NCBI GenBank assembly: GCA_913009315.1 | Contig: CAJVZA010000004.1 | Location: 1-53,286, forward strand | Direction: 5' to 3' | From: an uncultured Hippea sp. | GTDB taxonomy: Bacteria > Campylobacterota_A > Desulfurellia > JAADFJ01 | DNA: 53,286 nucleotides | Shown: positions 1-53,286 of the stretch, in pieces | Layout of the letters: every line of letters begins with the position of its first letter | Numbering within the stretch: the stretch's first letter is position 1 | The notes under the pieces: model-generated | The model's database searches: none | What the model saw: only the letters and a program-made list of their open reading frames with translations | Told to the model about the DNA's origin: nothing | Program-made: the position numbers and the translations under genes

Positions 1-1
1 A

Positions 2-73
2 ATTCCCTGCGTTAATGATAATCTAAAGACTCTGTTTGAAAGAATAAAGTGTAAAATACCTGTAAGACTTTAA
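2..73 (+). CDS. possible C-terminal end of a gene entering from the left
   Basis: An open frame runs from the window edge to a TAA at 71-73 and encodes 23 residues ending in KIPVRL. No start codon is visible, so it could be the tail of a plus-strand gene beginning outside the window. It is too short to recognise, and chance openness over 72 bases is quite possible. It would point towards the Y1 transposase fragment, which lies on the opposite strand. Confidence 0.22.
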   Translation: MPCVNDNLKTLFERIKCKIPVRL

Positions 74-105
74 TATGGAAAACCGCTGTAGTTACGAAAA
101 TATAG

Positions 106-291
106 TTATTTTTTAAAGAGAATGGCTTTAATGCAGGGTTTCTTTGGGGTTTGGATGGAGAATGTCCGTTTTAACTGTTTCAGGAAATATTCTTTGTCTT
201 TAGATTCGGAAAAAATATCTTGACGATTATTCCCGCGTTGAAGTGCATAGTGGGGTAAGTGAGGCATGGTGCAACGTATTTTTCTTGGCAT
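106..291 (-). pseudogene. REP-associated (Y1/RAYT-type) transposase, N-terminal fragment
   Basis: The first 45 or so residues look like the start of the Y1_Tnp/RAYT family, with MPRK at the N-terminus followed by the RGNNRQDIF block. The family is a single-strand DNA transposase of roughly 150-250 residues using an HUH motif and a catalytic Tyr. Here the frame degrades after residue 45 and stops at 61, so the HUH motif and the catalytic Tyr are missing. It cannot be active. The start codon lies 8 bp outside the left end of the neighbouring insertion sequence. The fragment matters because RAYT proteins mobilise REP palindromes, and palindromic REP-like elements occur seven times in this window. 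Confidence 0.6.
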
Positions 292-298
292 ATTGCAT

Positions 299-327
299 CC
301 TAAAATCCCGCTATTTTACAGCTATGT
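299..327. repeat. left terminal inverted repeat of the IS1634-type element
   Basis: The sequence begins CCTAAAATCCCGC and is the exact reverse complement of 2036-2064 over 29 bases. The match breaks on both sides (T at 298 and T at 328 do not pair), which defines the repeat limits. Confidence 0.9.
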
Positions 328-482
328 TTTTCTCAACTACTTACGTAGATGACATAATTTTCAAATTAATGGGATTATATTCCTCTTTTTAAAGGGTTTA
401 TCAAAAAGAAGGAATATGTTTTAAGACCCGTTCATGAACTCTAATCTTGACAATTCTATTATACATAACTATAATTACAGTT

Positions 483-2024
483 ATGTCATCAATCATACGA
501 GTAACCAAAAATAATCAAGTATATGTGTATAAGTCAGAAAGCTATTGGGATAAGGAGAAAAAAGCTCCGAGAAGCAAAATGGTCTATCTCGGGAAGGAGG
601 ACGCCGCTACAAAACAGATCAAAGCTCCTGGAAAGAAATGGTATCCGAAATCATCAAGAGATTACGGGAACCTGTTTTTACTTGAGAAAATCAGCACCCT
701 AATCGGTCTAACCGGAATATTGAAAGAAGTATTCCCGAATGAGTGGAGAAAACTTATCACCTGCATTTTCTTTGAAGTATTGGAAGCTAAGCCTCTGTAT
801 CTATGCAGCAGTTGGTCAGAAGACACCTATATTAATTTGACTGACAAATTATCTTCGCAAAGAATCAGTGAACTTCTTAAATCAGTCGGAGAGAACGTGT
901 ATGCCAGGATTGAGTTTTTAAGACTATGGAGTCAAAAGCGAAGGGACGACAAGTTTATAGTATTCGATATTACCTCTATTTCCTCATACTCGAAGTTTAT
1001 TGAATCGGTGGAATGGGGATACAACAGAGACAAAGAGAGACTGCCTCAGATAAACTTTGGAATGGTTTTCGGCCAACCTTCCATGCTTCCGCTGTTTTAC
1101 AATGTGTATCAGGGAAGTATACGGGATGTTTCTACTTTAAAGAATATTCTTAAGTTTCTTGGTCATTTCAAACTGAGCACTGTGACCTTCATCTTAGACA
1201 AAGGTTTCTACAGTAGTGAAAACATAAGCGAATTAAAAGGAAAGAAACTGCATTTTATTATACCACTTACATTTACGGTTAAGCAAGCTTGTAAACTGAT
1301 CGAGAAACACCGGGAAGAGATAACCGATGTCTCGAATGCTCTGAGGGTTAACAAACAGATTCTATACTGTGTAAGGGATAAGATCAGCATAAATCAATAC
1401 CGGCTTAACGCATACATTTACTTCAACAAGAAAAAGAGCGTTGCGGATGAGGAACGTCTGCTGGGGAAACTGATGGAAGCAGAAGAGAAAGTGGAGCAGC
1501 GCCATTTCAGAAACAGAGAAAAACTTGAGAAGTATATTACAGAACATACGCATGAGCTTAAGAAGTTCTTTGTTATCAGGAAAGTCAAGGGCTTCTTTGT
1601 ATTGCGAAGGGATAAAGAAAGAATTGAGAGATCAATTAAACAGATGGGGTATGTAGTGATGTTGAGTACTCGCAGTATGAAAGCTCAGGAACTATTATTG
1701 CTCTATCGAAACAAAGATTGTGTGGAAAAGAGCTTTGATAACATAAAGAATGAACTGAGTGCCAATCGTTTAAGAGTTCATTCAAGAGAAAGTATGGAGG
1801 GAAGATTATTCATCAGTTTTATAAGTCTCATCCTCTACTCCCGGATTCACAATATTATGAGAGAGAAAGATCTGATTAAGAAATACACAATTGAAGAAGT
1901 CATGTTCGAAATGAAGAAGCTCAAGATCATCGAACTTGAAAACGGGAGACAGATGCTTACTGAAATATCCAAAACTCAGAAAGAGCTGTTTGTCAAACTA
2001 ATAAATGAAGTTCCTAAACTTTGA
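483..2024 (+). CDS. IS1634-family transposase (DDE, IS4 superfamily)
   Basis: This is a DDE transposase of about 513 residues, the normal length for IS1634. Visible landmarks are the first Asp in the FDITSIS block, the second Asp in LDKGFYS, and the Glu in the late VEKSFDNIKNEL block, which matches the YREK-like region of IS4 elements. A C-terminal stretch typical of the family follows (RVHSRESMEGRLFISF). I chose ATG 483; the frame extends to a TTG at 447, but the extra 12 residues are hydrophobic and unlike the family N-terminus. The gene fills the IS and stops 11 nt before the right repeat. It is intact, with no frameshift. Confidence 0.9.
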   Translation: MSSIIRVTKNNQVYVYKSESYWDKEKKAPRSKMVYLGKEDAATKQIKAPGKKWYPKSSRDYGNLFLLEKISTLIGLTGILKEVFPNEWRKLITCIFFEVLEAKPLYLCSSWSEDTYINLTDKLSSQRISELLKSVGENVYARIEFLRLWSQKRRDDKFIVFDITSISSYSKFIESVEWGYNRDKERLPQINFGMVFGQPSMLPLFYNVYQGSIRDVSTLKNILKFLGHFKLSTVTFILDKGFYSSENISELKGKKLHFIIPLTFTVKQACKLIEKHREEITDVSNALRVNKQILYCVRDKISINQYRLNAYIYFNKKKSVADEERLLGKLMEAEEKVEQRHFRNREKLEKYITEHTHELKKFFVIRKVKGFFVLRRDKERIERSIKQMGYVVMLSTRSMKAQELLLLYRNKDCVEKSFDNIKNELSANRLRVHSRESMEGRLFISFISLILYSRIHNIMREKDLIKKYTIEEVMFEMKKLKIIELENGRQMLTEISKTQKELFVKLINEVPKL

Positions 2025-2035
2025 CCAAACAGAAT

Positions 2036-2064
2036 ACATAGCTGTAAAATAGCGGGATTTTAGG
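2036..2064. repeat. right terminal inverted repeat of the IS1634-type element
   Basis: The sequence ends ...GCGGGATTTTAGG and is a perfect 29-bp inverted copy of 299-327. It abuts the stop codon of the truncated lipoprotein frame (2065-2067). Confidence 0.9.
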
Positions 2065-2289
2065 TTAATAAGCTGCTCCGCCGGCAAGGACAGTGGCAAA
2101 GGTGAATGATCCGTCTGCCGTTATGGTGAGATCGTTTCCGCCATTGTTCTGAAGTGCCAGTGTGCCTGAAAGACCGCTCACTGTGCCGCCAATGCTATAG
2201 TCATGGGTGCCGCAGCCGGTCAGTATAAGGGCAAGCCCAATCCCTAAAAACAACATTGAAATAAAACCTGTTATCTTCTTTTTCTTCAT
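2065..2289 (-). pseudogene. lipoprotein truncated next to the insertion sequence
   Basis: The N-terminus is a textbook lipoprotein signal: Lys-rich start, hydrophobic core and an LTGC lipobox with Cys26. A GAGGGG ribosome site precedes ATG 2289. The mature part begins SIGGTVSGL and continues with a Gly/Asn/Thr-rich, beta-sandwich-like stretch common in repeat-bearing surface lipoproteins. After residue 74 it meets a TAA at 2067-2065 directly outside the IS end. The family is normally much longer, so the rest has been lost. No continuation exists on the far side of the IS, where a Y1 transposase fragment lies instead. It may still make a short secreted product. Confidence 0.65.
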
Positions 2290-2341
2290 AACATTCCCCT
2301 CTTAATTAATGTTGATGTTTTAGTAAAAAAGTCCATCACTG

Positions 2342-2485
2342 TCATCGCGAGGAGCAAAGCGACGAAGCAACTTGTTTTAAAATCAGACGGATAGAGATTG
2401 CTTCGCTGCACTCGCAATGATTTTTTCCTTCTGTCACTGCGAGGCCGCGGCAGTCTCATAGATTGCTCCGCTGCGCTTGCAACGA
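2342..2485. repeat. two inverted-repeat units of the GCGAGGAGC/AAGCGACGAAGCAA type
   Basis: Unit one (2342-2420) starts TCATCGCGAGGAGCAAAGCG and ends with the inverted form TTGCTTCGCTGCACTCGCAA. Unit two (about 2433-2485) is a degenerate copy with GTCACTGCGAGGC facing GCTGCGCTTGCAACGA. This palindromic repeat class is found between genes in many bacterial phyla. Here it fills the space between the truncated lipoprotein and the Spy-like gene. It produces a false ORF on the minus strand. Confidence 0.65.
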
Positions 2486-2504
2486 TAAAACATGATGATA
2501 AAAT
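2477..2504 (+). promoter_or_regulatory. possible sigma-70-type promoter for the Spy-like gene
   Basis: TTGCAA (2477-2482) and TAAAAT (2499-2504) are 16 nt apart, 48 nt upstream of ATG 2553. The -35 hexamer lies inside the second palindromic repeat unit, so the repeat may have donated part of the promoter. This is from inspection only. Confidence 0.3.
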
Positions 2505-2552
2505 AGCGTTCTTAGGTAAGATAAAATATTTTGTAAAAGGAGCGATTGTCCA

Positions 2553-2975
2553 ATGAAAAGATTTCAAAAAGTAATGTTGGTTTTGTTGTTTAATTTGTTA
2601 ATCATCGGTTTAGCCGGAGGCTCTTATGCAGGAAGTGTTCAGCAGCACAAAGTAAAAACTATTTTTGATTACAAACAAGAGTTGAAATTGACAAATAAGC
2701 AGATTTCTAAGATCAAAGAGGCACTAATTAAATTAAATAAAAAGGTAACTCTTTTAAAAGCTAAACTTATTGTTGCCGGTGCCAGCTTACAGGCGTTATT
2801 GAAGAAGAATGGCGACATTGGACTGATAGATAAGAAACTCAGGGATATTTTTAATTACAGAAGAGGGATTATTATTACCGATTTGATATCATCAAGAAGC
2901 ATCAAAGGCATACTTACAAGGAAACAGATTAAAAAATGGAAAGGGATTCAGGCCGAAAATAGAAAAAAGAAATAG
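2553..2975 (+). CDS. small periplasmic Spy/CpxP-like (LTXXQ) protein
   Basis: The protein has 140 residues. A signal peptide with a hydrophobic core and a SYA-G cleavage site covers roughly residues 1-27. The mature part is Lys-rich and helical and contains the pattern ELKLTNKQISKIKEAL near its start and GILTRKQIKKW near its end. These resemble the two LTxxQ-type motifs of the Spy/CpxP/ZraP family, whose members bind metals or unfolded envelope proteins as dimers. AAGGAG lies about 10 nt before ATG 2553. It stands alone, unlike the second Spy-like gene at 12381, which sits next to a two-component system. No His/Met-rich tail is present. The exact role is unknown. Confidence 0.6.
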   Translation: MKRFQKVMLVLLFNLLIIGLAGGSYAGSVQQHKVKTIFDYKQELKLTNKQISKIKEALIKLNKKVTLLKAKLIVAGASLQALLKKNGDIGLIDKKLRDIFNYRRGIIITDLISSRSIKGILTRKQIKKWKGIQAENRKKK

Positions 2976-2995
2976 ATTGCAACATCTTGGAACTG

Positions 2996-3129
2996 CGTCT
3001 TTGCAGCCTGTTGATAAATATTATTGCTGAAAATAGAGTGACGTAACAATTTCAAAAAACGTTGACAATAAAGGGATTGTCACGCACCTTTAGGTGCTTG
3101 CAATAACAAATAGGAGTTTTTCAACAGAC
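2996..3129. repeat. dispersed repeat, copy A (MITE-like, truncated)
   Basis: It aligns along its whole length with 8979-9112. Shared blocks are GTCTTTGCAG, TTGATAAAT, CAAAAA.CGTTGA.AATAA and a terminal GTTTTTCAACA. The left terminal repeat seen in copy B (AGCCTGTTGAAAAAC) is missing here, so this copy is 5'-truncated. It has no coding capacity. Confidence 0.6.
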
Positions 3130-3144
3130 TCTTTGCATTTAAGC

Positions 3145-3193
3145 TTAGAGATAACCGTCGGGTTGAGCTGTCCCGCCGGTTATCTCTTTTTTT
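3145..3193 (+). terminator. strong Rho-independent terminator
   Basis: The left arm AGAGATAACCGTCGGG and right arm CCCGCCGGTTATCTCT pair with one mismatch around a 9-nt loop, followed by a run of T (about 3184-3193). This is a textbook intrinsic terminator for rightward transcription, 170 nt downstream of the Spy-like gene. The intervening repeat would then be part of that transcript's 3' end, unless a small RNA starts within it. Confidence 0.75.
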
Positions 3194-3280
3194 CGTTATG
3201 TGTTATGTGCGCAGCAATCTCACCACAGGCAGGATGCCTGTGATACATAAGAAATTGAGATTGCCGTTGCGCTTGCAATG

Positions 3281-3302
3281 TTTATTGTGCAGTGGTCTCT
3301 TT
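3281..3302. repeat. REP-like palindrome family, single right arm
   Basis: TTTATTGTGCAGTGGTCTCT matches the right arm of the full palindrome at 32668-32729. The left arm is not recognisable. This is one of seven locations in the window. Confidence 0.6.
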
Positions 3303-3483
3303 AAGAATAAGGCTTTATTTTTCTGCTGTAACAGACTTGTTAATTAGCGACGAGAAAAAGGCAGTAGTTGTTGCATTGACAAGAAAAATCACTATTATTA
3401 TTTATACATCGTTTGTTGTCAGTGGAAAATTTAATGAAGCAAGACATTTAAAAACAATTGATGCAAAAGATGTTTTAAAGTGA
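3292..3483 (+). pseudogene. possible transposase C-terminal remnant (IS110-like)
   Basis: This 63-codon frame begins inside the REP-like arm, so its first residues are not native. The stretch EKKAVVVALTRKITIIIY resembles the conserved end of IS110-family transposases, in which a basic Ala/Arg-Lys helix precedes an Ile-Ile-Tyr segment. Nothing else of such an element is visible. The region 2976-3736 otherwise holds repeats, one terminator and no convincing gene. A chance ORF is a serious alternative. Confidence 0.25.
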
Positions 3484-3717
3484 AGTTTTTGAATGCGGCA
3501 ACTTAACAAAAAAGGAGTATAGCAGGATGCACATCTCTCAAGAATGAGATAGTAAGTATATTAAATTCCACAATACAATAAAATAATATCAAGTTTTGAG
3601 TTACGAAATATATGATGTTGTCTATTTTGAGAGCTTGAAAATCAGACTAAAAAGGATAAAAATAGTTTTGCGAATGAAAGAGAGACTAATAAAAGTTATA
3701 AAAAAGGTGGATGTTAA

Positions 3718-3768
3718 ATGCTAAGACAATGTCTCAATGGCTTTTCCGGTGACGATATTGACTTCTAA
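3718..3768 (+). CDS. 16-residue overlapping leader ORF ahead of the PilZ gene
   Basis: ATG 3718 follows a good ribosome site (AAAAAGGTGG, 3700-3709) and reads 16 codons to TAA 3766-3768. It overlaps the first 32 nt of the PilZ gene in another frame. The PilZ start (ATG 3737) has no ribosome site of its own, so the short frame may load ribosomes for it by coupling. The ORF is also compatible with chance. Confidence 0.35.
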   Translation: MLRQCLNGFSGDDIDF

Positions 3769-5776
3769 TTTATTCCATAACTCCGGTTTAGATTCGCAGC
3801 TTACTAAAGAAAAAAGAATTCGAAAAAAATATCTAATAAATGCTCTTAACTACATTAATTTTCAGGATGGAACCATCTCAATAAACTTTAAACACCCCAA
3901 ATATGACAGCACCATGTCCTTTCAAGCGAAACCTCAGCCATATCTTGGGAATACATTAAAATGTCTATGGATTGGATCGTTACCTCAGCAAATTTCCAAA
4001 TCTTATGAATTTCTCAATCTTCTTGTATCGGATGGACAAAAACTGATTTATGTTAAACCTGAATTAATAGAAATAGATAAAACGGGTGCAACTTTCTCTC
4101 TCCCGAGTTTTTGTTATTCGATTAGCAGCAGAAAGCTGCAGCGATACCCATGCAAAGACATTCGTGTAGAATTTATTCAAAACGGTGCGGTATTTTATGG
4201 TTCTCTTTTAGACTTCAACCCTACTGCTTTTTATGTCAAAATATCAATCAAGCCGCCGCAGACATTTAACTGGATTGATGCTGAGGCAGAGGCATACATT
4301 GTGTTTAAAAACGAACAGGAAGTTATTTACTCGGGTGAATGCAGAATAATAAGGCAAAACTTTGCGCATAAGATGAGAATATTTGTGCTGGAACCTGTAA
4401 AGAATCAGATTCGCAGATTTAGTCCAAAAGAACTCAGAAGTTCAAGATATAAGCTGTTGCCATCGCCCAGTGCCATATTTAATCACCCCATACTCAGGAG
4501 AATGATAAACTTTAAGATCGAAGATTTATCGGGTTCGGGTTTTTCTGTTAGTGAATATTACAATTATTCTGTTCTTTTGCCCGGAATGATCATACCCAAG
4601 TTGGAAATAGAGTTTGCGCAAGACTTTAAGATAAGCTGCAAAGCTCAGGTTATGTACAGAAAGGTGTACAAAACAGACGATGACGAAGCTCACTCCAAGT
4701 GCGGGATAGCCTTTCTGGATATGAATATTCGAGATCAGGGAAAACTTTCAAATCTTCTGCATCAAATGACAAATAAAAATGCCTATGTCGGCAACAGAGT
4801 GGATTTGAATGCTTTATGGAAATTTTTTTTCGATACGAGTTTCGTCTATCCAAAAAAATATGCATATATATCTACTAATAAAGAAAGATTCAAAGATGTT
4901 TACGAGAAACTTTATATTCAAAATCCTAATATAGCAAGACATTTTATATATCAGAACGAGGGTATAATTCAGGGACATATATCAATGCTCCGGGTGTATG
5001 AAAATACATGGCTGTTTCATCATCATGCCAGCAGGACAACTAGCGCAAAGGCAGGACTTGTTGTTCTTGATCAGATTAGTCGGTATGTCAATGATTTCTA
5101 TCGTCTTTATTCAACGCATTTGGATTTTATTATATCCTATTTCAGACCTAAAAATCGTGCACCGGATCATCTTTTTGGGAATTTTACCCGTCAGTTGAAT
5201 GAGTTAAAGGGATGTTCTATTGACTCATTTGCTTATTTTCATTTTCAAAAAACTTTCAAGTCACCAAAAATGGCTGAAACGGATTTATCATTATCTAAAA
5301 CAGAACCGGATGATCTTGTGGAACTGCAAGGCTTTTATGAATACAAATCAGGCGGTCTTGTGCTTCATGCCCTTGATTTGGATCCAAGCGCGATTGATGA
5401 AGACAACCTTGATAAGGAATACCAGATAGCAGATTTCAAGAGAGAAAGACGCTTATTGTCGCTAAAAAAGGACGGAATTCTTAAGGCAGTTATTATGGTT
5501 AATATATCCGATGCAGGCTTAAATTTATCTAATCTGACTAATTGCATACATGTCTTCTGCATAGATGAAGATTCACTTAATCGCAATACGCTTTATTCCG
5601 CTTTGCATGTTTTGTCCAAATATTATGATCAGGATGAAATACCGGTACTTCTTTATCCGGTAAGTCACGCCGACGCCCAATCAATTCCCTACGAAAAGAT
5701 ATACAATCTGTGGGTTTTAAATGTACCTTTTTCCGGTGAACGATTTCTTAAACATGTCAGGCGATTTTTTACTTGA
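3737..5776 (+). CDS. PilZ-domain protein with acyltransferase-like C-terminus
   Basis: This is a soluble protein of 679 residues with no signal peptide. Two PilZ-like regions are visible. The first begins near residue 131 (RKLQRYPCKDIRVEF, then LLDFNPTAFYVKI). The second begins near 225 (RRFSPKELR, then IEDLSGSGFSV about 45 residues on). RxxxR plus D/NxSxxG is the c-di-GMP binding signature, and the second region keeps it best. From about residue 370 the sequence resembles the GNAT/N-acyl-amino-acid-synthase fold found in other PilZ fusions, with blocks such as HHHASRTT and LFGNFTRQL. The inferred role is a c-di-GMP-controlled transferase or effector; the substrate is unknown. The next gene, an HD-GYP phosphodiesterase, lies 53 nt downstream. 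The in-frame stop at 3722 forces the start to 3737 or later. Confidence 0.65.
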   Translation: MAFPVTILTSNLFHNSGLDSQLTKEKRIRKKYLINALNYINFQDGTISINFKHPKYDSTMSFQAKPQPYLGNTLKCLWIGSLPQQISKSYEFLNLLVSDGQKLIYVKPELIEIDKTGATFSLPSFCYSISSRKLQRYPCKDIRVEFIQNGAVFYGSLLDFNPTAFYVKISIKPPQTFNWIDAEAEAYIVFKNEQEVIYSGECRIIRQNFAHKMRIFVLEPVKNQIRRFSPKELRSSRYKLLPSPSAIFNHPILRRMINFKIEDLSGSGFSVSEYYNYSVLLPGMIIPKLEIEFAQDFKISCKAQVMYRKVYKTDDDEAHSKCGIAFLDMNIRDQGKLSNLLHQMTNKNAYVGNRVDLNALWKFFFDTSFVYPKKYAYISTNKERFKDVYEKLYIQNPNIARHFIYQNEGIIQGHISMLRVYENTWLFHHHASRTTSAKAGLVVLDQISRYVNDFYRLYSTHLDFIISYFRPKNRAPDHLFGNFTRQLNELKGCSIDSFAYFHFQKTFKSPKMAETDLSLSKTEPDDLVELQGFYEYKSGGLVLHALDLDPSAIDEDNLDKEYQIADFKRERRLLSLKKDGILKAVIMVNISDAGLNLSNLTNCIHVFCIDEDSLNRNTLYSALHVLSKYYDQDEIPVLLYPVSHADAQSIPYEKIYNLWVLNVPFSGERFLKHVRRFFT

Positions 5777-5778
5777 TA

Positions 5779-5806
5779 TTGATATGAATGGGGTTAAGAA
5801 TATTAT
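5779..5806 (+). promoter_or_regulatory. possible sigma-70-type promoter before the HD-GYP gene
   Basis: TTGATA (5779-5784) and TATTAT (5801-5806) are 16 nt apart. ATG 5830 lies 23 nt past the -10 box and has no ribosome site, so the predicted leader is short and SD-less. Confidence 0.35.
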
Positions 5807-5829
5807 ATATTTAAACCGAATTAATAAAA

Positions 5830-7728
5830 ATGAAAGATAAAGCATTATACAGCAGCAGAATAATAAACACCTATATCAATCTTATAAAAAGAAACTATAG
5901 TTATATCAATATAAAAGAACTGTTGCGTTATGCAGAGATGGAACCTTATCAGATTACTGATGAAGGGCATTGGTTTACACAGAAACAGATAAATCTGTTT
6001 TATGAAAGACTCGAAAAGCTGACCGGCAACAAAAACATTGCCAGAGAAGCGGGCAGGTACGCTACATCGCCTGATGCTATAGGGGTAATGAGGCAATATG
6101 TGCTTGGTTTCGTAGGGCCCGCAAAAGCCTACGAGATAGTCGGAAAATATGCTCGTAATTTTACAAGATCATCTGTTTATAAATCTAAAAGAATAGCTTC
6201 CAATAAGGTTGAAATTACGGTTACCCCCAAAGAAGGCGTGCAGGAAAAGCCGTATCAGTGTGAGAACAGACTGGGATTCTGGGATGCTATTTCTCTGTTG
6301 TTCAATTATAGATTACCAAAGATAGAGCACACGGAGTGTATATTCAGAGGAGACAGTTGCTGCCGCTATATAATCTCATGGCGGGAATCTCATTCTGTTT
6401 TATGGAAAACTATAAGAAACTATGCAGTTTTGGTACTTTCAGCAATTTCTGCAGGCACATACTTTATATATCCTGATATTGCAGGATATACGTTGTTTGC
6501 ATCAATTTTTATTGTTTTGGGAATAACTCTTCATCGTGAGATTCTTAAAAATAAAGAATTAAACAATGCTATAATTAGTATCAAGGATTCATCCAAAGAG
6601 CTTGTGGACAGAATAGATTTAAATTACAGTAACGCTTTAATGTTGAACGAAATAGGCCAAACGCTTAATGGCCACATCAGTATGGATAAGATTTTATCAG
6701 AGGTAATAAAAATTCTGGAAAGGAGACTCGGCTATGACCGCGGCATAATACTTCTATCAAATAATAATAAAACCCTGTTAAATTTCTATATAGGCTTTGG
6801 TTACACGGATGAACAGTTTAGTCTTTTGAAAAATACCGACTTTCATATAGACAGACCTGAGTCAAAAGGAGTATTTGTAGACTCATTTCGCGAAAAGAAA
6901 CCTATTCTTATAAATGACGTAAACGAAATAGAGACTACTCTTTCACCCCGAAGCCTTGCATTTATGAAAAAGATGGTAACAAGGTCGTTTATATGCTGTC
7001 CTATAACTTATGAAAATCGGCCGCTGGGAATTCTTGCGGCAGATAATGTAAAAACAAAAAGACCGCTGCGGCAGAGCGATGTCAATCTATTGATGAGCAT
7101 AGCCCCTCATATCGGTATCAGTATAAACAATGCAAGAATTTCCGAAGCAAAAGACAGACAATTTCAATCAATATTAAAAACATTGGCGGCAAGCATCGAC
7201 GCAAGAGATTTCCTTACTGCAGGTCACTCCGAAAGAGTAGCAGAGTATTCTGTGGGAATATGCAGTGAAATAGGCATGTCAAAAGAATATACTGAAATGA
7301 TCAGGGTTGCTTCACTATTGCATGATTACGGTAAAATTGGTGTTTCAGATAATGTTTTAAAGAAAAACGGTCCGCTGACAAAAGAGGAATATGAAGAGAT
7401 AAAAACCCATGCGGAAAAGACCAGAAATATATTGGAACAGTTTAATTTCGAAGGTATTTACAAAGAGGTATCAATTGTCGCAGGATCTCATCATGAAAAA
7501 CTTGACGGAAGCGGTTATCCGAAAGGGCTAAGAGATAGTGAAATACCGTTGGGAGCTAAGATTATCGGGGTGGCTGATTTTTTTGAGGCTCTCACATCAA
7601 AGCGTCATTACAGAGCAGCAATGCCGTTAAGTAAAGCTTTTGATCTTCTAAATAAAGCAAGCGGTAAGCAGTTTGATGGAAACATTGTCAAGGCGCTTAT
7701 TAGCTATTACGACAAAAATTGTTTTTAA
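5830..7728 (+). CDS. membrane sensor c-di-GMP phosphodiesterase (V4R-like, GAF, HD-GYP)
   Basis: The protein has 632 residues. Residues 1-185 form a cytoplasmic sensory region ending in a V4R-like Cys patch (CIFRGDSCCRYIISW). Two closely spaced membrane helices follow (about 195-240), then a short coiled coil, a GAF domain (about 280-440) and a C-terminal HD-GYP domain (about 455-632). The HD pair lies at about 498-499 (LLHDYGKIGV), and the HHEKLDGSGYPKGL motif is intact, so c-di-GMP hydrolysis is expected. V4R domains bind small hydrophobic ligands or use Cys ligands, so redox or ligand sensing is plausible but inferred. Together with the upstream PilZ protein it could form a write-off/read-out pair for c-di-GMP. 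No GGDEF gene is adjacent. Confidence 0.82.
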   Translation: MKDKALYSSRIINTYINLIKRNYSYINIKELLRYAEMEPYQITDEGHWFTQKQINLFYERLEKLTGNKNIAREAGRYATSPDAIGVMRQYVLGFVGPAKAYEIVGKYARNFTRSSVYKSKRIASNKVEITVTPKEGVQEKPYQCENRLGFWDAISLLFNYRLPKIEHTECIFRGDSCCRYIISWRESHSVLWKTIRNYAVLVLSAISAGTYFIYPDIAGYTLFASIFIVLGITLHREILKNKELNNAIISIKDSSKELVDRIDLNYSNALMLNEIGQTLNGHISMDKILSEVIKILERRLGYDRGIILLSNNNKTLLNFYIGFGYTDEQFSLLKNTDFHIDRPESKGVFVDSFREKKPILINDVNEIETTLSPRSLAFMKKMVTRSFICCPITYENRPLGILAADNVKTKRPLRQSDVNLLMSIAPHIGISINNARISEAKDRQFQSILKTLAASIDARDFLTAGHSERVAEYSVGICSEIGMSKEYTEMIRVASLLHDYGKIGVSDNVLKKNGPLTKEEYEEIKTHAEKTRNILEQFNFEGIYKEVSIVAGSHHEKLDGSGYPKGLRDSEIPLGAKIIGVADFFEALTSKRHYRAAMPLSKAFDLLNKASGKQFDGNIVKALISYYDKNCF

Positions 7729-7748
7729 TTAGTTGCCCATTGTCTGCT

Positions 7749-8558
7749 TTATCTAACAGGTTTAGATCCTTTGCATAAGATTATCGGAGTATAAGTAAAC
7801 CTCCTGGGGTTAGTAAAAAATCTATTAAATTCTTCCAAAAACTCTTCGTAGCCCTTCTCATATCCTTCAAATTTGAAATCCATCTTTTTGGAGATTACTT
7901 CAATCTTTTTTTTCCAGTTGAAAGCGTCTTTATCTTTTAATTTACCGAATATCAGATGATGAGGTGCTGCATCTACATCTATATTCTTATAACCAAGGTC
8001 ATAAAGAAAAGAATAAAGCTTTCTTCCCGCATATGGATCAAAATCTGCTTTTTCTTCTATAACTTTAATTGCATCAAAAATAGTTTTTTCTAATCTCCGA
8101 GAAAGTCCAAAATGGTTCAGGCTGTTATGGTCCAAGTCAATAAGACATAAAATTCCGCCCGGTTTAACAAGTTTAGATATGTTTTTTACTATCTCAAAGC
8201 TTTCAACTCTATAGTACTCTAAAATAAAGCGAACCCAGACAAAGTCGAACATTCCGAGTTCGTCGATAGGTTCCAGTATATTTTTACATTTAAATTCTAT
8301 CCCTTCAGCACCATAATGTTTTTTAGCGTATTCAACTGTTTTTTCCGAACCGTCAATTCCGATTACAGTACCGTTAGGCTGAACCAATTTATGCAATACG
8401 GCAGTTGTTTTTCCGGAACCAAAGCATATATCGGCAACACGCATTCCCGGTTTTATACCGGCCCAGAGCGCCTGTTTCTTAACAATTATATCATCAGTTT
8501 TTATATCTAAGCGAATGGCCTCTTCATCGTTTTCCATTAAATATCTATTATTCTGCAT
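7749..8558 (-). CDS. class I SAM-dependent methyltransferase
   Basis: It has a Rossmann-type methyltransferase fold of about 269 residues. Motif I is visible as VADICFGSGKTT, the acidic ribose-binding residue lies in VIGIDGSEKTVEYAKK, and a later FDFVWVRFILEYY plus LVKPGGILCLIDLD give motifs II-III. The C-terminal 90 residues are charged and specific to this protein. The substrate is not predictable. An AGGGG lies 10 nt before ATG 8558; a GTG at 8576 would add 6 residues. The gene faces the HD-GYP gene tail to tail, with 20 nt between stops. It appears monocistronic. Confidence 0.75.
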   Translation of the reverse strand: MQNNRYLMENDEEAIRLDIKTDDIIVKKQALWAGIKPGMRVADICFGSGKTTAVLHKLVQPNGTVIGIDGSEKTVEYAKKHYGAEGIEFKCKNILEPIDELGMFDFVWVRFILEYYRVESFEIVKNISKLVKPGGILCLIDLDHNSLNHFGLSRRLEKTIFDAIKVIEEKADFDPYAGRKLYSFLYDLGYKNIDVDAAPHHLIFGKLKDKDAFNWKKKIEVISKKMDFKFEGYEKGYEEFLEEFNRFFTNPRRFTYTPIILCKGSKPVR

Positions 8559-8750
8559 GCTGCGAAAGCCCCTCACTAAAAATTTTATGAACTCATCTTT
8601 AGTAGTTTTAAAATAGTAGAAATCAAGGGCATTTCTGTTAATTCATGAACACTTATCTTGAGCCCCAAATTAACCTCCTTTGTGTCGCAGATTTTTAGTA
8701 ATGGCTCTGTCATTATCTGCAAATTACGCCCCGATGAAACCTGTCTGTGT

Positions 8751-8766
8751 GCCTGTCCGCACAGGC
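8751..8766. repeat. short hairpin GCCTGT-CCGC-ACAGGC
   Basis: This is a six-bp stem with a CCGC loop. The CCGCACAGGC core recurs in a longer hairpin at 51826-51858, and a related ACAGGC/GCCTGT hairpin lies at 3225-3241. It belongs to a common class of intergenic palindromes; no terminator T-run follows. Confidence 0.5.
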
Positions 8767-8930
8767 AAGCGGATCCGGCTCTCAAGCTCAGAAGCATATA
8801 GGTGCCCTTAAGAATAACCGAATCACGGATATTATGCGGTTTCGCTTTGTTTTGTCAAATCGTTTTTAATGCCTAAATCCCAATTCAGAATTTTGCACAC
8901 TCTCATCTTTGCGAATCCGAGGTCTTCAGA

Positions 8931-9113
8931 GCCTGTTGAAAAACCCTTCTTTTTTTAAACCTCGTAGTCCTCGGGGTCGTGTCTTTGCAGGCTATTGATA
9001 AATGTTATCGCAAGGAATTAACTGATGAAGCAATCTCAAAAAGCGTTGATAATAAAAGTGTTACAACAAGCCTTTTGATTTCGGAATTAACAATTAAGGG
9101 TTTTTCAACAACC
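8931..9113. repeat. dispersed repeat, copy B (MITE-like, both ends present)
   Basis: The ends form 19-bp inverted repeats, AGCCTGTTGAAAAACCCTT against AGGTTGTTGAAAAACCCTT, with 17 identities. Total length is 183 bp and there is no ORF. The right two thirds align with copy A (2996-3129). Size, terminal repeats and lack of coding capacity fit a non-autonomous miniature transposable element. Confidence 0.6.
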
Positions 9114-9163
9114 TGTGAAGACGCAACCCTTTTCTATTCCTAAGCAGATCGGTTAAAGTGCAA

Positions 9164-9197
9164 TTGACAACCTGCAGCTTTTCTATAATATTATAAT
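9164..9197 (+). promoter_or_regulatory. promoter region for the 9226-10298 operon
   Basis: TTGACA (9164-9169) is followed by an AT-rich block with TATAAT at 9184-9189 and again at 9192-9197. Spacings are 14 and 22 nt, neither ideal; TATTAT at 9189-9194 gives 19. A promoter here is likely, but the exact -10 is ambiguous. Confidence 0.45.
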
Positions 9198-9225
9198 ACA
9201 AACGATAAAATAATGGGAGGTTAAA

Positions 9226-9489
9226 ATGCGTGTTGAAAGCAATATGATTAACGGGATCAAAGATGCATTCAATAATTTGAATCAGGCAGTTAATGATATC
9301 AACAAAGATTTAGCAGCAAAACCTAACCACAACTTCGTAAACAAAAGCGGTATCTCTAAAAATAATGCTCCGAATATGGTTACCGATACAACTAAAATAA
9401 TAATAAACAGACAGCAGGAAAATGCAGATGCGGCTGCTTTAAAGATAGATAACCGGATGAAGGGATCTATCATGAATATCATTGCATAA
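9226..9489 (+). CDS. small hypothetical protein
   Basis: The protein has 87 residues and no signal peptide. It is rich in Asn, Ala and Ile, with heptad-like hydrophobic spacing in the N-terminal half (INGIKDAFNNLNQAVNDINKDL) and again near the C-terminus. The overall look recalls small flagellar-rod-like or coiled-coil proteins, but I do not recognise the family. A GGGAGG site sits 5-6 nt before ATG 9226, and its TAA overlaps the ATG of the MEMO-family gene by one base, so co-translation is likely. These two signals make it a real gene. Confidence 0.6.
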   Translation: MRVESNMINGIKDAFNNLNQAVNDINKDLAAKPNHNFVNKSGISKNNAPNMVTDTTKIIINRQQENADAAALKIDNRMKGSIMNIIA

Positions 9490-10298
9490 TGAGACGCCCT
9501 GCTGCGGTTAGCGGACTATTCTACCCCGATAATCCTGATGAATTAAGGGCATATCTTTCCTCGGTATTGGATTTACATAGAGAAAAGAGAGAAATTAAGG
9601 CTGCGTTGGCACCTCATGCCGGCTATATCTATTCGGGGAAAACGGCTGCCGCCTGCTACAGCATGTTTAAGCAGAGCGATTGCTATATCATATTGGCTCC
9701 GAATCATACAGGTTTGGGCTCACCGTTTTCTATTATGACCGGAGGCACATATACAACTCCGCTGGGTGATGTAGAAATAGATGAAGAACTATCATTAAAA
9801 ATATTAAAAAATTCAACGATTTTGGAGGAAGATCCAATTGCTCAGATAAAAGAGCATGCAATAGAAGTTCAACTTCCGTTTCTGCAGTTTTTATCTGAAA
9901 AGGCAGGTCGTAGTTTCAAGATAGTACCGATTGTTCTTGCAACGCAGCAGTTTGACGATTTAGAGGAAATTGGTGTTGCGATAGCATCGGCAATCGACAA
10001 AAGATCAGCAGTCATTATTGCATCAAGCGATATGAATCATTATGAATCTCAGGAAATCACGCAAAAAAAAGATAGCCTCGCGATAGAGCAAATGCTTATG
10101 TATAGTCCGTTTGGACTTTTAGAAACAGTACAAAAAAACAGTATAACTATGTGCGGAGTAGGTCCTGCTGTTTCTGCAATGATTGCAGCAAAACATCTCG
10201 GTGCCTCAAAAGCAGAATTGATAGCTCATAGTACAAGCGCAGAAATAAATCATGACTATCACAATATTGTCGGATACAGCAGCATAATCTTCTACTAA
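9489..10298 (+). CDS. amrB: AmmeMemoRadiSam system protein B (MEMO1 family)
   Basis: A full-length MEMO-family protein of 269 residues. Landmarks are the RRPAAVSGLFYP start, APHAGYIYSGKTAA, APNHTGLG and SSDMNHYES. These carry the His, Asp and Cys-region residues that build the metal-binding pocket related to extradiol dioxygenases. In bacteria it is usually encoded with an AMMECR1 protein and the radical-SAM enzyme AmrS. Here AmrS is 20 kb away (30739-31728) and no AMMECR1 gene is in the window. The biological role of this trio is unknown. It starts with a one-base stop/start overlap with the preceding small gene. Confidence 0.85.
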   Translation: MRRPAAVSGLFYPDNPDELRAYLSSVLDLHREKREIKAALAPHAGYIYSGKTAAACYSMFKQSDCYIILAPNHTGLGSPFSIMTGGTYTTPLGDVEIDEELSLKILKNSTILEEDPIAQIKEHAIEVQLPFLQFLSEKAGRSFKIVPIVLATQQFDDLEEIGVAIASAIDKRSAVIIASSDMNHYESQEITQKKDSLAIEQMLMYSPFGLLETVQKNSITMCGVGPAVSAMIAAKHLGASKAELIAHSTSAEINHDYHNIVGYSSIIFY

Positions 10299-10440
10299 AC
10301 AGACTTTGAATTCTGTAGTTGACGCTTGATGCTGTTCTTTCATCGGCTGCAATACCTGCATCAATTTTTTAAAAAAATCACATGAAACTGTTTCGAAACG
10401 GTTCTGTCGGATCAAGTGAACCGGAAAGTTGTCAGTTTTG

Positions 10441-12264
10441 ATGATACAATTTTTAAAATTTCATATAAAACAATCAGACATATACGAGAATATAAAGATT
10501 ATTTTCCACAAGTATCCGTTTCTGTTTATCTTTTGCAGTCAAATTTTCATCTATTTAATGCCATTACCCTTACTGTTAGCTCTGCTGATATTGCTGACAA
10601 TTGCCCTATTTTTTCTTAAAATTATAAATATCGCCGCCGCTGCAATCTATATTGCGATACTTTCGATATTTTTTTATCAGATAACCGGTCAAAACATTAA
10701 ACATGTAAAATGGCATTACGGAAACATTATCGGTAATGTCAAAACATTTTCATCAACAGGAAATAAGCTTCATAGTTTTATCCTAAAGTCCGATAAAGCA
10801 CGGTATTGGGTTCGCTCATCTTATTCCCCGTACTATTCCGACACAGTGAGAGTAACGGGAAGATTTGTTCCTCTCAAACCGGAATGCAGTCTCAATCCGA
10901 CATTCTCTGATTTTCTAAGATCTAAAAAGATTTCAGCTTCTATAAATGCAGACAGCGTTGTCATAATTAAGCATGGGGCATTAGATTTTATTGATGTTTT
11001 AAGAAATAAGATATCTCTTGAATTCGGTAAATGGATCATCAATCCGGAGGTAGCATCAAGTCTTGTCCTGGGAATGCCCGCCTCAAAATCAGCTTATGAA
11101 AGATTTCAAAGGGCAGGGGTTAGCCACCTCCTTGCCGTGTCAGGAATTCATCTCGGCTTCTTTTTGATCTTTTTTGGATTTATTCTGAAGCTCCTTCTCC
11201 ATAATATACCGCCTGTTTATCAAAATTTTGATACAAAACGCATCATAGCAATTGTTTTGCTTTTCGCATCATTGTTTTTTATCTATTTTACCGGTCTCAG
11301 AGTTTCAGCAGTTAGAGCGTTTTTTATGATAGCGGCATATCTCCTGTCTATCATAATAAGAAGGCCGTTTTCGGGTTTCAATGCGCTTTTCATTGCAGCA
11401 GCATTGATAGGAATCGCAATGCCCTTCGACTTTTTGTCTGCAGGTTTTACTCTTTCGTTTGCCGGAACTGCCTTCGCAATGATTTTGTATAAAAATATTA
11501 CCATCAAGAACAGAATTCTGCACGCTTTCCTCTTTTATCTGTTGATATCTGTCCTAATGCTTCCTCTTCAGCTTCATTTCTTTGGAATGATGACACCGAT
11601 TTCACCCATTTCGAATCTTGTTATTGTGCCTCTGGTAGAGTTTGCCATAATTCCGGCTCTTCAGCTTTTCTCAATTCTTCTTGTGGCCGCTCCTCACAGT
11701 TCCCTCGTCGTGCCTGCCGCATCTTTTATCAATGTGATGTTTGGAGTTCTGTCCTTTCTGATTACCGCTTTCGGGCATCTTATATACGTAAGCATATTTC
11801 AAACCGGTTGGTTTATGATCGGTTTATTCTATCTTGCGCTGTTTATGCTTGTTTCCAGGAAACCGAACTATGTAATGTTTTCTCTGACAATCATATTGCT
11901 GATCTTTTCCATAATCATAAAACTGTCACCCGGTATCTATATTATTGCCAATAGACGCGGATATTCCATCCTTGCAACAGAGGGCAAAACGGCATGGCTG
12001 CTTGGAAATACCAAAATTTATAAGATTAAAGGCCTGTTGAAGTCAGAGGGGATCAATAATCTTTTTATCCGTGATCTCCGTTTACAAGGAAAACTTGGTC
12101 CGTTTTATATAAAAAGACAGGGTGGTAATGCTATTCTGACATACAACAAAATCAACATCAAAATCAACAATCATGCAATATTTCTACAAAATAAACGTAT
12201 TCCCTCACCAAGGATGACTTTTATCAGATTTTTTCCGTATCCGCATACATCAATCTGCAAATAG
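10441..12264 (+). CDS. comEC: ComEC/Rec2-family DNA-uptake membrane protein
   Basis: This is a polytopic membrane protein of about 607 residues. It has N-terminal helices, then an OB-like extracytoplasmic region (about 90-190), then the Competence domain with the hallmark RAGVSHLLAVSGIHLG, followed by roughly eight further helices. ComEC forms the inner-membrane channel that imports single-stranded DNA. Unlike the 700-800-residue versions, this one has only about 110 residues after the last helix and no HxHxDH motif, so the metallo-beta-lactamase-like nuclease domain is missing or reduced. ATG 10441 was chosen; a TTG at 10429 is in frame. No other competence genes are adjacent. It could import DNA with a separate nuclease, or have another role. 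Confidence 0.8.
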   Translation: MIQFLKFHIKQSDIYENIKIIFHKYPFLFIFCSQIFIYLMPLPLLLALLILLTIALFFLKIINIAAAAIYIAILSIFFYQITGQNIKHVKWHYGNIIGNVKTFSSTGNKLHSFILKSDKARYWVRSSYSPYYSDTVRVTGRFVPLKPECSLNPTFSDFLRSKKISASINADSVVIIKHGALDFIDVLRNKISLEFGKWIINPEVASSLVLGMPASKSAYERFQRAGVSHLLAVSGIHLGFFLIFFGFILKLLLHNIPPVYQNFDTKRIIAIVLLFASLFFIYFTGLRVSAVRAFFMIAAYLLSIIIRRPFSGFNALFIAAALIGIAMPFDFLSAGFTLSFAGTAFAMILYKNITIKNRILHAFLFYLLISVLMLPLQLHFFGMMTPISPISNLVIVPLVEFAIIPALQLFSILLVAAPHSSLVVPAASFINVMFGVLSFLITAFGHLIYVSIFQTGWFMIGLFYLALFMLVSRKPNYVMFSLTIILLIFSIIIKLSPGIYIIANRRGYSILATEGKTAWLLGNTKIYKIKGLLKSEGINNLFIRDLRLQGKLGPFYIKRQGGNAILTYNKINIKINNHAIFLQNKRIPSPRMTFIRFFPYPHTSICK

Positions 12265-12277
12265 CAAACAATAGATT

Positions 12278-12302
12278 TGTCGTTTTTTCGACATTATTGT
12301 CG
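12278..12302. promoter_or_regulatory. paired TGTCG/CGACA palindromes upstream of the Spy-like gene
   Basis: TGTCG-N6-CGACA (12278-12293) shares its right half with a second perfect palindrome CGACA-TTAT-TGTCG (12289-12302). Three evenly placed half-sites 80-100 nt ahead of ATG 12381 fit the place where a sigma-54 activator would bind. The activator encoded at 14776 is a natural candidate. Confidence 0.45.
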
Positions 12303-12331
12303 ATAATAGATAGATATATGCCTGTTTTTCT

Positions 12332-12347
12332 TAGAACAAAGTTTGCT
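12332..12347 (+). promoter_or_regulatory. weak sigma-54-like promoter
   Basis: TAGAACA-AAGT-TTGCT resembles the sigma-54 consensus TGGCACG-N4-TTGCA. The -12 GC is present, but the -24 GG is AG. Its position, 33 nt before ATG 12381 and about 30 nt downstream of the palindromes, is right for ZraP-type control. The broken -24 element keeps confidence low. Confidence 0.3.
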
Positions 12348-12380
12348 AATAATCTATTAACGATAAAATGGAGGTAAGAT

Positions 12381-13025
12381 ATGAAAATATCGAAATCGAT
12401 ATTTGCAGGATTTTTGGCGGTCACTTTGATGGCATCCGGAGGAACTGTTTATGCTCATTCTTTCGACCAAAACGATGAATATACGAATAATGCTCATGAA
12501 AGGAGTTATGATATGGAAATGATGAATAATAATGGATATATGAATAATGCCCATGAAAGGGGTTATGGCATAAGCGGAATGATAAATAATGACAATAGAT
12601 CAAACAAAATGGACGGAGAACGGAATAGCAGACATTGCAACTACAATATGATGGGTTATGAAAATCATGGCGGCCTTCAAATGGGTTACATGAGAGGCTT
12701 CATGCATAGCGGATTTTCAGATAGTCTGTTTCCTTTTGCAGGATTAAGAAAACTAAAGCTTAGTATAACTCAGAAAGATACGATTAAACCGATTATCAGA
12801 AAAATAAAAGAAGATAAAATCCTTTTCGGAGGAAAGATGGCTGCTATTCAAAGCGAAATAATGGCAGCGAAAATCAGCTATCCTATCGATTTCAACAAGA
12901 TATCAAGCTATATCGATAAACGCACACAAATAACTAACGATTTTCAAAAAGAGATGTTAAGCAATTTAAGTAAAATATACAACAGCTTGACTCCTGGTCA
13001 AAAAAAGATTTTGACCTACTATTAA
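12381..13025 (+). CDS. ZraP/Spy-like periplasmic metal-binding protein with tandem repeat
   Basis: The protein has 214 residues and a signal peptide ending TVYA-H at about residue 26. The mature N-terminal third is rich in Asn, Met, His and Tyr and contains two 19-residue repeats around NNAHERSYD and NNAHERGYG. The C-terminal half is helical and has the family motifs LKLSITQKD and NSLTPGQKK (LTxxQ type). In Enterobacteria ZraP is a zinc-binding chaperone encoded next to zraSR and controlled by it. The same order is seen here, with kinase and sigma-54 activator following. The His/Met-rich repeats suggest binding of zinc or copper-like metals (inference). A GGAGG ribosome site lies 6 nt before the ATG. 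Confidence 0.72.
   Translation: MKISKSIFAGFLAVTLMASGGTVYAHSFDQNDEYTNNAHERSYDMEMMNNNGYMNNAHERGYGISGMINNDNRSNKMDGERNSRHCNYNMMGYENHGGLQMGYMRGFMHSGFSDSLFPFAGLRKLKLSITQKDTIKPIIRKIKEDKILFGGKMAAIQSEIMAAKISYPIDFNKISSYIDKRTQITNDFQKEMLSNLSKIYNSLTPGQKKILTYY
12484..12594 (+). repeat. 57-bp tandem repeat within the ZraP-like gene
   Basis: Two in-frame copies start at 12484 and 12541 with a period of 57 bp (19 codons). Both encode NNAHERxY followed by a Met/Asn-rich stretch. The second copy has drifted at several positions, so the duplication is not very recent. Confidence 0.7.
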
Positions 13026-13076
13026 ATTACCAACTAATTCATACGCCTCCTTAGCGTATAAAACCCTCCTTGCAAT

Positions 13077-13103
13077 CTAAGCCCGAGAGCCTCTCGGGCT
13101 TAG
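13077..13103. terminator. 13-bp hairpin between the ZraP-like gene and the kinase
   Basis: CTAAGCCCGAGAG pairs perfectly with CTCTCGGGCTTAG around a single C. No T-run follows, so it is not a canonical terminator. It may reduce read-through or protect the 3' end of the more abundant ZraP-like mRNA. Confidence 0.5.
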
Positions 13104-13153
13104 ATGGATTCATCCGCATTGCAAATCTCCTGTTTCACGGTTAAAATCAAAAC

Positions 13154-14779
13154 GTGCGTTATCAAGAAAACGATACTTTTTATCTATCTGCATTTGTAGC
13201 AGTGGCAGTATTCGCAACAATAATTTTTGCTTTCAGCTCAATATGGCATGTGGAGAAAAACTTGAAAAATTTGGCTATAAAACAGGGAGCATTTACCTCG
13301 GAAACTTTACTTAAAAACTTTGTTTCAGCTTTTGCCGATAGAAAATTCTTTGAAAAACTAATATACATGAGAATAATAAAAACGGCTCGCCTTTTGAAAA
13401 GACTTATACAGGAAGGGAAAAACAGCAGACAGCTAAAGCTTGTTATAGACAAAAATATTATTGATCAAGCCGTATATATTTCCAAAACAGGCAAATATTA
13501 TGTAATTGTAAACAACGGTCTTATGAATCAATTATCTTTGAAATATCCGATGCTGTTTTTTATGTATCAGAATCATCTCAATAATGCCTTATCTAACCTA
13601 AAAAAGGGAGAATACAAAATAGTTGGAGAGCCTCGGTTTTCAAAGACAGCTATAGCGCCTATAAATTATATCGAACATTTTCCAGACGGCGGTTATCTTT
13701 TAATCACATTGAATTCAAAAAAATTAGCATTGCTAAATTTTAGGAACGCATTGGATCTTATATTTGACAAACTTAAATCGGATAAAAGGATAAACAACAT
13801 CCTGTTTTTTAATGTAAATGGGAGTCTTATAAAGCGGTTACGAAAAAAAAGTTTTCCCGATGAAGAGATTGGAGCTCCTTATAGCTTACTAAAAATTGGT
13901 GACATTTATCATCTCATTTCACGCAACATAGTACGTTTAAACGGCAAAATAGTCGGTTATCTGAGCATCGATCTGAAAGAAATAGAGCTAAGCAGGGTCA
14001 TAAAATTAGAAAAGTTATATACTGCAATTATCAGCATCATGCTGATTTTTGCTGCAACCATTATTATAACAGTAATCTATGCCTTGCGAAAAAAGAGCAT
14101 GGAAGAGATTGTCGGATTAAAAAAGGATATTGAAAAAATGAAACGTTCTGAAGCGTTAAACACTCTTGCTGCATCACTTGCACATGAAATTCGTAATCCC
14201 TTGAACGCAATATCATTGATGGTGCAGGCGGCATCAAAACGAAAAGAAGTGACAAGCAGCGGGGCGATACTGATAAAAGAAGAGATAAACAGACTGAATA
14301 AACTTGTTACCGATTTTCTTTCATTCTCTAAAATACAAAAAATTGAAAAACGAATAATTTCGCTGTTAAAATTTCTGAACGATACTGTTGATATTTTCAG
14401 AGAAACAGCAGAAAAAAAGGAAGTAAAAATTATTGTTGACTCAACTGAGAATGAGATTGCCATAGACGTAAATATGACTCGTCAGGCAATAGAAAATCTT
14501 ATATTAAACGCTATAGATGCCTCAAAACCCAAATCGACAATAAAATTAAGCGGAAAAATTGTATCCAAAGAACTTATAATTTCCATAACCGATAAAGGTA
14601 TAGGAATGGATGAAGATACGCTCTCCCACGCGCTTGATCCGTATTTTACCACAAAACAGAATGGAACAGGGCTTGGACTTCCCACTGTTTCAAAAATCGT
14701 TTACATAATGGGAGGCACAATACATATTGATTCTAAAATAGGAAAAGGGACGACGGCAGTCATCAGGATTCCGCAATGA
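13154..14779 (+). CDS. two-component sensor histidine kinase (ZraS/HydH-like)
   Basis: The protein has 541 residues. One membrane helix lies at about 10-30, a large periplasmic sensor region at 31-280, and a second helix at about 290-312. A short linker leads to HisKA with phospho-acceptor His at about residue 344 (SLAHEIRNPLNA), then HATPase_c (N box NLILNAIDAS, G boxes DKGIGMD and GTGLGL). The order and the coupling to a sigma-54 response regulator match ZraSR/HydHG. GTG 13154 is the likely start; I see no strong ribosome site. Its last 4 nt overlap the regulator gene, so the two are translationally coupled. The ligand is not known, but the adjacent His/Met-rich periplasmic protein suggests metal or envelope stress. 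Confidence 0.87.
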   Translation: MRYQENDTFYLSAFVAVAVFATIIFAFSSIWHVEKNLKNLAIKQGAFTSETLLKNFVSAFADRKFFEKLIYMRIIKTARLLKRLIQEGKNSRQLKLVIDKNIIDQAVYISKTGKYYVIVNNGLMNQLSLKYPMLFFMYQNHLNNALSNLKKGEYKIVGEPRFSKTAIAPINYIEHFPDGGYLLITLNSKKLALLNFRNALDLIFDKLKSDKRINNILFFNVNGSLIKRLRKKSFPDEEIGAPYSLLKIGDIYHLISRNIVRLNGKIVGYLSIDLKEIELSRVIKLEKLYTAIISIMLIFAATIIITVIYALRKKSMEEIVGLKKDIEKMKRSEALNTLAASLAHEIRNPLNAISLMVQAASKRKEVTSSGAILIKEEINRLNKLVTDFLSFSKIQKIEKRIISLLKFLNDTVDIFRETAEKKEVKIIVDSTENEIAIDVNMTRQAIENLILNAIDASKPKSTIKLSGKIVSKELIISITDKGIGMDEDTLSHALDPYFTTKQNGTGLGLPTVSKIVYIMGGTIHIDSKIGKGTTAVIRIPQ

Positions 14780-16125
14780 TTACAGAAAGTAAGATTTTAA
14801 TTGTTGATGATGAAAAAACACAAAGAGACGCGCTGGCTCAGTTGCTGGAGATGGATGGTTATGCAGTGAAAACCGCCTCAAATGGTGCTGCAGCTTTAAA
14901 TATTATCGATCGATTTATGCCATCCGTAGTTATAACAGATTTTAAAATGCCGAATATGAGCGGAAGCCAGCTGATATCGGCAATAAAGAAAAAAAATCCT
15001 TTGATAGAAGCGATAGTTGTAACAGCATACGGAAATATAGATATCGCTGTGGATGCGATGAAAAAAGGAGCCTATGATTTTATAACAAAACCGATTGATT
15101 TTGAACATCTCTCAATATTAATCAAAAAAGCTTCCGAAAAACGGATGATAACCATAGAAAATATTCAATTGAAGCAGCAGCTCTCATCCGTTAGTCACAA
15201 AATAATAGGTGAAAGCGACTCCATAAAAAAGGTGCTTTCTGTAGTAAAAAGAGTAGCGGGAACCGATGTTCCGGTTATGATTACCGGAGAAAGCGGAACA
15301 GGAAAAGAGCTTGTTGTGGATGCTTTGCATAAATCAAGCGGAAGAAAAGGAAATTTAATAAAAATAAATGCAGCTGCAATTCCAATAGATCTCCTGGAAA
15401 GTGAACTTTTCGGATACGAAAAAGGTGCTTTTACCGGAGCCGAAAGCAGCAAAGTCGGAAAATTTGACCTTGCCTCAAAAGGAACACTTTTTCTTGATGA
15501 AATAGGCGATATGCCTTATAATTTACAATCAAAGCTTTTAAGAGTGCTTCAGGAAAAGATGGTTATGCCTATCGGCGCTTCATCTGAACATCCTATTGAT
15601 GTAAGAATAATTGCGGCAACAAATCAAAATTTAGATAAACGAATTAGCACAGGTGCATTCCGAAATGATCTCTACTACAGACTGTCTGTCATAAAAATAG
15701 ATGTTCCGCCTTTAAGAGAAAGAAAGGAGGATATACCGATTTTGGCGGAGGAATTCTGCAAGGAATTTGCCAGCAGATACAACAAAAATATCAAAGGTTT
15801 TACACAGGAGGCGCTTCAGGCACTTACCAATTACGACTATCCGGGAAATATCAGAGAGCTGAGAAACTATGTAGAACGCGCTGTGATACTTTCTCATTCT
15901 TCTTTAATAGATGTCTCTCTGATGCCCTCAGAACTTAAAAATATCCAGCCTGATGCTTCCATATCCATCGACAACGGACTTGAAGCGGCGGTTGAAGCAT
16001 TAGAAAGAGATCTGATAAAAAATGCACTCGAAACGACCGGAATGGTACAGACAAGAGCAGCTCAAAAACTAAAAATAAGCGAGAGAGTGCTTCGCTATAA
16101 ACTGGCAAAATATGGATTTAAATAA
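14776..16125 (+). CDS. sigma-54-dependent response regulator (NtrC/ZraR family)
   Basis: It has 449 residues in the full NtrC layout. The receiver domain carries acidic residues DDE and phospho-acceptor Asp55 (VVITDFKMPN). The AAA+ domain has Walker A GESGTGKE, the sigma-54 contact loop GAFTGA and Walker B TLFLDEIGD. The C-terminus is a Fis-type helix-turn-helix (TRAAQKLKISERVLRYKLAKYG). It is expected to activate sigma-54 promoters after phosphorylation by the kinase encoded just upstream. The palindromes at 12278-12302 are plausible binding sites, giving autoregulation of the ZraP-like gene. Confidence 0.92.
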   Translation: MITESKILIVDDEKTQRDALAQLLEMDGYAVKTASNGAAALNIIDRFMPSVVITDFKMPNMSGSQLISAIKKKNPLIEAIVVTAYGNIDIAVDAMKKGAYDFITKPIDFEHLSILIKKASEKRMITIENIQLKQQLSSVSHKIIGESDSIKKVLSVVKRVAGTDVPVMITGESGTGKELVVDALHKSSGRKGNLIKINAAAIPIDLLESELFGYEKGAFTGAESSKVGKFDLASKGTLFLDEIGDMPYNLQSKLLRVLQEKMVMPIGASSEHPIDVRIIAATNQNLDKRISTGAFRNDLYYRLSVIKIDVPPLRERKEDIPILAEEFCKEFASRYNKNIKGFTQEALQALTNYDYPGNIRELRNYVERAVILSHSSLIDVSLMPSELKNIQPDASISIDNGLEAAVEALERDLIKNALETTGMVQTRAAQKLKISERVLRYKLAKYGFK

Positions 16126-16158
16126 TTAAAACCTGCCTTACTCATCGCCGCAAAACAC

Positions 16159-16187
16159 TTGATAAATCTTAAATCAGCATTTATTAT
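16159..16187 (+). promoter_or_regulatory. possible promoter for the lytic transglycosylase
   Basis: TTGATA (16159-16164) and TATTAT (16182-16187) are 17 nt apart, 38 nt before ATG 16226. Confidence 0.4.
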
Positions 16188-16225
16188 ACTACTACATAAG
16201 AAAATTGTCCGAAGTGGAGGTTTAT

Positions 16226-16999
16226 ATGCCGAGTTTTGCATCAAAGATTTTATTTATATTGCTTGCGCTCACACTTAATTGCAATTTATTGTACGCGGCA
16301 TCGAACAAATATCTTGTAAATCGCCTTGAAACAAACGGATTTTTGCCGGCTTTTGTGAAAAAACTTAATGAGCATTTTATTCCCCGGCCAGTTGTCGTCA
16401 AAAAAAATTTTTATCACAAAGAAACAGAATCTCAATATAAACACTATTTCAGTAAACGATCAATCAATCGAATAACAAAGTTTTATGCCGGCCATAAGGC
16501 TGTTTTTGATGCTGCGCAAAAAAGCGGCGTAAAAGGAACGATTATTGCCGCAATTCTATTTGTTGAATCTGACTTCGGCCGGCAAATAGGCGGATATAAT
16601 GTAGCCAATGTGTATGCAAATATTATAGCGTTCTCCGATCTAAAGGATTCCAAACAAAAAAAGCGGTTTAACTGGGCGATTAAGCAGATGCGGGCTGTGC
16701 AGAAGATTTGGAAAGAGGGAAAAATAGATGTATTCAGATTGAATGGATCATGGGCCGGAGCATTTGGAATTCCTCAATTTATTCCGACAAGCTATCTTAT
16801 ATATGCAAAAGACGGCAACGGAGATAAAAAGGCCGATCTGTATAATCTTAATGATGCGGCTGCAAGTGCCGCAAATTTTCTTATGAAAGAAGGATGGAGC
16901 AGCAAAAGAAGACTGCAGACAATTCTTCATTACAATAGCAGTGTTCCGTACGCAGAAACGATACTTAAATTAAGTGATATTCTTTCGAATTCAAAATAA
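16226..16999 (+). CDS. MltB-type membrane-associated or periplasmic lytic transglycosylase
   Basis: The protein has 257 residues. A signal peptide ends LLYA-A; there is no lipobox, so the protein is probably soluble in the periplasm. The SLT_2 (MltB) core is clear: catalytic Glu at about residue 114 in ILFVESDFGRQIGG, then NVANVYANI, GSWAGAFGIPQFIPTSY, and the DGNGDKKADLYN segment with its EF-hand-like Ca site. The enzyme cleaves the glycan strand of peptidoglycan to form 1,6-anhydro-MurNAc. ATG 16226 has GTGGAGG 5 nt upstream, better than the in-frame TTG at 16205. The gene is single and faces lnt across a REP-like palindrome. Confidence 0.85.
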   Translation: MPSFASKILFILLALTLNCNLLYAASNKYLVNRLETNGFLPAFVKKLNEHFIPRPVVVKKNFYHKETESQYKHYFSKRSINRITKFYAGHKAVFDAAQKSGVKGTIIAAILFVESDFGRQIGGYNVANVYANIIAFSDLKDSKQKKRFNWAIKQMRAVQKIWKEGKIDVFRLNGSWAGAFGIPQFIPTSYLIYAKDGNGDKKADLYNLNDAAASAANFLMKEGWSSKRRLQTILHYNSSVPYAETILKLSDILSNSK

Positions 17000-17006
17000 G
17001 CCTTAA

Positions 17007-17106
17007 GAGACCGCTGCAACCCGAAAAAACTTAGTCTCAAAGCTTTGTATTACGAGACCGCTGTACGACAAGTATATTCACAGCTGCCTTACTGTGCAGC
17101 GGTTTC
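17007..17106. repeat. REP-like palindrome (full copy plus an extra half)
   Basis: The full copy spans 17054-17106: left arm GAGACCGCTGTACGACAAG, a loop with TTCACAGC, and right arm CTTACTGTGCAGCGGTTTC. A further left half (GAGACCGCTGCAACC) sits at 17007-17021. The element fills the space between convergent mltB-type and lnt genes and ends inside the lnt stop codon region. It can act as a two-way terminator. Confidence 0.75.
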
Positions 17107-18427
17107 ATTGTAAATCAAAAATAAAATAGTGCGTTCCTGAAATTTTCGGTTTTACAATCGTTCCGTTCGGATCAAATAATCGGGTTGGGCCGTCATTTGA
17201 AGCCCTCAGAAAGTAGATTGAATTTTCTACAGCCCTAAATCTAAGCAGCCGCGTAAAAAATTTTGGCGCAAAAGTATGGCTGAACCAGCCGTCATTTGTT
17301 ATATTTACTGCTATAGTTGCGCCGGCTTGTTTAAATCGTTTAATTAGAAACGGAAACATTGTTTCATAGCAGATAGGAGCAGCTATTTTGGTGCCTCCTA
17401 CATTGAAAACGGTTATCTTATTGCCGCTTTTCAGATCTTCTCCGTTTTGCGTCAAGTCGACTATCTTGTCGAAAATAGATTTTATCGGAAGATATTCACC
17501 AAAAGGAACAAGGTGTATTTTATCGTATCTATAAATATCGGTTCCCTTAAAAAGAAAAGCTGAATTTGTATAACCATAGGAACTGAAGGAAAGCAGGCCG
17601 GTTAGCAGAGGAATTTTTATATCATCCTCCAGATTGGTAAGCAGATCGTTATCTTCCTGATATTCGTTCCATACTATTGGAACAGCAGCTTCGGGCCATA
17701 CTACCAAATTAGGATGAAATCGTTTTACAAGGATCTTTGTCTGTTTAATATATCTGTTGATGATTGTATAGTAGAGATCGGGATCCCATCTTTTGTCTTG
17801 GGCAATATCTTCAGAGATAACCAAAATTTTAATAGGAGAAATCTTTAAATGATTTGCCGGCAAAAAATATCCTATCAGCAAAATTGCAATTACCGGCATT
17901 GCAAAGGCAGGCTTTTTTTTTGCTATGGCAATATAGATAAAGACATTAATCAGAAGCAAAAGAAATGTGATCAGATATGATGAAAAATGGGCATATCCCA
18001 AAAGAAATTTATCTTGAAACTGCGTCAAATAGAGATCAAAAAGCGGAACACCTGTAAAAATATGATCTCTTGCCGCCTCCAAAACCACTCCTATTATTGG
18101 AACGATATAAATTTTGTTGTGAAAAAGCTTTATGGAAATAAAAAAAATCACCCACCAGGCAGCGAGATAAAATGCCAGGATGCCAATCAAGGCTATTGCG
18201 TAAACAGATGAAATACCGGCATGCACATGAATCGGTTCGTATAAAAAACTTACCAAAATAATCTGGTATAAAAATCCAAAAACTGCCCCGATCAGAACCT
18301 GAGCACCAAAATTCCGATTTATAAAGAAAAGCGGAACAAATCCGACAAACTCAAGAAAAAACAGCGACGGGACAAAAAACGGGAGCAGAAGCAGAATAAG
18401 CGATAAGGCAACAGAAAAAACAGGCAC
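17105..18427 (-). CDS. lnt: apolipoprotein N-acyltransferase
   Basis: The protein has 440 residues, shorter than the 512 of E. coli. An N-terminal half of six or so membrane helices is followed by a nitrilase-type domain. The catalytic triad is visible as Glu in VVWPEAAVP, Lys in YDKIHLVPFGEYLP and Cys in APICYETMFP; a conserved NDGWFS follows. It transfers the third acyl chain from phospholipid to the N-terminal Cys of lipoproteins in the inner membrane. This marks a diderm host and fits the lipoprotein remnant at 2065-2289. The gene begins 2 nt after nadC, so it is the last cistron of the nad operon. Its stop codon abuts the REP-like palindrome. Confidence 0.9.
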   Translation of the reverse strand: MPVFSVALSLILLLLPFFVPSLFFLEFVGFVPLFFINRNFGAQVLIGAVFGFLYQIILVSFLYEPIHVHAGISSVYAIALIGILAFYLAAWWVIFFISIKLFHNKIYIVPIIGVVLEAARDHIFTGVPLFDLYLTQFQDKFLLGYAHFSSYLITFLLLLINVFIYIAIAKKKPAFAMPVIAILLIGYFLPANHLKISPIKILVISEDIAQDKRWDPDLYYTIINRYIKQTKILVKRFHPNLVVWPEAAVPIVWNEYQEDNDLLTNLEDDIKIPLLTGLLSFSSYGYTNSAFLFKGTDIYRYDKIHLVPFGEYLPIKSIFDKIVDLTQNGEDLKSGNKITVFNVGGTKIAAPICYETMFPFLIKRFKQAGATIAVNITNDGWFSHTFAPKFFTRLLRFRAVENSIYFLRASNDGPTRLFDPNGTIVKPKISGTHYFIFDLQ

Positions 18428-18429
18428 TT

Positions 18430-19242
18430 TTAGACGATTTTCAACGCAAAATCAGACCACACCGCGTGATGAGTTATAAAACCGGTTGAGATGTAATCGA
18501 CACCGGTAGCGGCAAGCGCCCTGATCGAGTTTTTGTCAACATTGCCGGATACCTCCAGTTTGACGTCTCTTTTTCTCTGTTTCACTGCACGTTCTATATC
18601 AGCTATCTCGAAATGATCAAGCAGAACGATATCCGCACCGCCTTTCACAGCTTCTCTGAATTCATCAATGTTCTTTACTTCAATCTCTATTTTTGCGGTA
18701 AACGGAATTTTCGGCTTTATTTTTTTAATTGCCGCAGTTATGCTTCCGGCTACCTTTATATGATTGTCCTTTATCATTGCGCAATCATATAATCCAAGCC
18801 TATGGTTTGAAGCTCCGCCGATTCCTGTTGCGTATTTCTCAAATATTCTCATACCCGGTGTCGTTTTTCTCGTATCAAGAAGCACTGTCTTGTATTGGGC
18901 AATTAGGTCGACAAACTCTCTTGTCAGGGTTGCAATTCCGGATAGGCGCGATATGAGATTCAGCGCTGTCCGCTCACCGGATAGAATTGCTGCAGCATCC
19001 GCATCCAAAATTGCCGCAGTCTGAGATTTTTCAATATAATCCCCATCTTTGAAAAACCGTTTGATGTCAGCATTTTTGTCAAGAAGTTTAAAAATCTGCT
19101 CAAAAAAATCAATACCGCATAGAATCGCACCGGAACGACAGATAAGTTTTGCCTTACTTCGTTTTCCTCTGCCCACAGGAGCTGTAAGATCAAATGGACC
19201 GATATCTTCTTTTAGAAAATTCCTCAGTGCTTCGGTTATCAT
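18430..19242 (-). CDS. nadC: nicotinate-nucleotide pyrophosphorylase (carboxylating)
   Basis: The protein has 270 residues and matches quinolinate phosphoribosyltransferase. It converts quinolinate and PRPP to nicotinate mononucleotide and CO2. Signatures include the EDIGPFDLTA start, SGERTALNLISRLSGIAT, LDTRKTTPGMR (Arg and Lys binding quinolinate), GGASNHRLGLYDCAMIKDNH and KIEIEVKN. The C-terminal LEVSGNVDKNSIRALAATGVDYISTG completes the barrel. Start and stop overlap nadA by one base. Together with nadA and nadB it completes de novo NAD synthesis from aspartate. Confidence 0.93.
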   Translation of the reverse strand: MITEALRNFLKEDIGPFDLTAPVGRGKRSKAKLICRSGAILCGIDFFEQIFKLLDKNADIKRFFKDGDYIEKSQTAAILDADAAAILSGERTALNLISRLSGIATLTREFVDLIAQYKTVLLDTRKTTPGMRIFEKYATGIGGASNHRLGLYDCAMIKDNHIKVAGSITAAIKKIKPKIPFTAKIEIEVKNIDEFREAVKGGADIVLLDHFEIADIERAVKQRKRDVKLEVSGNVDKNSIRALAATGVDYISTGFITHHAVWSDFALKIV

Positions 19243-20153
19243 CAGCTTACAGCAAGCATTCTCTCAATTACAATCTTCGCCTTTTCGGCTGTCTTTTTGT
19301 CGACAGACACCTTAAACTGATCCTTTTTGAGAGCGGATAAAACACGCGGCAGAGTAATGGTTTTCATATTGTAGCATAAAGGCGTTGCCTTAGGAAAGAT
19401 GATTCGTTTTCCTGAAGTCTTCTTTCTTATTTGATGGGCAATACCGATTTCAGTGCCTATGACAAACAGCTTTTTATCACTGTCTTTGACATAATTTATA
19501 ATCTTGGTCGTGCTTCCCACAAAATCTGCAATCCTTATTACCTGCGGTGTACATTCGGGATGAACCACTACTGCTGCATCGGGGTGTCTCTTTTTTATCT
19601 CAAGTATGGACTGAACGGTTATGCGCTCATGCACCTGACAATAGCCTTCCCATATATGAAACTTTATTTCAGGAAGCTGATCTGCGACAAACTGTGCCAG
19701 ATTTTTATCAGGACCGAAAATAACCTCTTTCGTATGAAGCGATTTTACAACATTAACGGCGTTTGATGATGTGCAGATTATATCTGATAATGCCTTTATC
19801 TCTGCAGTTGTATTAATATATGAAACGACAGGCACATTCGGGTGTTCTTCTTTGTATTCATTTAGTTCTTCGGGAATTATCATATCGGCAAGAAAACAGC
19901 CGGCTCTGCTGTATGGAATTAGTACATCTCTGTCAGGCATAAGAATTTTTGCGGTTTCAGCCATAAAATCCACTCCGCAGAAAACAATCATCTGTTTATC
20001 GGTTTTTGCTGCAGTTCTTGCCAATCCAAGAGAATCGCCTATATAATCTGCAACATCCTGAACTTCGGGCCTCATATAGTAATGAGCAATAATAATTGCG
20101 TTTTTCTCTTTCTTTAACCTGTCTATTTCGGACTTCATCTCAATATAATTCAT
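19242..20153 (-). CDS. nadA: quinolinate synthase
   Basis: The protein has 303 residues. It condenses iminoaspartate with dihydroxyacetone phosphate using a [4Fe-4S] cluster. The three cluster Cys are seen in VFCGVDFMAE, IICTSSNAV and LCYNMKTI. Other hallmarks are AHYYMRPEVQD, DYIGDSLGLARTAAKTD, HPECTPQV and GTEIGIAHQIRK. It is the short NadA form typical of anaerobes and deep-branching bacteria. Its stop overlaps the nadC start. The oxygen-sensitive cluster fits a low-oxygen lifestyle but does not prove it. Confidence 0.94.
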   Translation of the reverse strand: MNYIEMKSEIDRLKKEKNAIIIAHYYMRPEVQDVADYIGDSLGLARTAAKTDKQMIVFCGVDFMAETAKILMPDRDVLIPYSRAGCFLADMIIPEELNEYKEEHPNVPVVSYINTTAEIKALSDIICTSSNAVNVVKSLHTKEVIFGPDKNLAQFVADQLPEIKFHIWEGYCQVHERITVQSILEIKKRHPDAAVVVHPECTPQVIRIADFVGSTTKIINYVKDSDKKLFVIGTEIGIAHQIRKKTSGKRIIFPKATPLCYNMKTITLPRVLSALKKDQFKVSVDKKTAEKAKIVIERMLAVS

Positions 20154-20162
20154 CTTGTTTCC

Positions 20163-21728
20163 TCAATCTTTACGGAAATGACAGCCCCTGCTTGTCGGGT
20201 TCTGCCATGCAGCTCTTGCTATAATTAACCCGGTTTGAATGGCGCCTCTTAATTCCACAATTTCTCTCGTCAAATGTGCATTTCGGTAAAACTCCTCAGT
20301 CTCCTGCCACAGATGCCTCAAATCATTTATAGCTCTGCCAAGTCTGTGACTATTTCTTATCAATCCTACATAATTCCACATTATATATTTCAGCGTTATG
20401 AAATCCTGAAATATCAATGCATTATCAATGCTGCCTGAACCGGTATAGCTCCATGGCCTTATGCTCGGTATATCGCCCGCAGACCTGTTTTTCACCCTTT
20501 TTGTGATATCATCGGCAGCTCTATATCCAAAAACCAGGCCCTCGAGCATTGATGTGCTCGCAAGCCGGTTTGCACCATGCAGTCCGGTACATGCGACCTC
20601 GCCAACTGCATAAAGCCCGGATACGGTTGTTCTGCCGTATAGATCTGTTCTGACGCCGCCGCACGAAAAATGTGCGGCCGGAACGACCGGAATAGGCTCA
20701 TAAGCACAATCTATTCCATGTTTTTTGCATTTTTCCCAAATTGTCGGAAACCTTTTTCTTATCTCATCCGGTTTCATATACGAGGCAATATCAAGATAAA
20801 CATACGGCCAATGATGTTCGGTCATCTCGCTGTGAATTGCTCTTGCTACGATATCTCTTGGAGCCAGAGATTCAAGATGATGATAACGTTTCATAAACGG
20901 CTTTTTGTCATAATCTATAAGAACGGCTCCCTCGCCCCTTACCGATTCGGAAATAAGAAAACTGTCTGCGCCGCTGACGGCAAGCGTTGTGGGATGAAAC
21001 TGAACATATTCCATATTTATAATCTCTGTCTGTGCTCTGTATGCTGCCGCAAGTCCTTCTCCTGTTGCCACGGTCGGATTTGTCGTATGAAGATAGATTT
21101 GTCCAAGACCGCCTGTGGCAAGCATAGTGGCCTTCGCGGTTATGATTTTTACTACTGAACTGCTGTTATCCAAAACATACGCACCGAGGCATCGATTATC
21201 TTCGTAACAGGAAAGCGGATTATCTACATGATGATGATTGGTAAGAAGATCTACAAGAGTGCAATTTGTAAACAGTTTGATATTTGGAAGCTCCTTTGTT
21301 CTTTTTATCAAAGCCTGCTCGATATATCTTCCGGTAATATCGGTTTTATGCAGAATTCTTCGTTTTGAATGTGCGGCTTCCTCAGTTCTGTCAAATTCAC
21401 CGGATTTGTCCCGGTCGAAATCTACCGGTGCTTCATCGAGCAGCATTTTCTCAACAATCTCAGGACCTTCGTTTGCTGTAATCCGGGCTGCCTGAGGAAG
21501 AGAAGCGCCGGCGCCGGCTACAAGTATATCATTGATCAGAAGAGCAGGTTTGTCATCAACTGCCTTATATACAATTCCGCCCTGAGCATTGTAAGTGTTT
21601 GAATCGGCTGCTTTTTCGGTTTTTGTCACTACCGCAACCGACAGACCGTTATCGGCTGCTCTTATAGCAGCACTGTTTCCTGCTATTCCGCCTCCAATAA
21701 CAAGAAGATCAAAGTCGGCATCAGCCAT
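20163..21728 (-). CDS. nadB: L-aspartate oxidase
   Basis: The protein has 521 residues, the usual NadB length. The FAD-binding Rossmann fold opens the protein (LVIGGGIAGNSAAIRAADNG), followed by NTYNAQGGIVYK. Catalytic-region motifs are MEYVQFHPT, ESVRGEGAVL, ARAIHSEM, AHFSCGGVRTDLYGRTTVSGLYAVGEVACTGLHGANRLAS and the C-terminal TSRGCHFRKD. It oxidises aspartate to iminoaspartate with oxygen or fumarate as acceptor; in an anaerobe fumarate is likelier. It is separated from nadA by 9 nt and overlaps leuC by one base. Confidence 0.93.
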   Translation of the reverse strand: MADADFDLLVIGGGIAGNSAAIRAADNGLSVAVVTKTEKAADSNTYNAQGGIVYKAVDDKPALLINDILVAGAGASLPQAARITANEGPEIVEKMLLDEAPVDFDRDKSGEFDRTEEAAHSKRRILHKTDITGRYIEQALIKRTKELPNIKLFTNCTLVDLLTNHHHVDNPLSCYEDNRCLGAYVLDNSSSVVKIITAKATMLATGGLGQIYLHTTNPTVATGEGLAAAYRAQTEIINMEYVQFHPTTLAVSGADSFLISESVRGEGAVLIDYDKKPFMKRYHHLESLAPRDIVARAIHSEMTEHHWPYVYLDIASYMKPDEIRKRFPTIWEKCKKHGIDCAYEPIPVVPAAHFSCGGVRTDLYGRTTVSGLYAVGEVACTGLHGANRLASTSMLEGLVFGYRAADDITKRVKNRSAGDIPSIRPWSYTGSGSIDNALIFQDFITLKYIMWNYVGLIRNSHRLGRAINDLRHLWQETEEFYRNAHLTREIVELRGAIQTGLIIARAAWQNPTSRGCHFRKD

Positions 21729-22981
21729 TATAATTGTTCCGGGCTTATAATGTAACCGGCCACTGCCGAGGCAGCTGCAATAGCAGCATTTGACAGATAG
21801 ACAAACGATTCGGGAGAACCCATTCTACCTACAAAGTTTCTGTTGCTTGTTGAAATAGCAGTTTCACCCGGCGCAAGAATACCCATATGACCGCCAAGAC
21901 ACGGACCGCAGGTCGGAGTGGATACTATGGCGCCTGCATCAAGAAAAATATCAAACAATCCTTCTTTAAGAGCTTCTCTGTAAATAAGTTTTGTTGCAGG
22001 AATAACAATAAGACGAACACCTTTGGCGAGATGTCTTCCTTTTAATATTTCGGCGGCAATTCTAAGATCAGATGTTCTTCCATTTGTGCACGATCCTATG
22101 AATGCTTGATCTATTTTTATCGTTTCGGTAATTTGAGAGATCGGTTTACTGTTTTCCGGAAGGTGAGGAAATGCAACCTGAGGTTCAATTTTGCCGGCAT
22201 CTATATATATCGTTTCCGAGGCGGAATCGGCGTCGCTTTTGTAAATTTTATATTTTTTATCCGTTCTGCCTTTTAGATAATTCTCCGTAATCTCATCCGG
22301 TTCGATTATGCCGTTTTTAGCTCCGGCTTCTACAGCCATATTGCAGATCGTAAGCCGGTCATCCATGTCAAGTGAACCGATAGTATCACCGGCAAACTCC
22401 ATAGTTTTGTAAAGTGCCCCGCTTACGCCGATTTTTCCTATCGTATAGAGTATTATATCTTTGCCGCCTGAGTATTTTGGAAGTGTGCCGCTGTAAACAA
22501 ATCGTATCGTTTCCGGAACCTTGAACCATGCCTTTCCTGTAGCAATTGCAAAGGCAAGATCGGTGCTTCCGACACCGGCAGCAAATGCTCCAAGAGCTCC
22601 GTGAGTACATGTATGGGAATCCGCTCCGACAATTATCTGGCCCGGAATTATGATGCCCTGCTCGGGCAAAAGTGTATGTTCGATACCGGTCTCTCCCACA
22701 TCCCAATATTTCTCTATATTATATTTATTCGCAAATATTCTGACTGTCTGACATTGAATAGCCGATGCTATATCTTTGTTGGGAGCGAAATGATCAGGTA
22801 TCAATGCCACTTTTGAAGGATCTTTGGGGGCGATTCCGTATTCGGCCAATTTATGAATTGCTATCGGAGCGGTTACATCATTTCCGAACGCCAGATCCAC
22901 CGCAGCCATAACAAGATCGCCAGGCTTAACATCATATCCCGTATGATCACTTATTATTTTCTGAGTAATGCTCATTCCCAT
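21728..22981 (-). CDS. leuC: 3-isopropylmalate dehydratase large subunit (LeuC/HacA type)
   Basis: The protein has 417 residues, the bacterial/archaeal LeuC2-type length, in the aconitase superfamily. Cluster Cys and signatures are [22 protein letters not shown] (split across residues about 120-140), [18 protein letters not shown] and [13 protein letters not shown]. It isomerises isopropylmalate in leucine synthesis, or homocitrate-type substrates in relatives. The partner LeuD is not in the window, nor is any other leu gene. It is the first gene of a five-gene minus-strand operon. AGAGGTG sits 5 nt before ATG 22981. Confidence 0.85.
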
Positions 22982-23109
22982 TTGTTCACCTCTTGTTATT
23001 TCATTATTACAAATTTATTTTTACATATACATATAGTTAACGGTACAATACCGTCTTTGCAAGTTTTTCAGCTTATAAAAACCTTTTAAACGCAATATGA
23101 AATACCTTT

Positions 23110-23367
23110 TCAATTCAACACTCTTTTCTTATTTTTTAACTCCTGTAACTCAATATGTCTTGCCTGCATAGCAGAACCGTAAGCTGCAACACCATAGGGC
23201 ACGAGATAAGTCAACAGAATTTGAAAAATAACGGTAGCAGTCAAAGCGCCGCTCAAAATTGCATTGTAATGATTAATTAATGCAAGTAAAGTGCCGACTA
23301 CCACTCCTACTTTCACAGAACGATAAATGCAAACCTTATCTCTTATATGCTTTAAAAACAGTTTCAT
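23110..23367 (-). CDS. nrtS: NrtS-type small membrane protein (nitrate/nitrite transport)
   Basis: The protein has 85 residues with two membrane helices (about 17-35 and 43-62). The pattern RSVKVGVVVGTLLALINHYNAILSG and LLTYLVPYGVAAYGS is typical of the NrtS family, described as a small nitrate/nitrite transporter in cyanobacteria. TAAGGAA lies 7 nt before ATG 23367. No nitrate or nitrite reductase genes are adjacent, so the substrate here is inferred only from family resemblance. The gene looks monocistronic. Confidence 0.7.
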   Translation of the reverse strand: MKLFLKHIRDKVCIYRSVKVGVVVGTLLALINHYNAILSGALTATVIFQILLTYLVPYGVAAYGSAMQARHIELQELKNKKRVLN

Positions 23368-23493
23368 AATGCTTCCTTAACAGACGCCGCATTCAACTCG
23401 CCTTACGTATTCGAGAGCATTCCCTGCAAAAATGAGAAAGTGTGTTTAGAGCGGCAGAAACAAGATGCTGCGTTCGCAAGGTTAAAATCGGTT

Positions 23494-24420
23494 TTATACG
23501 GTATACCATTTCAGATCTTTTCGGACGATTAGATTAAGATTTTTAAGATAATATATATATGACATAGCTTCACCGAGCTGCAGTATAAGATCATCATCCG
23601 CGGTATGATTTCTGAAGATCATTCTTGCAGTTTCAAATATCGTCATAGGATTTGTTTTTAACATATAATAGGTTTTTTCAATTCGCTCTATATAGCTTCT
23701 TCTTAATTCCCTTATTCTCTCTTTAGGATTTTCCACAAGTTTTCCATGCGATCCGGCTATTAACACCGGAGCGATTGATTCAAGTTTATCCAAAGTTTCG
23801 AGATAATTTTTTATAGGATTGAAATTGCATTTTCCGACAGGGACACTTACCACAAATATTGTTCCCGGGTTGCTTGTTATATCGGCAAGAACAGCATCTC
23901 CGGAAAAAAGTATTCCTTCATCTTTAAGAAAAAACGACACCGAACCTGGAGTATGACCGGCCGTTCCAATTGTAATGAAGGTTCTGCCGTCCAGATCAAA
24001 AAGTTCTCCCTCGTTTATCGCTTCATAGACGGGTACAGAAATTTTTTTAAAAATTCTTTCGATTACATTAAGAATCCCCTGCACATACAGAGGCGGCAAA
24101 CCAAGCTTCAACAGATTTTTTTCAGCAATATCATTGCCGGGATATTTGTACATAAGCCAATCGGCATCTGCATCATTCAGAAAAAATCGGGAAAATTGTC
24201 TGTTTTTTGCAATTCCTATATGATCATCGTGTCCATGAGTAGCCAAAATTCTTAGTTTGTCGGTTTTTACTCCTGCTTCATTCAGCAATTCTGCAGTACT
24301 TTTTTGGTCAGGTCCTATGTCAATAGCAGTATCAGCTTTGGCAAAATAATATATAGAAACGGCTCCAACTGCGTAAGGGGTTGGAAGGTCGATCTTTTTT
24401 ACATAATCTGGCAGCAACAT
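23494..24420 (-). CDS. MBL-fold metallo-hydrolase
   Basis: The protein has about 308 residues. The metallo-beta-lactamase fold is shown by ATHGHDDHIG (HxHxDH), GTAGHTPGSVSFF (third His), FSGDAVLADI (bridging Asp) and AGSHGKLV (last His). A C-terminal helical region with winged-helix look (TIFETARMIFRN) matches the hydroxyacylglutathione-hydrolase-like/LACTB2 subgroup. The substrate is unknown. I chose ATG 24420 over the TTG at 24456 because that TTG is part of TTGACA of an apparent promoter and the extra 12 residues are not family-like. Confidence 0.75.
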   Translation of the reverse strand: MLLPDYVKKIDLPTPYAVGAVSIYYFAKADTAIDIGPDQKSTAELLNEAGVKTDKLRILATHGHDDHIGIAKNRQFSRFFLNDADADWLMYKYPGNDIAEKNLLKLGLPPLYVQGILNVIERIFKKISVPVYEAINEGELFDLDGRTFITIGTAGHTPGSVSFFLKDEGILFSGDAVLADITSNPGTIFVVSVPVGKCNFNPIKNYLETLDKLESIAPVLIAGSHGKLVENPKERIRELRRSYIERIEKTYYMLKTNPMTIFETARMIFRNHTADDDLILQLGEAMSYIYYLKNLNLIVRKDLKWYTV

Positions 24421-24428
24421 CTGCTTCA

Positions 24429-24456
24429 AGAATATTCCAAATATGGATTCTGTCAA
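24429..24456 (-). promoter_or_regulatory. promoter giving a near-leaderless mRNA for the MBL gene
   Basis: Reading the minus strand: TTGACA (24456-24451), 16-nt spacer, TATTCT (24434-24429), then 8 nt to ATG 24420. No ribosome site is present. A transcript would start within a base or two of the ATG. Confidence 0.55.
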
Positions 24457-24503
24457 CCGTGAGCTGCTGTAAAACTTATTAAAAGCATCTCTTTATTTGG
24501 CTT

Positions 24504-24533
24504 CTGTGAATATGTTTATTGCGCAGTGGTCTC
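24504..24533. repeat. REP-like palindrome family, right half
   Basis: CTGTGAATATGTTTATTGCG followed by CAGTGGTCTC matches the loop and right arm of the family. The left arm is degenerate. It lies between divergent genes, so it is not at a gene end here. Confidence 0.55.
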
Positions 24534-24596
24534 ATACGTTAATAGATCAATAGAGACATTCTTGATGTTTGCAATCGGCTTAATCATAACGCATAA

Positions 24597-24624
24597 TTGA
24601 CATGCAAACAGATATGAATAGAAT
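24597..24624 (+). promoter_or_regulatory. promoter giving a leaderless mRNA for the GT2 gene
   Basis: TTGACA (24597-24602), 16-nt spacer, TAGAAT (24619-24624), then exactly 6 nt to ATG 24631. Transcription would begin at the A of the ATG. No ribosome site is present. Confidence 0.6.
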
Positions 24625-24630
24625 CGTGCT

Positions 24631-25338
24631 ATGCAATTATCAGTCGTGGTGCCTGTTTATAATGAGGCGGAAAATTTGCCTATACTAACCGGCGAAATTA
24701 AAGAGGCGATTAAAAACTATAAAAATAAAGAGATCATATTTGTTGATGACCGAAGCACAGATAAAAGTCTAAGTATTATAAAAGAGATAAAGACGAATAA
24801 CAAAGATTTGAATATAAGAATAATATGCAGAACAAAAAGAGGCGGACTTTCTGCTGCGCTTGCCACAGGATTTCTTGCAGCAAACGGTGATATAATCATC
24901 AGTATAGACAGCGATCTTCAGAACGATCCGGCCGACATCCCAAAGCTTGTTTCTCAGATAGGAAAATATGATGTTGCTATCGGATGGAGAATGGAAAGAC
25001 ACGATCCGCTTATTAAAAAAATCTCATCAAAAGTTGCAAATTTTATAAGAAATAATGTCACACACGAAAATATCCATGATACCGGATGCACTCTCAAGGC
25101 TTACAAAAGAGAATTTCTGCTAAAATTAAAACTTTTTGACGGACTTCACCGGTTTTTACCTACGCTGCTCAAACTTGAAGGAGCAAAAGTGATAGAAGTT
25201 CCCGTCAAACATAGAGAAAGAAGGTTTGGAAAATCCAAATATCATCTGTTCAATCGTCTGATAGGCCCTATGATGGATCTGTTTGCAGTTCATTGGATGC
25301 AGAAACGCCATATTGATTTAAGTGCCGAAGAACTTTGA
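24631..25338 (+). CDS. family 2 glycosyltransferase (dolichyl/undecaprenyl-phosphate sugar synthase type)
   Basis: The protein has 235 residues. The DPM1/ArnC-like GT-A fold is seen from VVVPVYNEAENLP, IIFVDDRSTD, RGGLSAALATGF and IISIDSDLQNDPADIP (DxD metal site). A conserved DTGCTLKAYKREFL and KHRERRFGKSKYH complete it. There are no C-terminal membrane helices, unlike ArnC, so it is the short soluble form. It probably loads a sugar onto polyprenyl phosphate at the inner face of the membrane. It overlaps the next gene by 4 nt, and a GT39-type transferase follows, so the three likely act in one lipid or lipid-A modification pathway. Confidence 0.83.
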   Translation: MQLSVVVPVYNEAENLPILTGEIKEAIKNYKNKEIIFVDDRSTDKSLSIIKEIKTNNKDLNIRIICRTKRGGLSAALATGFLAANGDIIISIDSDLQNDPADIPKLVSQIGKYDVAIGWRMERHDPLIKKISSKVANFIRNNVTHENIHDTGCTLKAYKREFLLKLKLFDGLHRFLPTLLKLEGAKVIEVPVKHRERRFGKSKYHLFNRLIGPMMDLFAVHWMQKRHIDLSAEEL

Positions 25339-25604
25339 ACTACTCTTTTGACATCTGGCTAATAATTGGTTTTATCGCTCAAATAATATTCGGGGCACGG
25401 TTTTTTCTTCAATGGCTTGTTTCCGAGAAGCAGCATAAAAGTGTTATTCCGATAGGTTTCTGGTATTTATCAATAGTAGGCAGTCTTATGCTTTTAATAT
25501 ATGCCATACATATAAAAGATCCGGTTTTCATCCTGGGACAGGCAACCGGTTTATTTATCTACATCAGAAACCTTATGATGATACACAAAGAGAAAAAGAG
25601 GTGA
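25335..25604 (+). CDS. small membrane protein with lipid-A-disaccharide synthase N-terminal (LAB_N) domain
   Basis: The protein has 89 residues and three membrane helices. The LAB_N signature is clear: IAQIIFGARFFLQWLVSEKQ, then SVIPIGFWYLSIVGS and YAIHIKDPVFILGQ. This domain is found alone or fused to LpxB; its role is poorly defined. The TTG start (25335) overlaps the GT2 stop and the gene overlaps the next by 4 nt. Between a polyprenyl-phosphate glycosyltransferase and an ArnT-like enzyme it could help flip or handle the lipid-linked sugar, much as ArnE/ArnF do (inference). Confidence 0.75.
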   Translation: MNYSFDIWLIIGFIAQIIFGARFFLQWLVSEKQHKSVIPIGFWYLSIVGSLMLLIYAIHIKDPVFILGQATGLFIYIRNLMMIHKEKKR

Positions 25605-27121
25605 AGCATTCTTCAATGCTGCTTCTCGCAGTTTCGATACTCTTTCTGCTCTTTTTTCGATTGGGAAGCTATGGTCTGATAGAAACATCCGATGCCAGAT
25701 ATTCCGAAATTTCTCTTGAAATGGCCAACAGCGGCGATTATATAACACCAAGACTAAACGGTATCAAGCATTTTGATAAGCCTCCCCTTACGTATTGGCT
25801 GGCAGCAGCAGGCATAAAATTCTTAGGCAAAAACGAATGGGGAGTCAGAATCTTTCAAGGTATTATCGCATTTATAATTGTTCTATTCGTCTATCTGTTT
25901 GCCGGCAAATTTGTTCCGAGAGAAAATGCAGTCTATGCCGCTGTCTTTCTTGTCAGCATACCGATATTTTTCGGCAGCTCACATGTTTTGACAACGGATC
26001 TTCTAAACAGCTTTGCTACAACCGGCGCCCTCTTTTCATTTTTTCTGTGGTATAAAAAACGACAATTTATTTATCTGACACTGTTTTATGCAGCCATAGG
26101 TATCTCTTTTCTGATCAAAGGACCGATCGGACTATTTGTAACACTGCCGATTATTATTCTGTTTTTGATGACCGAACATAATCTTAAGGCAATTCTAAAA
26201 ATGAGACCATGGATGTTTGTTATCTCGCTTCTCATTGCAGCACCCTGGTATATAGCACTTATAAAGCAAAATCCGGGATTATTAAGTTATCTTATTGATA
26301 ACCAGCTTCTAAGCAGACTTCACAAAGGAGGGCTTGGCCACCCTCGTCCTATGCTTTACTATCTCTGGATGTTTCCGATAACGATGTTTCCAGCCGTAAT
26401 TCCTGCAGTTTTTCAAAAAAAACTGAATTCCTTCAAGAAATTTCTGCTGATTGCAGCTTTATGGCCGCCGATTTTTTTCTCTATTCCTGCAACAAAACTC
26501 CCGTTATATATATTGCCTTCAGCTCCATTTATTGCAATCTTGGCATCAATTAGCAGCATAAATCTTAAAAAATTCTCAAAATACGGAAGTATAATAATAG
26601 CACTCGTTTATCTTTTCGCTGCAGCTCTTTTCTATACCGGAACAATAAAACATATAGCAGAACAAAATAAGATTGCACTGCTCCTGTCCGTCTCCGCAGT
26701 TCTTATAATAATATTATACGCAATATCAAGAAATCGATTTGATAAACTAACGATATCAAGTTTTACAGTAGTTCCATTTGCAGTAACTATGCTTTTTCTA
26801 TCGCCTGTCGTATCGAACCTAAAAATCTATAAGCCGTTTATGAAGTATATAAACGCCGGAGATAAGGTTATTGAATATCGCTGTTTTGTAAGATCGATAC
26901 CGTTCTATCTAAATCATCCGGTAAAAACTGTAGGATTGCAGCAGGAGCTTCGGTTTGACAGCAAAAAGACTATAAAAAGGCTTGTAGTGTCGGAAAATAA
27001 TTTTTGGAAGTTATGGCAGAAGGAACCGCTAAAGGTAATAATAAACAGGGATGATTTGAGAAAATTCAGGCATTATACGGTTTTGGATTCCAAAAAGAAA
27101 CTTATTTTGATTAGTAACTGA
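25601..27121 (+). CDS. GT39/ArnT-like membrane glycosyltransferase
   Basis: The protein has 506 residues and 10-12 membrane helices. The N-terminal loop motif ETSDARYSEISLEM carries the Asp typical of ArnT/PMT enzymes (DEARYAEI in ArnT). HFDKPPLTYWLAA and the KGPIG loop after the sixth helix also fit. These enzymes move a sugar from polyprenyl phosphate to lipid A or to protein on the periplasmic side. The GTG start overlaps the LAB_N gene by 4 nt. The C-terminal 100 residues form a small periplasmic domain. With the two preceding genes it forms a compact lipid-A glycosylation unit; the sugar is unknown and no aminoarabinose synthesis genes are present. Confidence 0.82.
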   Translation: MKHSSMLLLAVSILFLLFFRLGSYGLIETSDARYSEISLEMANSGDYITPRLNGIKHFDKPPLTYWLAAAGIKFLGKNEWGVRIFQGIIAFIIVLFVYLFAGKFVPRENAVYAAVFLVSIPIFFGSSHVLTTDLLNSFATTGALFSFFLWYKKRQFIYLTLFYAAIGISFLIKGPIGLFVTLPIIILFLMTEHNLKAILKMRPWMFVISLLIAAPWYIALIKQNPGLLSYLIDNQLLSRLHKGGLGHPRPMLYYLWMFPITMFPAVIPAVFQKKLNSFKKFLLIAALWPPIFFSIPATKLPLYILPSAPFIAILASISSINLKKFSKYGSIIIALVYLFAAALFYTGTIKHIAEQNKIALLLSVSAVLIIILYAISRNRFDKLTISSFTVVPFAVTMLFLSPVVSNLKIYKPFMKYINAGDKVIEYRCFVRSIPFYLNHPVKTVGLQQELRFDSKKTIKRLVVSENNFWKLWQKEPLKVIINRDDLRKFRHYTVLDSKKKLILISN

Positions 27122-27400
27122 TGTTGCGCACTAAACGCAGCTGCAGTGGCAATAGCAACGTATAAGTACATCACATTAACACAGCAATTATATGTTAATT
27201 TGCCGCCTGAAGGGCAAAAAGACAAGGCATCATTTACTGCGTTGGAACCTTGCTGCCGTTGAGATAAATATTAGATATGAAAAATCTATTAGAAAGTATA
27301 ATATTTATCCATCAAATCATGCAGTTGATATATAGTTGTATTCAACTAACGATATTATATTAATTGACAATTGCCTTGCGGCTTTTATACTGAAAAGGCG

Positions 27401-30175
27401 ATGAAGAAAAAGTTGAGATCTATAACCGGCCAAAGACGTATCAGTTTCATAGCTTTAAGTGCAGTCGGAATTTTAGCTGTCATCTTCAGTTCAATTGTTG
27501 TGGTTTATGCATTACAGCTTTTTCATGCAGAAACCGCCGCATTTGCTAAGATTACAGGTACTTTAATAAATAATGTTCAACTTTCCGACACAGATAAAAC
27601 AAGGTTATACGATATACTCAAGCGTGATTTGAATAAACTGAATAGCAATCTGTTTATTGATCAGACAAAATTAAAAGCAATAAAATTAAAAATTATCAAA
27701 GCGGAAGCTTCAGGAGATAAGCAGGCAGCGCCTAATCTTTCATATGATATAGAGAAAATAGGCGAAGCCGGTCTGGAAAAATCTTATTTTACTTTGGCGA
27801 TAATTACAGCCTTACTTATCTTTCTGCTTTGTATTATCTATCTGTTTACAATCTTTTTACCGGACAGGCGCCTTCAGAATGCCATCAACAGCATAACCGC
27901 AAGTTTAGCCGAATTAGAAACAGGCAAATATCTAAATCAAAAGGAGATAGGGTTTCGGGAAACAGCTCAATTGATTAAACATACAAAAAGGGTAATCAAC
28001 AGAACTCTTGATATCAGTCGGATGCATGCTATGTTGAGCGCAGTGAATCAGGTGATGATAAAGGCGAAAACCGAATCTCAGATTTTCAGCGATATCTGCA
28101 AAATTTTTGTTGAACAGGGAAAATTCAGGCTTGCATGGATCGGTATTCTGGATGAAAAAACTCACATAACGCAAACATATTTCTGCGGGGATGAGAGTTA
28201 TGTAAATTTCGTAGTAAAATCTCTCAACAAAAATCTGTCCACCGGACCAACAAGTAAAGCTATAAAGAGGAAAAGCATCTTTATAAACAACGATACTGCC
28301 GGGAACCGCTTACTGAAACCATGGTCAAAAGAGATGTTGAGGAGAGATTATCTGTCAAGCGCCTCTTTGCCGATAATCAAGAAAGAGAAATTGATGGGTA
28401 TACTCAATATCTATACAAATAGATTGAACTTTTTCAGAAGAGAAAATTTTAATCTTCTCAACGAAATTGCTGATGATATTCACTTCGTTCTTGACAAAAT
28501 AGAGAATGAAAAATGGCAGAATATAACAATGGAAGCGTTGGAAAAAGGCTCATCATATATAGTTATTATAGATAAAAATTTGACAATAACCTACACCAAC
28601 AAGGCAGCCAATGAAATTTTTGCGGGAAATACCGAAGGTAAGCTTTCGGATGAACATTGCAATATAATCAATAACAGGCTCAAAAACAAACCGTTGACAA
28701 ATGAATTCTTTGATAACTTGCTGAAAAAGAAAAAGGCTTTTAACGATCTGCTGATATACACAAAAAAGGATGGCAGCTTGGCATATTTGGATACTAAAAT
28801 AACTCATTTTAAAATGAGAGAAAATCATGATTATTTTATCTTGCATGGTAAAGAGATTACAAAAGAGGTTAAACTGCAAAATTCCATAAATAAGATGCTT
28901 TTTTATGATTTTGAAACAAATTTGCCGAATAGACATGTTTTTTTGAAGTCAGCCGAATCGTACATAAAAACAACAGGTCTGAACAAGCAGGCTGCATTAG
29001 TAATAATCGATCCCCGCAATTTTGCCTATATCAATGACGTTCAGGGGTTTGAGAACGGCGGCAGACTTCTCAAAGCAATTGGGGTCAGATTAACCAAAAT
29101 ATTAAAAAGCAGCGATTTGGTAGCAAAAGCGTCCGGAAGCAGATTCTATGTTTTAGTTAAGGAGATAGACGTAAAATACAGTATGCCGGACATTTTAAAA
29201 AGAATTCAAAATGTGTTGGACAAGCCGTTTAACATAAATTCGAAAGAGATAAGATTATCGTTTCACATCGGTATATCCATATATCCGAATGATGCTCAAA
29301 ATGCATCGGATCTTTTATCGCGCGCAGAAACCGCATTGTTTTATAATAAAAAATCCAAGTCCGAAAAACCATACAGTTTTTTTACTGAAGATATTGAGAG
29401 GGATATAAAAAAATCCGAACAGTTGAAAGAAGCACTGTCAAATGCCCTGAAACAAAAAGAGTTTTTCCTGCATTATCAACCCTATTTTGAACCGATATCA
29501 AAAACGATTTCAGGTGCCGAAGCACTTCTGCGCTGGAAAAAAGACGGCAAGACAATTATGCCTGCGGAATTTATTCAGACTTTAGAAAAAAGCAACATGA
29601 TCGCAGATGTAGAGAAATGGATCATAGATCAGACATGCTCAGATATGAGGGAATGGCAGGAAAAAGGACTAAAACTCACACCGATCTCCATTAATATATC
29701 GCCTAAGAGCTTTACCAGGCCGGATCTGACACATAATATATTCTCTGCAGCAGAAAGATATCGGATAGATCCGGCTCTTCTAACGGTAGAAATTACAGAA
29801 AGACTATTTATGTCCGACTTAGATTATTCAAAAAAAATTCTTGCTAATTTGAAAGAAAAGGGAATCAGAATAGCCATTGATGATTTCGGAACCGGTTTTT
29901 CCTCTTTATCCTACTTAGAGCAGCTGCCAATCGATATACTGAAAATAGATATCTCTTTTGTGCAAAAGATAACAAGTGACAGGCGCTCTGCTGCTATTGT
30001 TCAGTCTATTATTGCCGTAGCTCAGGCACTTTCTTTAAGCACGGTAGCCGAAGGCGTGGAAACCGTCGAACAGTTAGATATTCTGACAAAGCTGAACTGC
30101 GATAATATACAGGGATGGCTTTTTGCAAAAGCGATGCCTAAAGATCAATTTGAACTGTTTCTGACTTCTTCATAG
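27401..30175 (+). CDS. membrane GAF-PAS-GGDEF-EAL protein, probable c-di-GMP phosphodiesterase
   Basis: The protein has about 924 residues. Two membrane helices (about 15-40 and 130-155) enclose a periplasmic helical segment. Then come a short linker, a GAF domain (about 210-365), a PAS domain (about 375-495), GGDEF (about 510-660) and EAL (about 670-924). The GGDEF active site reads SGSRF (about 577), so cyclase activity is very unlikely. The EAL domain is intact: EALLRW (about 706), INISPKSF, EITERLF, IDDFGTGFSSLSYL, DILKID, VAEGVET and QGWLF. It should hydrolyse c-di-GMP, with the GGDEF part perhaps sensing GTP. ATG 27401 follows AAAGG; a TTG at 27371 would add 10 residues. It joins the HD-GYP protein as the second phosphodiesterase of the window. 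Confidence 0.85.
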   Translation: MKKKLRSITGQRRISFIALSAVGILAVIFSSIVVVYALQLFHAETAAFAKITGTLINNVQLSDTDKTRLYDILKRDLNKLNSNLFIDQTKLKAIKLKIIKAEASGDKQAAPNLSYDIEKIGEAGLEKSYFTLAIITALLIFLLCIIYLFTIFLPDRRLQNAINSITASLAELETGKYLNQKEIGFRETAQLIKHTKRVINRTLDISRMHAMLSAVNQVMIKAKTESQIFSDICKIFVEQGKFRLAWIGILDEKTHITQTYFCGDESYVNFVVKSLNKNLSTGPTSKAIKRKSIFINNDTAGNRLLKPWSKEMLRRDYLSSASLPIIKKEKLMGILNIYTNRLNFFRRENFNLLNEIADDIHFVLDKIENEKWQNITMEALEKGSSYIVIIDKNLTITYTNKAANEIFAGNTEGKLSDEHCNIINNRLKNKPLTNEFFDNLLKKKKAFNDLLIYTKKDGSLAYLDTKITHFKMRENHDYFILHGKEITKEVKLQNSINKMLFYDFETNLPNRHVFLKSAESYIKTTGLNKQAALVIIDPRNFAYINDVQGFENGGRLLKAIGVRLTKILKSSDLVAKASGSRFYVLVKEIDVKYSMPDILKRIQNVLDKPFNINSKEIRLSFHIGISIYPNDAQNASDLLSRAETALFYNKKSKSEKPYSFFTEDIERDIKKSEQLKEALSNALKQKEFFLHYQPYFEPISKTISGAEALLRWKKDGKTIMPAEFIQTLEKSNMIADVEKWIIDQTCSDMREWQEKGLKLTPISINISPKSFTRPDLTHNIFSAAERYRIDPALLTVEITERLFMSDLDYSKKILANLKEKGIRIAIDDFGTGFSSLSYLEQLPIDILKIDISFVQKITSDRRSAAIVQSIIAVAQALSLSTVAEGVETVEQLDILTKLNCDNIQGWLFAKAMPKDQFELFLTSS

Positions 30176-30195
30176 GATGCCGTCCGAGATATAAA

Positions 30196-30225
30196 GCTGT
30201 AAATCTGTTTATTGTGCAGCGGTCT
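30196..30225. repeat. REP-like element coding the end of hpt
   Basis: GCTGTAAATCTGTTTATTGT followed by GCAGCGGTCTT matches the loop and right arm. The left arm (30176-30195) has diverged. On the minus strand this arm reads AAG ACC GCT GCA CAA TAA, the last codons of hpt. It lies between convergent genes. Confidence 0.65.
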
Positions 30226-30745
30226 TATAATTACTAATTTTGTAGATTCCGTCAAGTTCTCTGTAGCTGCCGTCTAAATCCATTCCGCAGCCGACAATAA
30301 AATCATTTCCTTTTAGACTAAAAGCTTGATAATCTATCGCCACATCATATTTGGCCGCATTTTCTCTGACAACAAGATATGCATATCTTATGCGAGCCGG
30401 ATTTCTTTTCTCTAACAATTTGTTGAGATAAAACGATGTTGCACCGGAATCAAGGATATCATCAATAACAAGACAGTCTTTGCCGTCTATATTTCCTGAA
30501 ATGTCCTTCAGGATGTTTATATCGCCGCTGCTTTTTGTACCCTGATAACTTTTTACCTGTATCGAATCAGTCTGAAAGTCCGTTTTTATAAGTCTTTTGA
30601 TTTTATCAAAAAAATAGGCGCCTCCGTTTAATACAGCTATCAGCATCGCGGGAGCAATAAATCCATCCCTGTTTATCTTATTCGCAACTTCAACGATGGT
30701 TTTTTGAACCTGAAGTTTGCTGTAGACGGGTGTCAGCTCTACCAT
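30209..30745 (-). CDS. hpt: hypoxanthine phosphoribosyltransferase
   Basis: The protein has about 178 residues of the Hpt family. It salvages hypoxanthine or guanine with PRPP. The PRPP-binding loop is CLVIDDILDSGATSFYL, the flexible loop region IQVKSYQGTKSSG, and the base-binding segment FIVGCGMDLDGSYRELDGIYKI. The frame extends to 30778, but ATG 30745 overlaps the amrS stop as ATGGTAG, a coupled arrangement, so it is preferred. The C-terminus KTAAQ and the stop are encoded by a REP-like element. The J-domain and amrS genes lie upstream in the same operon. Confidence 0.85.
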   Translation of the reverse strand: MVELTPVYSKLQVQKTIVEVANKINRDGFIAPAMLIAVLNGGAYFFDKIKRLIKTDFQTDSIQVKSYQGTKSSGDINILKDISGNIDGKDCLVIDDILDSGATSFYLNKLLEKRNPARIRYAYLVVRENAAKYDVAIDYQAFSLKGNDFIVGCGMDLDGSYRELDGIYKISNYKTAAQ

Positions 30746-31728
30746 ATTCCGGGTATGTTCTGCCTGCATTCGGGACATTTGCCGTTATTTAGATAGTTTT
30801 CTATGACTTTACGATTTCGACGAACAACCAAAATTTTACCGCACGATGGGCAAGCGGTATCCGCAGCCTCATCGTCACAAGTTGAATACAGATAGCGCAA
30901 ACCGGCGTCTTTTCCAATCATATATGCATCTCCGACGCTTGCGGCAGGCGTCGGATAGCTATTTTTATATTTATGAGCAGGGAAAAAGTGCTTCAAATGC
31001 CATGGTATATTTTTATCTATCTGCGCAATTGATTTTGCAGCAGCAGAAAGCTCTTTGATGCTGTCGTTAAAACCCGGAACAATAAGAGTTGTAATTTCGA
31101 CCCAGATATCACTTTTTATGAAACATTCCAGATTATTTCTCACAACAGCAAGATCGGCGTTTAGAATATTTTTGTATTTATCGGCGGAAAAACTTTTTAT
31201 ATCGAGGTTTACCGCATCTATCAGGCCGGTCATCTTCTTTATGAGAACATCTGTCATAAAGCCGTTTGTGCTGAACAGATTTTTTAAACCTTTATCTTTT
31301 GCTATTTCAGCAGTGTCAAGGACATATTCGATATAAACCGTCGGTTCAGAATAACCGTATGTTATTGAGCTGCAGCCGTACTCAATGGCATCATTGACAA
31401 CTTCCTCAGGCGTCATATCGATCTTATCATTCCTCTTTGTCAGTTTTCTGGATTCATAGGTACCGCAAAACGGACAGGTCAGATTGCATCCGTCCGGAGC
31501 GGCAACATAGGAAAAGCTTGACGGCAGTACATGATAAAACTGCTCTCTCTCAACCGGATCAACCGAAACCGCAGCAACCTTGCCGTAAACCATGCTTTTG
31601 ATGGCTCCATTCTCGTTTTTTCTCACCTTGCATTTTCCCGCCTGCTGATCGCTAAGTTCGCAAAAATGGCTGCACACCAAACATTTTATAGTTTCTTTCC
31701 CGCAATTTTCCAGATCCCTGTAATTCAT
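30739..31728 (-). CDS. amrS: AmmeMemoRadiSam system radical SAM enzyme
   Basis: The protein has 329 residues. It is a PflA-like radical SAM enzyme with N-terminal Cys pairs (CLVCSHFCELSDQQAGKC) and the cluster motif CNLTCPFC (CxxxCxxC), followed by GYSEPTVYIEYV and LFSTNGFMTDVL. The C-terminal region has four further Cys in a zinc-ribbon pattern (ACPSCG ... CPEC). The family usually travels with a MEMO protein and AMMECR1; MEMO is encoded at 9489 and AMMECR1 is not in the window. Substrate and product are unknown. It overlaps the J-domain gene by 4 nt and hpt by 7 nt. Confidence 0.85.
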   Translation of the reverse strand: MNYRDLENCGKETIKCLVCSHFCELSDQQAGKCKVRKNENGAIKSMVYGKVAAVSVDPVEREQFYHVLPSSFSYVAAPDGCNLTCPFCGTYESRKLTKRNDKIDMTPEEVVNDAIEYGCSSITYGYSEPTVYIEYVLDTAEIAKDKGLKNLFSTNGFMTDVLIKKMTGLIDAVNLDIKSFSADKYKNILNADLAVVRNNLECFIKSDIWVEITTLIVPGFNDSIKELSAAAKSIAQIDKNIPWHLKHFFPAHKYKNSYPTPAASVGDAYMIGKDAGLRYLYSTCDDEAADTACPSCGKILVVRRNRKVIENYLNNGKCPECRQNIPGIW

Positions 31729-31991
31729 TTTTGATCCTCGTAAAATCGTCTGTAAAGCAATTCGGGATACACATTAATTATATCCTTTTTTGCGAAGCTA
31801 TATGCGTAATGGTCTATATAATTGCAAATTACCTCATACGCCTCGTTTATCTCTTTCATCCTTTCATCGCTGCCATGTATGTCCGGATGGTGGCACTTTG
31901 ATAATGCGATATATCTTTCCCTGATATAACTGTATGTTGCTGTCTCCGGTATGTCGGGTAACTTTCTGGCGCTGCTGATTTTATCAAACAT
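31725..31991 (-). CDS. stand-alone J-domain protein
   Basis: The protein has 88 residues and is essentially only a J-domain. The HPD motif is present (LSKCHHPDIHG), between a helix I/II region and the helix III segment MKEINEAYEVICNY. It should stimulate an Hsp70 (DnaK) ATPase. There is no Gly/Phe linker or zinc finger, so it is a specialised co-chaperone. Co-transcription with amrS suggests it could help that iron-sulfur enzyme fold or load (inference). Its start region overlaps the divergent promoter of the DNA glycosylase. Confidence 0.78.
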   Translation of the reverse strand: MFDKISSARKLPDIPETATYSYIRERYIALSKCHHPDIHGSDERMKEINEAYEVICNYIDHYAYSFAKKDIINVYPELLYRRFYEDQK

Positions 31992-31993
31992 AT

Positions 31994-32022
31994 TGTCAAA
32001 CCCTGCTATTTATCTGTATAAT
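31994..32022 (+). promoter_or_regulatory. promoter giving a leaderless mRNA for the DNA glycosylase
   Basis: TTGTCA (31994-31999), 17-nt spacer, perfect TATAAT (32017-32022), then exactly 6 nt to ATG 32029. The -35 lies 3 bp from the start codon of the divergent J-domain gene, so the two starts share about 37 bp. Confidence 0.65.
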
Positions 32023-32028
32023 GTAAAT

Positions 32029-32700
32029 ATGGCGGAAAAAAGAAAAAAATCAAGACTGCTTGAGCTGTTTAAAACGCTCAACGAAAATTTCGGAAAAATG
32101 TATTGGTGGCCTGCCGACTCGCTTGATGAGATGGTTATAGGTGCCATTTTAACTCAAAATACAAGCTGGAAAAATGTTGAAAAGGCGATAAGCGTACTCA
32201 AAAAAGATAACATGGACAATTTTGAAACCATTCTTTCTTTGGATAAAAATCTGCTCGAGAGTCTCATAAGACCTGCAGGATTTTATAGACAAAAGGCAGA
32301 ACGATTGAAAACAGCTGCACGGTTCTTTTTGAAAAATCGTTTTGTCGACAGGGATATGCTGCTTTCTCTAAACGGCATAGGCAAAGAAACAGCTGATTCG
32401 ATTCTGCTCTACGGTTTCAACAAGCCTGTTTTTGTTGTTGATGCATATACAAAACGGATATTGACAAGACATAAGATCATAACAAATTCCGATTATGATT
32501 CGGTTCAGCAACTATTTCACGATAATCTTTCCAAATCGGTCAAGCTTTTTAACCAATATCATGCTTTAATAGTTAAAACTGCAAAACTTTACTGCAAAAA
32601 AAAGCCGATATGTGATAAATGTCCGCTTTTGAGCGACCTTATCGACAACAAAATTTCTCCGCTTGCCATTATGAGACCACTGCACAATAAAAAGCTGTGA
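32029..32700 (+). CDS. endonuclease III-related DNA glycosylase (MagIII-like)
   Basis: The protein has about 223 residues of the HhH-GPD superfamily. The helix-hairpin-helix is LNGIGKETADSILLYGF with the catalytic Asp in FVVDAYTKR. This combination resembles the MagIII/Nth-related group that removes alkylated or damaged bases. The iron-sulfur loop is incomplete: CKKKPICDKC gives three Cys, and the fourth expected after about five residues is absent. The last nine residues (MRPLHNKKL) and the stop come from a REP-like palindrome, so the native C-terminus may have been replaced. ATG 32029 was chosen over the upstream frame because it fits the promoter and the family start. Confidence 0.78.
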   Translation: MAEKRKKSRLLELFKTLNENFGKMYWWPADSLDEMVIGAILTQNTSWKNVEKAISVLKKDNMDNFETILSLDKNLLESLIRPAGFYRQKAERLKTAARFFLKNRFVDRDMLLSLNGIGKETADSILLYGFNKPVFVVDAYTKRILTRHKIITNSDYDSVQQLFHDNLSKSVKLFNQYHALIVKTAKLYCKKKPICDKCPLLSDLIDNKISPLAIMRPLHNKKL

Positions 32701-32729
32701 ATCTGTTTACTGTGCAGTGGTCTCATAAT
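32668..32729. repeat. REP-like palindrome (best full copy), inside the glycosylase stop region
   Basis: The arms run ATTATGAGACCACTGCACAA TAAA and TTTACTGTGCAGTGGTCTCA TAAT around a 14-nt loop containing GCTGTGAATC. Only one mismatch separates the arms. The left arm is translated as the C-terminus of the glycosylase. It sits between convergent transcription units and could terminate both. Confidence 0.85.
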
Positions 32730-32847
32730 TATCTGATCGGAACTAATAGAGATATTTCTGCAAATTCTGATCAGGTAGATATACAAACACTATAAGCCCG
32801 GCGGATATGACATCGCCTGATTGCTTTGCCTGTACTCACATACGCTT

Positions 32848-33957
32848 TTAGCCGAAATTTTTTCTGAATATTGAAACACCGGCGACAAAAAGCGATAGTG
32901 CAATAGCAAACAGGCCTACAAACTGAGGTATCAGCTCGCGGATCCCAAATCCCTTAAGTATGATCCCGTAGCTCAAATCAAGATAATACCTAAGTGGTGA
33001 GAGATAGGTCAGTTTTTCCATAATCGGCGGCATGGCAATCGGGTCGGCCCAGGAGCCTGAAAGAAAGAGCAGAGGAACAACCACAATTATAACCATAAGC
33101 ACAAGCTGAGAAACATTTTTTGCCAATGTGGATAAAAACAGTGCAATTCCTGTTGTAGCTATGGTGTAAACTGCAGTTGCCAGCATAAAAAGCAGCAGAG
33201 AGCCGCGAAACGGAATCTGCAGCATTGGTATAAGTATAATATATATGCTCACAAAGCTGAAAAGCAGAGAGATAGACACCATAGATATAATTTTTGCCGC
33301 AACAATATAGATCGGACTGACCGGAGCAACCATAAGCTGTTCTATGGTGCCTCGCTCCTTTTCTCTTACAAGAGCGGTCGAAGGAAGAAGAACCGATACG
33401 AGTGTAATCACCGATAAAAGTTCTGTTATGCCCATAAACCACGGGCTTGAATGGTTTTCGTTATAAAATGTCCTGCTTATAAGTGCTACATACTTTAGTT
33501 TTTTGCTTCTCGGCTTGATATCGAACGCAAGATGCAGGTTGTAGTTGTAGGTTATCGTTTCAATATAGCTTATTGCAACTGTTGAATAACTCGAATTTGT
33601 TCCGTCAGCTATCAGTTGAAGTTTTACCGATTTGCCGCTTTTGATATCTCCGAATTTATCCGGTATCACAAGAAAGAGCGTTGCTTTTCCATTTGTTATA
33701 TATTTTTTTCCTTCGTTTAAATTTTTTACATAAATTACAGAAAAATACGGCCTCCTCAAGTGCGCAATATAATCCCTGCTCACAACTGATTTATCATAAT
33801 CAAGAACCGCCACTTTAACATTTTTTACATCCATATTAAAGCCGGTTCCGGCAGTATATATGTCGATTGTAAACAGATAAAGCACCACAACAACAAGAAC
33901 CAGATCACGTAAAAAGTGAATATATTCTTTTCTGATAAGCTCCAACAGAATCTTCAT
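32848..33957 (-). CDS. ABC-2 type permease (YbhR-like), second of two
   Basis: The protein has 369 residues. One N-terminal membrane helix is followed by a large extracytoplasmic region (about 45-175) and five C-terminal helices. The coupling motif VREKERGTIEQLMVAPVSP is typical of ABC-2 permeases of the YbhS/YbhR type. It is expected to form the membrane channel with the preceding permease, driven by the double ATPase. Start and stop overlap the preceding permease by 4 nt. Substrates of this family are drugs or unknown small molecules. Confidence 0.85.
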   Translation of the reverse strand: MKILLELIRKEYIHFLRDLVLVVVVLYLFTIDIYTAGTGFNMDVKNVKVAVLDYDKSVVSRDYIAHLRRPYFSVIYVKNLNEGKKYITNGKATLFLVIPDKFGDIKSGKSVKLQLIADGTNSSYSTVAISYIETITYNYNLHLAFDIKPRSKKLKYVALISRTFYNENHSSPWFMGITELLSVITLVSVLLPSTALVREKERGTIEQLMVAPVSPIYIVAAKIISMVSISLLFSFVSIYIILIPMLQIPFRGSLLLFMLATAVYTIATTGIALFLSTLAKNVSQLVLMVIIVVVPLLFLSGSWADPIAMPPIMEKLTYLSPLRYYLDLSYGIILKGFGIRELIPQFVGLFAIALSLFVAGVSIFRKNFG

Positions 33958-35051
33958 CGCTTTCTAAAAAGGAAAACATTTGCAGCAAACAGAATAACCA
34001 AAAAAGAGACTATATACAACGAGTCAGACAGTTGGTTAAATTCCGATCCTTTAAGAAATTCAGCTCTTGTAATCCTCATAAATGCTCTTGCAGAGGAGAG
34101 ATAGCTCATAATCTGTCCGCTTTCTCCCATACTGTTTATAGGTATAAAAAAACCGGAATAAAGATATGCGGGAAGAATTGTCAGAATTGATGTTATAAAA
34201 ACTGCCGAAACGGAGCTTTTTGTTAAATTTGAAATAAATATCCCGATCTGAACCGTGGATGCAACATACAAAAGAAGCATCAAAAGATAAAATGCCATAT
34301 TGCCTCTGAAAGGAATACCTATGAGAAGTGCAAACGCAAGCATCATCAAAGCGGAAATAAAAGAGATGATTGTATAAGGAATCGATTTGCCCATTATTAT
34401 TGAAAACCGATTTATCGGAGCAATTTTCAGATTTATTATGGAGCCCGATTCCTTTTCGCTAACCAATGACAAAACCGATAGAAGGGCAGGATAAAACATC
34501 AATGTCGCAACAAGTGTTCCGGGAACGATAAAATTTTTTGATTCCAAACCTTCATTGAACCAGCTTCGCACCTCCAGATGTATAGGCAGAGAGAGCCCCG
34601 GATTTATGTCCAGGTTAAAACGGCTGACCATGCCGCTCATATATCCGGCAACAGTTTGAGCTCTCAACGGATATGTTCCGTCTATTGCCAGAAATACCGG
34701 TGATCTGCCGGTTCTAAGCCGCTCCGAGAAATGCGCCGGAATCCATAATGTACCTCTGCACTTACTGTTAAGTTTCAGCAGACCGCCTTTTTGAGGCAGT
34801 TCGTTATCGCAAATCTTGAAATATCCGCTTTTTGTCATTCTTTCAATAAAATTGTTTGAAATGCTGCTTTTATCCTGATTGATCAGACCCAGAGGTATAT
34901 TTTTAACATCGAGGGACAGACCGTATATAAATAGTATATATGCGGCAAAAGGAGCTACGAATGCAAGCACCAACGTAAGATGATCTCTTATGATAATCTT
35001 GAATTCTTTAATCGATAATGTTGCTATGTTATGAACGGTTTTTAACGCCAT
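33954..35051 (-). CDS. ABC-2 type permease (YbhS-like), first of two
   Basis: The protein has 365 residues with the same layout as its neighbour: a helix near residues 20-42, a large external loop, and five helices from about 165. The coupling stretch LVSEKESGSIINLKIAPINRF is present. The two permeases are divergent in sequence, so a heterodimer is likely. A 113-nt gap separates it from the ATPase gene upstream, larger than the other gaps in this operon. Confidence 0.85.
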   Translation of the reverse strand: MALKTVHNIATLSIKEFKIIIRDHLTLVLAFVAPFAAYILFIYGLSLDVKNIPLGLINQDKSSISNNFIERMTKSGYFKICDNELPQKGGLLKLNSKCRGTLWIPAHFSERLRTGRSPVFLAIDGTYPLRAQTVAGYMSGMVSRFNLDINPGLSLPIHLEVRSWFNEGLESKNFIVPGTLVATLMFYPALLSVLSLVSEKESGSIINLKIAPINRFSIIMGKSIPYTIISFISALMMLAFALLIGIPFRGNMAFYLLMLLLYVASTVQIGIFISNLTKSSVSAVFITSILTILPAYLYSGFFIPINSMGESGQIMSYLSSARAFMRITRAEFLKGSEFNQLSDSLYIVSFLVILFAANVFLFRKR

Positions 35052-35164
35052 CAGCTGTCCGGTCTCTCAGTAAGTTATTTCTTTGTTCTGCAAAAAAGCA
35101 GGCATTGTGTCTAACAATTAGTTGATTCATGGTTTTCCGGCGCCGTTTCAAAAAATATGTCATA

Positions 35165-36649
35165 TCAATGTTCATAATCTTCTTGAACGGCAGGCTTTAT
35201 ATAACGTATGAATGCCTGTTCAACGTTTATATTTTCATTCTTTTCCGAAACCTTGGCGATAATCTCCTTGTCTGTTCCTGACGCCAGAACTTTTCCCTCA
35301 TGCATAAAGATTATGCTTTTGCATCTTGCAGCCTCATCAAGATAATGTGTTGAAAAAAGCACACTTCTTCCGGTTAGTGCGAACTGTTTTATCAATTCCC
35401 AAAACTGCCGGCGGGTCACAGGGTCAACACCGCTTGTAGGTTCATCAAGAAAAAGAAGTTTCGGAAAGTGCAGAATGGCTGATGCAAATGCAACACGCTG
35501 TCTTATTCCAATAGGCAGATCCTCGGTCAAATAGTTTAAAAATGATCTCAATTTCAGCGTACCGGTCACGATATCAATTCTTTTCGGCAAATTTTTAACC
35601 CTGTAAATTGTTCCAAAAAGCCTGAGATTTTCTTTAACACTCATATCATTGTATAAACTAAATTTCTGCGACATATATCCGATATCACTGCGCATATCCC
35701 GGCCAGATTTGCCTAAAATCTGAAATTTCCCCGATGTTGTTTTCAGAACTCCTGTCAAAGATTTGATAAGCGTTGTTTTTCCCGCTCCATTTGCTCCGAT
35801 AAGTCCCACTATGTCGCCCGATTTCATCGTTATAGAAACATCTTTCATTGCGAAAAATTTACCGTATACCTTGGTAAGCTTATCTGTTTTGATAACAACA
35901 TCGGGCAGTGTGATTAAGTCAAGAGGCAGTTTGAAGTTGATTTTGTCAGATGAAATCGATTTCAGAAACAGCTCTTCCGGCGACGCCAGTTCCTCAGACT
36001 TTCCGGAGGCAACAATTTTGCCGTTGTAGATAAGCGCCAGATCGGTACAGTTTGATGATTCGTATATATATGAAGTAGATATTATAAACGTTGTGCCGTT
36101 ATCCTTATTAAATCTGTATATAAGCCGCCAGAGTTCAAGTCTGCTTAGAGGGTCAACACCTGTTGTAGGTTCATCCAGAATGATTATTTCAGGTCTTTGA
36201 ACAATCGTTGATATCAGGCCAAGTTTCTGACTCATTCCGCCGGAAAGGTTTTTCTGTTTTCTGTTTTTGAATTTGTAGAGCCCCGAAGCCCTGTAAAGTT
36301 CATCATGGAACTTCTTATCACTTTTGCCCGAAAGATCGCTGAAAAACTCAAGATTTTCTTTTACGCTAAGCTCATCGTAAAGATTCGCACCAAGTCCCTC
36401 TGGCATAAATGCGATTTCACCTTCAGCCGTACCGCCGGAATTCTGCTTCATATTAAAATAGCTGATTTTCCCCGAGCTAATCTTTTCAATTGATGCTATC
36501 ACCTTCAAAAATGTAGATTTGCCTGCTCCGTCCGGCCCCACAATGCCGAATATAGACCCTTTTTTTATCTTGATCGATACTGAATCGAGCGCTCTTACCT
36601 TGCCGTAGAATTTCGTTACCGAATCTGCCTCTATTACGATTTTGTCCAT
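35165..36649 (-). CDS. tandem ABC transporter ATPase (YbhF-like, two nucleotide-binding domains)
   Basis: The protein has 494 residues containing two complete NBDs. The first has Walker A GPDGAGKST, signature LSGGMSQKLGL and Walker B IIILDEPTTGVDP. The second has Walker A GANGAGKTT, a divergent signature LPIGIRQRVAFA and Walker B LLFLDEPTSGVDP with STHYLDEA. The fusion and the neighbours match YbhF of the YbhFSR exporter. The changed second signature suggests unequal ATP sites. Its start overlaps the HlyD-like gene by 16 nt. Confidence 0.9.
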   Translation of the reverse strand: MDKIVIEADSVTKFYGKVRALDSVSIKIKKGSIFGIVGPDGAGKSTFLKVIASIEKISSGKISYFNMKQNSGGTAEGEIAFMPEGLGANLYDELSVKENLEFFSDLSGKSDKKFHDELYRASGLYKFKNRKQKNLSGGMSQKLGLISTIVQRPEIIILDEPTTGVDPLSRLELWRLIYRFNKDNGTTFIISTSYIYESSNCTDLALIYNGKIVASGKSEELASPEELFLKSISSDKINFKLPLDLITLPDVVIKTDKLTKVYGKFFAMKDVSITMKSGDIVGLIGANGAGKTTLIKSLTGVLKTTSGKFQILGKSGRDMRSDIGYMSQKFSLYNDMSVKENLRLFGTIYRVKNLPKRIDIVTGTLKLRSFLNYLTEDLPIGIRQRVAFASAILHFPKLLFLDEPTSGVDPVTRRQFWELIKQFALTGRSVLFSTHYLDEAARCKSIIFMHEGKVLASGTDKEIIAKVSEKNENINVEQAFIRYIKPAVQEDYEH

Positions 36650-37671
36650 TTTTTTGACGGATCGGTTTTTATTGTAACATCGGCAATCATTCCGTTTTTT
36701 AGCAGAAGGCCTCGATTTCTCAATGCTATATGTATTTCGTAAACAAGAGCAACCCTCTGTTTTTTTGTTTCAACGTTTTTCGGTGTAAACTCCGCCTGAC
36801 TCGCTATGTATGAAACTTTGCCTGTAAACGGTTTTTTTGTTCCTATATAAATTCTTGCCGGCTGACCTAATTTAAGCTGTCTAAGCTGATCTTCTGCTGC
36901 AAACATTTTCAGGTAAAGCTTTTCGGGATTAATAATTGAAACAACAGGCATTCCGGTCGCAACAACCTCACCTGTATAATGAAATTTGCCGGCAATAATA
37001 CCGTTCACCGGACTTTTTATTTTACTGTTGCCAATCTCAAGAAGAATAATGTTTAATTGGTGTTTTAATGCCTCAATCTTTTCTTTCTGCATTCTGATTT
37101 CAATTATTTTTGATTTTGATGCAATATATGCGTTGTAAGCTGACCGGTACAGGCTTAATGCGGAATCGGCTTTCTGTTTTAGGCTTAAATAGTTGGATTC
37201 TATTCTGTCGGCTTCTCTTTTAGATACCGAACCTCCTTTAAGCAATCTGGTAAAACGTCTATAGTCAGCCTGAGCATTTTTTACAAGCGGCAAAAGCATT
37301 TTATAGTTTGAGTAAAATGAGATAGATTCATTTTTTAAACGGATTATTTCAGATGGAATGGCCTTGGAGATTTCATCCAATCTGCTTTGCTCTGCTGAAA
37401 TTTGAGCCTGCTCAGCCTGCTCTTTTTGAATAAGTTCTTTATCATCAATGGAAAAAAGAATTTGATTGATTTTTACCGATGATCCTCTTGATACATAGAC
37501 GTTTCTTATCCTGCCCGGGAGCTTCGAGGAAGCCATGATCTCGTCTCCGGTTATTGTTCCGGACGAATAAATAAACCCTGTCTGCACGGGTTTCTGCCTT
37601 GATAAAAAGAGAGCAAAAGCTGCAAAAACAGATAAAACAATCACCAACAGAGAAATATTGCTTTTGCGCAT
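36634..37671 (-). CDS. HlyD-family periplasmic adaptor (YbhG-like)
   Basis: The protein has 345 residues. A single N-terminal membrane anchor (about 8-24) precedes a lipoyl-like half-motif (MASSKLPGRIRNVYVSRGSSVKINQIL). A long coiled-coil hairpin of about 130 residues follows, then the second lipoyl half (KSPVNGIIAGKFHYTGEVV) and a beta-barrel region. It bridges the inner-membrane ABC pump to an outer-membrane channel; no TolC-like gene is in the window. It is the first gene of the four-gene exporter operon and has the TTGACA/TAGAAT leaderless promoter. Confidence 0.88.
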   Translation of the reverse strand: MRKSNISLLVIVLSVFAAFALFLSRQKPVQTGFIYSSGTITGDEIMASSKLPGRIRNVYVSRGSSVKINQILFSIDDKELIQKEQAEQAQISAEQSRLDEISKAIPSEIIRLKNESISFYSNYKMLLPLVKNAQADYRRFTRLLKGGSVSKREADRIESNYLSLKQKADSALSLYRSAYNAYIASKSKIIEIRMQKEKIEALKHQLNIILLEIGNSKIKSPVNGIIAGKFHYTGEVVATGMPVVSIINPEKLYLKMFAAEDQLRQLKLGQPARIYIGTKKPFTGKVSYIASQAEFTPKNVETKKQRVALVYEIHIALRNRGLLLKNGMIADVTIKTDPSKKWTKS

Positions 37672-37677
37672 TCAGTA

Positions 37678-37705
37678 ATTCTATAGATTATCTGATTTTT
37701 GTCAA
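37678..37705 (-). promoter_or_regulatory. promoter giving a leaderless mRNA for the exporter operon
   Basis: Minus strand: TTGACA (37705-37700), 16-nt spacer, TAGAAT (37683-37678), then exactly 6 nt (TACTGA) to ATG 37671. The same hexamers and spacings occur at 24597-24624 on the plus strand. Confidence 0.65.
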
Positions 37706-37783
37706 TTCAATGCCCTCTCTGCGCATTTCGTATATGTTGTTGTGAGGATGAGATATAACCTGTCTATATATGCGCGCGGGTAA

Positions 37784-37864
37784 AGCAGTTGCAACCGTAA
37801 TTTTTTAATGCTTCGGTATAAGGTAGTTTCAACTTCAAAAAATAATTACGGTTTTTGCGGCTGC
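37784..37864. repeat. long imperfect inverted repeat in a gene-free gap
   Basis: GCAGTTGCAACCGTAATT faces AATTACGGTTTTTGCGGCTGC, with an insertion of three bases in one arm. The arms lie about 80 bp apart end to end. The rest of the gap 37706-38066 shows no gene. The structure might be a small RNA hairpin or another palindromic element; no second copy is seen here. Confidence 0.45.
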
Positions 37865-38066
37865 TAAAAAGAGCGTGCAAGTTGAATAGAAACTGTCAGG
37901 GAACAGAAAGTCTGCTCAGGAAAAATACGGATTCGGCTATATTTTCTCATTTGCAATAACAGATTCGATATTCGCCTCAAACCGGCTTTCTCCTGCTACG
38001 ACTTCTGCTCCCGGACAGTCTTGCGGCGGACAAGACAACTCCTTAAGAGTTATCTCCTGATAAATT

Positions 38067-38306
38067 TCAACTTGCCAGCAGTCTATCTATTTTGGTTCTG
38101 TCAAAACCCACAACAGGTCTTGAGCCAATCAGAATTACCGGAACTCCGGATTGACCGGAAATTCTTACCATATCGTTTGCAGCATTTTGATCTCTTGATA
38201 CATCGACCTTTTTGAATTTGATGTTCTTTTCCTTTAAATACTGCTCAGCCTTTCTGCACCATGAACAAGTTTGCGTCGAGAACAGAACAACTCTTTTTTC
38301 AGACAT
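38067..38306 (-). CDS. glutaredoxin-family thiol-disulfide protein
   Basis: The protein has 79 residues with active site Cys14-Ser-Trp-Cys17 and the cis-Pro loop SGVPVILIG. The C-terminal VVGFDRTKIDRLL matches the glutathione-type groove pattern (GFD). Similar short proteins (NrdH/Uxx-type) reduce disulfides or carry reducing power to redox enzymes in anaerobes. AGGAGG lies 6 nt before ATG 38306. It is monocistronic. Confidence 0.82.
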   Translation of the reverse strand: MSEKRVVLFSTQTCSWCRKAEQYLKEKNIKFKKVDVSRDQNAANDMVRISGQSGVPVILIGSRPVVGFDRTKIDRLLAS

Positions 38307-38415
38307 ATTTCCTCCTATACCGATTTTTAGTATAGAGAGTATAATAATGTTCTGATGAGAATTTTCAAGTAAAGCAGACTGAAGTATATTAAGTTTTTTT
38401 CATTTCCTATTTAAA

Positions 38416-38445
38416 GAGACTGCTGCACAATAAACAGATCCACAG
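38416..38445. repeat. REP-like palindrome family, left half
   Basis: GAGACTGCTGCACAATAAAC followed by AGATCCACAG matches the left arm and loop; the right arm has decayed. It lies in the divergent gap 38307-38687, which has no other feature apart from promoters near its ends. Confidence 0.6.
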
Positions 38446-38650
38446 AAGGCTAAGAAAGGGTGAGTCAATAATTAATCCAAAGAACTAAGCCTGTTTAAGA
38501 ATGCTAATATGTGTTCCGTAAACAGTCATCTTTGAACATCAAATTCGAAACATCCGAATTAATAGAGATGTTTCTGATCACTTTTTTGTACAGCTCAAAT
38601 TCAGGAAATACAAAACAACAAATCGTCTCAAATTTATCTGCTTATCTATA

Positions 38651-38676
38651 TTGACATTATAATCTTAAGTTATAAT
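38651..38676 (+). promoter_or_regulatory. promoter with short leader before yggU
   Basis: TTGACA (38651-38656) and TATAAT (38671-38676) are 14 nt apart, shorter than ideal; a second TATAAT lies at 38658-38663. ATG 38688 is 11 nt beyond the -10 and has no ribosome site, so the leader would be about 4-5 nt. Confidence 0.5.
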
Positions 38677-38687
38677 ATCTTCATCAT

Positions 38688-38972
38688 ATGGCTGAAGATA
38701 GAAAGGATGCAAAAGTACGATTTGCCGTGCATGTCAAGCCTAATGCAAGTAAGATTGCTGTTGAAAAAGATAATGACAATGTTAGAATATCGCTTACGGC
38801 ATCGCCTCAGAAAAGCCTTGCCAACCGTCAGCTCATTGAAATATTGTCAAAGGAACTTAGAATTGCAAAATGCTGTATTAGCATTGTAAGGGGTTTGAAG
38901 AGTCACGATAAACTGATAGAAATTAATGATATTACTGAAAAAAGATTAAATAATTGGATGGAGGGTATTTGA
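38688..38972 (+). CDS. yggU: DUF167/YggU-family protein
   Basis: The protein has 94 residues. Family hallmarks are VHVKPNASK near the N-terminus, VRISLTASPQKSLANRQLIEILSKEL in the middle and VRGLKSHDKLIEI near the end. The fold is small alpha/beta; the molecular role is unknown. It starts a long plus-strand run and its stop overlaps the next start by one base (TGATG). Confidence 0.8.
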   Translation: MAEDRKDAKVRFAVHVKPNASKIAVEKDNDNVRISLTASPQKSLANRQLIEILSKELRIAKCCISIVRGLKSHDKLIEINDITEKRLNNWMEGI

Positions 38973-39250
38973 TGCCTATATACAAATATGGATGTGAAAG
39001 CTGCGGGTACAAGTTTGAAGAACTGCAAAAGGTTAATGATGAGCCTCTTGAAAAATGTCCTGAGTGCGGCAGGCAGGTGCGAAGGATGGTTACTCATTCT
39101 TCTTTTATTCTGAAAGGAACAGGATGGTACGCAACCGATTATGCGAATAAATCGGCAAATCTTAACAATGATAAAAAGAGTTCTTCGGATACTGCAAAAA
39201 AGGTCGTCGAAAAGAAAGAAATCAAAAATAAAAGTGAGAAGGCTGCATAA
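38972..39250 (+). CDS. FmdB-type zinc-ribbon protein
   Basis: The protein has 92 residues. The FmdB/CxxC zinc ribbon fills the first 45 residues (MPIYKYGCESCGYKFEEL, then CPECGRQVRRMV). It continues with FILKGTGWYATDYA, usual for the family, and a Lys/Ser-rich unstructured tail. It is thought to be a nucleic-acid- or protein-binding regulator, but its function is not established. Start chosen at ATG 38972, overlapping the yggU stop; the stop overlaps ndk by one base. Confidence 0.82.
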   Translation: MPIYKYGCESCGYKFEELQKVNDEPLEKCPECGRQVRRMVTHSSFILKGTGWYATDYANKSANLNNDKKSSSDTAKKVVEKKEIKNKSEKAA

Positions 39251-39666
39251 TGATAGAGAGAACACTTGGCATCATTAAGCCTGATGCTGTAAGAGCAGGC
39301 AATAGCGGCAAGATAATTGATATTATAGAAAAGTCGGGATTAGAGATTGTTGCTATGAAAAAGATTTCTCTCTCAAAAGATCAGGCAGAAGTTTTTTACG
39401 AGGTTCATAAAGATAAGCCGTTTTATGACAGCTTAACAAAATTTATGTCAGACGGAAAGGTTGTTCCAATGGTTATTCAAGGTGATGATGCTATAAAGAG
39501 ATACAGGCAGATTATGGGCGCAACAGATTCATCAAAAGCCGAAAAAGGTACAATAAGAAATCTATGCGGTACGGATATTGAACATAATGCCGTTCATGGT
39601 TCCGATGCACCTGAAACCGCAAAAGATGAACTTGGATTTTTCTTCTGCGGATACGAACTGATTTGA
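39250..39666 (+). CDS. ndk: nucleoside diphosphate kinase
   Basis: The protein has 138 residues. It transfers phosphate from ATP to NDPs through a phospho-His. RTLGIIKPDAVRAG opens the protein, and the catalytic His lies in HNAVHGSDAPETA. The length matches bacterial Ndk (136-143). It is translationally coupled to the zinc-ribbon gene upstream; a new promoter lies between it and rpmF. Confidence 0.95.
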   Translation: MIERTLGIIKPDAVRAGNSGKIIDIIEKSGLEIVAMKKISLSKDQAEVFYEVHKDKPFYDSLTKFMSDGKVVPMVIQGDDAIKRYRQIMGATDSSKAEKGTIRNLCGTDIEHNAVHGSDAPETAKDELGFFFCGYELI

Positions 39667-39709
39667 TGCTGTCTGTATGCTGAAAACGGTTAGCGAAATC
39701 CCTTTCCCC

Positions 39710-39737
39710 TTGACAAAGAGTTTTTTTTGTGTATTTA
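39710..39737 (+). promoter_or_regulatory. promoter for the rpmF-plsX-fab operon
   Basis: TTGACA (39710-39715) and TATTTA (39732-39737) are 16 nt apart, 32 nt before rpmF. Unlike several promoters nearby, the gene behind it has a ribosome site (GAGG). Confidence 0.5.
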
Positions 39738-39769
39738 TTCAGGACTACTAAAATTTAAAAGAGGTTAAA

Positions 39770-39949
39770 ATGGCTTTACCAAAAAGACGTCATTATAAGG
39801 CAAGATCAAAAAAAAGAAGGGCTAACTGGAAAGTAGAAGCTCCAACCATTGTAGCATGCCACAACTGCCATGAACCGAAACTTGCTCATCATGTGTGTCC
39901 AAGCTGCGGTTATTACAAAGACAGAAAGGTTATCGAGGTTTCTTCGTAG
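39770..39949 (+). CDS. rpmF: 50S ribosomal protein L32
   Basis: This is a 59-residue protein. It begins MALPKRRHYKARSKKRR, the standard basic L32 start, and carries two Cys pairs that bind zinc (Cys30/33 in CHNC and Cys43/46 in CPSC). GAGG sits 6 nt before ATG 39770. The TAG stop overlaps the GTG start of plsX by one base. The rpmF-plsX-fab order is conserved widely; the DUF177/YceD gene that often precedes rpmF is replaced here by ndk. Confidence 0.93.
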   Translation: MALPKRRHYKARSKKRRANWKVEAPTIVACHNCHEPKLAHHVCPSCGYYKDRKVIEVSS

Positions 39950-40962
39950 TGTGGATAGCCGTTGATGCAATGGGTGGAGACAAAGCGCCCGGTGAAATTG
40001 TTCTGGGGGCCGTTGAGGCAATCAGAGAACTGAAAGACAATATTCTGCTTGTGGGAAAAAGAGGAGAAGTTTTAAGAGAACTTGAAAAATATGAGTATCC
40101 TGCCAATAGAATAGAAATTATTGACGCGCAAAGCGTTGTATCAATGGATGATCATCCAACCGTTGTGTTTAAAAGCAAAAAATTGAGTTCAATTTCAAAA
40201 TGCGTTGAGCTTGTGAAAAATAAGGTTGCCTCAGCCTTTGTGTCTGCGGGTAATTCCGGCGCTGTTATGGCTGCATCCATAATGCATCTAAAACGACTGA
40301 CCGGAGTTGCAAGACCTGCTATAGGCGCAGTTCTTCCTACAAAAAAGAATCCTGTAGTTGTAGTGGATGCAGGAGCCAATGTTGATTGCAAACCGGGGTA
40401 TCTCCTGCAATTTGGAATAATGGGCTCCGCTTATATAAAGAATGCGTTAAAGGTGCTCAATCCAAAGGTCGGCATTCTGAGTAATGGTGAAGAGATAGGC
40501 AAGGGCAATGAACTCACACGAAAGGCATTTGATCTGCTTGCGGATTCCGATCTTAATTTCATCGGCAATGTCGAAGGGAGAGAGGTTTTTCAGGGAAAAT
40601 GCGATGTGCTCGTATGTGATGGATTTTCTGGCAACATTCTTTTGAAGTCAAGCGAAGGTGCGTCAGAGGCAATAGGATACTTTCTTAAAAAAGAAATGAA
40701 GAGAAGATTTTGGTATAAGTTGGGCTATCTGTTGAACAAACCTGCTTTTAAGCGGCTCAATTCCAAAATAAGTTACGAATATTTTGGAGGAGCTCCGCTT
40801 CTCGGCATCAGAGGTATCGGCATAATAGGGCATGGACGCAGTAAAGCAGAAGCGATAAAAAATTCTATAAAAGTAGCTTCAGAATTGATAAAAAACCGAA
40901 TGAACACACTTATCGAAACGGAAATACAAAGATATATGATCAAAGGCAAATCGGGTGTATAG
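39949..40962 (+). CDS. plsX: phosphate acyltransferase PlsX
   Basis: The protein has 337 residues from GTG 39949. It makes acyl-phosphate from acyl-ACP for phospholipid synthesis. Hallmarks are IAVDAMGGDKAPGEIVLGA, SAFVSAGNSGAVMAAS, RPAIGAVLPTKK, LLQFGIMGSAY, NGEEIGKGNELTRKAF and FGGAPLLGIRG. The open frame continues upstream into rpmF, but the GTG overlapping the rpmF stop gives the family-correct N-terminus. It overlaps fabH by 8 nt. Confidence 0.94.
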   Translation: MWIAVDAMGGDKAPGEIVLGAVEAIRELKDNILLVGKRGEVLRELEKYEYPANRIEIIDAQSVVSMDDHPTVVFKSKKLSSISKCVELVKNKVASAFVSAGNSGAVMAASIMHLKRLTGVARPAIGAVLPTKKNPVVVVDAGANVDCKPGYLLQFGIMGSAYIKNALKVLNPKVGILSNGEEIGKGNELTRKAFDLLADSDLNFIGNVEGREVFQGKCDVLVCDGFSGNILLKSSEGASEAIGYFLKKEMKRRFWYKLGYLLNKPAFKRLNSKISYEYFGGAPLLGIRGIGIIGHGRSKAEAIKNSIKVASELIKNRMNTLIETEIQRYMIKGKSGV

Positions 40963-41926
40963 AACCCGAATCACAGCAACAGGAGGGTATTTGCCTGAGC
41001 GTGCCCTCACAAATTATGATCTTGAAAAAATGATGGATACCTCTGATGAATGGATATACAAACGAACCGGAATAAAAGAGCGGCATATAGCGGCAGATAA
41101 TCAGGTTACATCCGATCTTGCCTGCGAAGCAAGCAAAATAGCACTCAAAAGAGCCGGCATAACGGCAGATAAACTTGATATGATAATTGTAGGAACCTGC
41201 ACGCCCGATATGACGCTGCCTGCGACAGCTTTGCATTTGCAGAGAAAACTTGGAGCGGGCAAAAGCGGATGTGCTGCAGTTGATATGAATGCGGCATGTT
41301 CAGGTTTTTTATATTCTATGTCAACCGCAAACGCTTACATAAAATCGGGATATGCTAAAACTATTCTTGTAGTAGGCGCTGAGCTGCTTACAAGGATTGT
41401 AAATTGGGATGATCGGAGCACAGCCGTAATATTCGGCGACGGTGCAGGAGCGGCCATACTAACTCAGGATAGCGGCAGCAGAGGGATTATGGAATCCGAA
41501 CTGCATGCAGACGGAGATTATGCGTATCTTATGATTGCCCCCGGAAACGGAACTTTTCGTGCTCCTGCCGGTAACTATACAAAAATACATATGGAAGGCC
41601 ATGATACATTTAAGATCGCCGTGAGGCATCTTGAGGATGTAAGCAGGTCGGTTCTTAAAAAAGCCGGCGTTAGATCGGAGGAAATAAATGTCGTTATACC
41701 TCATCAGGCAAACGTAAGGATTATCGAAGCAGTGGTAAAAAGATTAGATATCCCTATAGAGAAATGTGTTTTAACCGTAGATCACCACGGCAATACAGCA
41801 GGCGCTTCAATACCGCTTGCACTGAACGAAGCAGTTGAAACCGGCAAAATAAGTGAGGGCGATATGGTATTGCTTAATGCTTTTGGAGCCGGTATCACAT
41901 GGGGATCTATGCTGGTGAAATGGTGA
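40955..41926 (+). CDS. fabH: beta-ketoacyl-ACP synthase III
   Basis: The protein has 323 residues. It condenses acetyl-CoA with malonyl-ACP to start fatty-acid chains. Catalytic residues are Cys at about 115 (MNAACSGFLYSMS), His in VVIPHQANVRI and Asn in HHGNTAGASIP. The GTG start (40955) overlaps plsX by 8 nt, and the stop overlaps the fabK start as ATGGTGA. Confidence 0.95.
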   Translation: MYRTRITATGGYLPERALTNYDLEKMMDTSDEWIYKRTGIKERHIAADNQVTSDLACEASKIALKRAGITADKLDMIIVGTCTPDMTLPATALHLQRKLGAGKSGCAAVDMNAACSGFLYSMSTANAYIKSGYAKTILVVGAELLTRIVNWDDRSTAVIFGDGAGAAILTQDSGSRGIMESELHADGDYAYLMIAPGNGTFRAPAGNYTKIHMEGHDTFKIAVRHLEDVSRSVLKKAGVRSEEINVVIPHQANVRIIEAVVKRLDIPIEKCVLTVDHHGNTAGASIPLALNEAVETGKISEGDMVLLNAFGAGITWGSMLVKW

Positions 41927-42876
41927 AAACATTGTATACCGAAGTCTGCGATATTTTAGAAATCAAATATCCGATATTGCAGGGAGGAATGGCATGGGTT
42001 TCAGATGAATACCTTGTCGGCGCTGTTTCTGAAGCCGGGTGTCTCGGTATTATAGCATCCGGAACTGCGCCGGGCGATTGGGTTGAGACACGTATAATTG
42101 AAACTGAAAAAAGAACAAAAAAATCGTTCGGAGTCAATGTTATGCTTCTTTCTCCTTTTGTTGATGACATAGTTAACGCTATATTGAGGCATGATTCGGT
42201 TAAAGTGGTTACAACAGGTGCGGGAAACCCCGCCAAATATATAGAGAAATTTAAAAGCAAAGGAATCAAGGTAATACCGGTAGTTGCTTCTGTGGCATTT
42301 GCAAAAAGAATGGAAGCGATCGGTGCCGATGCCGTGATTGCCGAGGGAAATGAATCAGGAGGGCATGTCGGACAGCTGAACAGTATGCCGTTGGTTCCTC
42401 AAATAGTAGATGCCGTATCGATACCGGTAATAGCAGCCGGAGGAATTGCCGATGGAAGAGGGTTTGTTGCCGCTATGGCCCTTGGAGCAAAAGGTATCCA
42501 GATGGGTACTCGTTTCATCGCATCAGTCGAATGCAATATATCTATGAAATATAAAGAAAAGATAATATCGGCAAACGATCGTTCAACAGTTGTTACCGGA
42601 CGAATAACCGGTCATCCTGTTAGGGTTGCAAAAAACAGACTTGCAAGAGAGTTTATGAAACTGGAAGCCGAAGGTGCAAATAAAGAACAGCTTGAAGAAT
42701 TTGGAAAGGGCAAACTTAGGTTAGCCGCCAAAGACGGAGATGTTCGAAACGGTTCCGTGATGATGGGTCAGTGTGCGGGAATAGTTAATGATGTTAAGCC
42801 CGTAAAAGATATTATCTCGGATATTATCGAGCAAGCGGAAATTATAATAAAAAGACTTTACATTCACGAAACATAG
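41920..42876 (+). CDS. fabK: enoyl-ACP reductase II (FMN type)
   Basis: The protein has 318 residues of the nitronate monooxygenase/FabK TIM-barrel family. It reduces enoyl-ACP with NAD(P)H and FMN. Signs are YPILQGGMAWVSDEYLVGAVSEAG, GVNVMLLSP, VIAEGNESGGHVG, PVIAAGGIADGRGFVAAMALGAKGIQMGTRF (spread over about 60 residues). Position between fabH and fabD supports FabK rather than a nitronate enzyme. No FabI-like SDR is present in the window. ATG 41920 overlaps fabH by 7 nt; an in-frame start at 41899 is less likely. Confidence 0.9.
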   Translation: MVKTLYTEVCDILEIKYPILQGGMAWVSDEYLVGAVSEAGCLGIIASGTAPGDWVETRIIETEKRTKKSFGVNVMLLSPFVDDIVNAILRHDSVKVVTTGAGNPAKYIEKFKSKGIKVIPVVASVAFAKRMEAIGADAVIAEGNESGGHVGQLNSMPLVPQIVDAVSIPVIAAGGIADGRGFVAAMALGAKGIQMGTRFIASVECNISMKYKEKIISANDRSTVVTGRITGHPVRVAKNRLAREFMKLEAEGANKEQLEEFGKGKLRLAAKDGDVRNGSVMMGQCAGIVNDVKPVKDIISDIIEQAEIIIKRLYIHET

Positions 42877-42877
42877 T

Positions 42878-43801
42878 ATGGGAAAGGTTTTGCTGTTTCC
42901 CGGACAGGGCGCTCAATTTGTCGGTATGGGAAATGATGTTATAAGAGAATTTCCAGAGGTTAAAGTAATTTACGAAGAGGCTTCGGACAGATTAGGATTT
43001 GATATTAAAAATCTGATTATGAATGGACCCGACGATAAATTGACAATGACTGAAAATGCACAACCGGCAATTCTTACAACAAGTTATGCCCTATGGTCAA
43101 TAATTCAATCCAGATGTGAATTGTCTCCGGCAGCAGCCTTGGGGCATAGTCTTGGAGAGTACTCAGCACTGGTTACGGCAGGATCAATAAGTTTTGCCGA
43201 TGCAGTTATGATTACTCATTTAAGAGGAAAATTTATGCAGGAAGCCGTGCCTGTCGGTTTTGGTAAAATGGCTGCAATTATGGCACCCGCAGTTGAAGTA
43301 GAACGAGAATGCGCAAAAGCGAAGAAATCTAATATGTATTGTGATATTGCCAACTATAACGGCCCCAATCAGCAGGTTGTCTCAGGCACAAAAGAAGGGG
43401 TAAACTATGTGGAAGATCAACTTAAGGAACGTTTCAAAATTTTTGATCTGACTGTATCGGCTCCATTTCACTGCAAGCTCATGGAACCTGCCAGAGAGAA
43501 GTTAGCATCCTTCATCAACGATATCGGCATAACATCACCGTCATTTACGATTATAGAAAATATTGATTCCAAATTGATCAAATCAAACGATAATATAGCA
43601 GAGTTGCTTTTAAATCAGATTATCAGTCCGGTCAAATGGATTGATAATATAAATACGGCCTGCGGCTTTTCGCAATCTATGATTGAGTTTGGACCCGGTT
43701 CAGTATTGCGCAGTCTGATACGAAGAATAGACAAAAAGATCAAAGTTCAAAATATAGAAAAGGTCAATGATATAGATAGTTTTTTAAAGGATTGCAATTA
43801 A
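42878..43801 (+). CDS. fabD: malonyl-CoA:ACP transacylase
   Basis: The protein has 307 residues. It moves malonyl from CoA to ACP. LLFPGQGAQFVGMG opens the protein; the nucleophile Ser lies in ALGHSLGEYSALV, the Arg in HLRGKFMQEAV and the His in SAPFHCKLMEPA. It lies 1 nt after fabK, and fabG follows directly. Confidence 0.95.
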   Translation: MGKVLLFPGQGAQFVGMGNDVIREFPEVKVIYEEASDRLGFDIKNLIMNGPDDKLTMTENAQPAILTTSYALWSIIQSRCELSPAAALGHSLGEYSALVTAGSISFADAVMITHLRGKFMQEAVPVGFGKMAAIMAPAVEVERECAKAKKSNMYCDIANYNGPNQQVVSGTKEGVNYVEDQLKERFKIFDLTVSAPFHCKLMEPAREKLASFINDIGITSPSFTIIENIDSKLIKSNDNIAELLLNQIISPVKWIDNINTACGFSQSMIEFGPGSVLRSLIRRIDKKIKVQNIEKVNDIDSFLKDCN

Positions 43802-44545
43802 ATGAATTTTTCAGGTAAAACCGCTTTCGTTACGGGAGCCACAAGAGGAATTGGAAGAGCTGTCGCAGAGGCACTTTTACAAAACGGCCTGAAGGTTATA
43901 ATAGGTTATGCTCATAACGATGAACTTGCCGATGAAATTGTGAAAAATGCCTTGCGTAATGGAAGCGAAGCTATTGCCGCAAAGATTGATCTATCCGATA
44001 TCGCTTCAATTGAAAAGTCGGTAAAGGAGCTCGCATTAAAAACGGGGACAATTGATTATTTGGTAAACAATGCCGGTATTGCCGATGACGGCTTGCTTTT
44101 AATCTCTTCTGCAGATAAAATAGCTAATGTGATTAATACAAACCTCTTCTCAGGAATGTTGGTTGCAAAGACAGTTCTCAGAGGAATGATTAAAAAGCGC
44201 TTCGGCAGCATAGTTAACATGAGTTCTATTGTAGGAGAAGATGGAAATGGCGGACAGACCGCCTATGCTGCGAGTAAAGCAGGTCTGACAGGTTTTACCA
44301 AATCGCTGGCAAAAGAGGTAGCATCCAGAAATATAAGAGTAAATGCGATTGCTCCGGGATTTATAGAAACCGATATGACCGGCGAGCTGTCCAAAAATGA
44401 TAAACTTGGCATAATCGGTAAAATTGCATTGAAAAGACTTGGAAGGCCGGAAGATGTTGCAAATCTCGTCCTGTTCTTGCTTTCAGATGAAGCAAGCTAT
44501 ATAACAGGCGATGTTATAAGAATAGACGGTGGTTTACATTTATAA
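43802..44545 (+). CDS. fabG: 3-oxoacyl-ACP reductase
   Basis: The protein has 247 residues of the SDR family. The NADPH site is VTGATRGIGRAVAEAL, NNAGIADD follows, and the catalytic Ser-Tyr-Lys lie in MSSIVGEDG and TAYAASKAGLTG. The C-terminal VLFLLSDEASYITGDVIRIDGGLHL is standard. It directly follows the fabD stop. Confidence 0.95.
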   Translation: MNFSGKTAFVTGATRGIGRAVAEALLQNGLKVIIGYAHNDELADEIVKNALRNGSEAIAAKIDLSDIASIEKSVKELALKTGTIDYLVNNAGIADDGLLLISSADKIANVINTNLFSGMLVAKTVLRGMIKKRFGSIVNMSSIVGEDGNGGQTAYAASKAGLTGFTKSLAKEVASRNIRVNAIAPGFIETDMTGELSKNDKLGIIGKIALKRLGRPEDVANLVLFLLSDEASYITGDVIRIDGGLHL

Positions 44546-44557
44546 AAGGAGGATAAA

Positions 44558-44791
44558 ATGAGCTTGGAAAAGGATGTAATAGCGATCATTATTGATCAGC
44601 TTGGGGTTGAAGAATCAGAGGTAACAAACGAGTCAAGATTTGTAGAAGATTTAGGCGCCGATTCCCTTGATACTGTTGAACTTGTTATGGCATTTGAGGA
44701 AAAATTCGGGATTTCGATACCTGATTCGGATGCTGAGAAAATTAAAACTGTTCAGAGTGCAATAGACTATATAAGCGAACACAAAGCGTAA
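44558..44791 (+). CDS. acpP: acyl carrier protein
   Basis: The protein has 77 acidic residues. The phosphopantetheine Ser is in [20 protein letters not shown] strong AAAGGAGG site precedes ATG 44558, in keeping with the high expression of ACP. It lies 12 nt after fabG. Confidence 0.96.
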
Positions 44792-44800
44792 GGAGATAAA

Positions 44801-46024
44801 TTGAGGCGTGTTGTAATTACAGGTGTAGGTGCAATTACACCTGTTGGAAATAGCGCACAAGAGAGTTTTGAAGGATTGATTAACGGTATCTCCGGAGTAT
44901 CTAAAATAAGTCGTTTTGATACAACGGATTTTAAATGTAAGATTGCTGCCGAAATAAAAAACTTCAAGCTTGATTTTGTAGAAAAAAAAGAAATCAAGAA
45001 GATGGATCTTTTTACTCAGTACGCCCTCGCTGCATCGGTAGAAGCATGGGAAGATTCAGGAATAATCAATTACTCCCCCGATCAGGTCGGTGTATCAATA
45101 GGTACCGGAATTGGAGGATTGGGACCAATCGAGAAATATACGCTTACTCTTTATAAACGCGGAGAAAGAGGTGTCTCACCGTTTTTTATACCTATGTCTA
45201 TTTCCAATATGTCGGCATGTCGGGTATCAATGAAATATAATTTTCAGGGACCTAATTTTTCTGTTGCTACTGCTTGTGCAACCGGTACTCATTCTATCGG
45301 TTTGGCAGCAAGATCCATACAGTGCGGAGACGCCGATATTTTTGTGACAGGCGGTTCCGAATCTACAATTACTCCACTGTCGCTGGCCGGTTTTACTGCT
45401 TCAAAAACACTTTCTGCGCATAATGACGAACCTGAGAGGGCATCAAGACCGTTTGATAAAGATAGAGACGGGTTTGTTATGGGTGAAGGCTCCGGAATAT
45501 TGGTGCTCGAAGAGTATGAGCATGCAGCTAAAAGAGGTGCTCGTATATATGCAGAAATCATAGGGTTTGGTATGAGCGGAGATGCTTATCATATAGTTGC
45601 GCCTTCACCGCATGGCAAAGGTGCGGTATTGGCAATGAAAAAGGCACTGAAGGACGCTGAGATAGCGGCAGGAGATGTTGAGTATATAAACGCTCATGGC
45701 ACCTCCACGGTTATGAATGATATTTACGAAACGGAAGCAATTAAGTCTGTATTCGGCGAAGATGCGAAACGGCTAATGATCAGTTCGACAAAATCCGCCA
45801 CAGGTCATCTTCTCGGCGCGGCAGGCGGAATAGAAGCTGTTTTTAGTGCTATCGCTATTGACAAATCAATTCTGCCTCCTACAATAAATCTCGATAATCC
45901 TGATCCGCAATGCGATCTGGATTATATTCCCAAAACAGCGCGGAGAGTGAAGGTAGATATTGTGATGAGCAACTCTTTCGGGTTTGGTGGTACAAATGCT
46001 GTATTGCTTTTTAGGAGAGTATAA
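44801..46024 (+). CDS. fabF: beta-ketoacyl-ACP synthase II
   Basis: The protein has 407 residues. The catalytic Cys lies in ATACATGTHSIG and the two His in NAHGTSTVMND and KSATGHLLGAAGG. The start is TTG 44801, with AAGGAG 6 nt upstream and the standard RRVVITGVGAITPVG N-terminus. The stop codon (46022-46024) is immediately followed by the first base of a tRNA gene. Confidence 0.95.
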   Translation: MRRVVITGVGAITPVGNSAQESFEGLINGISGVSKISRFDTTDFKCKIAAEIKNFKLDFVEKKEIKKMDLFTQYALAASVEAWEDSGIINYSPDQVGVSIGTGIGGLGPIEKYTLTLYKRGERGVSPFFIPMSISNMSACRVSMKYNFQGPNFSVATACATGTHSIGLAARSIQCGDADIFVTGGSESTITPLSLAGFTASKTLSAHNDEPERASRPFDKDRDGFVMGEGSGILVLEEYEHAAKRGARIYAEIIGFGMSGDAYHIVAPSPHGKGAVLAMKKALKDAEIAAGDVEYINAHGTSTVMNDIYETEAIKSVFGEDAKRLMISSTKSATGHLLGAAGGIEAVFSAIAIDKSILPPTINLDNPDPQCDLDYIPKTARRVKVDIVMSNSFGFGGTNAVLLFRRV

Positions 46025-46101
46025 GGGCCCATGGCTCAATTGGTTAGAGCAACCGGCCCATAACCGGTTGGTTCCAGGTTCGAGTCCTGGTGGGCCCACC
46101 A
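46025..46101 (+). tRNA. tRNA with CAU anticodon (tRNA-Ile2 or elongator tRNA-Met), unusual C33
   Basis: The 77-nt cloverleaf folds cleanly: acceptor GGGCCCA/TGGGCCC, D stem GCTC/GAGC with GG in the loop, anticodon stem ACCGG/CCGGT, T arm CCAGG-TTCGAGT-CCTGG, and encoded CCA. The anticodon loop is CCCATAA, so the anticodon is CAT. It is not an initiator (G1-C72 pair). The GGGCCC acceptor and A73 favour the lysidine-type Ile2 tRNA, but Met cannot be excluded. Position 33, almost always U, is C. The gene sits with 0 nt after fabF and 6 nt before the NIF3-like gene, so it must be cut from the operon mRNA. Confidence 0.93.
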
Positions 46102-46107
46102 AAACAG

Positions 46108-46917
46108 ATGTCTGTATTGATTGATGATCTAATAATATCTCTTGAAAAAAAATTTCCTCCTAATCTATCTGCCGAATGGGATAGGTCGGGATGGCAATAT
46201 AAGGGAAACAATGAAAACACGGAATCAATAGTTATCTGTCTTGATGTTACTAAAAGGAGCGTGGAAACGGCAAAAAAAAATCAGGCGAATTTGATTCTCT
46301 CGCACCATCCAATTATGTTCAATATGCCGGATTTTCTGGACTATAGATTGTATCCGGCATCAGCTCTTACGGAATCTATTGGTTCTAATATTAATATCTA
46401 TTCACTTCATACCAACATAGACGCTGCGTCAGGAGGTATGAACGATTATCTCGCAGCGCTGTTCGGAATGGAAAAGATAGAAATACCACAAGTTTCAGGA
46501 TGTTCCGATAAAGAGTTGAGTTTCTCGAGAATAGGAATAATACAACCGGTCGGATTTGATGAAATAGTCCAAAGATGTTATAACCTGTTTGGCATAAGCT
46601 CATTAAATTTGATCGGCAGCAGTTCTTCAATCATAAAACGACTGCTTGTAGTATCAGGTTCGGGAAGTTCTATCATCAGAAAATTAAACCCAAAATCTTT
46701 TGATCTGGCCATTACCGGCGATCTAAAATATCACGATGCACTGTTTTTCAGAGAAAACGGCTATTGCGTACTCGACATCGGTCATTTTATAGAACAAAAA
46801 CTTTTTACAGAAATTATACAAAATTATTTGGAGGAAATTTATGGAAATCGATTGTTATATATTAAATCAATTGAAGAAAACTGTTTGAAAGGGGTTGGTA
46901 GTGAATCAAACAATTAA
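46108..46917 (+). CDS. NIF3-like / GTP cyclohydrolase I type 2 family protein
   Basis: The protein has 269 residues. Metal-binding His and Asp/Glu are seen in LSHHPIMF, SLHTNIDAASGGMNDYLA, DLAITGDLKYHD and VLDIGHFIEQKL. NIF3-family proteins are dinuclear-metal proteins of uncertain role. ATG 46108 is used; the upstream frame runs into the tRNA gene and is spurious. No ribosome site is present, because the 5' side is tRNA, so processing of the tRNA leaves an mRNA with only a 6-nt leader. The pair with the following coiled-coil zinc-ribbon gene is conserved in many bacteria. Confidence 0.85.
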   Translation: MSVLIDDLIISLEKKFPPNLSAEWDRSGWQYKGNNENTESIVICLDVTKRSVETAKKNQANLILSHHPIMFNMPDFLDYRLYPASALTESIGSNINIYSLHTNIDAASGGMNDYLAALFGMEKIEIPQVSGCSDKELSFSRIGIIQPVGFDEIVQRCYNLFGISSLNLIGSSSSIIKRLLVVSGSGSSIIRKLNPKSFDLAITGDLKYHDALFFRENGYCVLDIGHFIEQKLFTEIIQNYLEEIYGNRLLYIKSIEENCLKGVGSESNN

Positions 46918-47611
46918 AACGCTTTTAGAGATACAGGAAATCGATAAACATGTTCATGAATTAAAAGAAAATATTAGAGCGATGGATGTCAATGTTAAGA
47001 CGAAAGAGAACGTTATCAAGATACTCATAAAAGAACTTGAGGAAATTGATGCAAAAATCATCACCTTGAAAGAAGACAGAAAATATAATGAGCAGCTTGT
47101 CGAGGATAAAAATGATCAAATTAAAACGCTGGACAACAAGAGTGCACTTGTAAAAAACACAAAGGAGCAAAAGGCTTTAGAAGTTGAAATGAGTATGGCA
47201 AATACGTCGGTAGAAAAAATAGAGGATCAAATAGTGTCACTGCTTTCCGATATCGATACATATATAGAAAAGAGGGACATCAAGCAGAAAGAGGCGGATT
47301 CTCTGAAAGCCGAATACGAACTGTTGAGCAAAACTACCGATAATAAAATAAAAAAAATTACCGTCGCCATTAATAACTATTTAAAGAAGAGATCAGGCCT
47401 TTTTAACAACATTGATGACACAACTACAACACAATATGAAGAGATAAACAGATGGGCAGAAGGAAATGTTATGTCGGAAATAAAATCAGAATCGTGCATG
47501 GGATGTTTCTTGATGCTGCCTCCACAAGTGTCGGCAACCGTTATGGAAACCGAACAACTGGTATTTTGTCCCAACTGCGGCAGAATACTTTACATATATG
47601 ACGAATCCTGA
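46901..47611 (+). CDS. coiled-coil hairpin protein with C4 zinc ribbon (CT398/PF02591 type)
   Basis: The protein has about 236 residues. Residues 5-170 form a long antiparallel coiled coil with heptads and almost no Pro or Gly. The C-terminus is a zinc ribbon, CMGCFLMLPPQ and FCPNCGRILY. The family is usually paired with NIF3, as here, and is thought to bind RNA or ribosome-associated factors; its function is not settled. GTG 46901 has GAAAGGGG 6 nt upstream; it overlaps NIF3 by 17 nt. The 3' end overlaps the convergent nfo gene by 22 nt. Confidence 0.82.
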   Translation: MNQTIKTLLEIQEIDKHVHELKENIRAMDVNVKTKENVIKILIKELEEIDAKIITLKEDRKYNEQLVEDKNDQIKTLDNKSALVKNTKEQKALEVEMSMANTSVEKIEDQIVSLLSDIDTYIEKRDIKQKEADSLKAEYELLSKTTDNKIKKITVAINNYLKKRSGLFNNIDDTTTTQYEEINRWAEGNVMSEIKSESCMGCFLMLPPQVSATVMETEQLVFCPNCGRILYIYDES

Positions 47612-48474
47612 AAAAGACCGGATAGCGTTTCAAGATCCTTTTTGTATGCATTGAGCCCCCCGGGAGTTTCCAGAATCATCGGCAGGACAGTCAAATGACT
47701 ATCGTTAAGCAAAAATCTAAATGCATCGGTACCAATAAACCCTTCTCCTATATTTGCATGTCTGTCAACCCTGCTTGCAAATTTGGTTTTTGAATCGTTT
47801 ATATGGAATGCTTTAAGATATCTCAAACCGACAATATTCTCGAATCTGCCCATTGTTTCGTTATAGCTTTCTTTGTTTCTGATGTCATAGCCTGCAGCGA
47901 AAATATGGCATGTGTCTATACATACGCCTATTGATTCATTACTTGTGAGCTCAATTATTTTCGCAAGATGCTCGAATTTATACCCTACATTGGTGCCCTG
48001 ACCCGCAGTAGTTTCAATCAGAATCATCAGATTGCTTTCGCTCGGATTTTCTTTTGATACAGCTGATTTAAGAGAGTCGGAAATGAGTTTCAGACAGGCA
48101 TCATCTCCTATTCCAAGATGACTTCCCGGATGGAAAATAAGATATTCGGCGCCAAGCTTTTTTGCACGCTTGATCTCATCTGAAAATGCTGCTGCTGAGC
48201 GTGCTCTTTTTGTCTCATCAGGATTGCCCAGGTTTATCAGATAAGAATCATGTATTAGCAGATATCTTATTTTGCCTGTTTCACGTTTCTCGATAAAATT
48301 TTCAGCTGCCTGATCGGTTATATCGGACGCACTCCAGCGCATCTGATTCTTTGAAAAGATCTGTATGGCATGGCATCCCAGAATTTTTGCCTGTTTTATT
48401 GAATTTTCAAAACCGCCCGAAATGGAGACGTGAGCACCCAAAAACGGTCCTTGCAATATATCTTTTTTGTTCAT
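47590..48474 (-). CDS. nfo: endonuclease IV
   Basis: The protein has about 294 residues, an AP endonuclease with a three-zinc TIM barrel. Metal ligands are recognisable in LIHDSYLINLGNP, FHPGSHLG, LIETTAGQGTNVG, CIDTCHIFAAGYD, FHINDSK, VDRHANIGEG and ILETPG. It nicks DNA 5' to abasic sites. ATG 48474 was chosen; the in-frame extension to 48513 lies inside the promoter. It may complement the MagIII-type glycosylase at 32029 in base excision repair. The 3' end overlaps the opposing gene by 22 nt. Confidence 0.92.
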   Translation of the reverse strand: MNKKDILQGPFLGAHVSISGGFENSIKQAKILGCHAIQIFSKNQMRWSASDITDQAAENFIEKRETGKIRYLLIHDSYLINLGNPDETKRARSAAAFSDEIKRAKKLGAEYLIFHPGSHLGIGDDACLKLISDSLKSAVSKENPSESNLMILIETTAGQGTNVGYKFEHLAKIIELTSNESIGVCIDTCHIFAAGYDIRNKESYNETMGRFENIVGLRYLKAFHINDSKTKFASRVDRHANIGEGFIGTDAFRFLLNDSHLTVLPMILETPGGLNAYKKDLETLSGLFQDSSYM

Positions 48475-48485
48475 TATGGAATATA

Positions 48486-48513
48486 ATTGTACTATCATAA
48501 GGAGATAATTCAA
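48486..48513 (-). promoter_or_regulatory. promoter with very short leader for nfo
   Basis: Minus strand: TTGAAT (48513-48508), 16-nt spacer, TACAAT (48491-48486), then 11 nt to ATG 48474. The leader would be about 4-5 nt and there is no ribosome site. Confidence 0.45.
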
Positions 48514-48553
48514 GAATATGAATGATTCCCCCGATTTTTATGGGATATAAATA

Positions 48554-48581
48554 TTGCATAATAGTAAAATATTATTATTAT
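48554..48581 (+). promoter_or_regulatory. promoter giving a leaderless mRNA for the U32 operon
   Basis: TTGCAT (48554-48559), 16-nt spacer, TATTAT (48576-48581), then exactly 6 nt to ATG 48588. No ribosome site is present. The region is AT-rich, so the match carries less weight than the GC-bearing boxes elsewhere. Confidence 0.5.
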
Positions 48582-48587
48582 TTAAGC

Positions 48588-49319
48588 ATGAGAGAGAATA
48601 AAAGTTTAGAAATTGTTTCACCGATCTGCAGTGTTGAGGATATTAAGGTGCTGGAGAATTATTCAGACGGTTTTTATTTCGGAATGGCCGGCTTTAGTCA
48701 TTCTTCCAAAAGTTTTGAAATTGATAAACGGGAGATAGAAGGCTTACGTAAAGCGACATCTAAAAAGCTTTACTGCGCTTTCAACAGGATGCCTTATACG
48801 GCAGACGAAGAGCTGCTTCTGAAAAATATTGCATCTGTTTCAGAGTTAGTAGATGCGGTTATAATCCAGGACGCAGGACTGATAAATTCGGCTGCAAGAC
48901 TGTTGCCTGTTCACCTCTCAGTAGGAGTTTCCGTTATAAGTTACCAGGAAGCTGTATTTTATAAGAATATAGGCGCTTCAAGAGTAATTGTTCCGCCGTC
49001 TGTAATGCCGGATGAAATAGCGGCTATCTCGTCCGTTTTGGATGTAGAGGTTTTTGTCTCAGGCAATTTATGCAGAGCTCTTCAGATGGGTAAATGCTGG
49101 TGGGACAGCTACGAGAGAAAAAGCAGTGCCAAACGATTTGGAGTTTGCAGCAAACCATGCAAACATATTACGGGATTGACCGTTATGGGAGATGATTTGG
49201 AATTTATAAAAGCGATGATCTCATCGGGAGCTAAGTCTCTAAAGGTTGCCGGAAGAGGTGATATTAAAGAAGTAGCAGAAAATTGCAAAAGAATAGGGGG
49301 CATAATAGCATGGAATTAG
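48588..49319 (+). CDS. short peptidase-U32-family protein (first of three)
   Basis: The protein has about 243 residues, shorter than most U32 proteins. The family core is visible in VDAVIIQDAGL, LPVHLSVGVSVISYQEAVFYKNIGASRVIVPP and DVEVFVSGNLCRALQMGKCW. The four-Cys iron-sulfur pattern follows as C-x7-C (GNLCRALQMGKCWW), then GVCSKPC. The name U32 peptidase is historical; characterised members (UbiU/V, RlhA, TrhP) are iron-sulfur proteins that hydroxylate quinones or RNA. ATG 48588 was chosen because it fits the promoter and the family start. It overlaps the next gene by 10 nt. Confidence 0.78.
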   Translation: MRENKSLEIVSPICSVEDIKVLENYSDGFYFGMAGFSHSSKSFEIDKREIEGLRKATSKKLYCAFNRMPYTADEELLLKNIASVSELVDAVIIQDAGLINSAARLLPVHLSVGVSVISYQEAVFYKNIGASRVIVPPSVMPDEIAAISSVLDVEVFVSGNLCRALQMGKCWWDSYERKSSAKRFGVCSKPCKHITGLTVMGDDLEFIKAMISSGAKSLKVAGRGDIKEVAENCKRIGGIIAWN

Positions 49320-50185
49320 CGACTCATATTGCAACTGTAAAAACCTTAACCGATAGGGCAATAAAAAATTTTGATACGATATACCTTGGAGATCCGACCT
49401 GCCCAAAGTTCCCCGGAAATATATCAAGCGGAAATGATCTCGACAGAGCCGTTGATAGAGTTAAGAAATTAGGGAAAAAATGCTATCTGTCTCTGTATGC
49501 TGTGCCGAGAACCGACGATTTTAAATGGATGGAGACTTTAATAGAAAAAGCCGAAAAATTGCCCATAGACGGTTTTGAGGTCCATAACATGGGGCTGCTG
49601 CGTCTGATAAAATCGAAAGATATTCATGCAGGTTTATTTATAAATCTCTATACAAAACAGACAGCCGATTTGTTGAAGCAGTTCGGCACCAGCAGGGTAT
49701 TTCCCAATCCCGAGCTTGCGCTTGAGGAGATTGACATAATTAAAAAATCGGTTCAGATTACTATGCCGATCAACGGCAATATTCCTCTTGGTATCTCTGA
49801 TCACTGTTTTTTTATCGATGAACTGAAGATGGAAGGAAGCTGCGAAACTCTGTGCCGAACTCCTAAGTGGCTCAAACAAGATGAATGGCAATTGGGAAAC
49901 ATAGGAAGAGCCCCTATATCAGGATATGAACTATGCATGGCCGAATATATGAGTGATCTGCTCAAATCAAACTACCAATTTTTTTATATTTATAGTTTCA
50001 GAAGAGATGAGGTATATTTGGAAACCGCCTCATCAATATACAGAGATCTAATCGAAGGAAAAATTGATGAGATCTATGCCGTAAGAGAGTTGTCCATGCT
50101 TGCCAAGTTTGGACTATGCAACGGATATTTCTTTAAACAATCAGGATATAAATATATTTCGAAACGAAATAAGGAGGCAATATGA
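49310..50185 (+). CDS. UbiV-like U32-family protein (second of three)
   Basis: The protein has 291 residues. Like UbiV, it has an early Cys (IYLGDPTCPKF) and a late Cys trio (SDHCFFIDELKMEGSCETLC, C-x11-C-x3-C); UbiV binds a [4Fe-4S] cluster with equivalent Cys at the N-terminus and in a C-x12-C-x3-C cluster. The N-terminal region also matches (VYLG.. start of the barrel). UbiV works with UbiU in oxygen-independent ubiquinone hydroxylation. No UbiT (SCP2) gene is adjacent, and the substrate here could be menaquinone-related, RNA or something else. It overlaps the next gene by 4 nt. ATG 49310 was chosen. Confidence 0.75.
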   Translation: MELATHIATVKTLTDRAIKNFDTIYLGDPTCPKFPGNISSGNDLDRAVDRVKKLGKKCYLSLYAVPRTDDFKWMETLIEKAEKLPIDGFEVHNMGLLRLIKSKDIHAGLFINLYTKQTADLLKQFGTSRVFPNPELALEEIDIIKKSVQITMPINGNIPLGISDHCFFIDELKMEGSCETLCRTPKWLKQDEWQLGNIGRAPISGYELCMAEYMSDLLKSNYQFFYIYSFRRDEVYLETASSIYRDLIEGKIDEIYAVRELSMLAKFGLCNGYFFKQSGYKYISKRNKEAI

Positions 50186-51132
50186 CAACGAAACTGCTGG
50201 CTCCGGGTGGAAATCTTGAGATGGCTGTGGGAGTTTTGGAAAGAGGAGCAGATGCCGTATATGTAGGGGCGCGAGGCTGGAGTAGGAGAACTGAAAATTA
50301 TGAGATGAGCAGTAAAGATATAAAAACCCTTGCCCAATACGCATCCGTCCACAACAAAGAGGTAAGAGTTGCCTTTAATACCATAGCTTCATCAACTGAG
50401 TTTCCTTTGATGCTCAAAACGATAGAAGAATTTAACTCATACGGCATAGAAGGAGTTATAATGACCGATCCGGGTGCAATGAGTTTGATACGAGACCGGT
50501 TTCCCGACCTTGAAATTCATGCCAGTGCCGGAGCAAATATTATCAACGAAAATGATATAAAATTTTACAGGGCGGCCGGTGCAACATGCATAGTAGCGCC
50601 ATGCAATATTACTATGGATGAAATTAAATTTATTCAGGACGATCTGAATCTGAAACTTGAGATTTTTCTCCATTCAAATAACTGCTTTACGTATCTTGGA
50701 AAATGCACTATGAGCAGCTATATAAAACAGGATTGGCATATTGAAAACGGGAAAAATCGATTCTTCGGCAGTCCCAACAGAGGAGGGCACTGCAACAGAA
50801 TATGCCAAATTGCATGGGAGAGCGGCGAATCAAGTGTCAAGATGACCAATGATGCATTTTTGCTGCTTAATACAATTCCTGTAGCGCTTCGGAATGGTGT
50901 AAGTTATCTCAAAGTACAAGGAAGAGAATACGGCAACTCACTAATTTTCGATATGATCTCATTTTATAGAGAGGTTATTGATAAATGTAAAAATGGCGAG
51001 AATGATCTGTCCGGTTATCTTTTCAAACTTAACGAATTGTCGAAAAGAAGGGATGTAGAAAGAGATATGAGAACGGCCGGATTGCTCAAAATTGCGAAAT
51101 CAAACTCAGAAATTAAAAGGATTGAAATTTAA
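50182..51132 (+). CDS. UbiU/TrhP-like U32-family protein (third of three)
   Basis: The protein has 316 residues of the full U32 type. It begins LLAPGGNLEMAVGVLERGADAVYVG, as in UbiU, TrhP and RlhA. The Cys pattern is NNCFTYLGKCTMSSY, then GGHCNRICQIAW, matching the UbiU-type C-x6-C ... C-x3-C arrangement. The closing segment YLKVQGREYGNSLI is also family-like. With the UbiV-like neighbour it forms the expected heterodimer pair. AAGGAGG precedes ATG 50182, and its stop overlaps the next start by one base. Confidence 0.8.
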   Translation: MTTKLLAPGGNLEMAVGVLERGADAVYVGARGWSRRTENYEMSSKDIKTLAQYASVHNKEVRVAFNTIASSTEFPLMLKTIEEFNSYGIEGVIMTDPGAMSLIRDRFPDLEIHASAGANIINENDIKFYRAAGATCIVAPCNITMDEIKFIQDDLNLKLEIFLHSNNCFTYLGKCTMSSYIKQDWHIENGKNRFFGSPNRGGHCNRICQIAWESGESSVKMTNDAFLLLNTIPVALRNGVSYLKVQGREYGNSLIFDMISFYREVIDKCKNGENDLSGYLFKLNELSKRRDVERDMRTAGLLKIAKSNSEIKRIEI

Positions 51133-51476
51133 TGGAAAAGAAAAAAATAGTTACTCAAACCGAAAAGTTTATAGAGCTTGCAGAAAAAGAAACCAACAGC
51201 GATATAAAATGTCTCTCCGATATTATGAGAAAACATATCGATAAAATTTCCAGTCCGTCGCAGGAAGATATAGAAAAGGCGCTTGTTGATATAGCCGTAA
51301 AACTTCCGACAGAAAAAATACTTCTTTCCGCCTGCGGTTATCCTGATTGGCGCTGCAGCAGCTGTTCGTTCGGCATATATCTTCCTAAAAGTAGCAAAAA
51401 GATCAATGACAGACCTATATGCCTTGTCTGGATAAGCTTTTTTAAGAAAAATTTGATGGCTCATTCCAGGCACTAA
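51132..51476 (+). CDS. small Cys-containing hypothetical protein in the U32 operon
   Basis: The protein has 114 residues and no signal peptide. The N-terminal 60 residues are charged and helical. A cluster of Cys follows: SACGYPDWRCSSCSFG (Cys at about 68, 74 and 77), with a fourth at about 96 (RPICLVW). The spacing suggests a metal or iron-sulfur site. I do not recognise the family. Translational coupling (one-base overlap) to the UbiU-like gene argues for a joint role, perhaps as an electron or substrate partner. It is the last gene before a REP-like palindrome 8 nt away. Confidence 0.6.
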   Translation: MEKKKIVTQTEKFIELAEKETNSDIKCLSDIMRKHIDKISSPSQEDIEKALVDIAVKLPTEKILLSACGYPDWRCSSCSFGIYLPKSSKKINDRPICLVWISFFKKNLMAHSRH

Positions 51477-51483
51477 ACAGTAC

Positions 51484-51543
51484 CTTAGGAGACCGCTTTA
51501 CAATAAGCTGTGAATCTGCTTATTGTACAGTAGTCTCCTTAAG
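51484..51543. repeat. REP-like palindrome (full copy) after the U32 operon
   Basis: CTTAGGAGACCGCTTTACAA TAAG faces CTTATTGTACAGTAGTCTCC TTAAG around an 11-nt loop CTGTGAATCTG. It begins 8 nt after the stop of the last U32-operon gene and can act as its terminator. Confidence 0.8.
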
Positions 51544-52003
51544 TAAAATCTCTCTCTTTTTTATCTTTACGCACATTGGAAATTTATATTAGGAAACTGT
51601 TCTTCGGGTTGTGAATCGACGCATCCGAACGGAACGGCAGACAGATTGGATAAGTTTATGAAACGGTAACCCTATATCGGAACTTACAAGGCATAGCAAC
51701 GATAACCATAAACAGAGGCAGAGCTTCTTAAAATCGCCCCGGTCAATTTTCGCTGCAAATCCTAACATCAAAACATCAAAGGGTGCTTCTAATAATTCTA
51801 AGTGTTTCAAATTTAGAGTTCAAATCCGCCTGTGCGTGCAAGCTGCCCGCACAGGCGGGTCTCATCAAAGCACAATTGCAGGTAATAGCATGGCTATTTG
51901 TCGGGATTTGATAGATGAGGCTGATTCAAAAAATACGGCAGGAATAAACAAAACCGCTGCTTAGAATATGACTATAACACAGTTTTGCTGCACATTCGTC
52001 ATA
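51544..52003. other. gene-free stretch with one hairpin
   Basis: No convincing gene is seen. A strong hairpin lies at 51826-51858 (CCGCCTGTGCG facing CGCACAGGCGG, 11-nt loop, no T-run), related to the short hairpins at 3225 and 8751. A 73-codon minus-strand frame at 51589-51810 lacks a ribosome site and family resemblance. Confidence 0.5.
51826..51858. repeat. GC-rich intergenic hairpin
   Basis: An 11-bp perfect stem (CCGCCTGTGCG/CGCACAGGCGG) closes an 11-nt loop. The CCGCACAGGC core is shared with 8751-8766. GC content stands out from the AT-rich surroundings, consistent with an inserted palindromic unit. Confidence 0.55.
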
Positions 52004-52031
52004 TTGACAAGAACAGTTTTTTTCATATAAT
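52004..52031 (+). promoter_or_regulatory. consensus sigma-70-type promoter for the chemoreceptor
   Basis: TTGACA (52004-52009), 16-nt spacer, TATAAT (52026-52031): both hexamers are perfect. The predicted leader is about 147 nt and ends in a strong AAAAAGGAGG site. The leader is long enough for regulation, but I see no clear structure in it. Confidence 0.65.
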
Positions 52032-52184
52032 CACGGTATTATATGGAGATTGTTTAACTGAGAACCAGATTTTGAAACATAAGATGTTGGCATTCTTAAA
52101 AAATTTTTCACAAAGAAAGATAGACTAAAAAACATATATAGTGCCCGAAGCAGATTAAAAGTTTAAAAAAGGAGGATAGATATT

Positions 52185-53286
52185 ATGAAAGATAACAGAA
52201 TATTAAATATAAGGTATTCTATAAGATATTTACTTATTGCGGCGGCAATTATGGTACTCATTGTAATTTCTATTTTGAATTTTTTTTCATACAGAGCGGA
52301 TCATGCAGCCAAGGTATCCGGTTATACTCAAGGCATTACTATAGCAGAACTTAATCTAAGCAACAATATTTTGAAATTTATAACAAGAAAAGATCTTACT
52401 TTTGCCAACAAAGCAAAAAATGATATCAACAATCTAAAGAAATATGTAAATAAACTAAAATCGGCAGGATACGCTAAAGAATCACTCAAGATTATGCAAA
52501 ACATTAAAAGAATGACAGTTTTACTTGACAAAACCATAACATCTGAAAAACGAATGGGGCTTACCGATAAACAGGGAATAAGAGGCAAGCTAAATAATTC
52601 TTTAAAACAGATCGAAAATGATCTGAACGTTCTAAATATTAAGACACTTCTCATCGGCTTGCTTAAAGCAAGAGTTCAAGAAAAGAACTATATAGAGCAG
52701 GGGAAAATGGAATATGTTAGTGCGTGGAATGATGCAATGTCAACATTATCCATTACCATAGCAACAAATGCAGATCTATCGGAAAATGTAAAAGAAAGGT
52801 TGTCTAATGAATTCAAAAAGTATATGTCAGGTTTCTCAAAATATATTACCGAATATCAAAATGTTAACATTGCAGTAGCAAAGATCGAAGAAGCTACAAA
52901 AAAGGACAGTGCTTATTCATTAAAATTGTATAGAACAGTTCTATCAAAAGCTAATAAAAACATAAGGATAGGTACTATATTATTTTGGATTGTAAGCATA
53001 CTGGGAACAATTCTGTCAATTATTGCAGCCTTCGCGGCTTCAAACATGATTGTCAAGCCATTTGTAAAACCTGCCGGCAATGTCAACGCTGCCGCCTCAG
53101 ATATCAACCAATCCTCTCTCCAGCTTTCCTCCGCCTCGGATGCTCTGGCTCAGGGAGCAGCTGAGCAGGCTGCCTCTCTTGAGGAGATTGCCTCATCTAT
53201 GGAGGAGGTTGACTCGATGGTTAAGCAGACTGCCGATAATGCCAATCAGGCAAATATCACTGCAGAGGAGACAGCAGGTGCTGCAG
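52185..53286 (+). CDS. methyl-accepting chemotaxis protein (partial, runs off the right edge)
   Basis: The first 367 codons are present. A membrane helix (about 14-34) precedes a helical periplasmic sensor region of about 230 residues, of the four-helix-bundle/HBM-like kind. A second helix lies at about 263-290. The cytoplasmic part begins with little or no HAMP sequence and moves directly into the methylated coiled coil, with GAAEQAASLEEIASSMEEVDSMV, the classic receptor adaptation region. The signalling tip lies beyond the window. AAAGGAGG lies 7-8 nt before ATG 52185. The start matches the consensus promoter upstream. It shows that the organism is chemotactic and so probably motile. Confidence 0.88.
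   Translation, partial: MKDNRILNIRYSIRYLLIAAAIMVLIVISILNFFSYRADHAAKVSGYTQGITIAELNLSNNILKFITRKDLTFANKAKNDINNLKKYVNKLKSAGYAKESLKIMQNIKRMTVLLDKTITSEKRMGLTDKQGIRGKLNNSLKQIENDLNVLNIKTLLIGLLKARVQEKNYIEQGKMEYVSAWNDAMSTLSITIATNADLSENVKERLSNEFKKYMSGFSKYITEYQNVNIAVAKIEEATKKDSAYSLKLYRTVLSKANKNIRIGTILFWIVSILGTILSIIAAFAASNMIVKPFVKPAGNVNAAASDINQSSLQLSSASDALAQGAAEQAASLEEIASSMEEVDSMVKQTADNANQANITAEETAGAA

Follow-up and report, generated by a model that had tools for sequence, protein, structure and literature searches.

Start Codon-Proximal Promoters Point to a Leaderless Minority Mode of Expression in Hippea and the Class Desulfurellia

In the genome of this uncultured Hippea sp., a minority of first cistrons is preceded by ordinary sigma-70-type promoters whose -10 boxes end 6-9 nt before the start codon. 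Such promoters probably give rise to leaderless mRNAs, and the arrangement appears to be a minority mode of expression that is conserved in the genus and in the class to which it belongs, the Desulfurellia of NCBI's Campylobacterota. Judging from comparisons of genome sequences, the probability of this reading is roughly 0.88. The promoter geometry, the peak in promoter-to-start distance, the absence of SD sequences, and the conservation among relatives are direct observations. For any single gene, further promoters upstream may also give leadered transcripts.

Start Codon-Proximal Promoters in the Window

The window is the whole 53,286-nt stretch of DNA that was analyzed, and the gap is the number of nucleotides between the end of the -10 box and the start codon. 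A sequence-only reading of the window had named four genes whose -10 box ends exactly 6 nt before the ATG, and this is the case for all four. The GT2 gene, which encodes a family-2 glycosyltransferase (PF00535; plus strand, 24631-25338), and the gene for an HlyD-family membrane-fusion protein (minus strand, 36634-37671) had been said to share identical hexamers, spacer and gap on opposite strands; both are exactly TTGACA-16-TAGAAT-6-ATG (24597..24633 and 37669..37705, respectively). The start codon assignments of these two genes are secure because an in-frame TAG lies 12 nt upstream of the GT2 ATG, an in-frame TGA abuts the HlyD ATG (3 nt upstream), and no alternative start lies between in either gene. 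The HhH-GPD DNA glycosylase gene (plus strand, start 32029) carries TTGTCA-18-TATAAT-6-ATG at 31993..32031. Its gap had been read correctly, but the -35 box begins at 31993 rather than 31994 and the spacer is 18 nt; in-frame starts also occur further upstream in this ORF. The U32-peptidase-family gene (plus strand, 48554..48590) has TTGCAT at 48554, TATTAT after a 16-nt spacer, a gap of 6 and its ATG at 48588, with the positions and gap as described earlier. Two in-frame ATGs, 48 and 66 nt before this start, make it less certain. None of the four had been credited with a ribosome site, and in-register SD complementarity is indeed at most 3 nt at each of them.

Three further genes had been described as near-leaderless. 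The gap of 8 holds for MBL, a metallo-beta-lactamase-fold gene (PF00753; minus strand, start 24420) with TTGACA-16-TATTCT-8-ATG at 24418..24456, and the gap of 11 holds for the nfo-like gene of the AP endonuclease 2 family (minus strand, start 48474), which has TTGAAT-16-TACAAT-11-ATG at 48472..48513. The nfo-like promoter is weaker (score 6.1), with a predicted leader of about 5 nt; it and U32 are weak sites and individually less certain. The yggU-like gene (DUF167; plus strand, start 38688) is better read with a gap of 9 than with the proposed 11, as TTGACA-16-TAATAT-9-ATG at 38651..38690. The window also holds cases beyond those listed earlier, all on the plus strand: a near-leaderless GAF/PAS/GGDEF/EAL gene starting at 27401 (TTGACA-16-TATACT-9-ATG, 27364..27403), a DDE transposase gene starting at 483 (TTGACA-17-TATAAT-7-ATG, 447..485), and a histidine kinase gene with a GTG start at 13154 (TTGCAA-17-TAAAAT-6-GTG, 13119..13156). 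MBL and GT2 form a divergent pair (24420-24631), each with its promoter fused to its start codon, and this arrangement is kept in two congeners (G001 and G002, below).

Leaderless candidates are more frequent in the window than in the genome (6 of 25 compared with 40 of 538 first cistrons, p = 0.007). The pattern was first noticed in the window, and this richness is possibly due to chance, the window having been picked by the pattern itself.

Promoter-to-Start Distance Across the Genome

The distance profile covers 1.7185 Mb of the window's 1.744-Mb genome (G000). Within it, 1,475 genes were called with a simple codon-pair model that is blind to upstream signals; starts and operons are computational, and first-cistron status was inferred from gene spacing alone. 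The promoter model (TTGACA/TATAAT) was trained solely on SD-bearing first cistrons and then applied to the full set of 538 first cistrons, whether or not they carry an SD. A genome-wide peak of -10 boxes at 6-8 nt from the start codon had been predicted, and the profile of about 1.72 Mb contains a sharp peak at 6-9 nt. Specifically, strong promoters number 17, 10, 10, and 6 at gaps of 6, 7, 8, and 9, or 43 compared with 4.4 expected. The background at gaps of 10-19 is 1.1 strong promoters per gap, so that gap 6 alone gives 17 against 1.1 (Poisson p = 5e-15).

The distribution of distances is bimodal: after the peak at 6-9 nt, counts fall to a trough at 10-17 and rise again near 28-31, where the leadered genes lie. 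When the best promoter of each first cistron is taken (n = 538), 52 lie at gaps of 5-9, 19 at 10-16, and 139 at 17-45, and 328 first cistrons have no recognizable promoter. An SD match of 3 nt or less is found in 47 of the 52 at gaps of 5-9, and 77 of the 139 at gaps of 17-45 have an SD of at least 5 nt. The genes with recognizable promoters thus form two classes, either leaderless or with a leader of about 20-25 nt that contains an SD. Candidate leaderless genes make up about 10% of first cistrons, or about 25% of those with a recognizable promoter within 45 nt. Among the 253 SD-less first cistrons, TANNNT occurs 25 times at gap 6, 15 times at gap 7, and 14 times at gap 8 compared with a mean of 7.8, whereas SD-bearing genes show a depletion of the motif at gaps under 12. 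This mutual exclusion of the SD and the proximal -10 box is partly geometric, because both occupy the same bases, and is not independent evidence.

Operon-internal genes have almost no excess, with 5 strong promoters at gaps of 5-9 vs. 40 for first cistrons, and first cistrons account for 40 of the 49 strong candidates at called starts. The start codons of these candidates are ATG in 46 cases, GTG in three, and TTG in none, although 9% of all called starts are TTG. The base at -1 is T in 55% compared with 42%, and the pyrimidine preference is suggestive but small. A looser count that allowed one -35 mismatch and any ATG gave a weak excess only, at gaps of 7-8, because intragenic matches swamp the signal. 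The exact arrangement TTGACA-16-TAGAAT-6-ATG occurs three times in the genome, with none in the reversed control; two copies are in the window, and the third precedes a protoglobin/PsiE-domain gene on contig C6. The spacer is 16 nt in 56% of modeled promoters, and the sigma-70 preference of this genome is 16 rather than 17 nt. The 16-nt spacer shared by GT2 and HlyD is not a special device, since it is the genome's own promoter consensus. A common function was looked for among the annotated leaderless candidates and none was found.

SD-led initiation is the dominant mode in this organism. The genome-wide start profile has a strong SD peak in both first and internal cistrons, and about half of the first cistrons lack an SD. 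In a lineage in which leaderless initiation dominates, leaderless genes would form about 20% or more of all genes, compared with candidates in about 52 of 538 first cistrons here. Leaderless first cistrons as such are supported by the genome-wide peak and by conservation in orthologues, but the suggestion that leaderless initiation is routine in the lineage holds only for a minority, since about 10% of first cistrons look leaderless. The usual apparatus for SD-led initiation looks intact, because the anti-SD tail CACCTCCTTT is present in the 16S rRNA of class relatives and ribosomal protein S1 has six S1 domains. A search for 16S rRNA in the MAG and two congeners found none. Ribosomal protein S1 was considered as a possible cause of the pattern, and it is not truncated, since its six domains lie in one 654-codon frame on contig C72. 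In one class relative (G004), the 16S gene spans 1,659 bases compared with a model of 1,533 positions, which suggests internal insertions.

Conservation in Congeners

The arrangement was compared with the nearest congener (G001) and with a more distant one (G002) whose proteins are 65-83% identical. For an unbiased set, every TTGACA-(16,17)-TANNNT-(6-8)-ATG in G002 was taken, which gave 24 matches and none in the reversed control. Nine of the 24 precede genes whose start aligns with that of a G000 orthologue; the remainder are short frames, matches inside genes, paralogues, or genes without a G000 match. All nine orthologues in G000 have TTGACA-16-TANNNT-(6-9)-ATG. Across the nine pairs, identity of the -35 box is 54/54 and the spacer length is always 16, while the spacer sequence drifts (5-13 of 16 bases identical) and the gap varies only between 6 and 9. 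The retention of this geometry while the spacers drift reflects purifying selection on the distance from promoter to start codon.

The individual genes of the window vary in how far their geometry can be followed. GT2 keeps it in both congeners, and HlyD has a gap of 6 in G001 and a gap of 7 with TACAAT in G002; upstream of the -35 box, the sequences of both genes are unalignable in G002. The gap of MBL is 8 in G001 and 7 in G002, and that of yggU is 9 and 7, respectively. The gaps of yggU, HlyD, MBL, and one small gene vary by 1-2 nt from species to species without leaving the range of 6-9, which would be expected if selection acts on the start point rather than on a fixed spacing. The DNA glycosylase gene keeps its geometry in both congeners, and TATAATGTAAATATG is invariant in G001 and G002. 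The EAL/GGDEF gene is the same in G001, and in G002 a start located 24 nt further upstream is served by TTGACT-17-TATTTT-7-ATG. U32 is identical in G001 only, and G001 is too close for a strong test. The G001 orthologue of U32 (contig C87, 241-954) contains a TAG in frame within the region that matches, reflecting either decay or an assembly error.

Interpretation and Alternative Explanations

In sigma-70 promoters, transcription usually begins at the seventh base after the -10 box. A gap of 6 would place +1 on the A of the AUG, and gaps of 7-9 would give leaders of 0-3 nt. Transcription of the candidate genes is thus predicted to start at the A of the AUG or no more than about 3 nt from it, and ribosomes would initiate on the 5'-terminal AUG without SD pairing. 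Leaderless mRNAs enter translation through 70S ribosomes or with the assistance of IF2. Under this model, the roughly 10% of first cistrons that are leaderless would coexist with the dominant SD-led mode.

An AT-rich genome often places TANNNT before ATG, and the original four genes could have been coincidences that were picked out. The motif is common upstream of first cistrons (3-4% per position), and pairs of a -10 box and an ATG with a loose -35 box are found at all gaps genome-wide. Chance does not, however, account for the sharpness of the gap-6 peak against all other gaps, the lack of a comparable excess in internal genes, or the nine of nine orthologues that keep the geometry despite drifting spacers. 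It is refuted as a general explanation and very improbable overall; single weak cases such as U32 may still be chance. An error in the called starts is just as improbable. If the true start codons lay downstream, the mRNAs would have short leaders and normal initiation, and starts were indeed called computationally, with in-frame GTG or TTG codons present downstream in GT2 and HlyD. Against this, in the protein read from the ATG the glycosyltransferase Pfam domain already begins at residue 4, alignments with orthologues extend from residue 1, and both G001 and G002 retain the ATG but not the bases upstream of it.

A somewhat less remote, though still unlikely, explanation is that the proximal promoters are real and the main mRNA comes from a promoter further upstream, with non-SD initiation on a leadered message and only a minor leaderless transcript. 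Some upstream regions are long enough for this (395 nt for HlyD and 381 nt for yggU), and about half of the first cistrons lack an SD in any case. However, the loss of alignable sequence above the -35 boxes of GT2 and HlyD in G002 argues against this explanation, and no second strong promoter was identified in the 60 nt that precede the GT2, HlyD, or MBL starts. Leaderless transcription from the proximal promoters therefore remains the preferred reading.

Distribution in the Class and Comparison With Known Systems

When the pattern was counted at gaps of 6-8 and 12-14 in 25 genomes of the class, the window's genus gave 73 vs. 27 and the other three families gave 48 vs. 24, 155 vs. 104, and 43 vs. 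27. The excess at gaps of 6-8 is thus present in all four families and largest in the window's genus. Beyond the genus, sequences were read in one distant family, represented by G009, in which the peak at gaps of 6-9 is also present in the 400 kb read (37.4% G+C). Within these 400 kb, eight candidates have a G009 homologue aligned near the start, and few show the geometry there, indicating that the set of leaderless genes turns over between families. A broader proposal is that the fusion of promoter and start codon is a selected, ancestral expression mode of the whole class, retained for a housekeeping core and used at several times the level reported for the sister class in the same phylum. 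Examples of this core would be an amino-acid kinase, alanine racemase, YggU, the glycosyltransferase, and the exporter. We consider the case for this proposal to be evenly balanced.

Leaderless genes are known from several other bacteria. In Deinococcus-Thermus, TANNNT-led leaderless genes make up about 30% of ORFs and have a weak need for a -35 box (PMC12340547; de Groot et al. 2014). As in that group, the candidates described here have a -10 motif just a few bp before the ORF and no SD, and they coexist with SD-led genes; unlike in that group, they comprise about 10% of first cistrons and have a strong TTGACA -35 box and a 16-nt spacer. Caulobacter crescentus is a proteobacterial-type diderm with a similarly sizeable leaderless minority, in which 375 leaderless mRNAs represent 9.6% of CDSs and an SD is found at 24.6% of initiation sites (PMC4117421). 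Those mRNAs were mapped by 5' ends and ribosome profiling, whereas the candidates in Hippea are predicted from sequence, and here the SD dominates. Of the 953 bacterial genomes surveyed by Zheng et al. 2011, 207 had TA-like signals, Aquificae and some deltaproteobacteria among them (PMC3160421). The signal lies at the same distance as here, with the T of TANNNT about 12 bp upstream. In that survey, 8 of 33 deltaproteobacterial genomes averaged 15.8% (range 5.7-20.6%), and the epsilonproteobacteria had 2.9% in 2 of 26 genomes (PMC3160421). Given the Caulobacter and deltaproteobacterial values, the earlier view that such a density would be unusual in a diderm was overstated. The level here is higher than that reported for the sister class epsilonproteobacteria. 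In Campylobacter jejuni, about 20 leaderless mRNAs have been predicted (PMC11955535); some leaderless genes are predicted in both members of the phylum, with more in Hippea. No report of leaderless genes in the Desulfurellia (Hippea, Desulfurella) was found in the literature searched, so this is apparently an unrecorded lineage for a known phenomenon.

Overall, these results reveal no new mechanism and add a diderm lineage within the Campylobacterota to the bacteria with leaderless initiation as a standing minority mode. Gene callers tuned to the SD will misplace starts in MAGs of this group. Moreover, the comparative signature of a fixed distance from -10 box to ATG amid drifting surroundings can be used on uncultured genomes without RNA data. 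If the mode is ancestral and class-wide, the culturable Hippea and Desulfurella would be diderm models for natural leaderless translation.
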